Source of the DNA: Orobanche coerulescens
Taxonomy: Eukaryota > Streptophyta > Magnoliopsida > Lamiales > Orobanchaceae
NCBI GenBank assembly: GCA_033398695.1
Contig: CM065815.1
Span: 147,109,001-147,173,000, forward strand
Direction: 5' to 3'
Length of the DNA stretch: 64,000 bases
Shown here piece after piece: positions 1-64,000 of the stretch. A program made the position numbers and the translations under genes. Position 1 is the first letter of the stretch. Each line of letters begins with the position of its first letter. Under the pieces are notes generated by a model. That model was given only the letters and a program-made list of their open reading frames with translations. It did not search any database and was not told the origin of the DNA.

Positions 1-406
1 TTAACTCTTTCTGCGTGAAAATATACTTTAAACTCTTGTGGTCCGTAAAGATCTTACAGGTAACCCCATATAGGTAATGTCTCCAAATCTTAAGAGCGTG
101 GACCACTGCAGCTAGTTCCAAGTCATGTGTCGGGTAGTTCACCTCATAAGGTTTAAGTTGTCGAGAGGCGTAAGCGATAACCCTGTCATTTTGCATGAAC
201 ACACATCCCAGCCCGTGCTTAGACGCATCGGTGCATATTACGAATCCCTCCGTACCCTGCGGTAGTACCAACACTGGGGCAGTAGTAAGCTTCCTTTTTA
301 GCTTGTCGAAACTCTCCTGACAATCTGTTGTCCAGACAAACTTGGTGTTCTTCCTAAGCAGATTTGTTAATGGCTGAGCGACAAAGGAGAAGGCCTCAAC
401 GAACCG
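1..406 (-). pseudogene. gypsy pol, RT end and RNase H (continuation after stop)
   Basis: Downstream of the TGA at 407-409 the same frame stays open to the window edge. It encodes the region after the RT thumb and the first part of RNase H. Recognisable blocks are RRFVE-like residues after FLGLAGYY, then [20 protein letters not shown] (RNase H Asp) and [12 protein letters not shown]. The frame is identical to that of the upstream gag-RT segment, so a single nonsense change separates them. RNase H is cut by the window edge; integrase is not visible. Confidence 0.85.
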
Positions 407-2626
407 TCAATAATATCCCGCCAACCCCAGGAAACTTCTCACCTCTTTGACGTTTCTAGGTGGTTCCCAATTCATAACGGTCTCGATCTTCTGGGGGTCT
501 ACTTTAACGCCTCCTGCTGAAATCACATGCCCCAAAAAGGTTACCTCTGGCATCCAGAACTCGCATTTAGAAAGTTTAGCATACAGTTGATGTTGCCTTA
601 AAATGCTCAACACCTGCCTCAAGTGTTCCTCATGCTCCCATCGGCTTCGGCAATAAATTAAAATATCGTCAATGAAAACCACCACACACTTATCGAGAAA
701 CTCTGTCAGAACCCTGTTCATCAATTCCATAAAAACGGCTGGAGCATTAGTCAGGCCAAACGACACCACCATGTACTCGTAGTGCCCATATCTCGATCGA
801 AATGCGGTCTTAGGAATATCCTCCTCTCGAATTCTCAATTGGTGATATCCCGAACGTAAGTCGATCTTTGAAAACACGGTCGCCCCTTGCAGTTGGTCCA
901 GTAAATCATCAATCCTTGGAAGTGGGTAATGGTTCTTAATAGTGACCTTATTAAGTTCCCTGTAATCGATACACAGGCGCAGAGAGCGGTCCTTTTTCTT
1001 GACAAAAAGAACTGGCGCACCCCATGGCGAAGTACTTGGACGAATAAGCCCCTTCCTTAGGAATTCTTCGAGTTGTGACTTTAGTTCCTTCATTTCGGCT
1101 GGTGCCATCCTGTATGGTGCCTTGGAGATAGGCGTTGTTCCTGGCTCAAGTTCGATTGAGAGATCGACCTCTCTTTGTGGTGGCAGTCCAGGTAGTTCGT
1201 CGGGGAATATGTCCGGAAATTCATTCACTACAGGAATGTTAGCAACCGAAAATTGTGACGTGCCCTCCTGAAGAATATAGCACCAGTAATACTCTCCTCG
1301 ATCATCATGAGATGCTACTGCTGAAAGGAGACTGAGGGACCCTTTAGTACTGAAGTGCTCTCGGCCTCTAATTGTGTGAGTGGCACCGTTATGGGTCGTA
1401 ATAGAAACGGTCAGGTGATAGGTATCCAATACCGTCTTGTGCATCGTCATCCAGTCCATACCTAAAATCACATCTTCGTTTTGGAGTGGAAAGACCATGA
1501 GATTGGCTGTCCAGCCCAGATTATTGATACGAATTGGACAGTTTCGAACTTCCAAGTTACCCTCCACCCTGCTACCCTCGGGTAGTTTAACAGTAAAGGA
1601 CTCACAGGGTACACAAGGGAGATGCAAACGGTTAACACATTCTATGGATATAAACGAGTGGGTTTCTCCAGTATCAAACAGTACATGAACAGGCTGAGAT
1701 TTATTAAGGAGTGTACCTGAGACAACAGGAGTAGTCTGGTCGTCAGTAGCCCTTAGTTCGAACACACGGGACGGCAGTGTCCCCGAGGAGGGTGCAATAC
1801 CTCCCCCGCGACCACGTCCTCTTCCGGCACCGTGTAGAGGAGATTGGTGAGGTGGAGATTGGTAGTCGGACATGGCAGACGCTCTGGACGTCTGTACCAA
1901 GCCTTGTTGACTCTGAGGAGTTGGGTTTGGTGTAGGTTTGATCCGAGAACAGTAGCGAGACATGTGCCCACCCCTTCCGCATGAAAAGCACTTTGTCGAT
2001 GCTTTACGACACTGACTCATGGTATGCCCTCCTATGCCACAATTGAAACAGCTACGGCGAGAAGGCCCGTCAGATGTTCCTTTCTGTTGGGACGAAGCTG
2101 CTGATTTGGAGGGGAACCCAATTCCCAAATTCACTCTGCTGGTGCTCCCGGACTGATTTGCTGTCTTCTGCTTCTTTTGGTTGTGCCCGGCATCCGAACT
2201 GACAGCCGTACCGGCGTATGTTGTGACCACGTCCTCATATGCCCTCAACGTGGTCCAATGAAACCCCGCCGCGTAGCGTTGAACATCCTCCGGCAACCTT
2301 TGAGCAAGGTGATAAATTCGCTGGTCTTCGGATGGAACCATCTGTGCGACATAGATTAGCTCGGTCCTGTATGCCCAAATGATTTCTGGTACTGGCAAAT
2401 TCTGAGGCCCTGCGCTGAAGAAACTCCGTGCTCGTGCAGTTTGAACTGATCGGGGATAGTACTCGTCTCTCAATAGTTTGGAAAACTCGGGCCATCCGAC
2501 TATTCTGTCCTCTGGCTTATAGGTCCTCCACCATCGGGCTGCGGTGTCACGGAGCTGGTTGATCCCGAGTGGCACTTTTCGGTTTCTTGGGCAGCCGATC
2601 ACCTCGAAGGCAGTCTCCATCTCCAA
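407..2626 (-). pseudogene. gypsy gag-protease-reverse transcriptase segment
   Basis: This 739-codon open stretch encodes most of Gag, the protease and RT. Gag shows the RDTAARWW capsid motif near residue 27 and two CX2CX4HX4C zinc knuckles, [14 protein letters not shown] near 192 and [14 protein letters not shown] near 215. The aspartic protease has [12 protein letters not shown] near 316; the position after DTG is Glu where Ala is usual. RT spans about 470-739 with [11 protein letters not shown], the catalytic FIDD box and FLGLAGYY. The frame ends at a TGA (407-409) at the point where related proteins have Arg, consistent with CGA to TGA. Gag and Pol share one frame, as usual for this lineage. 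The product would lack RNase H and integrase, so the copy is not autonomous as it stands. Confidence 0.93.
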
Positions 2627-2977
2627 GATCTAATCGTCCACGTGCTTATCCCCTGACCCGTCGAATAATGGTGGTCTGGCCTTCAACATTTCTCCCAGCC
2701 AACGGTCCTTCCCGGTGTTCTCTTCTATGTTAATGACTGGTACTTGTTCTGCCCGGTTGACCTGAGCGATTCCCATAGCAATGGCCTGGGCGAGAGTCTG
2801 AACGAAGGCTGGATCAAATCCCCCGTTGTTCTGGTTTTCCGCTTCCTGTTCGTTCTGATTAACAGGCGGTGGTTGATTTCCGGCTCGATTAGTTTCTCCG
2901 GTGTTTCTGTCTTCCTGCTAGTTCATAGCCGAACCTTGTGCGTCATTTACGTTTCTTCTAGCTCCTCGACGTGCCAT
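2627..2977 (-). pseudogene. gypsy gag N-terminus with two in-frame stops
   Basis: The likely original gag start is the ATG at 2975-2977, which is in the same frame as the long gag-pol segment. The protein begins MARRGARRNVND. It is broken by a TAG at 2918-2920 and a second TAG at 2630-2632, the latter just before the motif ILEMETAF. Between the stops are typical Gag N-terminal features: an Asn/Gln-rich stretch, then FVQTLAQAIAMGIAQ and DRWLGEMLKARPPLFDGSGD. Together with the TGA at 407 this makes three nonsense codons and no frameshift across about 2.9 kb. Confidence 0.8.
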
Positions 2978-3184
2978 TGGTGATGTTCGTTCAATCTAAC
3001 AGGTTAGTTTAATTCAAACATTCTCTGAGTTCTTACTGAATCCAAACATCATACTTGATCCTTAAGAATTTACGTGTATTTTACCTCGACATCCCTCGAG
3101 GAGTTACGGTCGTCAGAAGTGTTGGATTTTGAAGGCAAAACGTTTTCAAAATATTTTTGGTAAAACTTTCCACGTGAGTGTTTG

Positions 3185-3196
3185 GCTCTGATACCA
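3185..3196 (-). other. primer-binding site (initiator tRNA-Met type)
   Basis: On the + strand this reads GCTCTGATACCA. Its complement TGGTATCAGAGC is the standard plant retroelement primer site for initiator tRNA-Met. It sits five bases from the LTR edge at 3202 and about 210 bp before the gag start at 2977. This fixes the element's orientation as minus strand. Confidence 0.9.
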
Positions 3197-3630
3197 TTTT
3201 CTGTAACGCCCCCAAAATGAACAGGGACGCCACAGTGCCGTAGATCCCATGAGGGACCCACAAGGCAAGTTTTTGAAAATATTTTCTAAAATATTTTATT
3301 AAAAGTGGTAATATACGGGAGTAATTAAGAAAGTATTCGTACAACCCAAAGTACAAAAGCAAATAGTGTCCGTACATACGGTTATTACACAACGTGGAAT
3401 GTTCAAATTGATTTAAGAAATTAACAGGCCTTCTTCCAACACAGCTCATGCCTGGCCGTAACCTTCGGGGGTGTCCTGCACAAATTCAACAAATTTACCT
3501 GGCACGACATGTCGTGCCAGTAACCTAGGTCAGAAACAATCCAAACCAAACTCAAAGGTAAAATCTAATAATTTCAAGGAATAAAGTTATCACCGAATGT
3601 TCCATGTTATTCCTTTTATCAGCACATAAA

Positions 3631-3787
3631 CTCCCAAGGTCGCAACCAAGGGTCACGGAAGTATCTACACACGAATACTCCGGACGTGGGTACTATTCAG
3701 GTTTTATCCCGCAACACGGTCCAACGAGAAAACTCCCAAGGCCGCGGCCAAGGGTCACGGTAGTATCTACTCGGGAATACTCCGGAC
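3631..3787. repeat. tandem units in the U5 side of the LTR
   Basis: Two copies of a ~55 bp unit start with CTCCCAAGG and end with AATACTCCGGAC, at 3631-3685 and 3733-3787, 102 bp apart. They differ at about eight positions. Similar but not identical tandem units occupy the same LTR segment in the other gypsy LTRs of this window (7577-7815, 50857-51080). Confidence 0.75.
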
Positions 3788-4554
3788 AAGATAATCGTAA
3801 GAGCACCATTCCACAATAGTAACATTTACTATGTCTAAAATTATAAGACGTAAAGTCTGAGCAAGATTCACTTGCCTCAAATCCGACGAGAGTTATTTCT
3901 TGACAAGGCAACGGCTTGAACAATCGCACATGGAAATACGACCTATTACATGTTTGTCGATTAACATCTTATGATAACAATGATGATCAACGACGTTCCT
4001 CCCCCTCCCGCCTGTTAGAACCCTATCCTAGTTGCTTACGATGTCGGAATCAAATTTCTCCGTTTTTAACCATAATGCGTGCCATTAATTTCTGAGGTTC
4101 GGCAACATTCTTTATAAGTTATCCTTCCGCTAAACAATAGTGTTCTAACACAAAATTCCTAGTTAATTATAACCAACAATCACCAAGATTTCATCGTTGT
4201 CTTAATATGCAAGTCTAGAACAATTAATCCATCATCTTAACATGTTTCGGTATCTATTCGGCTAGAAATTGTTGGTAACTTCATCAAGGATTCATTAACG
4301 GTTTTATTCAACATGATAATACGGTTATACATGAAATCCTTCAAGATGATTCCGAGAAGTTGGTGATTAGCAATATGATTATGAGTTCTACCATTATTCA
4401 TTCCAATTTCTAGCTTTGATGGATATCGATTAACAATTGCGATAGTTATATACCGGTTCGATTATTACTAAGGGTTCTAAGCTACCCAAGGCATCCGAGG
4501 TTTACTAAAACTTACTAAACAATATTGAAATGAGTTCAAGGTTGGATAAACTTA

Positions 4555-5105
4555 CCTTTACTGACAAAAGATGATGAATAACGACGGTGGACGAAGGAGA
4601 ACGAGAGGATAACACCTTCAAGACCTTCCCCGAAGCTTGATTAACGTACTCTAATAGGATAGCACTTGAATTGGGAGGTTAGAATTGGTTCAATGATGGT
4701 GGAGAGTAGTGTACAAGGAAGAAGAATGGTTTTTGGGACGGAAGAAATGAAAGGCAAAGTGTTCTTTTATAAACTCAGATTGCCCTTACGTACGTCATGC
4801 CTAACGGTTTACGTACGTAAGAGACTTTACGTACGTTATGGCAAAATATTACGTACGTAAGGAACTCGCTGGAACGATTTACACACATCGTTACGTACGT
4901 AACGAAAGAGGGTTAACGTACGTAACACCTCGTTGACTTGCCTGTCGCAATCACGCCGAAAGTTGGTCGGCACGCGTACTACCTGACGAAGATTCCTGTC
5001 CGAAGACCGAAGACCGATGTTACGTACGTAAGGGCCGATATTTAAAGTACGTAACGACTCAGATATAGCGTGCGTAATGAGTCGGAGTATAACGTATGTA
5101 AAGGA
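4555..5105 (-). promoter_or_regulatory. LTR promoter: ACGTACGT array, TATA box, leader, splice donor
   Basis: In element sense, about ten copies or near-copies of the palindrome TTACGTACGTAA lie between 5105 and 4785. They are followed by a TATA box (TTTATAAAAG, + strand 4763-4772). About 210 bp further on is a consensus splice donor (AAAG/GTAAGT, last exon base 4556). The order array, TATA box, leader, donor is repeated in three other LTRs in this window, which supports reading it as the transcription start region. A palindrome with an ACGT core could bind plant bZIP factors; that is inference. Confidence 0.7.
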
Positions 5106-5426
5106 CAGTTTTGTTTGCCAAATTATTATCACATTAATTTCTTATGACACGACTCCCTCTCCATGTCGTCTGGAAATCTCTCGGGGAACAAGACGTTGGC
5201 CACCGTCATATTCGCACCGATAATTACCTAACGACATCGAGGTATGTCACTGAAAGTTCGTCAATCATCATACCATCACAATACACGAATAACAGATGCG
5301 AACAATACAGTACAACCATATTATACAAAATATGTTTTATTGCAATGGAGTACATTTATTTATCAAACAGAAGAAATGGACGTGAGCGCCCAGGGTGAAA
5401 AAGCATGTAATACTGGTGGTATTACA

Positions 5427-6535
5427 ATTGACCACATCTATACCCCTATATACCAGTCTGGCTCGTCACAAATTCCACTGACATTCGGTCGGAGACTGCA
5501 CGATAGAATCCAAAATCTCAACGTATAGGCTCCGGTAAAACTTTTTTTTCCACATATGGCTCACAACGTCAACCATTTTTCATTCTGGATCACCTCAATT
5601 ATGCTATGACAATGCATTGAAACAAATCAACACAGCGAAAGACTTCCCGAGAGGTTTCATTTGAACCAATAAATCAAAACCCCGAAAGGTAGTGAGAAAG
5701 TAGATAAACGACTAATAAAGTGTTTTACAATTCTCGGGAGTTTTAGAAAACATAAAAGCTTTCTTGAAATATTAGGGTCTCAGCCCAGATTTAGTTCCGC
5801 ATCACAAGAAGTTTAAAAAGTAGAAAATCCTTCGGGACCTCAAGTCCTTAATTATAAAACTATTTCAAAATCGATTGGGTCTCGACCCAAAAATCATTTT
5901 TCATAAAACATCCGTGAAATATTCATTTTGAAAAGTATCATTTTCAAATGCTCAAAAGTAGTTCATATATCACAAAATGAACTAACATGACTACATGTTC
6001 TTCTCAACAATCCATAGTCATTCTCCCGAATGCACAATTTCGTTCCAAAATCTAACCAACATACTGATTCCCAGAATCATAGCGTCTCAAGATTATCGAT
6101 CCTGTCCCAACTCTGACATCTCATACTGTAACGCATAATATTCTGCTGAATCTCAAAGCATGTCAATTTAGAACGGCAGTAAATCTCAATGAAATTCGAA
6201 AATCCAAATACTTTCAGATCGTGAAGCTGATGATTCCCCGTGATACTGGCACATGTCTCGACTCAAGAAAATACTCGACACAGACATTTACAAAACAAAC
6301 ATTTTCCAAACTCAGTTCAACTCGAGAACACAACACAGCTCTATCTGAAGAAACATGTTAACACCATTTGATAAAGTTTGCAACAACCCCAGTACTACAC
6401 TGGTAAATCACATAACGCACAAGCCCGAGTGAACAACAAAAACTCACGGCTCTAATATTTGTCAATCGAGAACTCGAATGACACGATAAAAGCACGACCC
6501 AACTCGACCCGACTGCCTAGGTTTTCACAACTTAA
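5427..6535 (-). mobile_element. gypsy family 2 internal region, copy a (non-coding)
   Basis: This is the internal part of a second gypsy family, adjacent to its primer site (6536-6547) and LTR (6553-10060). No retroelement protein can be read in it. Its left end was separated by the insertion of the left gypsy element at 5426/5427. Positions 5429-5918 are about 98% identical to 11411-11900. A large LTR combined with a short non-coding interior is the pattern of LARD-type non-autonomous elements. Confidence 0.65.
5429..5918. repeat. 490 bp direct repeat, copy 1
   Basis: This stretch aligns without gaps to 11411-11900, with roughly 11 differences by eye. It begins TGACCACATC and ends CATCCGTGAA. 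The two copies lie on either side of the LTR at 6553-10060, each inside an internal region. This shows that the two flanking interiors belong to one element family. Confidence 0.9.
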
Positions 6536-6547
6536 GCTCTGATACCA
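6536..6547 (-). other. primer-binding site of gypsy family 2
   Basis: The + strand reads GCTCTGATACCA, the complement of the initiator tRNA-Met primer site. It lies five bases before the LTR start at 6553. It shows that the interior to its left has this LTR as its 5' LTR, with sense on the minus strand. Confidence 0.88.
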
Positions 6548-7576
6548 TATTCTGTAACACTCTCAGATCCATCCAGGAATATTACAGCGCCGTGGGCTCC
6601 GAGATGGAACCCACAAGGCTGAAGGAAATTTTCGCAAACATTTACAAACATCCAAGAGGCTAACGACGGTATTATCTATTTAAAACATTCGAAGACTTTA
6701 TAAAATTCGTTTATCAAAACCGTTGTAGAATCTCATTTGAAACCACAAGGCCCAAAATGCCAAAACTCAACAGTTTAAAAACATACGTTAAGCTATCCCT
6801 TACACGTACCGACAGAATAGATTTAGAAAATGATTGCCAAACTAACCTAAGTTACCGGATACCAAAAGGCCATTTAAAAATACCCACGCAGCGGATAAAG
6901 ACAAACAATTAAAATACTCTAGCTGCGGAATACAACAACTGATCAGAAATTCAATACACAAATACATGCCCTTGCCAGTATCCTCCGGGAAGTTCATCTC
7001 TCCACGACCGCTACAAGCTTGATAATCCAAGAACCTAAAAAGAAAGCCCACGACGGGGTCAGCCATAATATCCAACAATGATAACCATCACATCTCGTCA
7101 ATAATTTCATACCAATGGAAATACTAAGTAAGAATACGACCAATGTAATCTTACCGTCGTAACTATACTTACTCAAAATAATTCTCATCAGAATAACCAT
7201 TATCATAAAGCACATCTCGTAATCTCGATTAATCAATAAACTCAAACATAACATCCACACGGTACCTCAAGCAATACCAAAGATTCTCAAAAACTCACAA
7301 TACGGAAATATACCAACTCTGACCAATACGATCCATCGGAACAAACATCATCAGATCTCAACACGATAATCGGTTGTCCATCAAAAGACAAATACCAAAG
7401 GAAGTACGGAACATACCTCAAGATACGTAATGCCACGATGAATCGTGTCAGTCTAATCCAAGATCTGACCAATACAACATACGGACATGGTCCTAACACA
7501 AGACCTACAAATGCATACTCATATGACAACATCAAATATGCTCACATCAATAACAACAATGTACACTTATGGAAAT

Positions 7577-7815
7577 CCAATGATCCAGGGTACGCAGCAT
7601 AGATCCCAAGATGACCCTGAAAGATCAACACGAGGTGGATAACGCATAATATACATATGCACAACAACAACACATGGGTAATCCGATGATCCAACGTTCA
7701 CTGCCTAGATCCCAAGATGATCCCGTCGGACCAACACGAGGTCGAAAACCCATCCAATGATCCAGCGCACGCTAGCATAGATCCCAAGATGATCCCGTCA
7801 AATCAACGCGAGGTG
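7577..7815. repeat. tandem units in the U5 side of LTR 2
   Basis: Three imperfect units begin CCAATGATCC or CCGATGATCC at 7577, 7683 and 7754. Each contains TAGATCCCAAGATGA and ends around CAACACGAGGTGG. They occupy the same position relative to primer site and promoter as the tandem units in the LTRs at 3202 and 49700, although the unit sequence differs. Confidence 0.7.
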
Positions 7816-8527
7816 GACATACGACAACAATGCACGAATGCACAAAACAACAATACACAATGCACGACAACAAAGATACACGAATGTATCACAACGTGAT
7901 CAACACAAATGACAGAAATGATTAAAATACTCGCTCCGAGTCCTTCGAGAGAAATATCGATATCTAAACCATCACCAACCATTATTCTGAATATTCATCG
8001 ATCCAAAACATCACGGACGGTAGATAATTCACGTTTCCATCAATACCATGATGTATCCTCGATAACAAGTATACCAACGATAATTGTAAATCATATACAT
8101 CATGATTTAAATTCCTAAAACTCGAATACAACCTATAATCCCAAATCTCCTGTGATTACGATTTATAAACATTGCTATACGAATTATAAACGAATGAAAC
8201 TGAAACCATTCATTAATATTATAAACTGAGCAAGTAATAACTTGCCTCGATACCGATACCACGAAGCTGTTACCGAACCCATTGCCTTTGTCTACGAGCT
8301 CCTCAGCCCCGATCAAAAGCAACACAACGGTCGTAATTCTCGATCAATTATCGCAACCTAATGCAATAATCAAATGAGAACACATCCAATAATAATCAAC
8401 AACCGACAAAACCAACCAATCGAACTCAACGGTTCAACAAAAACCTCGAATAAACGCAGTCTGAACAAACCAAATCAAACCATCACGAATTCATAATCAC
8501 AACACAAAAATATTGCACTGTCTACCT

Positions 8528-8615
8528 ACTTAGTGCACGTTAAATGCATAACGTAGCGTGCGCTAAGTTGCTCCCGTTAGCGTGCGCTAGCCAGTAAGAT
8601 TAGCGTGCGCTAATG
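8528..8615. promoter_or_regulatory. secondary TTAGCGTGCGCTAA cluster in LTR 2
   Basis: Three good copies of TAGCGTGCGCTA and a degenerate one (TAGTGCACGTTA) lie within 90 bp. In element sense the cluster is downstream of the TATA box and of the putative leader splice donor, so it would fall within the leader intron. A similar cluster lies at 48015-48135 in a related but scrambled element. Confidence 0.7.
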
Positions 8616-9004
8616 CTATACAGTGGCATGCATTCCAAGCATCGGCTAACATCTTGCGACTACGAATCCGAATGAAGGGAGACATAAATCTCCATATATC
8701 AATAACAACATCAACAATCAAACCGACTCGATAACAAGGATCATATCATACTCAATCTGGAATTCAACCTAGTATCATGATTCATCTCATCTAACTCGAC
8801 CAATATAATTACCAAGATTCAGAAATCCATCTTAGATCGGGTTAAATGAATCAACATCCTTATAGTATGAAGAATCTTAACTAACATCCGAAACTCTTAT
8901 CAAAATTCCATTGTATCTCATATAACATCATCATCTGATTATCCAACATGCTCCTCACATGTAATCATCCAAGAAAAATGAACCACCATCAAAGGATACG
9001 AAAA

Positions 9005-9760
9005 TTACCTGGATTGGATGAACCAAGAATAAGAAAATTTGACTCCATTCCAAGAATCATGAATAACTTGAAGAACAAGGCTTGAATCTATGCTCTCCAT
9101 CTTAATCTTGTTAAAGATCATCATCTCACCGTGTTTGGGAACCTCAAGAACCTCCAAAAGCTCTCTCTATCAACTGAAGGATAAAAAATGGACTAAATGC
9201 ATCTCAAAACCCGTCTGTCCCCTTATATAGAATACATTACTAGCGTGCGCTAACATCCTATTTTTAGCGTGCAGAACAGCATTAGCGTGCGCTAATTGAC
9301 TTTGTTAGCGTGCGCTATCGGGGTCCAGAGGCCACTGTCTGGCTTCGTACATGTGCTTGCGTACGTAATGCCCATGCATTAGCGTACGTAACTTACACTG
9401 TCTAGCGTACGCAAGTCCTTTGCCCTTAGCTTGCGCTATCCGAAGTTGACTTGCTACAGTCTGCACCTACCCCGAATATGCTCGTGACCCCACATGCCGA
9501 AAGCAACCAATAAAGCCAAGATTCTCTGTTGACCGATCTAATATTAGCGTGCGCTAACAACAGGCATTAGCGTGCGCTAATGCTTTACGACAAACATCAG
9601 TTAACTTCGTCGGCACATGCGCCGAAAGTGACCGGGTCCACACGTAGATTCCCTCTGATCTGTTCTGAACTAGCGTGCGCTATCTTTTACCATTAGCGTG
9701 CACTAAACCTGCACGATAGCGTGCGCTAGGAATGCATATTAGCGTGCGCTAATAATGCTA
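9005..9760 (-). promoter_or_regulatory. LTR 2 promoter: GCGTGCGC array, TATA box, splice donor
   Basis: About fourteen copies or variants of TTAGCGTGCGCTAA lie between 9240 and 9760. In element sense they are followed directly by the TATA box CTATATAAGG (9221-9230), a leader of about 216 bp and the donor CCAG/GTAATT (exon end 9009). Three copies near 9359-9415 are hybrids (AGCGTACGTAA, TAGCGTACGCAA), intermediate between this motif and the TTACGTACGTAA motif of the LTR at 3202. Confidence 0.72.
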
Positions 9761-10060
9761 CACTTAGCTATTTCCCGGAATTTCTGTCCAACGTCTCGAC
9801 ATACCAAAAACGAACATAAGACACACTGATCACAAATATTGAACCCAATAATATTCTCATACGATATACCCAATATCAAAAGTGCGATAACCTGATACAC
9901 GATATTCTCAATTGTAATTGTCTACCCAATATGACAATTATACCAATACTGACATCTCAGTCCTTCATTATTTTATCCATACTGTACAGATTCCACGCTG
10001 TACAACATTACTCGGATAAAATAATATTAAACAACAATAGTAGAAATTCCGGATATTACA

Positions 10061-11900
10061 TTCTACACCACTTAAAATAAGTTTCGGCCTCGAAACTTGC
10101 AAGCCGTCATAAAAACAAACAAACATACCGTTCAACCCAAAATATCCCAAAACCATCACGACAATGATCAATCATCATCACTATAGAATAACCACAACAG
10201 CATACTTACCAATGCGCAAAGTCGACGATATCCTGAGATACTAGCTAGTGACCTCACTATAAAGTCTCAATACACTTTACAATCACAATTCCTTGAGTCT
10301 CAACAAAATATATCATCTTCGGATGAAACAATCTGCCGAATCAAGTGCATGCACTTTGATTACATAATCAGGTCTCAATTCCGATAAGACGAATAATACA
10401 CAATATATCTTCGAAACAACTGCCCAAAACGACACGAATCCCGAGACACCGACACAAAATCCGAACGCTCAGATGATCACCAACAATGATCAACCAATAA
10501 GTCAACCGAATTTATCATCGACATGATAAATTCCAATATGACCGACCAGAGGTCAAAACACAATCGAGAATATCATCAACATGATAAACTCCAATATGAC
10601 CAACCAGAGGTCAAAACACAATCGAGAATTTCATCAACATGATAAACTCCAATATGACCAACCAGAACCACAGAAACCGATACACGAAAGAGCAAAATTC
10701 ACGAAACGACACACCAATCACATACGGTGGATCTCAATAAACATATCTTGTTGGTGAACATACCCCTCGGCATATGAACAACCAATCACAATCCATCGAA
10801 CATATCCAATCATTCATAGAGTGGGAATGACCAATCGATACTCAAAACAACCAGTATGAGGTCAACAACCCCAAATCTACACTTACAAAGAAATCATTCG
10901 AAAATCATTATGGTAAAATCGCGCTACTACCATACCAATGGAATCACATAGCACATATGTCCCGATTTCAGAAAATTCAAAGTTTCTAAAATCACATCAT
11001 GTGCATGAATCTACAATACGTAGCATATTTCTCTCATCCGATAGATCAACCGATCATTCCTGGATAACCAAACTGCTATACTAAAGTTCGAATCTCCTTT
11101 CATAGTACCACAAGTGTGTTATCCCGTTGGTGAGTCTCACTCAGAATTTCACCACGATATACATTATGCACTAAATGCGTATGTACATCAATCACATTTT
11201 CAAGACCAGTTTGAAATCATATAATCTTGTCACGAAGACAAATTTTCGAAAGTTCTTTAAAAATTTTCAATACTCAAACATAAATTTTCGTAAGACCACG
11301 AAAATAATTTTTGAAAAATTACACTGGCTCGCTGGTGCCAAGTATTCGATAACAGTTTCCTTCGAATCCGCACGATTTCGAAGTTTAAAAATGAAAACTA
11401 TGAAAATGAGTGACCACATCTATACCCCTGTATACCAGTCCGGCTCGTCACAAATTCCACTGACATTCGGTCGGAGACTGCACGATAGAATCCAAAATCT
11501 CAACGTATAGGCTCCGGTAAAACTCCTTTTTCCACATATGGCTCACAACGTCAACCATTTTTCATTCTGGATCACCTCAATTATGCCATGACAATGCATT
11601 GAAACAAATCAACACAGCGAAAGACTTCCCGAGAGGTTTCATTTGAACCAATAAATCAAAACCCCGAAAGGTAGTGATAAAGTAGATAAACGACTAATAA
11701 AGTGTTTTACAATTCTCGGGAGTTTTAGAAAACAGAAAAGCTTTCTTGAAATATTAGGGTCTCAGCCCATATTTAGTTCCGCATCACAAGAAGTTTAGAA
11801 AGTAGAAAATCCTTCTGGACCTCAAGTCCTTAGTTATAAAACTATTTCAAAATCGATTGGGTCTCGACCCAAAAATCATTTTTCATAAAACATCCGTGAA
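10061..11900 (-). mobile_element. gypsy family 2 internal region, copy b (truncated)
   Basis: It begins right of LTR 2 with a short stretch resembling the conserved end of gypsy pol and the polypurine tract (complement of TTTCGAGGCCGAAACTTATTTTAAG). The rest has no readable retroelement protein. A local duplication is visible near 10530-10670, where a phrase containing ATGATAAACTCCAATATGAC recurs. The last 490 bp match copy a. Homology stops abruptly at 11900, and the expected primer site and second LTR are absent, so this copy is truncated. Confidence 0.65.
11411..11900. repeat. 490 bp direct repeat, copy 2
   Basis: This matches 5429-5918 base for base in length with about 11 substitutions. 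It ends at the truncation point 11900, after which the sequence is unrelated to either gypsy family. Confidence 0.9.
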
Positions 11901-11973
11901 TATATGTGAATATGACACGTTGCAATAATAAGAGAACAAAGTAAGTAGTCTTCATTCATACTTATCTTTTTAG

Positions 11974-12573
11974 TAGGGCTGTAAACGAACAGAGTTGTTT
12001 GCGACAAAGCTCGGCTCGGCTCGTTAAGGGCTCAGTTCGGCTCGGTTCGTTAAGAACTCGAGCTCGAGCTTGAACACAAAAATCTGTGTGTTAAGAAAAC
12101 GAGCTCAAGCCGAGCTTGGGCATGTGCGGTTCGAGCTCGGCTCGAGATCGGCTCGAGCTCGATTCGGATCGGTTCGGCTCGGCTCGTTAAGCTCGATTAA
12201 TAAATATATTTTTAAATTTATTTTAATAATATTTATATATTATATTATAGATTAATAATTTTTTAAATAATTTTCATACATTAAAATATTACTTTTTATA
12301 TATATTTAAAAAAAAAATATAATTTTTAATGATTATTTTAAAATATTTTATTTAAATAATTCAAATATATTATTTAAATAATTTAAAAATATATAATTAT
12401 TCGCAGACAGCTCGACCTCGACTCGGCTCGAGTTGTTCGCGAACAGCTCGAGTTCGACTCATTTTATTAACAAGCTCGAGCTCGAACACGTTTTTTGTGC
12501 GATAACAAAGCTCGGCTCGGCTCGTCAGGGAAAAAAATTGAGCTCAGCTCGGCTCGGTTCGTTTACAGCCCTA
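11974..12573. mobile_element. non-autonomous hAT element (MITE), 600 bp
   Basis: The terminal inverted repeats read TAGGGCTGTAAACGAAC at the left and its complement at the right. They are flanked by a perfect 8 bp target duplication CTTTTTAG (11966-11973 and 12574-12581), the hAT signature. The sub-terminal parts are filled with GGCTCGGCTCG and GAGCTCGAGCTCG words. The centre is AT-rich. No transposase is encoded. Confidence 0.92.
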
Positions 12574-12866
12574 CTTTTTAGCAAGGAATTGGCAATTTTC
12601 CGACAATATAAAACAGAGAGCTCATATATATATAAGAAATAAGTTAAGAAATAAGAATGAATTTCATCCATAGATCTTGATAAATGGATGACCTAGATTT
12701 ATTCCCACAAAAATTTGATGCATATAATGCAATATTTTAATGCATATAATGCATATTTTAATTCATTGCAATTTTGATGTACAAAATGCATATATTTCAT
12801 GCATAATTAGTACAAAACTCATGCATATTCGCACTTCGCAGGATAAGAACCATTCTCATTTGATCC

Positions 12867-12869
<3 letters not shown>

Positions 12870-12916
<47 letters not shown>
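12870..12916. repeat. TA dinucleotide microsatellite
   Basis: An uninterrupted run of TA repeats of about 47 bp. It borders the left arm of the foldback element that follows. The 12582-12869 stretch before it is AT-rich with recurring ATGCATATAATGCATA words and no recognisable gene. Confidence 0.9.
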
Positions 12917-12919
<3 letters not shown>

Positions 12920-13509
12920 AAACTTGTTTGGACCTTTTACATATAGTATTATTTTTTTTTGCCCATTTAGTAACAACTCTTTTGATACCCAAATTATCGA
13001 ATTTGACCTTTACTCGAATAAATTCGAGTCATATATTGTAATTTCGAGTAATTTAATTTCGAGTCAACTTCAAAAAATATACAATATTGAGGAAGGTTGA
13101 CAATCGGGTAACACAATTAGACAATCGAGTTACCCGAATCCGAGTTACCCGATAAGATACGAGTTACCCATAACAAAATCGAGTTACCCGAAACAGAATT
13201 CGAGTTACCCGAATCTGAATTCAAGTAACCCAAATCAGAAATTCGAGTAACACGTTTTGACATTTCGGGTAACCCGAATCCGACTCGGGTAACTCGAACT
13301 CAAATTCGGATAATTCGAATGCTCACATCAAAACTGATATCGTAAATTTTTGCAAGTTTACTCGAAATTATGTTCCTGGAAATTACAATATATGACTCGA
13401 ATTAATTCGAGTAAAGATCAATTCCGACAATTTGAGTATCAAAATAGTTTGTGATAAACTTAGGACAAAAAAGTAATACTACATATAAAAGGACAAGACA
13501 AATTATACC
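12917..13509. mobile_element. foldback-type element with ~130 bp inverted arms
   Basis: The left arm (about 12925-13055) and the right arm (about 13370-13500) are inverted copies. Both contain TTTGATAC near-words, a TTTACTCGAAT block, ATTCGAGTCATATATTG and TGTAATTTC. The middle carries many CGAGTTACCCGA-type words in both orientations. AT microsatellites abut both ends, so the target duplication cannot be read. No coding capacity. It could be a MULE-derived or other foldback MITE. Confidence 0.75.
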
Positions 13510-13555
13510 ATATATATATATATATATATATATATATCTATATATATATATATAT
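13510..13555. repeat. TA microsatellite
   Basis: About 46 bp of TA repeats with one interruption (CTA), directly right of the foldback element. Confidence 0.9.
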
Positions 13556-13995
13556 TCCGGAATTAAATCTCATGGTAGCTAGTATGGACCTAATCATTAC
13601 ATGTTTAAGGTTAATGAGAGTCCTGTCTTGCGACATGAATTGACCTCTTTTACCACTTTGTTCACATTCAAATAACCACGTTTTAGAATAAAATAATCCT
13701 TCATTAATCCCGTCTAATCCGGCTTTGCTTGCTCTTGGAGTCGTAGAACAAAGCCAAGAATGGAGGACTATATTATTCTAAACAAATAATCAACAAAATA
13801 ATCACTCTATTAATCACGCTCTATTGAAAAATTAAAAAAAAAAAAAAGGAAAGAATCAAACAACTGGACGGGACTTGTCAAAGGGCTTCCTCTTCAAAGA
13901 CAAAGATCCGAATTCTAATCCTGCAATAGACTGAATTCCCTTAGACAAACGACCCCTTAGCTTTGACTAGGGGAAGGGCTGACCAGATAAATTTA
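13556..13995. other. intergenic stretch, nothing recognised
   Basis: I see no gene, repeat boundary or RNA gene in this stretch. It includes a short A-run near 13830. Confidence 0.6.
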
Positions 13996-14621
13996 GAGCT
14001 TGTTTACTTTTTTTTCATTAATCTTCAGAGATTAAGCTGTCTGAGTGGATTAATCTGTCTGATTTGAAAAAATATCTTGTTTTTACTTTCTTTTCTGAAT
14101 GAATTATCTGAATGACAAAAATGACCATTTTATCCCTCAATATGAATTAAGTCAATTTTGATAAAATGTTCTTTATTTTTTAAGTTGAATGATATTCACT
14201 ACTACAGAAAAAACATTTAACATCGTCCGTTTAAAATCGGTTCTGGAAAAATCGATGTTAAAAAAGATGCGGTGATATAATTGAAAATTTTAAAGCAAAT
14301 TAACACCGATTATGCTAAAAACCGATGTTAAAAAAAAAAAAAATTATTTAGCATGATTCTAATAAAATCGATGTTAAAAAAATCTTCGATTTTCAGTTTT
14401 ATTATATAATATAACATAATTAGACAATATTTTAATTTAAAAAAAACATCGATTTTAAGTTTTATTCTAATACCAAATTGAGTATATATAATATAACTTA
14501 ATATATAATATAACATAATATATATTTTAATTTATATTATAATATATATTCATAAATCATATTATAATTTTTAGTTATATTTAAATAATCAGACAATATT
14601 TTATAAATATATTATGTTATA

Positions 14622-14657
<36 letters not shown>

Positions 14658-14985
14658 TATTAATTTTTTATCAATAAATATTTTATATTTTATGACTTTT
14701 AAATATATAATATTAATATATATTTTAAATTTATACTATATATACTCAATTATAATTAAGATTATATGATAATTTATATTATATATGCTCAATTCTTTTA
14801 TTATTAGAGAGTGTAATTTTGGTATATTGAGGACGTATTTCTGTCTTAATGGTAAGGACACTCCAAAAGTTGCTTAATGAAAAAGACATTATTAAGATCA
14901 TTAAGTTGAAAGTAAACAGCAAGATATAGCTGACCGATTAAGCTGATTAAGCATTAAGATGATTAAGTAAAAAATAAACAGGCCC
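13996..14985. mobile_element. PIF/Harbinger-like (Tourist-type) MITE, about 990 bp
   Basis: The ends are inverted: GAGCTTGTTTACTTTTTTTT at the left, and the complement of GGGCCTGTTTATTTTTTAC at the right. Trinucleotide TTA duplications flank them (13993-13995 and 14986-14988), as in Tourist elements. ATTAAG words (attaagctgatt, gattaagca) recur near both ends. No coding sequence. A CACTA-like terminus lies inside it at 14197. Confidence 0.7.
14197..14345 (+). mobile_element. CACTA-like terminus with sub-terminal repeats
   Basis: The sequence CACTACTACAGAAAAAAC has the CACTA-family terminal form. It is followed by repeated words of the type ATCGATGTTAAAAA in direct orientation (14216-14340, again near 14368 and 14447), like CACTA sub-terminal repeats. 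I could not find the matching inverted right end, so this is probably one end of a truncated element inside the Harbinger-like MITE. Confidence 0.45.
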
Positions 14986-15128
14986 TTAGTGTCTTGGACA
15001 AAAAAAAAACATGCCTCGTAAATAAATAATTTTAGTTTTTTTTCAATTTAATGTTACCCTATTCTCGTCCCGCTCAAAATTTGAATTTTAATCCAAAATT
15101 TATCATTTTAAAACGTTTATATATATAT

Positions 15129-15236
15129 GGGATCTCTCTTTTTTAGTACCAAAGCATAAAAATAACAAGTTATATATCCTCATTCATAAAACTATAAGTT
15201 TTTTATACCAAAATGTGTTAAAAGACTTTATTACCC
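15129..15236 (+). repeat. MULE left terminal inverted repeat
   Basis: Starts GGGATCTCTCTTTTTTAG. It matches the complement of 36302-36412 over about 110 bp, including the shared block TATCCTCATTCATAAAA, then TATAAGTTTTT and a CCAAAA/AAAGACT part. Identity is roughly 75-80% by eye. The preceding nine bases are TATATATAT. Confidence 0.85.
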
Positions 15237-15551
15237 TTAAAGTCTACCACTAAAAGATAAAAAAAACATACAAAAATAGAAGATTATTAAAAGCAAACAA
15301 CAATAAAAAATAGAAAATTATTAAAAGCAAACAACAATAATCTAAATGGTCCCACAACTCAATATTTTCCTATGCAAAAAAACTCTCCTTATCTCTCTGC
15401 AAAAAAAACTCTCCCGTCGTGAAACCCTTCGCCGGCCAGAAAATGTCGAACTCCGACTACCACAGAGAATCTGAAGACGCCAGAAGTTCCGCTAGTGACA
15501 CTCCATCTGAAGAGGAATTCGTCAATGAGCCGCCGGTTAGTGTATTTTTAT

Positions 15552-15600
15552 TCACACACGATCGTGCCACGACGGTTGTTCATCGTCCCACGATGGTGCT
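15552..15600. promoter_or_regulatory. CACGATCGTG motif array, intron 1 (left of Tat insertion)
   Basis: Just inside intron 1 of the DUF1985/Ulp1 gene lie one perfect ACACGATCGTG and the half-sites CCACGACGG, CATCGTCCC and CCACGATGG within 50 bp. It belongs to the same array as 27740-27930; the Tat element was inserted between them. Confidence 0.75.
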
Positions 15601-15623
15601 GAAGAAGATGACACCATCTTGTA

Positions 15624-16587
15624 TGTTGTTACCCAAAATATTATCCGAAGATAGTATTGCTGGAATGATCGAGTAACAAACAAATGCGAGAACACTTCCG
15701 TGGGAAAATAGATAACACAAGATTTGCCGGGGTTGTTAATCCCGGGCTTGAATGCTCTTGCGAGATGTTATTAATAAATATACTGTTGAGTACAAATATT
15801 AATGTTAGAATCTATTACAATGAGTGTAAAGACTTCTAGTTATCTAAGCTGTAGAGCGTGTAGATTGCCGGAAGAACCAGATATGTAGATCTGTGAGTTC
15901 TTGCTTGGGATGTATGATATGTGTATATGAATATCACTATGAATGTGAAAGTGATTGCCAGATGAGTCTTTGATTCTCTCTCTTTGTGTATTTTGCACTG
16001 TATTCACGGTAATATCACTGCTCCTTTTAGCCACTGTTATGAGCCTCCTATTTATAGGGCACAAGGTTGCTGGGACCTCTCCGGCGATCGCGGGCGACCG
16101 CCGTTTTCTATATTATAATCAGATGGCCAATCGTCCTGTCACGTGGGGCTGTCCCCTTAAAGTCTGGGGCTGCTGCTGGTGGCCAGCTGTGCGAGCCAAT
16201 GGGAAGCCAGCACGCGTCTTGGGTCGCTGTCCGGGGAGGGCCCACTTTGTACTTTTCGGCGGCCCTGTCGGTAGGTGAGGTAGATGACAGGCTGGGGTCA
16301 AAGGTCCTATCTGTCGGCGCCCTTTGTGGATCTACACGTGGGCCACCGTCCAAGATTCGGTCTTCGACGACTTTGACAGATGTTGGATCCATACGTGGCA
16401 CGAGACGATCGTCTCTGGTTCGCACATCAAAGACGATCGCCAGGTAACAAAAGACGATCGCTGGGTACTAAAAGACGATCGACGTATGTCCCGATCGCTG
16501 GGCGTTTGCCCGAGTATGTCTTCTATGGTTGGCTTCTCCGATCGTGATGCCGATCGCCATCGAGGCGTATTAATCGCCGCACAACAA
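15624..16587 (-). repeat. Tat 3' LTR
   Basis: This 964 bp LTR starts TGTTGTTACCC and ends CGCACAACA. It is closely similar to 26794-27739, except for a divergent block around 16160-16250 and a small insertion near 16562. In element sense a TATA box (CTATAAATAG, + strand 16049-16057) follows a U3 rich in GACGATCGC words (16400-16560). The G-rich tract next to its right end (CTGGGGGGC on the minus strand) is the polypurine tract. Confidence 0.9.
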
Positions 16588-16924
16588 TTGCCCCCCAGCT
16601 CGCTTCGATGTTTGAAAACACGGGGTGAGGTGGCACTGTTGGCGATCGCCAATGTTTAGACGATCGGGCGATCTGATTTCAAATTTGGACGATCTTCTTT
16701 TGCGCTGGGAGCAGCGGGAAATGAAGGCGGGCTCTCGAAACGTTGCAAGGACACGCGTCGCGCTACTGTTGGGGGAGTCTGACGGTTTGTCAGACATGTC
16801 GCCTGGCGTGCCCTCGAAAAGACATGTACGCGGGATTCGAGGGCAGCATTTATTGTGTCCACTCCCGACGGTTGCACTCCAGCCCTCGGAATTTCACCTA
16901 TTTGCATAGAGACCCCTGCTCCCG

Positions 16925-16936
16925 CCTATAAAAGGG
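16925..16936 (+). promoter_or_regulatory. TATA box of the Tat antisense gene
   Basis: TATAAAAG at 16927-16934 lies about 150 bp upstream of the ATG at 17081 and 340 bp inside the element from the LTR edge. It is followed by a pyrimidine-rich stretch (GGGCTTCTTCATTTTCACTC) typical of plant transcription start regions. It gives the antisense gene a promoter independent of the LTRs. Confidence 0.65.
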
Positions 16937-17080
16937 GCTAGGGCTTCTTCATTTTCACTCTTCACGCACCCTTGCATTCTAGCCGAAACTCTGCAGAAAT
17001 TTCCGAAGCTTCTTGTGCCGATCGTCTTTCTTTTTTTAGGTAAGAAAACCAATCTTCTTTCTCCCTTTTCTTTTTATAAT

Positions 17081-19807
17081 ATGTCGGGAGGATCTAAGAC
17101 CTTCGAGACCGGAAGCACTTCCGCCGCCGCGGCTTCGCCTGACCGGGAGGAGATTCCCATGGGACTTAATATGGAAACGGCCGTTGAGGCCATTCGTGCG
17201 GGGATTGCTCCCGCAGAACTCGAAGAGCTCTTCAACGAGGCCGAAGTGGCGAGAACGGCGGCGACGGCGGAGCAGGGGGGCTCGCCGGTGGATGAAGATG
17301 ACCAGGTGCGGATGGCTTGGGAAAGGGATAGTATATTTGGCCCCGCCTATGTGGCTTTCACCAAGATTATGGAGGGGATCGCCGGACCCTGTCCGGAATT
17401 TGACTTTGAAGCTTACTCCGCCGCTCATCCTTACGAACATGTGAAACGGACGGTGTTTCGGTCCGCCGACCCATCTCAGTGGACCCTTGGTAAGATCCGG
17501 AGTTCGGATACCCGGAAAGACTTGAGCCGCTGGAGGGCAAAATATCATATTCCCTCTGACGTTTCCCTGCACGTGCCCTCGGAAAATGAACGTGCCGATC
17601 AACCGCCCGAGGGTCTGGTCGCCGTTAGTGAGATGATCATGGAGGCCGGTCTGCGATTCCCTTTGCCGTTCGCCATCTCCTACTTATTGATCGCCTGGAA
17701 TTTGGCGCCGCTTCAACTGACGCCGAACGCCTGGCTACAGGTCATCTGCACTTTGACACTCTTCGGCAGGTCACCAGTTGTTCCGCCTCCTTTCTGCGAT
17801 GGAGATGAACTATCTCTTCAAACTGGCTGCGCAGAAAGGGTCGATCGGCGGTAATCATATCCAAGGCCGAATGGTAAGAGTGGTCCTCGGTGTGACGAAC
17901 AAGGCCCGGGGCGATCTGGCAAAATGGTGCTGGGTCGGCGGGGCATGGCGATCGGCATCGAGTGACAGGCCGGAGGAGGAGTTGGAGATTCCCACCAATT
18001 TTCGGGAGAGGAATACGAGTAAGGGTTTTAACTCTCCCTTTGATCGGACTTGTCTTGAACTGATCTAATTTCGTTTCCTTTTTGCAGGACCTCTTGTTCC
18101 AGCGATCATCGATCTCCCTTTCAATTTCTTGATCGTTTGGGAGCGAATTCGCGCTTTACTGGACTCCTACATAGACGTTCGCTCCCTCGGTCGCGAACTC
18201 CATCGGTTGGGGGCTCGATTGTTTCGCTTCCCACGTCATCTAAAAGTTCCAGGTATAAATTTTACTTCTTCTTCCTTGCTTTGACGATCGTCTCCAGGAG
18301 GTCGCAACGTCTAAGTAGTTGTCTAACTTGTTTGTACTTCTTCTTTGACAGAGATTCACTTTCCCCTTTTTACCGAGCCACCACCAGAGATCGCCATGTC
18401 TAACCCAGGACTCATCGGTCGCCTTCACTAGGGTAAGAAGACTAGTCGTGTTCCTGCGACGACGTCTCGCCTTGTTCCGGTGGTGAGGCCTGTCGTGGTG
18501 CCGGTCGCCGAGCCGGAAATTCAAGAAGACGAACAACTCCAGCGCCGCAAGAGGCAGAGGCCGGAGGAGTCCATGCCAACCACTGAGGCAAACATGTCTA
18601 TTCTGGAGCCTCCGGTTGCCGCGACTCCTATCTCTGTCGTTCCGATGGTGGAGGGATCAGGCTCTAGGCTCTCGGCGTCCGGCTCCAGGTCATCGGGCGG
18701 CTTCTTGAAAAAGGTGGCGATCGCCGAGGCTGAAACTCCTCGGGGCAAGCCTTATTTTGGCCGCGATCCCGAGCTGGTCAACCGGTAAGGTTGGATTGAA
18801 CTTTCCGAGTTGTGCATTTTGAGTAAGGTATAAGCTAACTCCTTGGTCTCCTTTGTTTGTGCTGCAGGGTCCGTCTTGCTGACCCGGACGTCGCTCCTAT
18901 GGTGCTGGATTTCTTGTCGAGTAAGGCTCCGCAAAAGTCCCTCGATGTCCCTACTTACGTCCAGAAGGCCATCACCTCACTGCCCCAGGCTTGGACGACT
19001 GATCTTAATGCGATCGCTCGTCGGTGATCTGGAGATACTATGCAGACGACCATTGCCCTGGCTCTCCAAACGGCGACGATGGCCGTCCAAGCCGCCAGGG
19101 ATTTTGAGGGGCGACCTTCTACTGCTCGCCTCCATAGCGACCTCGAGGCCGCCCGGAACACAAACATTGAATACGCCAACCGGATCCAGTCTATGGAGAA
19201 GGAGTACATAGAGACGGCCAAACGAGCCAAACAGGACGTCGACCGACTAAAGCAAGAGATGAGCCGCTCCAAGGAGGCTGCCGATCGGTTTCGTGATCAG
19301 GAGAAAGAAACTCGCCGGAAGCATGCGGCTTCGCAGGAGGAGGCGGCCGGGCTGAAGGCGACGGTGGATCGGCTCAGCAGCGAGTTAGAGGCGGCGAAAA
19401 GAGAGCTGGAGGAGGCCAAAGGAGAAAACTCCGCCAAGGTGGTTGAGCTGGCGGAAGCTAAGAAGACGACCGTGGAGTTGAAAGGGCAGCTGAAGGCGAT
19501 CGAGACCGATCCCTACCTCAATGTGGCACTCGTCGGCGAGTTCGCCTATTATGTGGCCTACGCCGATGCTGTCAGAGCCGCCAAGAAGGTAGGGATCGAG
19601 ATCGATCCTTTGATGGAGAGCTTCAAGGTCTATGTGCTTGAGCACCCTTTTCACCCGGAGTTTTCCTTGCCGATCCTCGACCTCGTCGACTTGGGGGTCG
19701 ACTTGAGTTGGTATCCTTTTCCGGATAAACTAATTCGTCCTGAGGCCGATGGGGGGGCGCATGCCGATCCGCCACCTGAGGGTGAACACCAGCCGGCGGG
19801 ACCCTGA
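17081..19807 (+). pseudogene. Tat antisense gene: Transposase_28-like domain plus coiled coil
   Basis: I propose exons 17081-18018, 18088-18252, 18352-18784 and 18868-19807, all GT-AG with matching phases. The N-terminal part resembles the plant 'putative gypsy type transposon' family (Pfam Transposase_28), with MEAGLRFPLPFAISYLL and LTPNAWLQV. The last exon encodes a long coiled coil (EAADRFRDQEKETRRK, LSSELEAAKRELEEAKGE) and a Pro-rich end. Defects: an extra T near 17771 shifts the frame, a TAG is at 18429-18431 and a TGA at 19025-19027. Antisense extra ORFs between pol and the 3' LTR are known in Tat/Ogre elements; their function is unknown. The gene has its own TATA box and converges with pol. 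Confidence 0.72.
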
Positions 19808-20876
19808 GAGATCTATTTATTTTCCTTGTATCTTGCAATTTCCTGCTTTCTCTTTGTATTGCCTTCGGGTTTCGTATTGTACGAACTTTTTTTGATAATG
19901 AATGAAATATTCCTTTTTCGCACTTGTGCCTTTTTATGTACGATCGCCTTTGAATGTTTGCATGCGAATTTTTACAAGTATGTGTATGATTGCATCCGAT
20001 GTCTTGTTCCTCCGACCGGTTGTTTGAATATTGAATGTATTGACATGTTTCGAATTGAAATTCTTACTTGTAAATTTTGTCGAACAATTCCGATCGTCCT
20101 GCGTGTGTTTTTGCGAAGCCGATCGGGTGCGGTTCCTTCGATCGTATCCAGGACTAGCTCCCCTTCTTTGCCCCTTTTTTTGTTTACTTATTGTAAGTAA
20201 GGGAACAAAAAATAGTTTGTTTGGCGAGCTATCCTCAGTTTTGCCGACTCTGAAGAATCGTGCACGGTCGCGGAGTTCGATGGACCGACCTCCACAACCG
20301 TGTCTTTGTGTGTGAGGGACATCGCCTATCACGCGACTCACTTTATTGTGAGGGTCCTCCATTAGGCTGCGCCTGCCTTGTATTTAAACGAAAAGAGGGC
20401 GGTCTTGGTCTGGAGGAGTCCTTGCACGGGGCGTCGTCGGTTTATTCGAATCCACGTCCGTGGCTTGTTAACTCTGCTTCCACCTCGGCCCACCATGAAG
20501 ATGGCGACCCTCGACGGTGTACGTTGAGACGGGGGTGGTGGCACGTCGCGTTGTCCGGGTTCACTATGTTAGATGATAAACTTTTGAGGGCGGGCGATCG
20601 TGTCCACTGATTAGTTTTGGAGGGTCCTTCGGCTACGCTGGCCTCAAATTTAAACGAAGGGCGGGCAATTTCAGCCCAAAGGAACCTTGTATGGGCGAAG
20701 CTGTCGGTTCCATCGACATCCAGGACCATGGATGCATTGATTCTACCCCGGATCGCCATGAACTACGATCATCGGCAGTATGCGATATGCCTGGTGGGGC
20801 GATCGCCAGAATGGGATAGGAAAAAATCTTATTATATTCTCTGTACATTGGGTAGTTGAAACTGAATACAAATTTT
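19808..20876. other. spacer between the convergent Tat antisense gene and pol
   Basis: About 1.07 kb without a supported gene. It should hold the 3' untranslated region of the antisense gene (ATGAATGAAATATTCC near 19898 is a plausible polyadenylation context) and the untranslated region after pol on the other strand. Several near-repeats recur around 20270-20640, for example GGCTGCGCCTG/GGCTACGCTGG and ATTTAAACGAA, suggesting a local duplication. Confidence 0.5.
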
Positions 20877-21200
20877 TCACTGGTAGTACTTCTTCAAATG
20901 TACGGCGTTCCAGGGATATTGATCCGGAGTGCCGTCAGGGTGTTCAAGTTCGTAGGCTCCCTTAGTCAGCCATTTAGATATCCTGAAGGGGCCTTCCCAG
21001 TTCGGACCAAAGACACCTGTGTGGGTCTGGATCTTTTTGAGGACGAGATCGCCTACTTGAAAGCGTTTTTCCTTGACCTTCGAATTGAAGAACTTCTCGG
21101 ATCTCCTTTTATGGATTGCATTTTTCATTTCTGAGGTCAGTCGTCGTTCTTCGAGCATGTCGAGATCGATCTGTCGGGCCACATCATTGTCGGTCATCAT
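20877..21200 (-). pseudogene. Tat integrase C-terminus (frame-shifted from pol)
   Basis: The tail of integrase reads FQVGDLVLKKIQTHTG, then FGPNWEGPFRISKW (the GPY/F-type module) and ends VHLKKYYQ. It is in a different frame from the main pol segment. The two overlap by 17 bases at 21184-21200, so one frameshift near 21190 separates them. The stop at 20877 is the natural end of the polyprotein. Confidence 0.85.
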
Positions 21201-23979
21201 CTCTTTGTTCGGTTCGATGGCTGAGGACGGCGATCTCCGAGGGGATCACCGCTTCTGTTCCGAAGGCGAGGGCAAATGGGGTTTCACCGGTTGAGTTACG
21301 GGTCGTCGTTCGATAAGACCACAAAACGTCTGGGAGCTCGCTTGCCCATCGTCCTAGCCTGGATTCGAGTCGCGCTTTAATTATGTGTTTGAGGATCTTG
21401 TTCACAGCCTCCACCTGCCCGTTCGTCTGAGGTTGATAGGGAGCCGAGAACAACCTTTTGATTCCCCACTTCTCACAGAATTGCATGACTTCTAAGCCGT
21501 CGAATTGCTTTCCGTTGTCGGAGATGATGACCTGGGGCAGACCGAATCGGCATATGATGTTTCTCCAGATGAACTTGATTACTTGCTCTTGGCCGATCTT
21601 GTTGAGCGGTTCGGCCTCAGCCCATTTGGTGAAATAGTCGACCCCTACAATGGCAAACTTACAACCCCCCGGTGCCGTCGGCAAGGGACCTATAAGGTCG
21701 ATGCCCCATTGCGCGAATGGCCACGGGCTGTACATTGAGGTGAGCTGCTCGGGGGAGAGTTTGATGTTTGGTCCCATTACTTGACACATGTGACACGATC
21801 TGGCATAGGCGATCGCATCCTTCTGAAGTGACGGCCAGAAGAAACCTTGTCTGGTTGTTTTATGGATGAGCACTCGTCCGCCAGCATGGTTTCCACATAT
21901 CCCGTCATGGATCTCGGCTAAAACGAGCCGACCTTCCTCCGGTGTAATACACTTGAGTAGGGGAAGGCTGAAAGCTCGCTTATAAAGCCGGTCGTCCAGT
22001 AGGGTGTATCTGGTTGCACGGAGCTGGAGTTGGCGAGCTTTGATACGGTCGTCAGGGACCGTTCCGTATTTTAAGTATTTGACGAACGGAGTCATCCAGT
22101 TCTCCTCGGCAACAACAATCGTGGTAACCAAGCTCCTGTCGATCGCCGGCCTTGCTAATTTGGTAATTTGGATATTAGAGAAATCGGCTGCCCCATCTGA
22201 TGATGCTAGTTTGGATAGGGCATCGGCCTGGGAGTTGTGCTCTCTCGGGACTTGTTCGATTAGCACTTCCTCAAATTTTGTGCACATTTCGGCGACCAGC
22301 TCTTGGTACTTGACCATCTGCTCGCCGCGCGCCTCATATTTTCCCCTGACTTGGTTCACGACTAAGAGGGAGTCCATGAAGATATGGAGGCGATGAACAT
22401 CTAGGGCGAGGGCTAGATCGAGCCCGCCTACCAAGGCTTCGTATTCGGCTTCATTGTTGGTCGCACAAAACCCGAAACGCACGGCATTTGTGAAACTTTG
22501 GCCGTCGGGGCTAATGAGGACAATCCCTGCCCCTGCTCGCGAGTTGGTCGCCGAGCCATCCATGTATAACTTCCAGGCAGGTTGGCCGATCTGGGTCGGA
22601 CTGGGAGGGAATGTTAATTCCACCACGAAGTCCGCCAGAGCTTGGCCTTTGATCGCCGTGCGAGGAGCGTATGTGATACCGTATTGGGCGATCTCCAGCG
22701 ACCATTTGAGGAGTCGCCCGTTGGTGTCCGGTCGGTGTAGGACTTGCCTTAGAGGTAGAGTTGTAAGGACTTCCACTTGATGTTCGAAGAAGTAAGCTCT
22801 CAGCTTACGAACACTCATGACAAGGGCATAAGCGATCTTCTCCAATGGTGTATAACGAGTTTCAGCGTCATGGAGCGCTTGACTAACATAGTAGATCGGC
22901 AAGTGGACTTGTCCCTCCGCTCGCACCAAAACGGCACTCAGTGCGACCTCTGAGGCTGCCAGGTAAAGGAATAGTTTCTCACCGGGGATCGGCTTTGCCA
23001 GGATCTGGGGGTTAGATAGATATTCCTTTATTTTGGCGAACGCTACTTGACTCTCCTTCGTCCATGCGAACTTCTTGTTCTTTATGGTCGCGAAGAATGG
23101 CTTACTTTTATTGCTGAGCCGAGATACGAAACGGTTGAGGGCGGCTAGACAACCTGTGAGGCGTTGCACCTGCTTGACGTTCCGCGGCTCCTGCATGTCG
23201 AGGATCGCCTGAATTTTGGTGGGGTTCGCCTCGATCCCCCTCTGGCCCACGATGTGCCCCAGGAATTTTCCATAGCCCACCCCGAAGTTGCATTTCTTGG
23301 GGTTCAGTTTCATGTTGAACTTCTCGAGGATGGCGAACGTCTCGGCGATATCGTTGAGGTGATCTTCCTTCTTGAGGCTTTTGACTACGATATCGTCAAT
23401 GTAGACCTCCATGGTCTTGCCAATCTGATTAGCGAACATTCTGTTGACTAGACGCTGGTAGGTTGCCCCTGCATTCTTCAAGCCGAATGACATTCGGACC
23501 CAAAAGTATATGTCCTTTTCCGTGTGGAAAGATGTGTGCTTTATGTCTTTCCCCGCCATTGGGATTTGATGGTATCCGGAGAAGGCATCCATGAACGACA
23601 TCATTTCGCAGCCTGCAGTACTATCGACCAAGTGATCGATATGAGGCATTGGAAAGTGATATTTTGGACATGCCGCGTTGAGGTCGGTGAAGTCGATGCA
23701 TAACCTCCAGGAGCCAGTTGGCTTTTTGACGAGCACCGCGTTGGCGACCCATTGTGGTTCGTCTGTAGCTACTCCGATCAATTTGTTCTTGAGTAACTTT
23801 TGGACTTCTATGTCGAGCGCCGCGTATTTCTCGGGACCGAATTTCTTACGTTTTTGGTGAACAGGCTTCATTGTCGGGTCGATCTTTAGATAGTGGCAAG
23901 CGTGCTCGGGAGTTATGCCAACCATATCTTGATGCGACCAGGCAAAGACTCCGATGTTCTTTCGTAGCAAATTGATCAT
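21184..23979 (-). CDS. Tat RT, RNase H, second RNase H and integrase
   Basis: This 931-codon frame encodes the pol enzymes in order. RT (about 1-270) has SWRLCIDFTDLN, MSFGLKNAGATYQR and the catalytic YIDD box. The first RNase H (about 290-440) has LFLYLAASEVALS, where the usual catalytic DAS appears as AAS. A second archaeal-type RNase H (about 470-600) has WKLYMDGSATN, NNEAEYEAL and HNSQADALSKLAS. Integrase has the HHCC finger (HDGICGNHAGGR, CHMCQ), the catalytic Asp in WGIDLIGPL, IISDNGKQF and the Glu in NGQVEAVNK. The double RNase H is diagnostic of Tat/Ogre. The frame continues upstream without a shift to the protease segment through one TAG (24061-24063). Confidence 0.93.
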   Translation of the reverse strand: MINLLRKNIGVFAWSHQDMVGITPEHACHYLKIDPTMKPVHQKRKKFGPEKYAALDIEVQKLLKNKLIGVATDEPQWVANAVLVKKPTGSWRLCIDFTDLNAACPKYHFPMPHIDHLVDSTAGCEMMSFMDAFSGYHQIPMAGKDIKHTSFHTEKDIYFWVRMSFGLKNAGATYQRLVNRMFANQIGKTMEVYIDDIVVKSLKKEDHLNDIAETFAILEKFNMKLNPKKCNFGVGYGKFLGHIVGQRGIEANPTKIQAILDMQEPRNVKQVQRLTGCLAALNRFVSRLSNKSKPFFATIKNKKFAWTKESQVAFAKIKEYLSNPQILAKPIPGEKLFLYLAASEVALSAVLVRAEGQVHLPIYYVSQALHDAETRYTPLEKIAYALVMSVRKLRAYFFEHQVEVLTTLPLRQVLHRPDTNGRLLKWSLEIAQYGITYAPRTAIKGQALADFVVELTFPPSPTQIGQPAWKLYMDGSATNSRAGAGIVLISPDGQSFTNAVRFGFCATNNEAEYEALVGGLDLALALDVHRLHIFMDSLLVVNQVRGKYEARGEQMVKYQELVAEMCTKFEEVLIEQVPREHNSQADALSKLASSDGAADFSNIQITKLARPAIDRSLVTTIVVAEENWMTPFVKYLKYGTVPDDRIKARQLQLRATRYTLLDDRLYKRAFSLPLLKCITPEEGRLVLAEIHDGICGNHAGGRVLIHKTTRQGFFWPSLQKDAIAYARSCHMCQVMGPNIKLSPEQLTSMYSPWPFAQWGIDLIGPLPTAPGGCKFAIVGVDYFTKWAEAEPLNKIGQEQVIKFIWRNIICRFGLPQVIISDNGKQFDGLEVMQFCEKWGIKRLFSAPYQPQTNGQVEAVNKILKHIIKARLESRLGRWASELPDVLWSYRTTTRNSTGETPFALAFGTEAVIPSEIAVLSHRTEQRDDDRQ

Positions 23980-24060
23980 ATCCCCTTTTAATTCGCGGTC
24001 GATGCTTGCGCCGATCTGTACTTCCCGTTCCGGATGAGCCGGATCTATCGTTATATTTTC

Positions 24061-24825
24061 CTACTCTTCGATGGGGACGGTCGCCTCTCGTTTGGAACGA
24101 TTTCCGGACTCGATCCTAGGATCGATATCGAGACTTGGCTTGAAACCGATCCTCGGCTCGATGTCGTCCGTTAATCGATCCAAGATGGCATCTTCCGAGT
24201 CGGGTTGGTACGATGTGTTTGGCTCGTCGATCTCCATGGGTTGATTGTCGATCGTTTCAATGTTACACATATCATGGGAAGTATTGAAAGCAGTTACGAC
24301 ATAGGAGTAGTTCAAACATTTCTTTGCCATTAGCTGATCTCCTTTTACAGTACCGACCGTCCCATCGGCAGTGGGGAATTTGATACAGTAAAAGAAAGAC
24401 GAGGCGACCGCCTCAAAGGTTTCTAAAAAGGGGCGACCTAGGAACCCATTATAGATGCTGGGCCTATCTATGATTACAAAATTTAGGTTCCTAGTAATCC
24501 TAACCTTGGGATCGTAAAAGCATATTAGCTCGACAGAGAGCTTGATCCTTCTGTAGGCTTGGACTGTGCTGTCGCCGAACCCTTGAAGCACGGTGTCGAA
24601 CGGCTTGATAAACTTGGTTAGGTTGCCGAGCTGGTCCAGGTCGGATTTGAATATAATGTTGCAGAAGCTCCCGTTGTCGACCAGTACGCGATCGACCGTC
24701 TTTCCAAGGATACAAGCAGAGATCACCAATGCATCTTCTTTGGGGCATTGTACTCCCTCCCTGTCCTTGTTGGAGAAGGTGATGAGCGCGTCTTTAGAGA
24801 TGGTCGGCTCTGAAGGCACCGACAT
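24061..24825 (-). pseudogene. Tat aspartic protease region
   Basis: Same frame as the RT-integrase segment, separated from it only by a TAG at 24061-24063. It contains ITFSNKDREGVQCPKEDALV, then the protease active site VLVDNGSFCNIIF and the downstream YNGFLGRPFL motif. DNG replaces the textbook DTG; I recall such variants in Tat/Athila proteases, so I do not treat it as a clear loss. An acidic linker follows (DEPNTSYQPDSEDAILDRL). Confidence 0.85.
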
Positions 24826-25303
24826 GGACCCCGGCGAACGCCCTCAGTTCGGCTTTTCGCTTCCTGTTTGACATAGTGGAAACCGGGGAAAGGCCCCCCG
24901 AGGTTTCCACCTCCTGCTTGAAACATATTGATCCGACCGCCAGGGTTGATCGGAGGGATCGATTCATCGGAATATTTCGGCTCATGCTCGATCCTGGTGA
25001 CCGGATTGGGAGGGTTCCTTTCGTTTTGTCGGCACTCGCGCCCTCCGGTCCTCTCTGCCCGGGGTTCTGGCTTGGTGACCAAGTTGACCAATTTGCCTTC
25101 CTCAAACAGTCGCCAAAGTTGTTTGAGGAGGTCGCGGCATTGGCTGGTGTTGTGGCCGGGACTTTTGTGGTAGGCACAGAATTTACTGCGGTCTAGATGA
25201 CTGTGGTCCCTTATTGGCTTTGGTTTGGAAAGCCATTCGCGCCCCTTGATTGCGTTGAAGATGTGGGCCGGAGATAAGTTGAGGTTGTGGAGAAGGTGGA
25301 CCT
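24723..25303 (-). pseudogene. Tat gag C-terminal and gag-pro linker, frame-shifted
   Basis: After the frame change near 25300, the minus strand reads KGREWLSKPKPIRDHSHLD and KFCAYHKSPGHNTSQCRDL. The latter is the CX2HX4HX4C finger typical of Tat Gag. LVNLVTKPEPRAERTGG, then GGRINMFQAGGG and FHYVKQEAKSR follow. It moves to the protease frame near 24800. At least two frameshifts are needed to join gag to pol here. Confidence 0.7.
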
Positions 25304-26665
25304 CTACATCCTCGAATGCTTTGAACTCACCGGGTGGCTTGGCGACCGCCTTTCTGGCTTGGCGACCGCCTTCTTCTGGACATGGGACGGCGCCTTTCCT
25401 TCTCCGGCAGATCCCTCGCCTAAGCGGAGGGAGAGCATCCTCTGCCTGGCCAGGAAATCGACGGCTCTGCCGCGAAAGACCGAGTAGGTCGGGGGGATAT
25501 CCTTTGTGAGGTGCCTGAACATGGGCGAGCGTCCGTGGAATCAGCTCAGGACTGAGTGGAGAGCGAGCTCGTCGCTGATGGGCTCGCCGGTGAGGACTAT
25601 CTCATCTACCCGGTCGATGTAATCTTCATCTGACTCATCCTTCCCCTGCCTGATTTTCATCACGTGGTGGGGACCTTTCGGCCGAGAAACTTTGGCGGCG
25701 AAGTACGATGTGAAGTCGTTCGCCAGCTTCTCAAAGCAATTGATTGAGCGAGGTGGTAGTGAGATGTATCACCTGTGGGCGAGGTCGCCCAGAGTTAGTG
25801 GGAACATACGACACTTAGTCACATCTGATGCTCCACACCCGGTCATATAGATCCGGAATTTGCTCAAGTGGGTCTCCGGATCCGATCTCCCCTCATATAG
25901 AGGTGTTTGTGGGGGAGCGATCTTTGGTTGGACTGGAGCGAGCTCGATCTGAACCGCGAGTGGTTCACTTGGCCCAGCGATCGATCTCCTGGCGCCTGCC
26001 CCAGTTTCCAGGAGCACCTTCATCTCGTCGAGCTGGCGTTGCATGGCGGCCATCGTCGTTGCCTGACTGCTCGCCGATTGGCTCCCGGAGCGTGAGCCAA
26101 GGCGATCGTGTACTGATCCCCTGGCCCCGTGGTGAATGACGAGCTCTCTGCCAGTGGGTTCATTTCTTGGGCGAGCAGGGGCTCGCTGACCGGCTTGTCT
26201 CCTGGGAGTTGGATATGCCGAACTCCTGGTAAAGGATTCGGACTCCGATGTCTCCCGGCTGGGGCCTGAGTGCCCGGGTCGCCATGAGGGATCGCTCCCT
26301 AGGCGGCTGAAGACGGAATCGTCCCGCCTCACAAGAGCCTTCTCCTGCGGCTCGGGGCTTTCTGTCGATTTCTCAACATAGATCCCCTTGAGCTTCTGTT
26401 TGCCTGCCCGGCGGATGGCTGACGGAGTGATGGTGGGCGAATCGCAGGCCCTCCGTCGCTCCCTGAGGATGGATATAGCCTCCTCAATCTGTTCCGCTGT
26501 CTGGAACTGATCGAGTGAGAGGCTAGAACCGTCCCTCGGGGGCGGGAGTGAGAGCCTAGCGTCGCCACGGTCGCCTTCCACCGTGGGATGGGATTCGGTC
26601 CGGGCCGAAACGAGATTTCCGGCGGATCTTAGGGTGGCTCTCTTGGAAGTTGTAGCAGAAGTCAT
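25304..26665 (-). pseudogene. Tat gag with two in-frame stops
   Basis: The preferred start is ATG 26663-26665 (MTSATTSKRATLRS); an upstream in-frame Met at 26710 is possible. A basic, Ser/Arg/Pro-rich N-terminus is followed by a short helical segment (AAMQRQLDEMKVLLE), then PLYEGRSDPETHLSKFRIYM and CRMFPLTLGDLA, the standard start of the plant Gag capsid domain. A TGA (25769-25771) stands where Trp is expected (AHR-stop-YIS). A second TGA follows near 25550 (VLS-stop-FHG). The frame is otherwise open to 25304, ending in a Lys/Arg/Pro-rich part. Confidence 0.8.
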
Positions 26666-26793
26666 TTTTCTGAAGGCTTTTCTGTTGAAGAACAGTGAGT
26701 GTTTCTTCAAGTATATGTCCGGAGAACAGTGAGTGTTCTTCGAAACGGTAGGAATAAAAATGAAGGTCTAGATGCCCTCCTTCGAGCGCCAAT

Positions 26794-27739
26794 TGTTGTT
26801 ACCCAAAATATTATCCGAAGATAGTATTGCTGGAATGATCGAGTAACAAACAAATGCGAGAACACTTCCGTGGAAAAATAGATAACACAAGATTTGCCGG
26901 GGTTGTTAATCCCGGGCTTGAATGCTCTCGCGAGATGTTATTAATAAATATACTGTCGAGTACAAATATTAATGTTAGAATCTATTACAATGAGTGTAAA
27001 GACTTCTAGTTATCTAAGCTGTAGAGCGTGTAGATTTCCGGAAGAACCAGATATGTAGATCTGTGAGTTCTTGCTTGGGATGTATGATATGTGTATATGA
27101 ATATCACTATGAATGTGAAAGTGATTGCTAGATGAGTCTTTGATTCTCTCTCTGTGTGTATTTTGCAGTGTATTCACGGTAATATCACTGCTCCTTTTAG
27201 CCACTGTTATGAGCCTCCTATTTATAGGGGACAAGGTTGTTGGGACCTCTCCGGCGATCGCGGGCGACCGCCGTTTTCTATATTATAATAATATGGCCGA
27301 TCGTCCCGTCACGTGGGGCTGTCCCCTTAAAGTCCTTTCTTGGTGGCTACCAGGCGAGCCAATGGGAAGCCGGACGCGCGTCTTGGGTCATTTGTCAGGA
27401 GGGCCCACTTTGTACCTTTCGGCGGCCCTGTCGGTAGGTGAGGTAGATGACAGGCTGGGGTCAAAGGTCCTATCTGTCGGCGCCCTTTGTGGATCTACAC
27501 GTGGGCCACCGTCCAAGATTCGGTCTTCGACGACTTTGACAGATGTTGGATCCATACGTGGCACGAGACGATCGTCTCTGGTTCGCACATCAAAGACGAT
27601 CGCCAGATAACAAAAGACGATCGCTGGGTACCAAAAGACGATAGCCGTATGTGCCGATCGCTGGGCGTTTGCCCGAGTATGTCTTTTATGGTTGGCTTCT
27701 CCGATCGTGATGCCGATCGCCATTAATCACCGCACAACA
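26794..27739 (-). repeat. Tat 5' LTR
   Basis: This 946 bp LTR matches 15624-16587. The TATA box is on the minus strand at 27219-27227 (CTATAAATAG). U3 to its right has repeated GACGATCGC words (about 27565-27720), including the palindrome AGACGATCGTCT. Left of 26794 the primer site reads TGGCGCTCGAAGGAGGGC on the minus strand, starting three bases from the LTR; I do not assign the tRNA. Confidence 0.9.
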
Positions 27740-27930
27740 GTGTACACGATGGTCTTTCGTGGGCACGATGGTTTACACACGACGGTCGTCGATCGTGTGT
27801 GTCGTCGTGTGCTAGAAGACCAAAGGCTCCTGCCCTGCACACGATCGACGCCCGTCGTGTGAGCCATCGTGTGGCACACGATGGTCTTCACACGACGGTC
27901 ATGGATCGTGTGCCTGCCATCGTGTGCAAG
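27740..27930. promoter_or_regulatory. CACGATCGTG motif array, intron 1 (right part)
   Basis: Within 190 bp of intron 1 there are more than a dozen half-sites or whole sites: ACACGATGG, CACACGACGG, GATCGTGTG, CACACGATCG, CATCGTGTG. The array runs up to about 70 bp before the splice acceptor of exon 2. It is separated from 15552-15600 only by the Tat element. Confidence 0.8.
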
Positions 27931-27998
27931 GCAGAATTTTTTTTTCGTTCTCTTAAGCATTCTATCATATTCTTATGAGTTGTATGTCTATATTGCAG

Positions 27999-28846
27999 AC
28001 TGGTTGCGTATGGAAGAGACCTACATTGCGTTTTGTTACACGTCAAGTGAATCTTTACATACGGGAGGCGGTATTTAAAGAGATCATTGAGACACTAAGA
28101 AGTATGGGCCGCAATTCCGCAGTTGCTGATCGATCTATCGAGAGCTTGACCGAGGGGGTCCTGGGGCGCTTGATTAAAGTTAGGAGAAATGGGAGTTCAA
28201 ATACTGCCCTACATCACTTGATTTCCCGTCAATTGGAGGGTGATCAAATCCCCCCGGATGAGTCATGGTTCCAGGTTTGCGGGAGGACCATTCGTTTTAC
28301 GGCCCGTGATTTTGCCATGATCACTGGACTCCATTTTGGAAACTCTACCTTCCATCCACAGGACGACCATCTCCTTCCGTCTGACGGTATTTTCCACAGA
28401 ATACTCCATGGCAAAAATATTAAGGTTAGTGTTCTGCGTAAGAGGTTCAATGCTCGAGATTTTGGTAGAGACATAAGAGATTATGTGAAAGTTGCCAATT
28501 TGCTTATATACTACTACTTTATCCTATGCCGTGACGACATGATGGTCGAGACATGGGCATGGGCATTAGTTGAGGATTTCGAGCAGTGTGATATGTTTCC
28601 TTGGGGTTCTTATGCCTTTGGGGTTTTATCTTACTACATAGGCAACGTTGCCATGAAGGAGGGACAAGAGCACAAGGACTATCACTTCTATGGTCCTGTT
28701 TGGGCTTTACAGATATGGTCGTATGAGATGATTCCTTCATTGGGAGCATTGTGTGGTATTCGAGAAAATCTGTCCAAGTCCCCCGGTGTTTGATGTGGAC
28801 TACGAGGAAGATGTTTTGTGATGTCACTCATTTCTTCGACGATAAG
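27999..28846 (+). pseudogene. exon 2: DUF1985-like domain
   Basis: The acceptor is TATTGCAG/ACTGG. The translated exon begins TGCVWKRP and shows DUF1985 hallmarks: a helix-rich start, ESWFQVCGRTIRFTARDFA, then MITGLHFG and a C-terminal WALQIWSYEMIPSLGALCG block. The frame ends falsely at a TGA (28791-28793), because the C-run before GGTGTTTGATG seems one base short. One frame over, the sequence continues CLMWTTRKMFCDVTHFFDDK to the donor GATAAG/GTACAT. In this family that block normally follows directly, so I read a single-base frameshift rather than the true end. In Arabidopsis VANDAL elements DUF1985 proteins act in sequence-specific anti-silencing. Confidence 0.75.
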
Positions 28847-28942
28847 GTACATAAATTTGTAAATGTATTTTCTCCTGACTTCATCTCTTCAACATTATGT
28901 GATTGCCCATCTAATGGTATGCTTTAATGACTAATTTTGCAG

Positions 28943-30304
28943 CACAGAGTACTTCCCTCTTTACCGCATCTGGAGGAGGATGAGGCTGAGTACTACTACC
29001 TGAGCTTTGAGAATGGCTCGCCATATGACGTTAAGTTCATTAAGACTGTAAGAATAGCTGTGAAGAACAAGGAGGATGAGCCTGCGCCGATCCCGAGAAA
29101 GAAAGTTATGGATAGGTTGAAGAAGGCTGCTGGGAAATTGATTACATATGAGTCGGCACATAAAGTGTCGAAGCGACGCCGGCAGAGTACCCCACTAGTA
29201 GATGGTGCAGAGACATCGGACCGGGAGAGGCAGCCAGAGAGGGTGTGTTGTGTCCACGGACTTCCTTGTCCGAACCACACCCAGGGCATGAGCAGGGATG
29301 AGTACTTCGATCGCCGTTTGAAGGCGGTCTTGTACGACGAGTCCGAGACAGGATTTATTGCTCGAGTTTCTCGCCGGGTGCTTTCTGGGATCGTGGATTT
29401 CTTCGAACCTACGCATAGACGTTCTAGGAGCCCGGTGCACTACTCAACTGGGAGCCATGATAGGCCTCGTCATTCTGCATCAGTTAGCAGCGCCCAGCGG
29501 AGGATTCCTGACCCTCCACGTCACTCAGTCTCTGGTGCAGCCCACAGTCACCATTCTCAACGTCAGCCTAGTCACCATTCTCAGCGTCCGCCTACCCACC
29601 ATTCTCAGCGTCCGCCTACCCACCATTCTGAGGTCCACCACAGTCACCATTCTAAGATCCAGCACAGTCATCATTCACAGATTCATCATTCTTTTGAGCG
29701 GACTCAGCAGTCCCTTGATTACGAGCATCAGTATGAGCCATTTGACGTGCCGTTTCAGCAGTATGGGACGATGTTCGACTGGTTTCAGGACGAGCATCAT
29801 TATAGTGCGATGTTTCATTGTGAAGGTGGTGGTCCTCAGCAGCAACCTCCATTTCAGATCGAGCAGCCAGTTTTTGAGATCGAGCAGCCGGCTGTACAGC
29901 TCTCTGATCGTTATAGTTGTGAGAGGGATGCTGAGGGTGATGAAGATGGTGAGAGTGCCGGAACGCAGCATTTGGGTGAGCGTAGTCTTCCACCGCGAGT
30001 GAGTCGACCATCTGCTGCTCTTCGGGAGCCTTTTGTGGTTGCGCTTCCAAGAGATAGCGAGGCTCTGAAGAAGTTGTACCTACACTTTAGGAGGGAGCAG
30101 CCATGTGATGATATTGTCCGGTGTTTGGAGACTGGGCATGCTCTCACACAGACGTTATTTGACCGGATAGAGTATAGCCGTGAAGACTTTGATGCCGAGG
30201 TGATAGACTGTTATGTGCTTGCGACTCGAGTGAGGCTTCGGAGGGGAGTCCGTAGTGTTGGTGTCGGTAGAGTTGGCACTGTACTTGCCGGCTCCCAATT
30301 TTAC
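28943..30304 (+). CDS. exon 3: linker with His-rich tandem repeats
   Basis: It is open throughout from the acceptor TTTTGCAG/CACAG to the donor TTTTAC/GTAAAT, and phase 0 at both ends. It encodes an acidic start (LEEDEAEYYYLSFENG), a basic stretch (KVSKRRRQS), the Cys/His motif CCVHGLPCPNH and a region DEYFDRRLKAVLYDESETGF. Between about 29545 and 29695 lies a His/Ser-rich tract built from repeats such as HHSQRPPT and HHSHHSK. A Gln/Glu-rich part and a helical block near LPRDSEALKKLYLHFRRE follow. The His repeats look like recent expansion. Confidence 0.72.
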
Positions 30305-30385
30305 GTAAATTCTATAACCTACTCGCTTGTATATCATTGGTGTGATGTGGATTTTTTGTTAATTTTATGGTTTGGCTTTTTGTAG

Positions 30386-31058
30386 TTAGTTTTGGCCAAC
30401 GAGTTTGCAAGACTCCATCCGGATGATCCACTTGGTATCAAGGTGACAGGGAAGCCGGTTTACAAGGATTGGAAAATTCGTAAATGCATCGAGGACTACA
30501 TGACAGGTCTTGATACACCACATGCGGTTCCATGGTTAAATTGCAACGAAGTAAGTTTGAAATTTATATTTATAAATGATTCGCTATGTTTGATGTGATG
30601 ATCTTATATGATTACATATTTTGTTTCAACAGATCATTGCCATTTGTTGCCTCGACCAGAGCCACTGGGTGACTATCAAGATTGACATCATAACATGGAC
30701 CGTGGAGTTGTACGATTCCTTGTCACACCAACACGAAGATGGTCGATACCGATTCAACCAACTGCGATCGATTATGCTTCTGATGCCTCGTGTGCTAGCT
30801 CAATCCGGGTATTGGCTGAACAACCAATCGAAGAAGAAGTATGACACGGAGATGAGTTTCAAAATTATGCCACGAGAGCTATAGTTCATACAAAACGACA
30901 ATCACAGTTGTGGCCCCTTCGCGTGCATGTACTTGGATCGACCCGTCTCTGCAAACCCAGGAGCAAGGCACCAAATCAAGGAACTTAATGAGAAATATAT
31001 TAAGAAATATCGATATGGTTTAGCTGCTAAAATCTTTATGTTGTCTTTAGACATGTAA
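30386..31058 (+). pseudogene. exons 4-5: Ulp1-like (C48) cysteine protease
   Basis: Exon 4 (30386-30550) encodes VLANEFARLHPDDPLGIK and ends ...PWLNCNE at the donor GAA/GTAAGT. Exon 5 (30633-31058) begins IIAICCLDQSHWVTIKID. The catalytic His is in SHWV (codon 30663), an Asp in ELYDSL follows, and the Cys is in NHSCGPFACMY (codon 30909). A TAG at 30882-30884 lies between Asp and Cys, so the predicted product loses the nucleophile. After it the frame is open to TAA 31056-31058. Ulp1 enzymes cleave SUMO precursors and SUMO-protein bonds. Confidence 0.75.
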
Positions 31059-31187
31059 AATGGTTTATGGCATGTTGTGTTGTGGCAAGATTAATGTGTC
31101 GTGTTGTTAAATATTTATGTTGTATTTAGACAGTTTTGGCAATATGAATATGTCGTGTTGTTAAATCTTTATGTTTTGGCTCTGTGT

Positions 31188-31462
31188 TACACACGATGGA
31201 TGAACACGATCGTGGCCATCGTGGGTAACAATCGTGTTGTGTTGTTAAATCTTTATCTTTTGGCTCTGTGTTACACACGATGGATGCACATGATCGTGGC
31301 CATCGTGGGTCACGATCGTGTGCAACCTGCCCACGGTCATGGGTTGATGCTGTCGTGTGCGCACGATGGCTGCCATGACCGTGTGCACACGACCGTGGGT
31401 CCCATCATGGGCACGGCCGTGTACACGATCGTGTGTCCCATCGTGGGCATGACCGTGTGCAT
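31188..31462. promoter_or_regulatory. CACGATCGTG motif array, 3' of the DUF1985/Ulp1 gene
   Basis: The array begins 130 bp after the gene's stop. It contains three exact CACGATCGTG sites and many variants (CACACGACCGTG, GCACGATGG, CATCGTGGGC). A ~75 bp block is tandemly repeated: the phrase TTTTGGCTCTGTGTTACACA occurs twice (about 31173 and 31257). Confidence 0.8.
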
Positions 31463-31819
31463 ATAAACTTTTGGTATTTTTGCCAATTTGATTTATTGTG
31501 TTATCTAGAAGGATGTTTTGTGATTCAAAAATTGCTTGTTCAAACATTAATTACTATATAGCTTCTTATACAAACTCGTATTTGTCATTTCGTTGTAATT
31601 CATTAGTATATGAGATATTTCATCCAGATGATGAACTTATCCGTACGAACTAATACACTGAGAACAGATATACTATAAATGATACGCATAATATTATGTT
31701 AATTCACTCAATAACTTTTTAAATAAGTGTATCATTAACAAATAATTGTTAATATATAAGTAACAACACCTAAATTGACGAGTAATTTGATAAATTGGTG
31801 AAAATTTTTGATGTTCTTG

Positions 31820-31985
31820 TGCACACGATCGTGTGTCCCATCGTGGGCACGACCGTGTGTCCCATCGTGTGCATACATGGATACAGTGCAAATTTGACAC
31901 CATAGGCACCGTGACATCTGGTTGCCAACGTGTCACACGATCGGAGCACACGATCGTGCCCATCGTTTGCACCATCATGTGTACT
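31820..31985. promoter_or_regulatory. CACGATCGTG motif array between the two + strand genes
   Basis: It holds two exact CACGATCGTG sites, a truncated CACGATCGG and several CATCGTG/CACGACC half-sites, ending about 175 bp before the ATG of the small gene at 32161. The 31463-31819 stretch before it is AT-rich and shows nothing else. Confidence 0.78.
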
Positions 31986-32160
31986 GCAAAGGGCAACATC
32001 AAATTATTTTATTATAAAATCCCATCGTGGGCCCCCCCTTTTTCAATATAAGCCCATCTTCATTGACTGAGAGTGAAATACATAAACCGTAGCCCCCCTT
32101 TTCACTACAAACCCTAATCAATTAACATCAGTTAAAATCCAATAAAATCAAATACGCGAA

Positions 32161-32527
32161 ATGAGCGGCCGATTACAAGAAAGCGATTTAGGAGGAATCG
32201 AAGCACCACCACCAAAAAGAAGAAGGAGGATACCTCCTCCCAACCCACCATACAGAACTAGGTCGAGAGGAAGATACTCAATGCTCAGAGTAAGTTTTTT
32301 GATTTTGTTCTATGTGTAGTGTGTACTGCGAATTAATGTGTTTCATGAAACAGGGCCTATTTATAAACACTGCGAGCACTCCAGTCATACTAGATGGTGA
32401 TGATGATAATGATTTGGAGATTTCTGAGAAGACAAGTAAAGAAGTTATTTTAGAAGAGGAAGTTCATGAAGATGGTGATACAAGACTAAAGATACAGCAG
32501 CAGATGGGGGAAAAGGGATCCAAGTGA
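32161..32527 (+). CDS. small MULE gene: basic patch plus two SUMO-interaction-like motifs
   Basis: Two exons, 32161-32289 and 32354-32527, join in phase 0 across a 64 bp GT-AG intron (AGA/GTAAGT ... AAACAG/GGC) and encode 100 residues. A TATA-like ATATAAG lies near 32045. Residues 19-23 are KRRRR between proline runs, a probable nuclear localisation signal. Residues 54-63 read VILDGDDDND and residues 74-79 VILEEE. Both are hydrophobic triplets followed by acids, the form of SUMO-interaction motifs. The C-terminus is charged. I recognise no family. Its neighbours encode an Ulp1-like SUMO protease and the transposase, so a link to SUMO is an attractive inference. It is open, with good splice sites and no defect. 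Confidence 0.62.
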
Positions 32528-32861
32528 TTGTGGTTTTTAAGTTATTATTAGATATTTTGATGTGATGGTGATGAACTTTTGTTTTGTAAAGTTATATGCT
32601 TTGAATATGCTTTTGCTGTAAACTATTGCTCTTTAAAGTGAGCTACTTTGTTATGGTTAATGTTTGGCTCCATAATCACCTTTATTTGCTTTACATCACT
32701 GAACACTTAAATTTCAATTCAAAGATAAAGAAAATAGACACAAAATTATGCATTTCAACTAATAATCAGAATACTGATTCAATACATGGTCCATCGAGGA
32801 TCAAAATATCAGCACATGATTGTTGCTAGTAAGTCACAAAATATAAAAATACATAAGCAAT
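32528..32861. other. AT-rich spacer between the small gene and the convergent transposase
   Basis: The two genes converge here. I see only AT-rich untranslated sequence and no motif array. Confidence 0.6.
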
Positions 32862-35713
32862 TTAAGTTTCATGGTATGGACATCCCCTTATGTCATGGTC
32901 ATCATTTCGGCAAATGCTACACCTCTTCTTCTGCCGGCGCCTTTGCCTCATTTGTTCATCCATTCCTTGAGTTTCTTCAGGGATATTCAAATCCACACCA
33001 CCTATGGGAATGAATGCTTTGCAATATTTTCTATTGTGGCCGGTTCCTTTACACCTACCGCACACCTGAGGCCGTCCACCTGCGGGCAAATTTTCAACAG
33101 CGGACCATGCGCGACTCATCCTTGGTCGGTCGGCTTGTCGTACCCCCTCTGGAGGTATGCAAACGATGGATGAGATCTCCGGTGGGACATTCCACTCATC
33201 AGGATGTGGGATGGGACTAATATGCTCCTTATAAGTCTCTCTAAGGCCTTGTTGCTTGAAATAACGACTAACAAAATCATACACGGACAAACCATTGCTG
33301 GCGCACCTGTTACAATAAGCAATTATGTCAAGGATGTTGTATAGGATAATGTATTTTTGATATTGATGATGTGTAGGATAAATCCAGACCAGCCCTGTTT
33401 TGTGGCAGAACACGATCGTGCCGATCGTGGGTTACGATCGTGCCGATCGTGGGTTACGATTGTGCCGACCGTGGGTTACAATCGTGCCCATCGTGGGTTA
33501 CGATCGTGTGCATTCTGCCATGATCGTGGGCACGACCGTGAGCGTCCTACAACACCCGCATGCCCATGGCCATGACCGTGTGCACACGACAGCATAGACA
33601 AAAATATTGAATGGCCATGACCATGTGCACACGACAGCATAGACAATTACCTTATAGCGGCAACGGCATGACGACATGGAATCTGATCCAAATCAAACTC
33701 ACAACAACAACATGTCCATGTTTGAAGGTCGACCTCATAAGAAACTTTATTTTCTTCGACTTTATAAACAAGTGGGGTGGTAGCTCGAACGGTAAGAGTC
33801 AGACTCGCTTGCACAAAGTTAGAAAGCTTTTCAAAAGTGTGCATTGTCAACTCATGGTCTCTTGATGTAGCTTCTCCCCGCTTCTCATCAAACTAATTCT
33901 CTAAAATTAGGCGAAATATCTCAAGTAACGAGCAAACAGGTAAACGCCTCGCCCACAACATACGATTATTAAAGCATTCAACAGCATTGGATGTCAAGAA
34001 GTTATAGAATCGTACCGGACACTTCGACCTAGCCCACCTCTCTGGCCCAATTTCAGAAAGGCGCCTGTGAGCCCCATTAGGGCTTTCGATATGTAGTTTC
34101 GAAAAGTAATTTTCCAAAACTTCTTCACGATGCATGTAGGCAGCAGTTCTAAAGAGTCCTATAGCATGTGCACCGTAGGAGGTCAGATTTTTTGCAAGAT
34201 GGTGATAGCACAACCCGTGGAATGCATTCGGATAGACGGCTCGAACAGCATTCTGAATGCTCTTATGTTGGTCACTCACAATCAGTAAATCTTCCATCGG
34301 ATTGTAGCATCTGCGCAGGTTATACAGAAAATAAGTCCATGACTCGTCGTTCTCTATCGGACCGAGACCAACTGCAAGAGGAAATACTTGCTCGACGGTC
34401 GCAAATAGAGTTCCTTTATTCCTTCCCTTCAGGTGGGTCCCATCAACTATAATCACCGGTCGAAGACACGTATCAAATGCCCTAATACTCTGTCCGAGTG
34501 CAACGAATATGTGGCAAAACACTCCCTCACGAGTCGTCTGCAAATCATAAATTGTCCTTGGATTACGCTGTTTTAACAAATACAGATAAGATGAGAGCCT
34601 CTTATACGACTCATCAAAGCCGCCATATGTATTCTCTATCGCTATATTCCTCGTCCGGAGAGCAAAACTGTATAGCATGTCAATGCCGTACTCCCTACAC
34701 ATCTCTGCAATCATCTCCTTTGGCCTCAAAGTGACCCCCTCACCGGTCAATCTTTTAGCAAAATAATGTGCGGCAACCTCAGAAGTGACCGATCGTGCGG
34801 CAGCACGGTTCAAATCAGGGTGACAGCTTTGCTCCAATGTCAACTTAGTAATTCTCCAAATAGTTGCACCCTCAATAGCACACAACCTAAACTGACAATT
34901 TTTTCGTCCACTCTTACAGACAAACACTATACGTTTATCGGTGGAACGATCAGTGATACACTGTAGCATGTTTTCCAAATGATACATTCCTACAGTTATC
35001 CTCAACTCTGTCTTGGAACGAAAGGTGGACCCCACCTCTAGCTGACCGGTAACCGGTGGAGGCTGCTCGACCCAACCCAAAGTCCCGGCACTACCGGGGT
35101 CCGGAAATGTAATGATCCAGTTACGCATTGATTGTAGATGCTAATGCTCGCTCGCAGATTGATGGTCGGATGAGAAGTTCTGACGACTCATAATCCTATC
35201 CATTTGGTCCGGTTGGCGAACCCAAGCAAGAAATTCCGCAGATAGTGACTCAAGCAAGTCTTTACAACAATCTTCATCTTCGGATGTATGCACCTCCTCA
35301 TCTTTCTCGTCTTCCTCATCTTCCTCGTATTGATACTCTTTGGAAGGCATGTCATAATTTATGTTGCCGGGCTCTACTCTCGAGCTGCTACATCCCATAT
35401 TAACCTCGGGAGTGGAGGAGCTGCTGTTCTCAAAATAGACCTCAGGTTCCTCCTTGTAATCTACTAGTAATCGAAGTATCTCGGTATCGCCCCGTAATAG
35501 GACTTTTACTTTGTTTCCCTCGGCCATGTGTGTCAAGTACCATAATTTGTAATCGGACTCATTTGGACCACCCAAACCCTCTCTGATAACCCCCACGAGG
35601 TTTGCACGACTAACTTTGCTCGTGTCGATATAGACAAAAAAGGAGTCCCCGTCTACATATGTCGATCGCTCCCAATGACCACCGTGATGTATCAAAATAC
35701 GCTGCCACGACAT
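32862..35713 (-). pseudogene. MULE transposase (MuDR-type), two exons
   Basis: I propose exons 35713-33651 and 33306-32862 with a GT-AG intron; the codon AGG is split across it and the frames agree. The N-terminus has a MuDR-like domain and an acidic stretch (EDEEDEKDEEVHTSEDEDCC). The catalytic core follows with Asp in VIIVDGTHLKGRNKG, Asp in LLIVSDQHKSI, the CYHHLAKN motif and Glu in SNAVECFNNRM. The SWIM zinc finger CCCCEFDLDQIPCRH closes exon 1. Exon 2 ends with knuckles CGRCKGTGHNRKYC and CSICRNDDHDIRGC. Two TAG codons interrupt the frame (35141-35143; 33893-33895, where Trp is expected), with no frameshift. The enzyme would cut and transpose the MULE from its terminal repeats. The exon 1-2 intron holds a motif array. 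Confidence 0.9.
33405..33645. promoter_or_regulatory. CACGATCGTG motif array inside the transposase intron
   Basis: Regular alternation of ACGATCGTG, CCGATCGTGGG and TTACGATCGTG units at about 18-20 bp spacing fills 33405-33520. Degenerate units (CATGACCGTGTGCACACGACAG) appear twice near 33572 and 33618. The array lies wholly within the intron and stops at the exon borders. Confidence 0.82.
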
Positions 35714-35775
35714 CTGATTACAAAAAGATGAATAACTATTCAGAAAACTGAGCGAACAATATTATAAAACGGTCT

Positions 35776-35995
35776 GCCTTGGACACGACCGATGCACACG
35801 GTCGTATACTACCGTGTGCAGTGATCGTGTGCAAGTTTCTGGCCATGAACACGATCGCTGCACACGATTGTAGACGATCGTGTTAAACGATCGTGAACAC
35901 GTTAGTGGTGCGCACGATGTCAAGGTCGTTGGACACGATCATTGCACACGGTGGCTTCCCATCGTGTGCAGCGATCGTGTCCGTAAGAATAGATC
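35776..35995. promoter_or_regulatory. CACGATCGTG motif array upstream of the transposase
   Basis: Starting about 60 bp upstream of the transposase ATG, this 220 bp array has GACGATCGTG, AACGATCGTG, ACACGATCGC, CACACGGTCG, GATCGTGTGC and CATCGTGTGC. It would lie in or near the transposase promoter. Confidence 0.8.
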
Positions 35996-36301
35996 GAGAA
36001 ATCTTTTTTCCCAGCGGTCAAATACTGATGCATACCTTCTTTATGAACCCAGAAGAACGACAAATGAAGTCCTATTTCAACGTCAACTTTTCTTTTCGAA
36101 TAATCTTGTGATTTCTATAAGATTTTTGAGAGACCCTTTGTCAAAAATGTTTGTGTTGTTTTGATGTATATGTTTGTAGTTAAATTTTGGTTGTTGGACA
36201 TTAATATCGATCGGAGCAAATGAGGAAAATAAAAAAGAAAAAAGAGAAGAAAAGTAGTTTAAATTAAATAAAAAAAAGTGAGAAGTCAACATTACAACAA
36301 A

Positions 36302-36412
36302 GAGAGGACATTTTAGTCTTTTTAATCAAAATGGTACTAAAAACTTATAATTTTATGAATGAGGATATAAAACTTATCAATTTTATGATTTAGTATTAAA
36401 AAATTGATTCCC
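36302..36412 (-). repeat. MULE right terminal inverted repeat
   Basis: Its complement starts GGGAATCAATTTTTTAATAC and aligns with the left terminus at 15129 across about 110 bp. The next nine bases are ACTATATAT against TATATATAT at the left end, a 7 of 9 match in low-complexity DNA, so the target duplication is only suggestive. Confidence 0.85.
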
Positions 36413-36484
36413 ACTATATATATATATATTGAATTTTTATGCCCTTCCGCCTAGGACCGCCCTTGAATAAGGATTAGATACAAG

Positions 36485-36894
36485 TAGGGGTGTTCAAAAA
36501 TATCCGATATCCGATATCCGATCTGAAATATCCGAAAATCCGATGTTCCGAATATCCAAAAATTCGGATATCCGGAACTTCGAATTCGAATATCGGATAG
36601 TACTTTTAAGAAAAATCGCATATTCGGATATCCGAAATATTCGAAAAATCTTAAAATTTCTATTTTTTATATTTTAAATAATATAAGGTATTCGGATATT
36701 CGGATATCCGATATCCATATCCGAAGTTTTTTTTCGGATATTCGGATATCCGATATCCAAATCCGAATATTTTTTTTCGACTATATGGATATCCGAACAT
36801 AATTCATATTTTTTCCGGATATTCGAATATCCGATATCCGTATCCGAATTTTTGGATATCCGAAAGTCCGGATATCCGGTTTTGAACACCCCTA
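36485..36894. mobile_element. non-autonomous hAT element (MITE), 410 bp
   Basis: The terminal repeats are TAGGGGTGTTCAAAA and its complement, flanked by a perfect 8 bp duplication GATACAAG (36477-36484 and 36895-36902). The interior is almost entirely built of GGATATCCGAAT/GATATTCGGATATCCG words in both orientations. No coding capacity. Confidence 0.92.
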
Positions 36895-37033
36895 GATACA
36901 AGTAGGACAGGCGAAAAAAATTGTTCTGCCCAGTCCCACAAAATAGTGTAGCTGTGCGACTTAAAATATTAATTTTTGGTTCGTCCCACAAAAGCGACCA
37001 CCAATAAATCTTGAGGATGAGTGCAGTTGCTTA

Positions 37034-37404
37034 GGCCCTGTTTAGTTCAGGAAAATTATTCCATTATTCTATTCTAAATTTTTCAAGAGTATTCCAAAAT
37101 ATTCCGTTTTCAGAAAAATATGGAAAATTGGAGAAAATATGTTCAGAAACAGTCCAGTTTTCCAATTTGGAATACGCAGTATTCCATTATTCCAAATTTT
37201 TGGAATACTCCAGTTCAAATTTGGAAAACAAGCTGAGATTGTTTTCCAAATTTTGACTTGTTTTCCAGAAAAATGAAATATTGGAATACCGTATATTCCA
37301 AATTATTCCAAATGAACTGTTTGTGAACATATTTTCCAAATTCTCTTGTATTCTAGATTATTATTCTGAAAAAGTGGAATAATTTTCCTGAACTAAACAG
37401 GGCC
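37034..37404. mobile_element. Tourist-like (PIF/Harbinger) MITE, 371 bp
   Basis: The terminal repeats GGCCCTGTTTAGTTCAGGAA and complement are nearly perfect for about 30 bp and are flanked by TTA duplications (37031-37033, 37405-37407). ATTCCAAATT words fill the interior in both orientations. Confidence 0.92.
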
Positions 37405-37739
37405 TTAGCCATTTTACCCGATCATTATCTATGTCAAAGCTATAGTTGCCGTACGTTGTTCCGCGAAATGGCGGTGTAGAGTAGTTTCAAATCATGAGAA
37501 TGTATTCCTCGTATTTCCCCGCACAAGAATTGAAGGGCACATGCGTTTCCACATTCGCTTCGCCTCAATCCGTCCACATATAGTCCTAGATCCAAGATGA
37601 AACAATTAAATATTAAGTGCTTCAAAGAGCGAGAGATTGATTCTCGATAGAAATCTACAGTTAGACGTTGGGTAAATCTAATATGAAATAATCACTTGGA
37701 AGTCAATTTTTTGACACGGCAGAAAAGAGAGCGAAGCTT
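37405..37739. other. intergenic stretch, nothing recognised
   Basis: No supported gene, repeat edge or RNA. Short open frames here show no family resemblance. Confidence 0.5.
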
Positions 37740-38460
37740 AGGAATGATAATGGGGCGGGTTCAGGGCGGGATAGGCTACCCCCGTCCCCGAACCCGAAAT
37801 CTGAAATCTGCCCCGTCCCCGCCCCGTTCCCCGTCTGGATCTTATCGGCGCGCCCCATTGGGGCTCCAGCTTACCCCGAACCCCGCCCCGTTCTCCAATT
37901 TTGCCCGAAACCCGAAATTGCTAGGTATCAATTATCAAAATCTAAACACAATACTTCCTCCGTTCTGTTATTATTGCAACGTGTTGACTATTACACTGTT
38001 CACATATTCTCTTTTGACCATCTTTTGTGATTCATACATATGAAAAAATATATTCATATGAGATCTTGTTAGATTTATCTCGAAATATATTTTTAAAATA
38101 TCAACTTTTTATAATTTTTAAAAATAAAGAATTAAAGATATTAATAGTCAAAATTGTGCATCGGCAAATGTGAAAATCCAGATGTTGCAATTATAGTAGA
38201 ACAGAGGTAGTATGTAGCTAAAAAAAGATGCATGCTGGAATATATATATATATATAATATAAAATATATATATAATATAATATCTGGGCGGGGCGGGGCG
38301 GGGCGGGATCACCCCAGTCGCTACATCGAATCCCGAAAAAATCCCCGTTAATGCCTCGATCCCCGTCCCGTAACTCGATAATACCTGCCCCGTCCCGACC
38401 CTTTAAGATCGGGTTTCGGATTTCTCGGTCGGGTGCGGATTTTCTTGTAGCGAAACTTGA
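37740..38460. mobile_element. GC-rich hAT-like repeat remnant with nested Stowaway
   Basis: Two GC-rich parts (37750-37920 and 38285-38455) are made of GGGGCGGG, CCCCGTCCC and CCCGAAC words in opposing orientations, separated by the Stowaway MITE at 37954-38210 and an AT run. The left end AGGAATGATAATGGGGCGGG looks like a hAT terminus. I could not find a matching right terminus or target duplication, so the family is uncertain. Confidence 0.4.
37954..38210. mobile_element. Stowaway-like (Tc1/mariner) MITE, 257 bp
   Basis: Termini CTTCCTCCGTTCTGTTATTA and the complement of TAATTATAGTAGAACAGAGG are inverted repeats flanked by TA. This fits the CTCCCTCCGT Stowaway consensus. It is nested in the GC-rich repeat. 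Confidence 0.8.
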
Positions 38461-38635
38461 TTTTCCGGTTTAATTGGGGGCATTAGTCGATACTCAATAT
38501 AAAAAAAAAAAAAAAAAAGAAAAAAGAAAAAGAAAAATCCAAACTGAGAGTCTCTGCATGCAGTAGTGACTGTCAACTCAGCGTGGTACTACTAATGACA
38601 AGAGGAGAGAGAAAGGCTATCACTATCTCTCTCTC

Positions 38636-38645
38636 TATAAATATA
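38636..38645 (+). promoter_or_regulatory. TATA box of the Dof gene
   Basis: TATAAATATA follows a CT-rich tract (CTATCTCTCTCT) and lies 117 bp upstream of the Dof ATG. An A/T homopolymer-rich 5' untranslated region precedes the start codon. Confidence 0.7.
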
Positions 38646-38752
38646 TACGTATCTGTATTATAGTATAGATATTATTTGCAGAGATCTTTCAAACCCCAAA
38701 ACATCATAAGAGGAAAAAAAAAACTTGTTTTTTTTTTTTTATCAAAAAGAAA

Positions 38753-39451
38753 ATGCAAAATTCTTCGCAATTTTTAGAACAACAAGAAAAATTAAAATGC
38801 CCAAGATGCGACTCAACTAACACCAAGTTCTGTTACTACAACAATTACAATCTCGCTCAGCCGCGCCATTTCTGCAAGAGCTGCAAAAGGTACTGGACTA
38901 AAGGCGGCGCTCTGAGGAACATCCCGGTCGGCGGCGGCTCGAGAAAGAACGCCAAGCGCGGGTCACCGGCCGACGCCGACGCAGAGCGTCCGGCTTCGGC
39001 ATTGCAGCCCCTGAAGTGGGACGACAGTTCGGTGCAGGGGCAGTTCGGTAATTTTACGGAGTTTGGCGGGAGGGGTGAGGCGTTGCTGTCCCTGCCCCTG
39101 AAGGGGGGCGATTTCGGGCAGGGGCAGTTTGGTAGTTTGGCGGGGATGAGTGGGAGGAAGACTGAGTCGCTGTCGCTGGAGTGGGACGATTTCGGGCAGG
39201 GACATCCCGGTAATTTCAGCGGGATGAGTGGGAGCTTCAGCTCACTGTTGGTGCCGGGCTCATCAAGTGGGTCCCAGTTTGGTGGATTATTTGATGGGCT
39301 GGAGCCCAACGGGCTCAGCCTGCAGACAAGTGAGTATTTCGGTGATTCGGGTTCCGGTCAGAATGTGGACCATCAAGCTAATGGATTCCTGAACATCGGC
39401 GGTGGCGGTTGCTGGGGCGGCGGCGGGGATTGGCCCGATCTTTCTATTTAG
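38753..39451 (+). CDS. Dof zinc-finger transcription factor
   Basis: An intronless 232-residue gene. The N-terminal Dof domain (about 14-67) has the CX2CX21CX2C zinc ligands Cys16, Cys19, Cys41 and Cys44, within [20 protein letters not shown] and [18 protein letters not shown], followed by the basic [11 protein letters not shown]. Dof proteins are plant-specific nuclear factors that bind AAAG-containing promoters. The rest is Gly/Ser-rich, with three imperfect repeats around [10 protein letters not shown] and GMSG (about 86-160), and ends GGDWPDLSI. The ATG at 38753 is the first in the leader and gives the short acidic/Gln-rich N-terminus common to Dof1.7/3.1-like proteins; that subgroup is a guess. 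It is the only clear host gene, intact, surrounded by MITEs, with a TATA box 117 bp upstream. Confidence 0.96.
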
Positions 39452-39619
39452 GGACTTTGGAAGTTGCACTATTTATTAGTATGAAGGTGAGAAAATTTTA
39501 ATTAAATATTGAAGAAAAAAATTTAATTATATTATTGATTATTTTTTTGTAATGGAGAGAGACCCAAAGCAAAACGATCTACAAATAGGTTTTGAGCTGT
39601 ATTAAATTCTTCTCGATTT

Positions 39620-39763
39620 ATAGGATCTGGATCCTCTGCTGTGCACTGCTGTGCGTTGGATTCGCCACGCATACACACCCGTGTGGGTGTGTGTGATCAA
39701 ACGGTTGTGCACCTACACAACACCATGGTGTGCTGCCGTGCATAGAGAGGATCCAAGTCCCTA
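39620..39763. mobile_element. short inverted-repeat MITE, about 144 bp
   Basis: Left ATAGGATCTGGATCCTCT is mirrored by right AGAGGATCCAAGTCCCTAT, with GTGCAC-type words inside both arms. It lies 170 bp downstream of the Dof stop codon. No target duplication is certain. Confidence 0.55.
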
Positions 39764-39832
39764 TTTTTAAGACTTTGTATCAGTATTATAATTATAATAA
39801 CAATAATATTGGTGGAGGTGACAATACAAAAT

Positions 39833-39858
39833 GTTCTCTCTCTCTCTTTCTCTCTCTA
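39833..39858. repeat. CT microsatellite
   Basis: A short CT-rich run with one interruption. The following 39859-40436 stretch is AT-rich and shows no recognisable gene or element. Confidence 0.75.
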
Positions 39859-40436
39859 GAGTAATTTTCACTTTGTAGAGTAATTTTCTCTCTCCAATGT
39901 AGATATGGCAAGCTGCAAATTAGTAACCCAAGTATACATTTTTATAACTATTGAACACTCTTTATTTTATATCTTAAAAACAAAATTCTTTTAGATAAGA
40001 TAGTTAAAATGTCACACTAAATAGTAAATATGGTAAATTAGGTTAAATATAATAAAAAATCATTTATGAATTAATAAAATGGACAGAAAATTACAATTAT
40101 CCACAGATTAAATATTTTATTTTTCAACAATAACATTGAACTAATGTAGATAATAATATTATAAAACCAGCCATTTAAATTTACTACATATATAATTATT
40201 AGTGCATTACTTTAAAATTTAAAATCTTTATACCGTGGATTTCGGTGGAATTATTTTTACATTATATAATTTTCTTATTTGTTCTCTTGTTCTATTTTTA
40301 ATAAATCTTAATATTTTTTTAGTTTTATTTTGTTTTCTTTTTTAACAATGAAAAGCTATAGAAAAACAAAATGATTGCATAAAAATAATAAAGTATCAAA
40401 ATATGATGAAGTTGATTACAAAAGTGTGATTGTATC

Positions 40437-40898
40437 TAGAGCTACAAACGGGTCGGACTCGAGTCGGGTATGCTTGAACTCGGGTTGAGTTTTGTTTTTT
40501 CTGAAATCGAGTCGAGTTGTCCCGGGTCGAGTCAAGTATCGACTGAACTTGCCGGATTCGGTTCAGACGGGTACACCCTGGTCATTCGAGTCGAGTCGGG
40601 TATACAACACTAAAAAATTAAAATTAACCCCAAATTTCCAGTTATTTAGACAAAAAATATTTTTTTAGGAAAAAAATAAAAAACCTCGCCGGGTATACGA
40701 GTCGAGTCGAATTCAGGCCAGACATTCGAACCCTCATCGGGTAATACAAGTCGAGTCGAGTAGACTCGACTACTAAAACGAATTTACTTTTGTAGCCGAA
40801 CTCGACCTGGTCGATGGAGTCGAGTCGAGTCGAGTGTGCTGAAAACGGGTCGAAACCCGAATCGAACCCGAGTCGAGTCGACCAGACTTGTAGCCCTA
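40437..40898. mobile_element. non-autonomous hAT element (MITE), 462 bp
   Basis: Termini TAGAGCTACAAACGGGTC and the complement of TAGGGCTACAAGTCTGG are flanked by a perfect 8 bp duplication ATTGTATC (40429-40436 and 40899-40906). GAGTCGAGTCG and CGGGTATAC words fill the sub-terminal parts. Confidence 0.88.
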
Positions 40899-41106
40899 AT
40901 TGTATCACTAGATAATTCCATCTCCAGTCATGGATTTAATAATTAAGATTGTATGACTAGATAATTCCACATTAAGGAAGATTATATGCAAGTCAATATC
41001 TAGTCTGGTGTGTGTGGGTGGGTGGGGGGTTCTGAGCTCAAAGTTTTTGTTGTTTAGAGATTTTATGCAACTTTATATGCATGTATATGACATTCCGAGT
41101 GATATT

Positions 41107-41550
41107 CAGTGCCGGCCCTCGGGCAAGGTCATCAAGGTGAAAGTCTCAGCATGTTATAAAACGGGGTATTTGTTTGAAAAAAGAAATACTTGACTATGAC
41201 GTTTTTATAAAAAAAACTATGAAGCTTTTGCAAGCATTTTCACAGCGAAACTTTTGGGTTTTTATCTTATGGTATGCCCATTTTATTGTCAAATTAAAAG
41301 ACAAGGAGATAAATTATAATGATTTTTTTATTTTTATTCGTTTCGCTTATTTTTTGTGTATGCAACCAAGTATTACGATTTTATTATAATATTAATGTAT
41401 CTTAAATATTTTTTGGTGGTTTATTCGCTAGTTTATAAAAAATTGAAAGAAGAAAATTGCCATCTATTTTGCCAAAAAGCATTTTTTGGATTTTTATACT
41501 TTTTACGGGTTCAATAACTTCGAGCATTTAAAATGTGAGGGCCGGCCCTG
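41107..41550. mobile_element. non-autonomous hAT (Tip100-like) element, 444 bp
   Basis: Starts CAGTGCCGGCCCTC and ends GAGGGCCGGCCCTG, an imperfect terminal inverted repeat of the Tip100 type. The flanks GTGATATT and GTGATACT match at 7 of 8 positions. Degenerate AT-rich interior; no readable transposase. Confidence 0.8.
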
Positions 41551-41641
41551 GTGATACTATTAGCATCCAAGTATGCTTATGTATCATTCACACTCAAGTT
41601 TAAGCAGTTTTAGGAAGAAAAAAGATGATTGTGAGTTTATA

Positions 41642-41936
41642 CCCCCTCCGTCTACAATCAATATTCCCTTTTTGCCATTTTGGTATGTCCACAAAAAATG
41701 TTCCCTTTCTATTTTTTAACAATACCACACAATACAATTTACTAAAATATCCTTATAATTTTTATATATTTACACATTTTACCAGGCTGACCCACATATT
41801 AAATTATTTAACCAACTTAATTAACATTAAATTACTTTTAATGTGGGACCCAAACTCCACTCACATCACACTCACCTAACATTTCTTAAAACCCGAACTC
41901 AAAAAGTAGGGGAACATTGATTGTGGACGGAGGGAG
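41642..41936. mobile_element. Stowaway-like MITE, 295 bp
   Basis: Termini CCCCCTCCGTCTACAATCAA and the complement of ATTGATTGTGGACGGAGGG, flanked by TA, fit the Stowaway consensus CTCCCTCCGT. No coding capacity. Confidence 0.87.
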
Positions 41937-41938
41937 TA

Positions 41939-42659
41939 TATTTTATAGGACAATATATTTTTATTATTATCTCACCCAAACCCAAAGCAATGACAAGTAA
42001 AAGTCTCGAAATATTTCGGTCCGAATCGAATTTTCTGACCGTAGAGATATGAGGCTCGAACTTGATCTGACTTATGGTTCGTCTCTAGCTCCGACCGCAA
42101 TTTTTTGTGAAGCTCGAAGGGACCGAGCTTTAAGCCCTAGTTTTGCATTCTCAGTTCAGCTTTAGGGCTCCCATCTCCATGCCGAATCTAGTCTTGCTCC
42201 ATGACTAGATAACGGAGAGCAATAAAATCGTCTAGATTTTATAGGGATTCATATTGTATTTATTTGGATGATATGAGAAATACATGCTAAAAGTTTAGAT
42301 ACATATACTTATTAACAGCATTCACCTTCATATATTACAAGTGTATCAAGAACTCTCTTCACCTCCAAAACCATACAAGTTAGTATTATTTCGATACTTG
42401 ATCGATTTCTCACCCTCACATTATTATGTAATTTATGTCTGAGATACAATATTCTTGGTTGAAGAAATAACCTTATGAATGCACCTTTTCGCTTCAATGT
42501 AAAGCTTTTTATCCATTATTGAGTGTGGAAATAAATATACCCACTCACTTCAAAAAATATATACAAGCATTTTACTTAAGTTTATATTCAAGGTAACCCT
42601 TTGACGGGAATACAAATATGGGTCACACGGATACACCCAATTACTAAGTCCCAAAATTA
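41939..42659. other. AT-rich intergenic stretch
   Basis: Nothing clear. A fragment near 42000-42140 with GCTCGAA and GACCGAGCTTTAAGCCCTAG words resembles one end of a hAT-type MITE but lacks a partner end. Confidence 0.45.
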
Positions 42660-42921
42660 CCACTCCCTCCATTCGAGGATAACTTTTGTACATTCACTAT
42701 TCATTTGGTTAAAATTGACTAACTTTCACCATTAGGTCCCTTTGTATAGATAAGAATATTATCATATATGATCTTGTTAGATTTAACGTAATATATATTT
42801 TCAAAATATTGACTTTTTATAATTCTTAGTTATATGTAATTAATTGTATTAATGGGCAAATATATTTTTTGGAGACTGCGCAGAACGTAAATGTATAAAT
42901 ATTATCATGGGATAGAGTGAG
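42660..42921. mobile_element. degenerate Stowaway-like MITE
   Basis: Left CACTCCCTCCATTCGAGGAT and the complement of the right end (ACTCACTCTATCCCATGAT) are weak inverted repeats near TA flanks. The ends have diverged more than those of the MITEs at 37954 and 41642. Confidence 0.45.
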
Positions 42922-45179
42922 TATCATTTATTACGATCAACACCTACATAATTATATTTTTACTTATTAACATTAGTTCCACCATTCTACCCTCTTCTCT
43001 CAAGGGATAATAAGTAAAATTATTTGGATAAAGAAAATAGGTAAAACTTTTGTTACGACCAAAACCGCCTTAAATTATTTTGCAAGCTCTCATACCACAT
43101 TACTGCTCAAAATAAAATGCAATTGAAATGTAGTTTGGGGCATTTGATGAAATAGGTCATAATAGAAATCAAATCTATTTAGGTTTGTTAATTGATTAAC
43201 TCTCTAGTTTAATAAGTAACTTAAATAAATAATTATTTATATAGTACATATTGGTAAATAAACCAATCTAATCTAGATATAATGTGATCTTAGATAATTA
43301 TTCTTGAAGCATAGTGGTTATTCTTTAATTTGTACCTCAAGATCTTCTACTGTTTGTAGTGTGAGCAACAAGCTATCGGGTCACCTTGACATAGTTCGAT
43401 TGGCCGGAATACACCACCTAGAAGCTCAAGACTTTTCTATCTATTTTTTGAATATTTTTGGTATTTCAGAAAAAAATTAACATGTTCTCCGAATTATAGT
43501 TATAAAGAGACAAGTCAAGATCTATAATTTAACATAGTTAAAAAAAGTTATTGTGAATGGAATGGGACGAATTGACGGACCCCTTGATGTCTTTTTATAG
43601 GCATCTTGTGCTGCCTAGGGATCTTAAGGAGTGCAAGGACTTCCAAGAGACCTTAACTTTCATATTAAGCCATGCTTAATGTAGTTAAAGCCTATTAATA
43701 TCAACTCACTTTACTAAAAATTATTATTACACTTCCTACTTAAATCTCATTTTATGAAATCGGTCCCATTTTTAAATCAACTATTTCTCCTGTTTAAGTT
43801 AACTCATGTCTATTAATTTAATCAACTAACAACTTTAATTAATTAATTTTTTATCCAAGAGTGTTATCACTTATACTTATTATTATATTAAAAATTAATC
43901 CACATGTAGGATTTAATATAATAATCTTTTTGAGTTTCACAAGAGGCATCATCAACCCGAACCAACCAGGACACAATTTCTAACTATAATATTAATTATA
44001 TTGTCCAAAATAGCCAGTATAAATGTGACTCTTACCTATGATAAATCAAAGCAGGAAATATTATAGATATATAATTAAATATTACACACTGAATTAAGAA
44101 ATAAAAATTATGACAGATCTTTGTTTGTAATTTAGTGAGTACAGAAGAAGCTATCTCACAGCGATTAAGTTCAAAGTATATGCAACACGCTAATGTATGT
44201 TTATGGTCAAGACCAACCAATCTCAACCATATACTACAATCTTTCACAGAATTGTCTAAGATTATATAGGTTGTGAATTATTTATATATATTTTATTGCC
44301 ACCAATGTGATCTAATCTAATATTCAAAATATGTGACGAAAATAAATTTAATATTCTCATAGATAAAATAGGAAGGTAATGTAATACAATTATAAAATTT
44401 ATTTCTAGTATACAATCTTAAGAATCTCCCGTTGACTTATCAATATAGCCTAATGTATCTCCCAATTATACTAAAAAATACTGACATACATTGTAACCCC
44501 TTGCCCTTCACATGCACTCCAAAATATTTTGACTGCAAGTATTTCATGAAAAGATTAGAAAGGTTATCTTTTGATGCAATCTTGGACACCATTACGTCTC
44601 CTCACTATACGACGTTTGGTATGAGATTATACGTGCGATTAATATGTTTACCTGCCTTACGATTTCATGGATCCTTCGAGTTTGGGACTGCATCTGTAAT
44701 ATTCGTATTTTTTCTACCTTTGATAATTTTTACTTTTGGTGCTTTTCCACTTTTGGCAACCCGCTTGTAATCATTTCGACAATTTGAAGTTATTTTGTTC
44801 TTCATTTTTTGCCATTTGAACGAGTTTCGGGGCCATTTTATTTTAATCCATGAGATGTTGTGACTTTTTCTTATTTGGGTTCGATTCTTGTAAATCTTGT
44901 TTGAAACTAACTTTTCGGTGTTTCTACTAGTTCATCTAATGTTTACAGACGTGTTGTGATCTTTGGTTTTATTGTTTGATCTCGAACCGTGTTTTTTCGA
45001 CGTCTTAAGCTGTTTTGTAATTTCCTAAGGTTTTGGGCGTGTGATTGGATATTCATTTTTCCATACCCTCGGATGGCCGGATTCATGTTTTTGTTTAGCG
45101 TTTCAGTTTGTTTTTCGACGCTCTTCATAGGCGCTTTTTTGGATATTGTTAATGTTCGAGTTTTGCATCGTTCGGGGCG
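42922..45179. other. AT-rich intergenic region, no supported gene
   Basis: A 2.2 kb stretch with no open frame of recognisable family and no clear element edges. The right part (about 44770-45180) is probably the U3 side of the + strand LTR fragment that follows, but its left boundary cannot be placed. Confidence 0.45.
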
Positions 45180-45640
45180 TGTTCGGGCTGACTAGACTGC
45201 ACAGCAGTGCTTCTATGCAGAAGGAATTAGCGCACGCTATCGAAGCTGTTAGCGCACGCTAACGAGATGAGATAGAATATCACATTTTTCAGGCCCGTTA
45301 GCACAAGGCAATTGGGAAGGCTAGCGCGCGCTAGCTGAGCCCTGTATATATGTGTGGACAATAGCGTTTTCGGCATTCTTTCTCACTTTACAACCCTAAT
45401 TGACGAGAGAGCGAGGAAGGAGCAATTTGGAGGCGATTTGGTGCAATCTTCATCATATGCCACCATTTATGAGTTGTTAACGAAGATAAAACAACATCTA
45501 GTCGATCATTTCCTTCCAAATCAAGGCAAATCCTCATATAATCCTATTTTGGGAATTTTTGTAGTTTTCTTCTTGATTTTGATTTTCATCCAATTTTGAT
45601 GAACCGAGTAGTGCTATTCGGTGTTGTTAATCATGTTCTA
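45180..45640 (+). repeat. + oriented gypsy LTR fragment with palindrome array and TATA box
   Basis: Three good copies of TTAGCGCACGCTA or CTAGCGCGCGCTAG and one broken copy (45227-45335) are followed by a TATA box (TGTATATATG, about 45343) and a leader. This order in + sense mirrors the minus-strand LTRs of the window. About 185 bp later AATCAAG/GCAAAT sits where the others have a GT donor, so the donor may have changed to GC. The fragment is joined at about 45645 to an oppositely oriented LTR piece. Confidence 0.55.
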
Positions 45641-45646
45641 TAGATT

Positions 45647-46038
45647 TTCATAACATGAATTTCCCCAAAAATGGGTCCCTAAAGGGATTATCAATTATGC
45701 TTGTACAAGTAATCAAGACAAACCATTCGCTTACACATTTCATAGTACATGCATCCAATCAATTCAAAACAAAATCCAGACATGTCTTTTCCCGGAAAAC
45801 AAGCAGTCAAATATCACAGTTACAAACTTGCCTAAAGATCGGGGTGAAGCCACTGATCTCATACGAGGCCTCTATAGACCCTCCTGGACTGGCCATAATT
45901 ATAAATCACGCACATGCATCGCCTAGGACCGGGGCTAAACCACTGGTCCCATTCGAGGCCTCTATGGACCCTCTCGGACTGGCTAGCCAACAGGCTCGTG
46001 AATCCGGTGCTAAACCATTGGATTCCTCCAAGGCCCCG
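45647..46038 (-). repeat. gypsy LTR fragment (copy of 50668-51060)
   Basis: It aligns over almost 400 bp with 50668-51060, including the tandem units beginning with GGGGTGAAGCC and GGGGCTAAACC. At 46038 homology stops and integrase-coding sequence begins. Identity is about 90% by eye. It is probably part of the damaged 3' LTR of the element whose 5' LTR starts at 49700. Confidence 0.75.
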
Positions 46039-46435
46039 TCGGGCATGACTAGGATCCGGAACATATTCCTCAGCTGGGAAACATGGAAAACGCTATGGAT
46101 GTGACTCAAAGCCGGCGGCAACGCCAAGCGATATGCCAACTCGCCGACCCTCTCGAGAATCTCAAAGGGCCCAATAAATCTCGGACTCAACTTTCCATTC
46201 TTCCCAAAGCAGAAAACTCCCTCGTCGGCGACACCTTTAGCAAAACATGGTCTCCCACCTCGAATTCCAAAGGTCGACTACGAACACCAGCATAGGATTT
46301 CTGTCGACTCTGAGCAGTCAACATCCTTTCCTGAATCAATTCCACCTTCTTCCTCATTTCCAAAGTAATATCCGGTTCGGTCCTGACCAAATCGGACATC
46401 TTGTTCCAACAAATCGGCGATCTCAAACACCAACG
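46039..46435 (-). pseudogene. gypsy integrase C-terminal fragment
   Basis: Minus-strand sequence encodes SPICWNKMSDLVRTEPDI, then [35 protein letters not shown], then after a frameshift near 46188 [20 protein letters not shown] and FHVSQLRNM. This is the C-terminal part of chromovirus integrase. Both ends are broken: an LTR fragment on one side and a 14 bp minisatellite on the other. Confidence 0.85.
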
Positions 46436-46605
46436 GTCAAACAACAATGATTGAACAACAATGATCGAACAACAACGATCGAACAACAATGGTTGAACAA
46501 CAATGATCGAACAACAACGGTCGAACAACAATGATCGAACAACAACGGTCGGACAACAATGATCGAACAACAATGGTCGAACAACAACCATCGAACAACA
46601 ACTCC
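46436..46605. repeat. 14 bp minisatellite, about 12 units
   Basis: The unit is ATCGAACAACAATG with variants GTCGAACAACAACG and TTGAACAACAATG. Because 14 is not a multiple of 3, each frame reads through all three phases with a 14-residue period, which produces misleading open frames. It starts exactly where integrase coding homology stops. Confidence 0.9.
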
Positions 46606-46861
46606 GAAGTTCACACTTCAACTCAAGACATTAAAAGGACTTGTAGAGACTAAAAAGACGATAATTACGAACAAGGTTCACAAAAATCGAACCGAACTCG
46701 AAAAAGTCAGAACGATAAACAGATTGGTCCGAAACAATATCACAACCCGTTCGAATGATAAAAACTGAAGAACAGAACAAGTCCATAAAGTATAAACGAA
46801 CACGAGCGAGTCGATAGAATTGAAAAAAAATACAGAAGTAAAAAATAACACGGGTATTACA
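46606..46861 (-). repeat. gypsy LTR U3 end
   Basis: It ends CGGGTATTACA, like the LTR ends at 5426 and 10060. It is followed by TTCAACCTCTTTTAAAAG and GTCGTCCCCGAGACTC, which match the pol-end/polypurine junction seen right of LTR 2. It is therefore the U3 end of a minus-strand 3' LTR whose middle is missing or replaced by the integrase and minisatellite block. Confidence 0.6.
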
Positions 46862-48014
46862 TTCAACCTCTTTTAAAAGAAGTGTCGTCCCCGAGACTCA
46901 CAACAACGAAAGCAAGGTATCAACATAACAAGCAACTGCCAGAAACATCCTTCAAGGGCCTCTCAGAGTCGATCCTGACATCTGTGCTGGAGTCCGTGCC
47001 CCGGAAGACTCGGTAACCAACTCGCAAAACTGGATTCTGTGTCCGTCGAGTCCACACTTGTAACACGTGACTGGCGAGAAGGACAATTTGCACGTACATG
47101 CCCCGGTTAAAACACCTCGGCATACCGAACATACAACTGCTAGGTACAATGAAACATAACACCGCAAAACAACATACCAGAGATACCAACTCAGCATAAC
47201 ATATCAACGTGAGGCAACAGATAGTAACACGACAAAATATCCACTCCAGGTAATTGCACAAATACAAAAACTACCACAGCAACAAACAAAACTTGCAGTC
47301 GTAAACGAATCGCATAACCATAACAACGGAACTTACGATCTTTACCAATACAAACAAGGCCAAAACAAAGTTCACGTCACAGTGGCCAACCACTGGTAAC
47401 ATTCTTTTAAAAATAAAATTTTCCGAGGTATTCATTCAAATGATAATATTTTAAAACTCTTGAATTTGAACGATTTTGCAGAAACGAAATTTTTGAAAAA
47501 ATTATTTTTAATACCTCAGTCGTTTAATCAAAACCATAACCCATTTTTATAACCGTTTATGTTTTGAAATCATTTGCAAAACAACATTCCGAAATATCAA
47601 TTCCTTCAGAAACAACATCATCAAGATATCCACGTCATCACGTATCCTCATCACAATAATAAACACACAAGGTAACCACATGTTACCATTTAGCATCATC
47701 CCAATTAACAACACGTAGGGTATCCTGTGGCCATGCTTTCTTAGCATCGACCCCCATAGGTTTCACCGAACCATCCCCGGGTGTACAATCCATTCATACT
47801 CGTACTAACCATTTCTATGGCTCCTCAATCACAACGTAATAACATTATACAAGTCACAAATCAAATCGAGCGCATACAACATAACAATTGGGCACCCACC
47901 TAAAATTCTTCAATAAGAACAGTAATATGACAAATATGTCACAACGGCTTGACACCTCATGATTCAACTCTGACCGATCGCCTTAAGCGATAAATTCACA
48001 TCATGCACATACTG

Positions 48015-48135
48015 CTGCTTAACGCGTGCTAAGCCTACGATTGGCATGCATTAATAAGCTAAAATAATCAAATATTCTGTCCAGGTTCGTTAGTGTGCGC
48101 TAATGATGAAATTAGCGTGCGCTAACTGATTCGTC
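48015..48135. promoter_or_regulatory. TTAGCGTGCGCTAA cluster
   Basis: Two good copies (TTAGTGTGCGCTAA, TTAGCGTGCGCTAA) and one degenerate copy (TTAACGCGTGCTAA) within 120 bp. The layout resembles the secondary cluster at 8528-8615. Confidence 0.6.
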
Positions 48136-48919
48136 TCATAAAATATTTCAAGTTGAATTTAGAGTTTTAAATCGAGTAAGATTTTTCATCTTTCACTATT
48201 TATTTTCCGAAAATAAAAATCACATTTTTGTTCTAAAATACAAAAAATTATGGCGTGAAAGATCTTTAAAATCGTATACTTGAGTTATTTGAAAATAAAA
48301 CCGATTAGTTAAAAGCAGATTCAAAACCCTTTTCAAACACGACAAGGGATTAACGGCGGTAGCATTTTATAAAATGTCCCAAAACACTTTTAAACGCATC
48401 TTTCAAATACCGTCACAAGGTTTTATTTGAAAATACAAGGCTGGCTCGCCAAAATTCACACCACTTTTTAAAATCCACAATACGCCGCCATTTGATCGCG
48501 CCGTCAAAATATTTTCAAAAACTGGTTTTCCAAGATACACTCAGATCTAAAAAATTTTCAAGCAGACGCGCCGCAGGTATAATTATCAATAGGAGTACAT
48601 TGGTTGTAAATAACAACAATTAGCCAAATACCATCAATTCTCAAACACATGTATATACGGCATTCAAAAATCACCAATTCAACAAGCGCAACTCGGAAAC
48701 ACTAATTTCAAACATACGTCAAACCATCTCTCCAAGTTTAATAGCATAACTAATGAACACCGATTCGAACACATGTCGAAACCATCTATATGAGTCTCTC
48801 AACAAACTCTACCGTCAAAATATTTCCTGGAACACATCAATGTTCAAAGCTTCCACATCATGCTGCACCACTCGGTGTCCAAATAGTCAATACATTTAGC
48901 TCAACACACATGTAGTACA

Positions 48920-49529
48920 TCACAAGTACCGAACACAGATTTCATCACACAACATACACATAATAAAATCAACCTCACGATCCGGTGGTAACCCCGACAA
49001 CTCATCAGGAAATGCATTTGGGAACTCACTAACGACTGAAATCGATGAAAGCTCGACTCCACCATCCTCCGTCTTCAAGGCGTAATACCAATAACCAGTA
49101 CACCCCTTCCGTAGGAGTCTCATCGCCTTCAAGACATCAATTACGAACTTCTGGTTTCCCCTCTTTTGCCCCGTGAAAGAGTGCTCGGTGCCGTCCTAAG
49201 CTAACATGGTGATGATCCTCGAGCGGTAGTTCATGATCGCACCATGCCGCTCGAGCTAATCATCCCCGAAAATCAAAATTTTCACCCTCAATATCCACAA
49301 TAATAATATTAGAGTCAAGTCCTCTCACAATATACCACGGAACAATCTCGGATCTTCCGATCACCAATGATCCTATCACCTCTAGGAAGTTTAGCGATAA
49401 AAGGCTCATAAGACGACAAACATTCAAGACCCAAACGGCGCACACACTCCAGAGAGATACACGAATGCGTAACAACATAATCGAAAAGCAACTCGATGAT
49501 AAGTATGAGAGAAAACAATCACAGTTCAA
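48920..49529 (-). pseudogene. gypsy protease and RT-start remnants
   Basis: The 49315-49518 part encodes a protease remnant, ELLFDYVVTHSCISLECV and RRLGLECLSSYEPF; the catalytic DSG/DTG is lost (DYV). The 48920-49132 part encodes AMRLLRKGCTGYWYYALK and FPNAFPDELSGLPPDREVDF, the linker just before RT. The two parts are in different frames. No zinc knuckle or RT core remains. Confidence 0.85.
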
Positions 49530-49683
49530 GAAACGGAAGTACGATACGAGAAAACAAGAGAATCGAGTAAGGAAAACTTACGAACACTTGAAGTACCGAG
49601 ATGATGGCAGCGTGATGACGATGTGCAAAACAAAACATAACTAGACCCAATTAACCGACAAGCCTAGGTATCCATAAACCTGG

Positions 49684-49694
49684 TTCCGATACCA
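49684..49694 (-). other. primer-binding site, diverged
   Basis: The + strand reads TTCCGATACCA, a variant of the initiator tRNA-Met site, five bases from the LTR start at 49700. Confidence 0.75.
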
Positions 49695-49901
49695 TTTTCT
49701 GTAACACCCCAAGATATTCAGGGTATATTACAGCGCCGTGGACCCCTATATGGGACTCACCAGGCTAAGTAAGAAATACCAGTCGTCTAACCATCTCGGT
49801 TAGCGAGAAAACACACATCACTAAGACGAAAATTAAATAAACTACCCGGTACAACCGGTAAACCAGACATCACCGACAATCATAAATAGCATTTGGTATA
49901 C

Positions 49902-50485
49902 TAAAAGGTTCATGGTTATTGGTTTTAACCGGAACCTAACCGAACCGACATGGTTCCAATTAACCGAGAACCACTATTTGTGGTTAGGGTGCGGTTTGTG
50001 GTTCCTACTTTAAAAAAAATTATGGTTAGTGGTTAACCGGAACCGAATGGTTCCAGAACAAAAGAAACATAAACCGAAATTATGATAAATTATAATTATA
50101 TATTTTTATCCTAAAAATATGTAAATTAATTGCCCCCACATCAATTCTCCGTTTGTGATTGTTTTGCATTTTAATTGTTGGATTTATGGATTAATTTTGA
50201 CTTATAGTTGTTGGATTTATGGATTAATTGTGTTTTTGTCTACTATTTTTGTTTTAAAAGATTAATTTTAGTATTTTAGAATTGATTATTTCAGTTTTTT
50301 TTGGATAAAAAAAGGAAAATGATTTTTAAGGTTAACCGAACCGGAACCATATATAATCAGTGTGGTTCCGGTTAACCGAAATTTAAAGTGGTGTGGTTAG
50401 TGGTTCCTATTTTGGGGCATTTATGGTTCCGGTTAATCGAAAATTATGGTTCGGTTAACCGGAACCGAACCACTCTACACCCCTA
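49902..50485. mobile_element. hAT-like MITE, about 584 bp
   Basis: GGTTCCGGTTAACC and AACCGGAACC words occur in both orientations at both ends. The right end (complement TAGGGGTGTAGAGTGG) is hAT-like; the left end (TAAAAGGTTCATGGTTATTGG) has decayed, and I see no target duplication. Confidence 0.6.
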
Positions 50486-50856
50486 CAAACCAATTTCCAA
50501 ATCCAAAATGCCTAAGTACTCGCGAGTACGGTCTATCAGTTTATAAATTGAAAACAAACATTTAAAATGGCAACTAAAACAAAGGACTCATTTGCACACG
50601 TCAACCACCTTAGCCAACATCCTAGTACTGTCCAGTGCTCGATCGACCGGCTGAATGCAACCTGAAATTCATAACACGATTTTCCCCAAAAACAGGTCCC
50701 AAAAGGGGTTAGCAATTATGCTAGTACAAGTAATCAAGGCAAGCCATTCGCTTACACATTTCATAGTACATGCATCAAATCAATTCAAAATAAAATCCAG
50801 ACATGTCTTTTCTTGGAAAACAAGCAGTCAAATATCACAGTTATAAACTTGCCTAG

Positions 50857-51080
50857 GATCGAGGTGAAGCCACTGATCCCATCCGAGGCCTCTATGGACC
50901 CTCCCGGACTGGCCATAATTATAAATTACGCACATGCATCGCTTAGGACCGGGGATAAACCACGGGTCCCATCCGAGGCCTCTGTGGACCCTCTCGGACT
51001 GGCTAGCCAACAAGCTCGTGAATCCGGGACTAAAGCACTGGATTCCTCCGAGGCCACGTCGGACCCTCCCGGAGTGATCA
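50857..51080. repeat. tandem units in LTR 3
   Basis: Three units begin near 50861, 50951 and 51025. Each contains CCGAGGCC followed by GGACCCTC and CGGA, with spacings of about 90 and 74 bp. They correspond in position to the tandem units at 3631 and 7577. Confidence 0.75.
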
Positions 51081-51691
51081 AAGCACACACATATTATACA
51101 TCAACATTTCATGTTAAGCATAAAGGTTTCACAAGAATACTTGCCTTAAGTAATTAACGACGAAATGGACGGAACGGAGAAACAACCACGATCGCTAGGA
51201 ACCGACAAACCCGGACCTAATGCTTCGAAGAATATAATTACAACCATTTCTAAACGAGTACGGAAATGGAATAAACCCGAAAACCCACCTACAATTCATG
51301 TAAATTCGTACAAAAATAACAACGAGGGCGGATCACAACCGAACCCTCTGGATTTCAGAAATACCATGAAATTTACCATGAACTCGTAGGGAAAACATGA
51401 ATACTACTAAGATTAACCACATACATCATGGATTAATCAACAATACGACACGAATCGGACAAAACTCAAAACCCCCCAATTTACCCAAAGGTAGAGTTCT
51501 AAGAGCTTACCTCAGATTGAAGACGAAGAACAAATTTTGGTGTTGTTAATATACATCAAGAACTAAATAGAGATGATAGCTTGGAGTTACAAGACTTCGA
51601 ATCGCCCGAAAATCACCCAAGAATCGCCTAGATTGCCCTAGCCGCGGAGGAGGAAGAGAAGTGAGTAAAATGGGCGAGTCTGGGTCAACTA

Positions 51692-53171
51692 TGTAGGTCA
51701 CAAGTCGTCCAGGAATAAGTCTAGAGGGGGGGTGAATAGACTTATTGAAATTTTTTCCCACAAAGGATGAGTTTCTCAGCTGATAGATATGCGGAAGTCA
51801 GCTGATGACAAACGTAAATAGTTAATGGAACAGTTAAGTATTAATGCAGCAGTTAAGTATGATGCTAAAACAGTAAAGTACGCAGGCAATTTATAGTGGT
51901 CTCAGAGGTGGGGTAATCCTCTACTAATCCACTTTCTCCAAACCAGTTGGAGATGAATCCACTATAATTCTTAATCAGTGATAAATATTACAGTGATTCT
52001 ACAACTTAGCTACAACAACTTCCAACCAGTGAAAATCTCGTCGTTGCAACTCCTTTCTGACTGCCTAGCACCACTCGATTCTTCAAATCCTTGGATGCCT
52101 ATCAGTCGCGTAACTTCAACCAGTGAAGTACCCCTTACTAAGGTTTTAATACAAGAGTGTTTTGTCTTCTCCAACTAAGAGCTTTCTTCGTATATGAATG
52201 AGAATACTGCTCTTTACGATACTATAGATTTCTGATTGCTTAGATTGCTTTGATCGCTTGAAAGTATAGTTCGCACCGTGTCCTGCTCAACTTCAAATAT
52301 TCAGATATATATATATATATAGGTGTCTATCCTTGAGCATTTTCATAGCCGTTTCAAATCTGTAACAAATCCATCCGTTGGAGAATATAGACTTCTTTGT
52401 TTTTCTTTCTGAAAGTTGCAAGGGTGGATTCCATTATTTTAATCCATTTTCGACCGTTGTGAAGACTTCCATGTGATGGCGCCAAATCTTTTGAATATAA
52501 TAAGATTAAAGTCTCCAGTGGTGGGTTTAGATGAATTACTTAATTCACTTCCTTTCCGGGAATCTCTCCAATCTGTCCCTTATCGTCCGCATGTGACTTT
52601 CCGTAAATATTGACTATTCAACACATGCTGACGTGGACTGGAGTACTTGGCTGATCACTTGACTGATCTTTCTGTGGTCAAACTATCTGATGTGCAGTCA
52701 ACCTTCTCTGATGTTGACTTCTCTGATGTGCCGACTTGTTTGAAGTCTTCTAACCTGACTGAACTTGACTGATCTGATGATCACACTTCAGATGACTTGA
52801 CTTTTCACCTTGACTGTAGTCTGGTCCAACTTCGCTGATTAAATTATTGACCAGAACTTCTCTGATAAGGGTTGCCTGATATGGCTCGTCTGTGGTTAAC
52901 CTTATCCGAACAGTTGAGTTGACCAAGACTCGGCTGATAGATACTTATCTGTGATTTGTACTTAGCCAATTTTTAAAGCCTAACTTATATGGTCTATAGA
53001 AGATACTCATTTGGTTCTTCTTTACATTTTGCCAAGTATCTAACTTAACACAATTTGGCCTATGGAAGATACTCATATGGTTCTTCCTTACATTTTGCCA
53101 AGCAATAAACATACATTTGAATAGACAAATACAATGATGACATCATCAAAATCTAACAGGTATTCCTAACA
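51692..53171 (-). repeat. copia 3' LTR
   Basis: This 1480 bp LTR is highly similar to 62037-63620, apart from a 228 bp palindrome in the latter that is represented here by a single arm. A TA-rich TATA region lies at about 52302-52321 on the minus strand. U3 (about 52620-52960) is full of CTGATGT/CTGATCT words. Next to its right end the minus strand reads AATAGGAGGAATT, the polypurine tract. Confidence 0.92.
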
Positions 53172-53417
53172 AATTCCTCCTATTTTGATGATGGCAAAAC
53201 TTAAGCAATTATTCAAATGAATAACAGGTCTGCACACAAGTGCAAGACACAAACTAAAATCAGTCTTGTTTTGAGACAACTAGAGGTTGTCATTCAAATG
53301 ACTGTTTATATAATTTTCCTGAGTTTGTTTACAAGTATATCAGCTTCGAATGAACAAACAAATACAGAAGGAAAAAAAATTACAAGTGCTTTAAAAACAA
53401 GAATTACAAAGAAAATC

Positions 53418-56400
53418 CTATCTGCCTCTGCCTCTTCGGACAGTTTGCTTAGGAGGCCTAAATAAGTTAGCTCCAATAGGCCTCTTACAGACAGGTGCTA
53501 GACCATATTTCCTTTTGATGATCTGGGAGGCAAACTCTTGCTCGTTTGTGGTTGAGAATTTATTTTTCTCACAGAGAGCTCTGATTTCTTTCTGCAGGAT
53601 TAGCTCATCCAATTCATTGTTCAAACGGGTAGGTGCTTCTTCTGCTCTAAATGAAGGGATCATAGGATAAACATCCCATTTGGCTGCATATTCAAGTGTA
53701 ATCTTCCAAAGAGTAGGCCATTTGGTCTCCATGTAGTTGATGAATGACTGTTGAGGAGAGCATTCTCTGTCCTGGAGTATTTCCCAGAGATAATACTTCT
53801 CTATGAACTCCTTCTTGGCGTCTGCCCATCTAGTCATAAATTCTAAAGGCATAATTCCTTCAACGTACCACATTTGTTTGCCTTCCCATTCAAACCTTGG
53901 CTCTTCTCCTGGCCTTGTTCTCCTCTTCTTCTCTGTAGGCTGATCTTCAGTCTGCTCAGGATTAGCTACTTCCTTCCTCTTTTGGCTTGATGCCACAGCT
54001 TCAATTCTGAGGATATCTTGCCTCTTCTTCGTTCTGAGCTCCTGAACCTATACTTGGCCTGATACTTCTCTTACTTCCCCCTGCTTACTTCTTTCCCCCT
54101 TTTTGCCAGCATCAACCAGAATAGTCAATTGTTGCTCGACTATATGCATCCAGTCAGACATGCCAAGGGGCATTCTGGAGTTTGTAGGAGGAGGAGGTTG
54201 AGGAACATTCCTCTGCAGTAGGGTATCAATTTTGGCATTTATGGTCTGCAGGTCAGGTGAGATTTTTGTGGCAAGAAACTCTTCAACAGATTCTTTGACA
54301 ATGTTGCGGATCAGCTCAGTCATCACAGGGGAGATGGGTGATGTCTGAGGAGAGTGCCCACCGGAGCTTTCTGCGCCTGCAGGTAGTTTTGCAGTTGACC
54401 TACCTGTCTGCGGACTCCTGTCTGCAGGCGGCTGATCAGATGGGGTCTGTTCTGGGGTCCCCGATCTATCTTCTTCTTCTTCATCTAGGCTGGTGCAACG
54501 GGCAGGCGCCCCATCCTCATTTGCTCAGGCTTCATCTTTGCCTTCTTTTTCTTCTTCTGCCTCATTTTCCTTCTCTTCTTCCTCTTTCTTTTCGTCTTCC
54601 TTCTCTTCTTCCTTCTCTTTTTCCTTCTCTTCTTCCTTTTCTTCTTCATTTTCTTTTTCATTATCCTTCTTTTCATCCTCATCACCTTTATTATCCTCAT
54701 AATCTTTCTTATCCTCATCGTCATCATCATCATTATCATCATCATCATCATCTTCTTTTTCTTCCTGCTCGACTTCTTCTCCTTCATCATCTTCTTTTTC
54801 TTCCGATTCCTCTGTCTTTTCGACTTCTCCAGATTGTTTTTCAACTTCATTTTCTTTTTCCTTTTCTGCTTCTTTCTTCAACTATAATGTTTTCTTCTTT
54901 TTCTTCTTTTTCAACTCCTATTTCCTATTCCTCCACTATCTCTTCGATTCTATATTCTCTTTCTTGTACTTCTCCATCCTCATTAAGAGAACCATTAAAA
55001 ACACTTCCCATAATAATATGGATGACTTGGTCCATGTTGGTTTTAAAATTGGACATGAACTAGTCTTCCTGGATCATCAAAATTATGTTTGACTCATTGA
55101 AAAAATGCATGAGTAGATCCTCCGTAGACTGGGGATACTACCAGCTACTCATTTCAATAAAAGCTTGTAGTTGAGTAAATGGAACAGATTTCAAGGTTTT
55201 CCATTCCTCAAAAATATTGACAAAAGAATGTTTGAGAGCGTGTTGTTTTACCAGTAGAAGCTGCTCTATAGACAGGTTTAGGAAGTTGTTCTCGAGTAGG
55301 TTGAAAGTGTAGTCTGCTTTAGCAATATGGATAATCAATCCTGCTTTCTCTTCTTCAAACATGAAATGAGGGGTTAGAATAGGAACCATTTGAGTTTCCA
55401 GGCTGGAGGGAGCAGGCTGATCCTCTATGTGATCTGGTGCAGGGGTAGAGTAGTGATCTGGCTGCTTTTCCTCTTCAAACTCTAATTGCCTGGGCCTCTT
55501 GGGATATGGTTCTGGTGAAGAATGAATCACCGATGGCTCGCCAGGGGCTGGTCCCTTTCTCTTGAAACGGAGGGCAATTGGGGTGTTGTCTGAATCTGAA
55601 TTAGACTGGTCTGCAGGTTGGTCGCGGGCTGCAGTTTGATCTCCATCAGACTCGCCTGAGCTCGATGGGTATCTGTAGGGAGTTGGCTCTACAGACATTT
55701 CCCTTAACAATTGAGCTGCTTTCCTCTCTCCGCCCAATCTTCTTAGAGTTTCTTGGTCCAAGTGACCAAGTCTCTTGTTGATGTGGAATGGGTCAGCATT
55801 TCCCTTCGCCACACCTAACTGCTCCAAAATCCAACTTATTTGCGTCCCAAAGGCCAGCTTCGATTTGAATCTCTTCTCGTCATCTAGCCATTGGACTTTA
55901 TTGACTTCGCGCACCAGTTTCCGGAAAATGTAATTAGCCCAGTCAATTGGTTCATCCTGAATTAGTGCTCCGAGCACCATAAACTTGGCTGCGACAACTG
56001 GTCATAGTTGCCCGCCATCCCCATCACTATTTTGTTGGTAATATCCAACGCATATCGATACTCTTTCCTCAGCTCGCTTCTCTTGTCGGTCAGCTTCAAC
56101 TTTGATGGATGCTCATGAGCCTTGATCTTCAACCCCGTGTCGACTGCGTTTTGCTTCAGGGCTTCGACGACCATTCCATGAGATTTCATACCAAAAACTT
56201 TTACGACCGATTGCGGATTGATATCCACTTGAACTCTAAAAATTGAGCTCCTAATGTCCGATTCGAGAACTCTGACTTCTCTGTATAAAGCGATAACAGC
56301 CTCTTTGAAGAGATATTTTGGGCTGATATCCAGAAATGGGTAGATTCCATTCGACTTCATAGATCTGATAAGACAACTTACATCGTTGTCCTGGTTGGTT

Positions 56401-56489
56401 TCGAGTAGTACCTCGAAATCGACCACCAGAGAGAAAATGATCTGGTCCTTCACCGCCTTCAGGTTAACGCCGTTGAAGTAGGATTCCAT
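53418..56489 (-). pseudogene. Sirevirus-type extra ORF region (env-like position)
   Basis: Between pol and the 3' LTR, about 3.07 kb read as one degenerate gene in element sense. Segment 56489-55962 (MESYFNGVNLKAVKDQ) shifts frame near 55975 to 55980-55138 (MVLGALIQDEPIDWANYI). Stops and a second shift lead to 54881-54525, an extremely acidic Glu/Lys/Asp run, then 54326-54048 and 53996-53418 in the same frame, separated by single stops, ending RRGRGR. No signal peptide or membrane segment is evident to me. Sireviruses often carry an envelope-like ORF here of unknown role; I assign it by position only. The N-terminal third also resembles nuclear/DNA-associated plant TE proteins more than envelopes. 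Confidence 0.65.
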
Positions 56490-56999
56490 TTATGCGCAAG
56501 AAAAATTTCTGAGTGTATTTGAAAGTTAGAAAGGATTTTTGCTCTTGAAAACTAGGGTTTGTAAGCTTGAAGAAGGTAAAGTGAGAATGACTTTTCCGTC
56601 TTTAAAAGGAAAATTGAAACAACGTTTGGAATTTTAATATTAAATTAATTTTGAGTCGGTTCAAATTTTAAAAATGTATGACGGTTGGAATTTTTTAATT
56701 TGAATTAGTGGGGTCGTGTGAACGTGTAAGCATGCGAGCTTATCATCGTGTAAACATGTGAACGTGAGATTTCCATGTGTAAATAAATAATAATAAAATA
56801 TTTAGGAGTCAGTCAAGGTTAGAAAACTTAACTGGTTGATCGTTTAACTGTTTGACTGTTTGACTGCTCTGCATCAGGTAACTCTTCTTGTCTGCTTCAG
56901 GTAGGATCTGATGCCTGGGGTCAGCTTAGTCCATCCTTCGTCTGATCTGCTTCAGTCATCTTTCTCGTCTGTACTAGATTCCCAATCTAGTAATCCAAG
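56490..56999. other. copia spacer between RNase H and the extra ORF
   Basis: Non-coding, AT-rich, with short repeats (GTTTGACTGTTTGACTG near 56852). It could contain a promoter or splice acceptor for the extra ORF; nothing decisive is visible. Confidence 0.5.
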
Positions 57000-57436
57000 T
57001 TCCCTGCTCAGCTCCAAAAACCTTTCTTCTGGTAAAGGTTGGTGAATATGTCAGCAGTCTGGTATTCTGTGCTGACTCTTTCTACTCTGACTCTCTTATT
57101 AAGCACATGGTCTCTTATAAAATGATGTTTGACACCAATATGCTTCGTCCTTGAGTGCAATACTGGGTTGTTGGTGATTGCAATTGTACTATTGTTGTCT
57201 CACCATATTGTAACTTCATTTGCAATGATGTTGTAGTCCCTTAGCTGTTGTCTGATCCATAAAATCTGGGCACAACAGATACCTGCAGCTCAGTATTCTG
57301 ACTCTGTTGTTGAGATAGAGTTAGATACCTGCTTCTTGGTAAACCAGGATATCAGTCTGGTTCCTAGGAATTGGCACGTTCCTTACATACTCATCTCAAA
57401 CTCTCCTTGCATGATATTTGAGAATTTCTTACACAG
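57000..57436 (-). pseudogene. copia RNase H remnant
   Basis: In several frames the minus strand shows AGICCAQILWIRQQL, IAITNNP, KHIGVKHHFIRDHV and NIHQP-like ends of copia RNase H. The section between the RT YVDD box (57437 onwards) and this part is much too short, so RNase H start and connection sequence of roughly 150-200 codons have been deleted. Confidence 0.7.
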
Positions 57437-58081
57437 CTATGGATTGGTTGAGCCAAATATGATATCATCCACATATATTTGGACTAATAATATGTGGTCT
57501 TCATGCTCCACTCTGAATAGGGTCTTATCCACTTTTCCTTTGCTGAAACCTTTCTTCTCTAGAAACACAGATAATGTTTCATACCATGCTCTTGGTGCCT
57601 GCTTGAGTCCATATAGAGCTTTTAAAAGCTTGTAGACTTTGTCTCCTTTGAAAAATCCAGGGGGTTGCTCCACATAGACTTCTTCTTCTAGAATTCCATT
57701 AAGAAAGGCACTCTTCACATCCATTTGGTAGACTATGAAATCCTTGAATGCTGTATATGCAAGGAATAGTCTGATGACTTCTAATCTTGCAACAGGTGCA
57801 TAAGTTTCATCAAAATCTATTCCTTCACATTGTGCATAGCCTTTAGCAACAAGTCTGGCCTTATTCCTAATAACAGCTCCATCTTCATCGCATTTGTTCT
57901 TGTACACCCATTTGGTGCCAATAACCTTCTTGTGATTTGGTTTGTCTATTAGTTCCCAAGCATTGTTCCTTTCCATCTGATTAAGCTCTTCTTGCATTGC
58001 ATTGATCCATGAGTAGTCTTCCAAAGCTTGTTCTGTAGTCTTGGATTCTATTTGAGACCTAAAGCATGAGAACATTGCCAT
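57437..58081 (-). pseudogene. copia reverse transcriptase (truncated after YVDD)
   Basis: This 214-codon segment contains [79 protein letters not shown] and the catalytic [11 protein letters not shown]. It ends at a stop just after this box. It lies in a different frame from integrase, so one frameshift separates them between 58123 and 58081. It would lack the RT C-terminal part. Confidence 0.92.
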
Positions 58082-58122
58082 TCTTGCGGGTAGGGTGGAC
58101 TGTCTGGTCTTGACTCCATCAG

Positions 58123-58899
58123 TTAGCTTCCCAATGATTTGTTGGATGTGATGATCTTTAAGCCACTTAGGAATGTCTTCTTATTCAGGGTCTGTTCCCT
58201 TGTAGATTTGATTTGGTGAACTTCTTCTCTCTCAGCATCAGCTTGATTCTGGCTTCCTTGTTCTGCAATTGGATCAGTTACCGTCTTGTTATCTGTAGGT
58301 GGAAGTCCTGTCTGGTCTGTAGATGGGTCCTTATCAGCTACAGATGGGTCTTCATCAACAGCAACTAGATCAGGTAGGTTCTGAGGTCCTATATGATCTG
58401 CAGTTGGGTCTTCATCAGCTACAGATGGATCTTCAGGCTGGTCTGCAGGTGAGTCCACCATTCCTGTATCATGGATGATAACTTCTTCTAGGGTGGCAGA
58501 TTTGAGTTTGTTCTCAATTAATTCCACCTTTTTCCTATACTCAACAGAAGATTCATCAAATACAACATGAGGTGTTTCCTCCACAACTAAGGTTCTTTTG
58601 TTAAAAACTCTATATGCCTTGCTTCTTTGTGAATATCCCATAAAGAGACCATCATCAGTTTTAGCATCAAAGGCATTTAGTTGGGTTTTACCATTGTTGT
58701 GGATGAAACACTTACAACCAAAAATATGAAAATAAGCAACTGCAGGTGTTCTGCCATTCCAAACCTCATAGGGAGTTTTGCCATGTCTCCCTACTATCAT
58801 GCTCCTGTTTTGAGTGTGGCATGCTGTGTTGACAGCTTCAGCCCAGAAACTCTTGGGCAGGTATGCTTCTGAAATCATGGACCTGGCTGCTTCCTTCAA
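58123..58899 (-). pseudogene. copia integrase C-terminal part and linker
   Basis: It encodes EAARSMISEAYLPKSFWAEA, VNTACHTQNRSMI, KTPYEVWNGRTP and FGCKCFIHN, the C-terminal catalytic end and GKTPYE block of copia integrase. An acidic linker with tandem repeats of DPSVADEDP/DPSVADKDPS follows. The frame is shared with gag and the integrase core, separated by two TAG codons between 58900 and 58995. Confidence 0.88.
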
Positions 58900-58995
58900 G
58901 GTTCTGTTTCTTCTTTCGGCAACACCATTCTACTGTGGAGTCCTGGCTGCAGAAACTTCATGCAGGATCCCATTCTGATCACTATAATCAGTGAT

Positions 58996-59610
58996 TTACT
59001 TGTTGAGAAATTCTCCTCCTCTATCTGATCTGATCTTGATAATTGAGAGGGATTTCTCATTCTGGATCCTTCTCAGTATCTCAGGCAACTTGGTTAGTGT
59101 TTCACTCTTTTTATAGAGAAAAACAACCCATGTGTACCTTGAGTAGTCATCCACTTCTACTAGAGCATGCTTTCTACCACTTATGGTCCTTGGCTTGATG
59201 GGACCAAATAGATCCATGTGAAGTAGATCTAAGATTCTTGTTGTGAGAGTGGTAGGCTGGACTGCCTTGAATGATGCTCTTGTTTGCTTCCCTTTCTGAC
59301 ACGCATCACAGAGAGCTTCCTTCTTGAATACTTCTTCTGGAAGTCCTCTGACCAGCTTCTGAGAACTAATCTTGTTTATGGCTTTGAAATTTAGGTGACA
59401 TAGTCTCTTGTGCCATAGCCACCCATTCTCAGCTATTGTCTTGGATAGAAAACAGGTATTAGGAGTTTCTGTGTTCCAATCTATCATATAGACATCTCTC
59501 CTTCTGAATCCTTGTAGCTTCACTTCTCCAGATAGGATATCTATCACCATGCATTTCCAAATGGTAAAGACTACTAGATTCTTCTCATCACAAAACCGGC
59601 TTATGCTCAA
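58996..59610 (-). pseudogene. copia integrase core with zinc finger
   Basis: It contains the HHCC finger (WHKRLCHLNFKAINK, CDACQKGKQTR) and catalytic Asp residues in LLHMDLFGPIKPRT and VEVDDYSRYTWV, followed by RSDRGGEFLNK. It ends at a TAG where the frame otherwise continues. The copia order, with integrase before RT, is clear. Confidence 0.9.
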
Positions 59611-59868
59611 AAGGTTGTATATGAGCCCTTTGACATAATGAACTTTTGATATAATGATGTTTCCTCTGTGCAGCTCTCTAAAGCCTTTAGTCTGACCTCT
59701 AGAGCTATCTCCAAAGGTTACTTCTGGACCTCTTTATTTGATATAATTTGTCAGCACCTTCTTGTTCCCGGTCATGTGCCTTGAGCATCCGGAATCTACA
59801 AACCATTCTTCACATCCAATATTTGAATTTGTGGAGATGTGGTGGTATTTCTTCCACCTCTTCTGCAA
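59611..59868 (-). pseudogene. copia protease remnant
   Basis: In the same frame as gag and integrase, the minus strand reads CEEWFVDSGCSRHMTGNKK with the DSG active site. It then passes a stop (TAA near 59735) and GPEVTFGDSSRGQTKGF. This is the short copia-type aspartic protease. A TGA just before it (near 59866) separates it from gag. Confidence 0.8.
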
Positions 59869-60813
59869 TCAGACAAGCAGAGATTTAGGTACCCAAATCT
59901 GTGTGGGTCCTTGGGGGTTAGATGGTTTCCTGGAGAATTGGTTTCTCCTGGGATTATGGAAGTTATATTGATTGCCCCTAAAAGGTGCGTATTGTCTGGG
60001 CCTGTATCCTCTGTTAGGATTGTGTATTGGGTATGCCTCATAAAACTGATGGTGTGGGCCATGCCTAAATCTTGGCTGAGACAATTTATTAAATCTTTGA
60101 GGTCTCCACACCTATTCCTTTTGAAAATTCGGATAACCTTGAGGTTTCCATTTGCCCCTCCCATTTGAAAATCTGTTTTTGGGGAGTCTTTGATAATATT
60201 GGGCATGTTGTGTGGGTTGCTGCTTCTGCCTTGGGCATTGCCTAGTCTCATGTCTAGGTGGATGCCTTGTATACCTTGGATGCAGCCTAGACATGTAACT
60301 TGACTGCTGCCTATTTTGAAACACAGGTTTGTAATTAGGCTCAGCAGACGAGACAATTGTTTCTCCCTTGATGAAAGTGGTTTTAGAACTAGAGGGAGTA
60401 TTCGGGTCATATCCAAAGCCTGATCTGGAATATAGTGGCCTTTTATTCATACACAATTCATCCATAGTTAGAGATACCTTCAGGGAGGTTATTTCCTTCG
60501 CCTGGGCTTTACTTACTTGAGCCAGTTTAGTAAACTCGGCTTTGACATGAGCAAGTGCAGCTGATTTTTCACTATTCAAAATAGTTAGTCGTTTTATCTC
60601 AGCTGTAGTATTATCAGCCTGGTTTTTCAAGTTATCTGCAACCTGTTTTTCAAGATCAGATTTGGTTTTATTCAATTCTAAGATGAGTCTTTCAAAATCA
60701 TTTTTCAGCTGCCTATTCTCATCTTGCAGCTGGGTCTTCTCGGCTGATACAGATAGGTGTGCAGATTTTAATTTCTCAAAGTCTTTGAGGAGCTGATTTA
60801 CAGACTCGTGCAA
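59869..60813 (-). pseudogene. copia Gag C-terminal coiled coil and basic tail
   Basis: One frame interrupted by a TAG near 60109. It begins MHESVNQLLKDFEKLKS, a long coiled coil with heptads (TQLQDENRQLKNDFERL, LNSEKSAALAHVKAEF). An Arg/Gln/Pro-rich basic tail follows (PPRHETRQCPRQKQQ, NRFSNGRGKWKPQGY, YRPRQYAPFRGNQYN). Such extended coiled-coil Gag tails are a Sirevirus character. It continues in frame from the zinc-knuckle part. Confidence 0.82.
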
Positions 60814-61053
60814 GTCCTTGTCTTATGACATGTCTGAGCTATTATTTGAATTAGAGGGTTTAGATGTTACCTCTTCATCAGCTAGGTTGGCCATCAGACA
60901 GTCATATTCCTCATCGTCATCAGAGAAGAATCCGCTTCTTGATTCTACTTTCTCTTGGTCTTCTCCAATGAGGGCTTTTCTTCGGTCTTCTTTTCTGCTC
61001 ACCTACTTCTTTCTCTCATCCTTCTTAAGATCAGGACAGTCGATTTGAATGTG

Positions 61054-61950
61054 TCATGTCTTATGACAATTATAACACTCCACCTTCCAGCTTCCAATTT
61101 TTTGATTTCTACTTGGATTTTCCTTATAGTTCTTTTTATATTTGGAGTAATTCTTTCTGAGGTTGCTGATCCTTTGCATTATGAATGCCATTTCTTCCTC
61201 GAAATCGAGTAGATTTAGAGGTTTGACATCAGATAGGTTCTTGGCGGGGGACTCGACTGCAAAGGCTATTCCCTTCTCTGCAGGCTCGGTTGATGATGAA
61301 CTTGGGAGTTCAAATTCATAAGCCTTTAGATCACAGAACAACTCCTGGATCTTTATTTTATTGAGGTCTTTGGATTCCCTCATGGACACCGCCTTCATGC
61401 TCCATTCGGGGCTAAGAGATCTTAATACTTTCAAGGCCATCTACCTGTTGCCATATGATTTGCCAAGGGAGTTGATTTTGTTGATGATCTCTGTGAACCT
61501 TGTGTCCACCTGGTCTATAGATTCTCCGGTCTTCATCTTGAAGTTGTCAAATTTCTGGGTAGCAATTGACAACTTGTTTTCTTTGACCAGCTCTGTACCT
61601 TCACACATCACTGCAGGGGTGTCCCAAATCTCCTTGGCATTTTTGCAGTTCTTGATCTTGACCATAGTTGATTTGTCAAGAGTTTGATATAGCACATCTC
61701 TGGCCCGGTTGTTACGGTTGGCCAGCTTTCTTTCTTCAATGGTCATCTCCGTCCTCTTCTTTGGGATCTTCTCTGGCTTCCCGACTGCAATTTCCTCAGG
61801 TTTGTTGTCCTTCTCGAAGATGAAGGGACCGTCCTCTATGATGCACCACATGTCGTCATGGATTGAAGATAATTGTGCCTGCATCCTTATCTTCCAAAGA
61901 TCATACTCGTCAACTGAAAAGACAGGTAATATAGAATGCATGTGTTCCAT
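61054..61950 (-). pseudogene. copia Gag N-terminal and zinc-knuckle part
   Basis: It starts MEHMHSILPVFSVDEYDLWK, a normal copia Gag start with W-containing capsid motifs (DMWCIIEDGP, AKEIWDTPAVMCEG). A TAG (61441-61443) sits before MALKVLRSLSPEWSMKA. The zinc knuckle reads CYNCHKT-stop-HIQIDC: a TGA (61054-61056) replaces the usual Gly. No frameshift from here to the integrase end. Confidence 0.9.
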
Positions 61951-62020
61951 TTCTAAAATGAGAGATTAAAAATATATATATCCTCGAAATATAGATCTGG
62001 TTCTTGAAATATTGAACCAA

Positions 62021-62034
62021 CCGCTCCGATACCA
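62021..62034 (-). other. copia primer-binding site
   Basis: The minus strand reads TGGTATCGGAGCGG starting two bases from the LTR at 62037, a variant of the initiator tRNA-Met site common in copia elements. Confidence 0.85.
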
Positions 62035-62036
62035 CT

Positions 62037-63620
62037 TGTAGGTCATAAGTCATCCAGGAATAAGTCTGGGGGGGGGGGTGAATATATTTATTGAAACTCT
62101 TTTCCACAAAGGACGAGTTTCTCAGCTGATAGATATGCGGAAGTCAGCTGATGACGAACGTAAATAGTTAATAGAACAGTTCAGTATGAATGCAGCAGTT
62201 AAGTATGATGCTACAACAGTAAAGTACGCAGGCAATTTATAGTGGTCTCAGAGGTGGAGTAATCCTATACTAATCCACTTTCTCCAAACCAGTTGGAGAT
62301 GAGTCCACTATAATTCTCAACCATTGATAAATATTACAGTGATTCTACAACTTAGCTACAACAACTTCCAACCAATGGAAATCCCGTCGTTGCAAATCCT
62401 TTCTGACTGCCTAGCACCACTCGATTCTTCAAATCCTTGGATGCCTATCAGTCGCGTAACTTCAACCAGTGAAGTACCCATTACTCAGGTATTAAGACAA
62501 GAGTGTTTTGTCTTCTCCAACTAAGAGCTTTCTTCGTATATGAATGAGAATACTGCTCTTTATGATGCTATAGATTTCTGATTACTTAGATTGCTTTGAT
62601 CGCTTAAAGTATAGTTCGCACCGTGTCCTGCTCAACTTCAAATCTTCAGATATATATAGGTGTCGATCCTTGAGCATTTATTCATAGCCGTTGCAAATCT
62701 GTAACAAATCCGTCCATTGGAGAAAATAGACTTCTTTGTTTTTCTTTCTGAACATTGCAAGGGTGGATTCCATTAATTTAATCCATTTTCGACCATTATG
62801 AAGACTTCCATGTGATGGCGCCGAATCTTTTGAATATAATAAGATTAAAGTCTCCAGTGGTAGGTCTGGATGAATTACTTAATTTATTTCCTTTTCGGGA
62901 ATCTCTCCAATCTGTCACTTATCGTCCGCATGTGACTTTCCGTAAATATTGACTATTCAACGCATGCTGACATGGACTGGAGTACTTGGCTGATCATTTA
63001 ACTGATTTTTCTGTGGTCAAACTGTCTTATGTGCAGTCAACCTTCTCTGATGTCGACTTCTCTGATGTGCCGACTTGTCTGAAGTCTTCTGACCTGATTG
63101 AACTTGACTGATATGCACATACGAGCCATATAAGGCATCCCTTATCAGAGAAGTTCTGGTCAACAATTTAATCAGCAATGTTGGACCAGACTGCAGTCAA
63201 GGTGAAACGTCAAGTCATTTGAAGTGTGATCACACTTCAAATGACTTGACTTTTCACCTTGACTGCAGTCTGGTCCAACTTTGATGATTAAATTGTTGAC
63301 CAGAACTTCTCTGATAAGGGATGCCTGATATGGCTCGTATGTGGTTAACCTTATCCGAATAGTTGAGTTGACCAAGAATCGGCTGATAGATACTTATTTG
63401 TGATTTTTACTTAGCCGATTTTTAAAGCCTAACTTACATGGTCTATAGAAGATACTCATTTGGTTCTTCTTTACATTTTGCCAAGTATCTAACTTAACAC
63501 AATTTGGCCTATGGAAGATACTCATCTGGTTCTTCCTTACATTTTGCCAAGTAATAAACATACATTTGAATAGACAAATACAATGATGACATCATCAAAA
63601 TCTAACAGGTATTCCTAACA
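62037..63620 (-). repeat. copia 5' LTR
   Basis: This 1584 bp LTR starts TGTAGGTCATAAG and ends TATTCCTAACA. It is highly similar to 51692-53171 but about 104 bp longer, mainly through the palindrome at 63116-63343. TATA box region on the minus strand near 62649-62657. Confidence 0.92.
63116..63343. repeat. 228 bp near-perfect palindrome in the copia 5' LTR
   Basis: Two ~114 bp arms meet without a spacer at GAAGTGTGA/TCACACTTC (centre 63229/63230), with about four mismatches. The 3' LTR has only one arm (about 52790-52910), so this is an inverted duplication in one LTR or a loss in the other. Confidence 0.92.
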
Positions 63621-64000
63621 AACTCTCGGGTATATATAACCAGGTGGTTTAGCGTGCGCTAACGGCTTATGGTTAGCGCACACTAACCAGCCAAAACTGG
63701 TCTAGAACCTACGGTTCTGACCCGTTGGCGTGCGCTGCCGGAAAATAGCGTGCGCTAACAATCCCCCGATAGCGCGCGCTATCGAGCTATAGTGTGCGCT
63801 ACCTATTCGTCATCCAGAGTCCAGAAACATTCTGCCTCAACTGGAATACCGCATTAGCGCGCGCTGCCCCACACCTAGCATGCGTTAAGCCCCAATCATA
63901 GCATGCGCTAATTCACAGACTTAGCGTGCGCTAAACTGCTCGTCCAGAGAGCATAAACAACCTAATGCCACTGCTGTACTCGAAACATTAGCGCACGCTA
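63621..64000 (-). promoter_or_regulatory. gypsy LTR 3, part 2: TATA box and GCGTGCGC array
   Basis: Right of the copia element LTR 3 resumes. In element sense about eleven copies or variants of TTAGCGTGCGCTAA (63649-64000, to the window edge) are followed by a TATA box (TTATATATAC, + strand 63629-63640). The leader then continues beyond the copia insertion to the donor at 51511, giving about 190 bp from TATA box to donor once the insertion is ignored. Confidence 0.72.

Follow-up and report, generated by a model that had tools for sequence, protein, structure and literature searches.

A VANC-like DUF1985 gene and non-coding arrays of a CpG-containing motif in a MULE of Orobanche coerulescens: a probable relic of sequence-specific anti-silencing

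Does a MULE of Orobanche coerulescens, which harbors a DUF1985 gene together with clusters of a short sequence, represent a transposon that carries both an anti-silencing protein and the address of that protein? The published targets of VANC proteins lie in non-coding DNA, are arranged as tandem repeats and have a motif that is specific to the transposon family, and peptide repeats are found in the VANC proteins themselves (PMC5735166). The element considered here lies within a stretch of 64,000 nucleotides, referred to below as the window, which is the whole of the DNA under analysis at this locus. Its features are collected in Table 1.

Table 1. Features of the MULE and of the element inserted into it, in window coordinates. 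Exon limits are our own, drawn from related proteins and splice sites.
Feature	Position	Strand	Basis and remarks
MULE	15129..36412		Degenerate terminal inverted repeats of ~110 bp; inverted repeat 79% complementary, and end alignment
VANC-like gene, exon 1	15443..15535	+	Matches N-termini of Orobanche proteins P0003 and P0001
Motif array, intron 1 left part	15536..15623	.	Matrix sites
Inserted LTR retrotransposon	15624..27739	.	LTRs 15624-16586 and 26794-27739, K2P 0.029; splits intron 1
Motif array, intron 1 right part	27740..27930	.	Matrix sites
VANC-like gene, exon 2, DUF1985 domain	27999..28846	+	PF09331, E 4e-15
VANC-like gene, exon 3, variable region	28943..30262	+	24-bp / 8-aa tandem repeats; 3' end approximate
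Ulp1 (Peptidase_C48) exons	30387-30550 and 30633-31058	+	PF02902, E 3.6e-6 on 30633-30881; translation
Motif array 3' of Ulp1 exons	31188..31462	.	84-bp and 36-bp tandem units
Motif array upstream of small gene	31820..32030	.	12/24-bp tandem units
Small two-exon gene	32161..32527	+	100 aa, basic then acidic; conserved in C8 sibling
MURA transposase gene	32862..35713	-	MULE PF10551, E 4.3e-15; SWIM PF04434, E 7.7e-8
Motif array in transposase gene intron	33395..33650	.	22-bp unit x 4.4
Motif array upstream of transposase gene	35776..35995	.	Matrix sites

The MULE is flanked by AT repeats, and its target duplication is therefore unreadable. Members of the VANDAL clade of MULEs generate a 9-bp target duplication, and their terminal inverted repeats are either absent or short and degenerate. 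Just beyond the right end of the element, at 36507-36877, are found 42-bp and 51-bp repeat units rich in CGGATAT/ATATCCG. The transposase contains, besides the domains listed in Table 1, two CX2CX4HX4C knuckles that were seen by eye, a CCHC finger that drew no Pfam call; SWIM and CCHC fingers are the combination described for VANDAL transposases (PMC6446971). Among 88 matches to the transposase, 75 come from Lamiales genera and four from other eudicots, and none is listed under the name VANDAL. The best match has 62% identity and the best from a named genus, Salvia, reaches 64% over 78%, with the best Orobanche match at only 42%.

The second main gene is assigned to the VANC group by its exon 2, which scores 56.5 bits against PF09331, where the Pfam cut-off is 35.1. 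Eight of the ten DUF1985 relatives are from Orobanche minor, O. hederae or O. gracilis, with identity of up to 88%. A profile built from nine relatives matches the crystallized VANC21 (9lnj/9lnk) at E 3.3e-4 across the whole domain, the FPWG stretch included, and VANC21 is the sole distinct PDB sequence that this profile matches up to E 10. With single sequences the match to VANC21 weakens to E 0.2 and 0.36, and a PDB search with P0004 alone placed an unrelated chain on top (E 0.054); structure models, with mean pLDDT of 43.1 and 42.7, were too poor for use. A weak match to PF10536, the Plant Mobile Domain, also comes from the stretch 27999-28754 of the DUF1985 exon (E 0.0011) and from the relatives P0002 (E 0.0023) and P0004 (E 0.00055), all under the family cut-off; a distant kinship between the two domains, both transposon-borne, is possible. 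The variable region contains a 24-bp repeat in exon 3, and 8-aa repeats are visible by eye in the O. minor protein P0010, where their number differs from that in the window copy. Downstream of DUF1985 and on the same strand, both in the window and in a sibling copy described below, lies an Ulp1 domain whose exons are presumably part of the VANC-like gene; DUF1985 and Ulp1 were not seen joined in any one open frame or any protein of the databases.

The clusters themselves were first noticed through a short palindromic core, ACGATCGT. The window contains 14 copies of it where 0.80 would be expected, none of 100 shuffles reached that number, and our recount agrees with the first-pass annotation, which had reported 11 exact cores in the MULE, all non-coding, where fewer than one would arise by chance. 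These 11 lie in MULE non-coding DNA and the other three in the inserted LTR retrotransposon, with none in MULE exons and none outside. The signal resides in the half-sites, with 51 of 77 copies of ATCGTG/CACGAT and 17 of 17 copies of CCATCGTG in MULE non-coding DNA. The CpG palindrome, however, does not survive as the motif, and we rejected it as the functional unit since the half-sites and a matrix derived from them explain more. Iteration of the matrix leads to an asymmetric unit of ~11 bp, GCACACGATSG, that occurs on both strands. Among single-mismatch variants, the CpG is not the most variable part of this motif.

With a loose threshold the matrix finds 74 sites across 1,573 bp of blocks, and the full matrix places its 84 window sites as follows: 67 in the blocks, eight in the LTR element, six outside the MULE, two in MULE exons and one elsewhere in the MULE. 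When compartments were left out of the matrix training one at a time, with a seed word that still came from all blocks, every held-out block retained 34-47 sites/kb at 10 bits. At this threshold the DNA outside the element has 0.14-0.16 sites/kb, MULE exons have 0.17-0.35, the remaining MULE non-coding DNA 0.54 (one site in 1,845 bp) and the LTR element 0.58-0.74. Neighboring sites of the same orientation are 12 or 13 bp apart in 26 of 41 cases, and none of 1000 random placements equaled the periodicity at 12.25-12.75 bp. The 10.5-bp helical period was not seen, as 0.944 of random placements were at least as strong, and tandem duplication alone is able to yield a period of ~12.5 bp. Sites on the plus and minus strands number 3/0, 6/6, 6/12, 3/8, 3/12 and 9/6 in the individual blocks, so that orientation is mixed rather than single.

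The positions of the six blocks in the first-pass annotation stand, but their count reduces to five compartments because 15552-15600 and 27740-27930 belong to one intron that has been split by the LTR insertion. The right part of this intron contains variants of ACGATCGT only, with no exact core. The tandem unit varies from block to block, being 84, 36, 24, 22 or 12 bp. The arrays could conceivably be binding sites for the transposase of the element itself, internal or subterminal, like the subterminal repeats of other DNA transposons, and two of them (in intron 1 and upstream of MURA) do lie ~0.7 kb or less from the element ends once the LTR insert is discounted. Three others, however, are in the middle of the element, one of them inside the transposase intron, and the terminal repeats have no motif site at 10 bits, which leaves this explanation improbable.

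Traces of the intron 1 array can also be found in a relative. The annotation of the O. minor protein P0001, one of the ten DUF1985 relatives, runs on into the beginning of intron 1; the peptide there agrees with the translated intron of the window, including the motif, and lacks the LTR insert. A search of 98 proteins with 25 array-derived peptide patterns, at least two being required, gave P0001 as its one match, and the first part of P0001 used as a query returned P0001 alone. In viral contigs, one DUF1985 scan produced seven pattern matches and no relative, and one array pattern produced no match.

A pattern search of the 3.65-Gb genome for two cores 10 bp apart found five places, one of which (C8, in full G000:C8, the window being on G000:C15) is a second full copy of the MULE. 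By blastn it is 96% identical to the window copy in VANC exon 2 and 93% in MURA, and the small gene that sits between the two main genes has ~93% nucleotide identity with its C8 counterpart. Arrays occupy the same five compartments in C8 as in the window, with 14, 18, 7, 7 and 7 sites. The comparison of coding with non-coding DNA that had been proposed for related copies gives 53 sites in 1,319 bp of homologous compartments and two in 5,895 bp of CDS, for a copy that was found through a pattern residing in one of its five arrays. The 28 kb around the C8 copy contain 79 sites in total; 24 of these are outside arrays and exons, ~11 where the array that precedes the small gene is repeated and the remainder scattered or downstream. 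At another place, C13, 28 kb show no more of the element than a related terminus, which bears a small array, and hold nine other sites; the core-pair places L001 and L002 lack clusters of ATCGTG.

The same comparison bears on a second alternative, in which a 12-bp unit without function has spread by slippage as a selfish minisatellite and been purged from exons only. Tandem units do differ between blocks. The arrays of the window and of C8 are of markedly different length, with one block accounting for 172 gap columns, and the DNA upstream of the small gene contains repeats of a ~0.4-kb unit. Set against this, one unit is common to five compartments, in both orientations, and appears in the same five places in the C8 copy; slippage does not seed separate compartments, which counts against growth of this kind and makes it an explanation of small probability.

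The inserted retrotransposon, called as Gypsy-type by eye from its open frames, is flanked by the 5-mers TTGTA/GTGTA and lies outside the motif system. Long open frames are present at 16910-17854 and 19028-19807 on the plus strand, opposite to the pol frame. The LTRs have their own clusters of CGATCG at 16085-16556 and 27255-27719, eight per LTR against ~0.3 expected, and in the left LTR four of the eight read GACGATCG. Further copies number 16 against 2.2 expected in 16587-21183 and six against 2.75 in the pol part. CGATCG alone is therefore not specific to the MULE, and it was rejected as a signature, being carried by this element and by other DNA (27 copies in ~34 kb that were chosen for holding a core pair and are not a random sample). 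A third possibility, that a host factor having nothing to do with DUF1985 drives the genes of the element through the arrays as enhancer or insulator sites, would fit with arrays that flank or interrupt those genes and with CGATCG clusters in the LTRs of an unrelated insert, but the ATCGTG half is not enriched in the LTRs (one in each, against 0.5-0.8 expected) and the DUF1985 gene in the same element is a simpler trans partner, so this is very improbable.

We consider instead that the MULE is probably a VANDAL-like relic with its own sequence-specific anti-silencing pair of the VANC/KIU type, having a CpG-containing target motif. This reading of the sequence is well supported because DUF1985 homology, arrays confined to non-coding DNA and a sibling with matching layout coincide. 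The DUF1985 protein would bind the GCACACGATSG arrays of its own family and displace or block DNA methylation there, by which the transposase and VANC-like genes would be re-opened, and any array-bearing copy would be served in trans. The units themselves turn over as tandem repeats across the five non-coding compartments.

Both full copies are broken. In the window copy the reading frame of exon 2 is disrupted just 3' of DUF1985, as judged against P0001 and C8, and in-frame TAG stops lie in MURA (33893-33895 and 35141-35143, minus strand) and in Ulp1 (30882-30884, plus strand); in the C8 copy, exon 2 and the MURA frame each contain three stops. A long escape from methylation would be expected to reduce CpG decay in the arrays. 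No such reduction was found between the window and C8, the decayed fraction being 18 of 77 in arrays and 69 of 252 in CDS (p 0.56 by Fisher's test, from which 15 and 17 other changes at CpG, respectively, were excluded), and since decay is alike in the two, nothing in it indicates that the arrays escaped. Relative to other mismatches, the ratio is 2.4 in arrays and 6.5 in CDS, and a coding CpG decay ~6 times the non-CpG mismatch rate would fit gene bodies that were once methylated. A further step, suggested by the CpG in the core, would have DUF1985 binding gated by CpG methylation, with the protein on the unmethylated or newly replicated core directly blocking maintenance methylation; this seems rather unlikely, though the array would in that case be a methylation-sensing switch and not a mere address.

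A transposon protein that binds a clustered CpG-containing motif and undoes methylation is familiar from Spm/En, where TnpA has this role; Spm/En differs from the Orobanche MULE in that it is a CACTA element with an unrelated protein and a motif only near its ends. An EMBO J study of KIU from 2022 reportedly covered about ten systems and the effects of motif density and periodicity. KIU are Ulp1-bearing VANCs whose targets are motifs of their own family, with a domain conserved in eudicots, according to a 2026 review (PMC13317346). The DUF1985 gene with a motif of its own, as proposed in the first-pass annotation, is well supported by the homology, the non-coding arrays and the sibling, but Ulp1-bearing VANCs had already been described, and neither an independent pair nor the attachment of Ulp1 is new. 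In KIU (Kaonashi) a VANC gene is joined to Ulp1, as it presumably is in Orobanche, and own-family motifs are present (PMC13317346); the Orobanche MULE differs in belonging to another lineage, the Orobanchaceae, in its motif, and in the Ulp1 stop of the window copy.

The Arabidopsis systems offer the other comparisons (PMC5735166). VANC21 of VANDAL21 (Hiun) is likewise a DUF1985 protein with peptide repeats in its variable part, to which the profile matches through structure 9lnj, and its motifs form tandem-repeat clusters in introns, intergenic and upstream regions. Repeat number also varies in VANC variable regions. The VANC21 motif YAGTATTAY is without a CpG and lies in one orientation, whereas the core of GCACACGATSG includes a CpG and copies of the motif lie on both strands; degenerate terminal inverted repeats, moreover, are still present in the Orobanche MULE. 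VANC6 of VANDAL6 resembles the present case in that a related VANC has a different family-specific motif, which is also found in an unrelated element, AT9TSD1, but its motif AGTTGTCC/AGTTGTAC has no CpG. No paper on VANC genes in Orobanche was among the matches listed in a subject search made without the motif as a term and covering little of the subscription literature.

If the reading is correct, sequence-specific anti-silencing of the VANC type, with a CpG-containing motif, would extend to a lamiid parasitic plant. Such a case would add another pair of motif and protein to those known for VANC21 and VANC6, of use in understanding how DUF1985 proteins read DNA, and the motif may represent a possible address for the targeted loss of DNA methylation.
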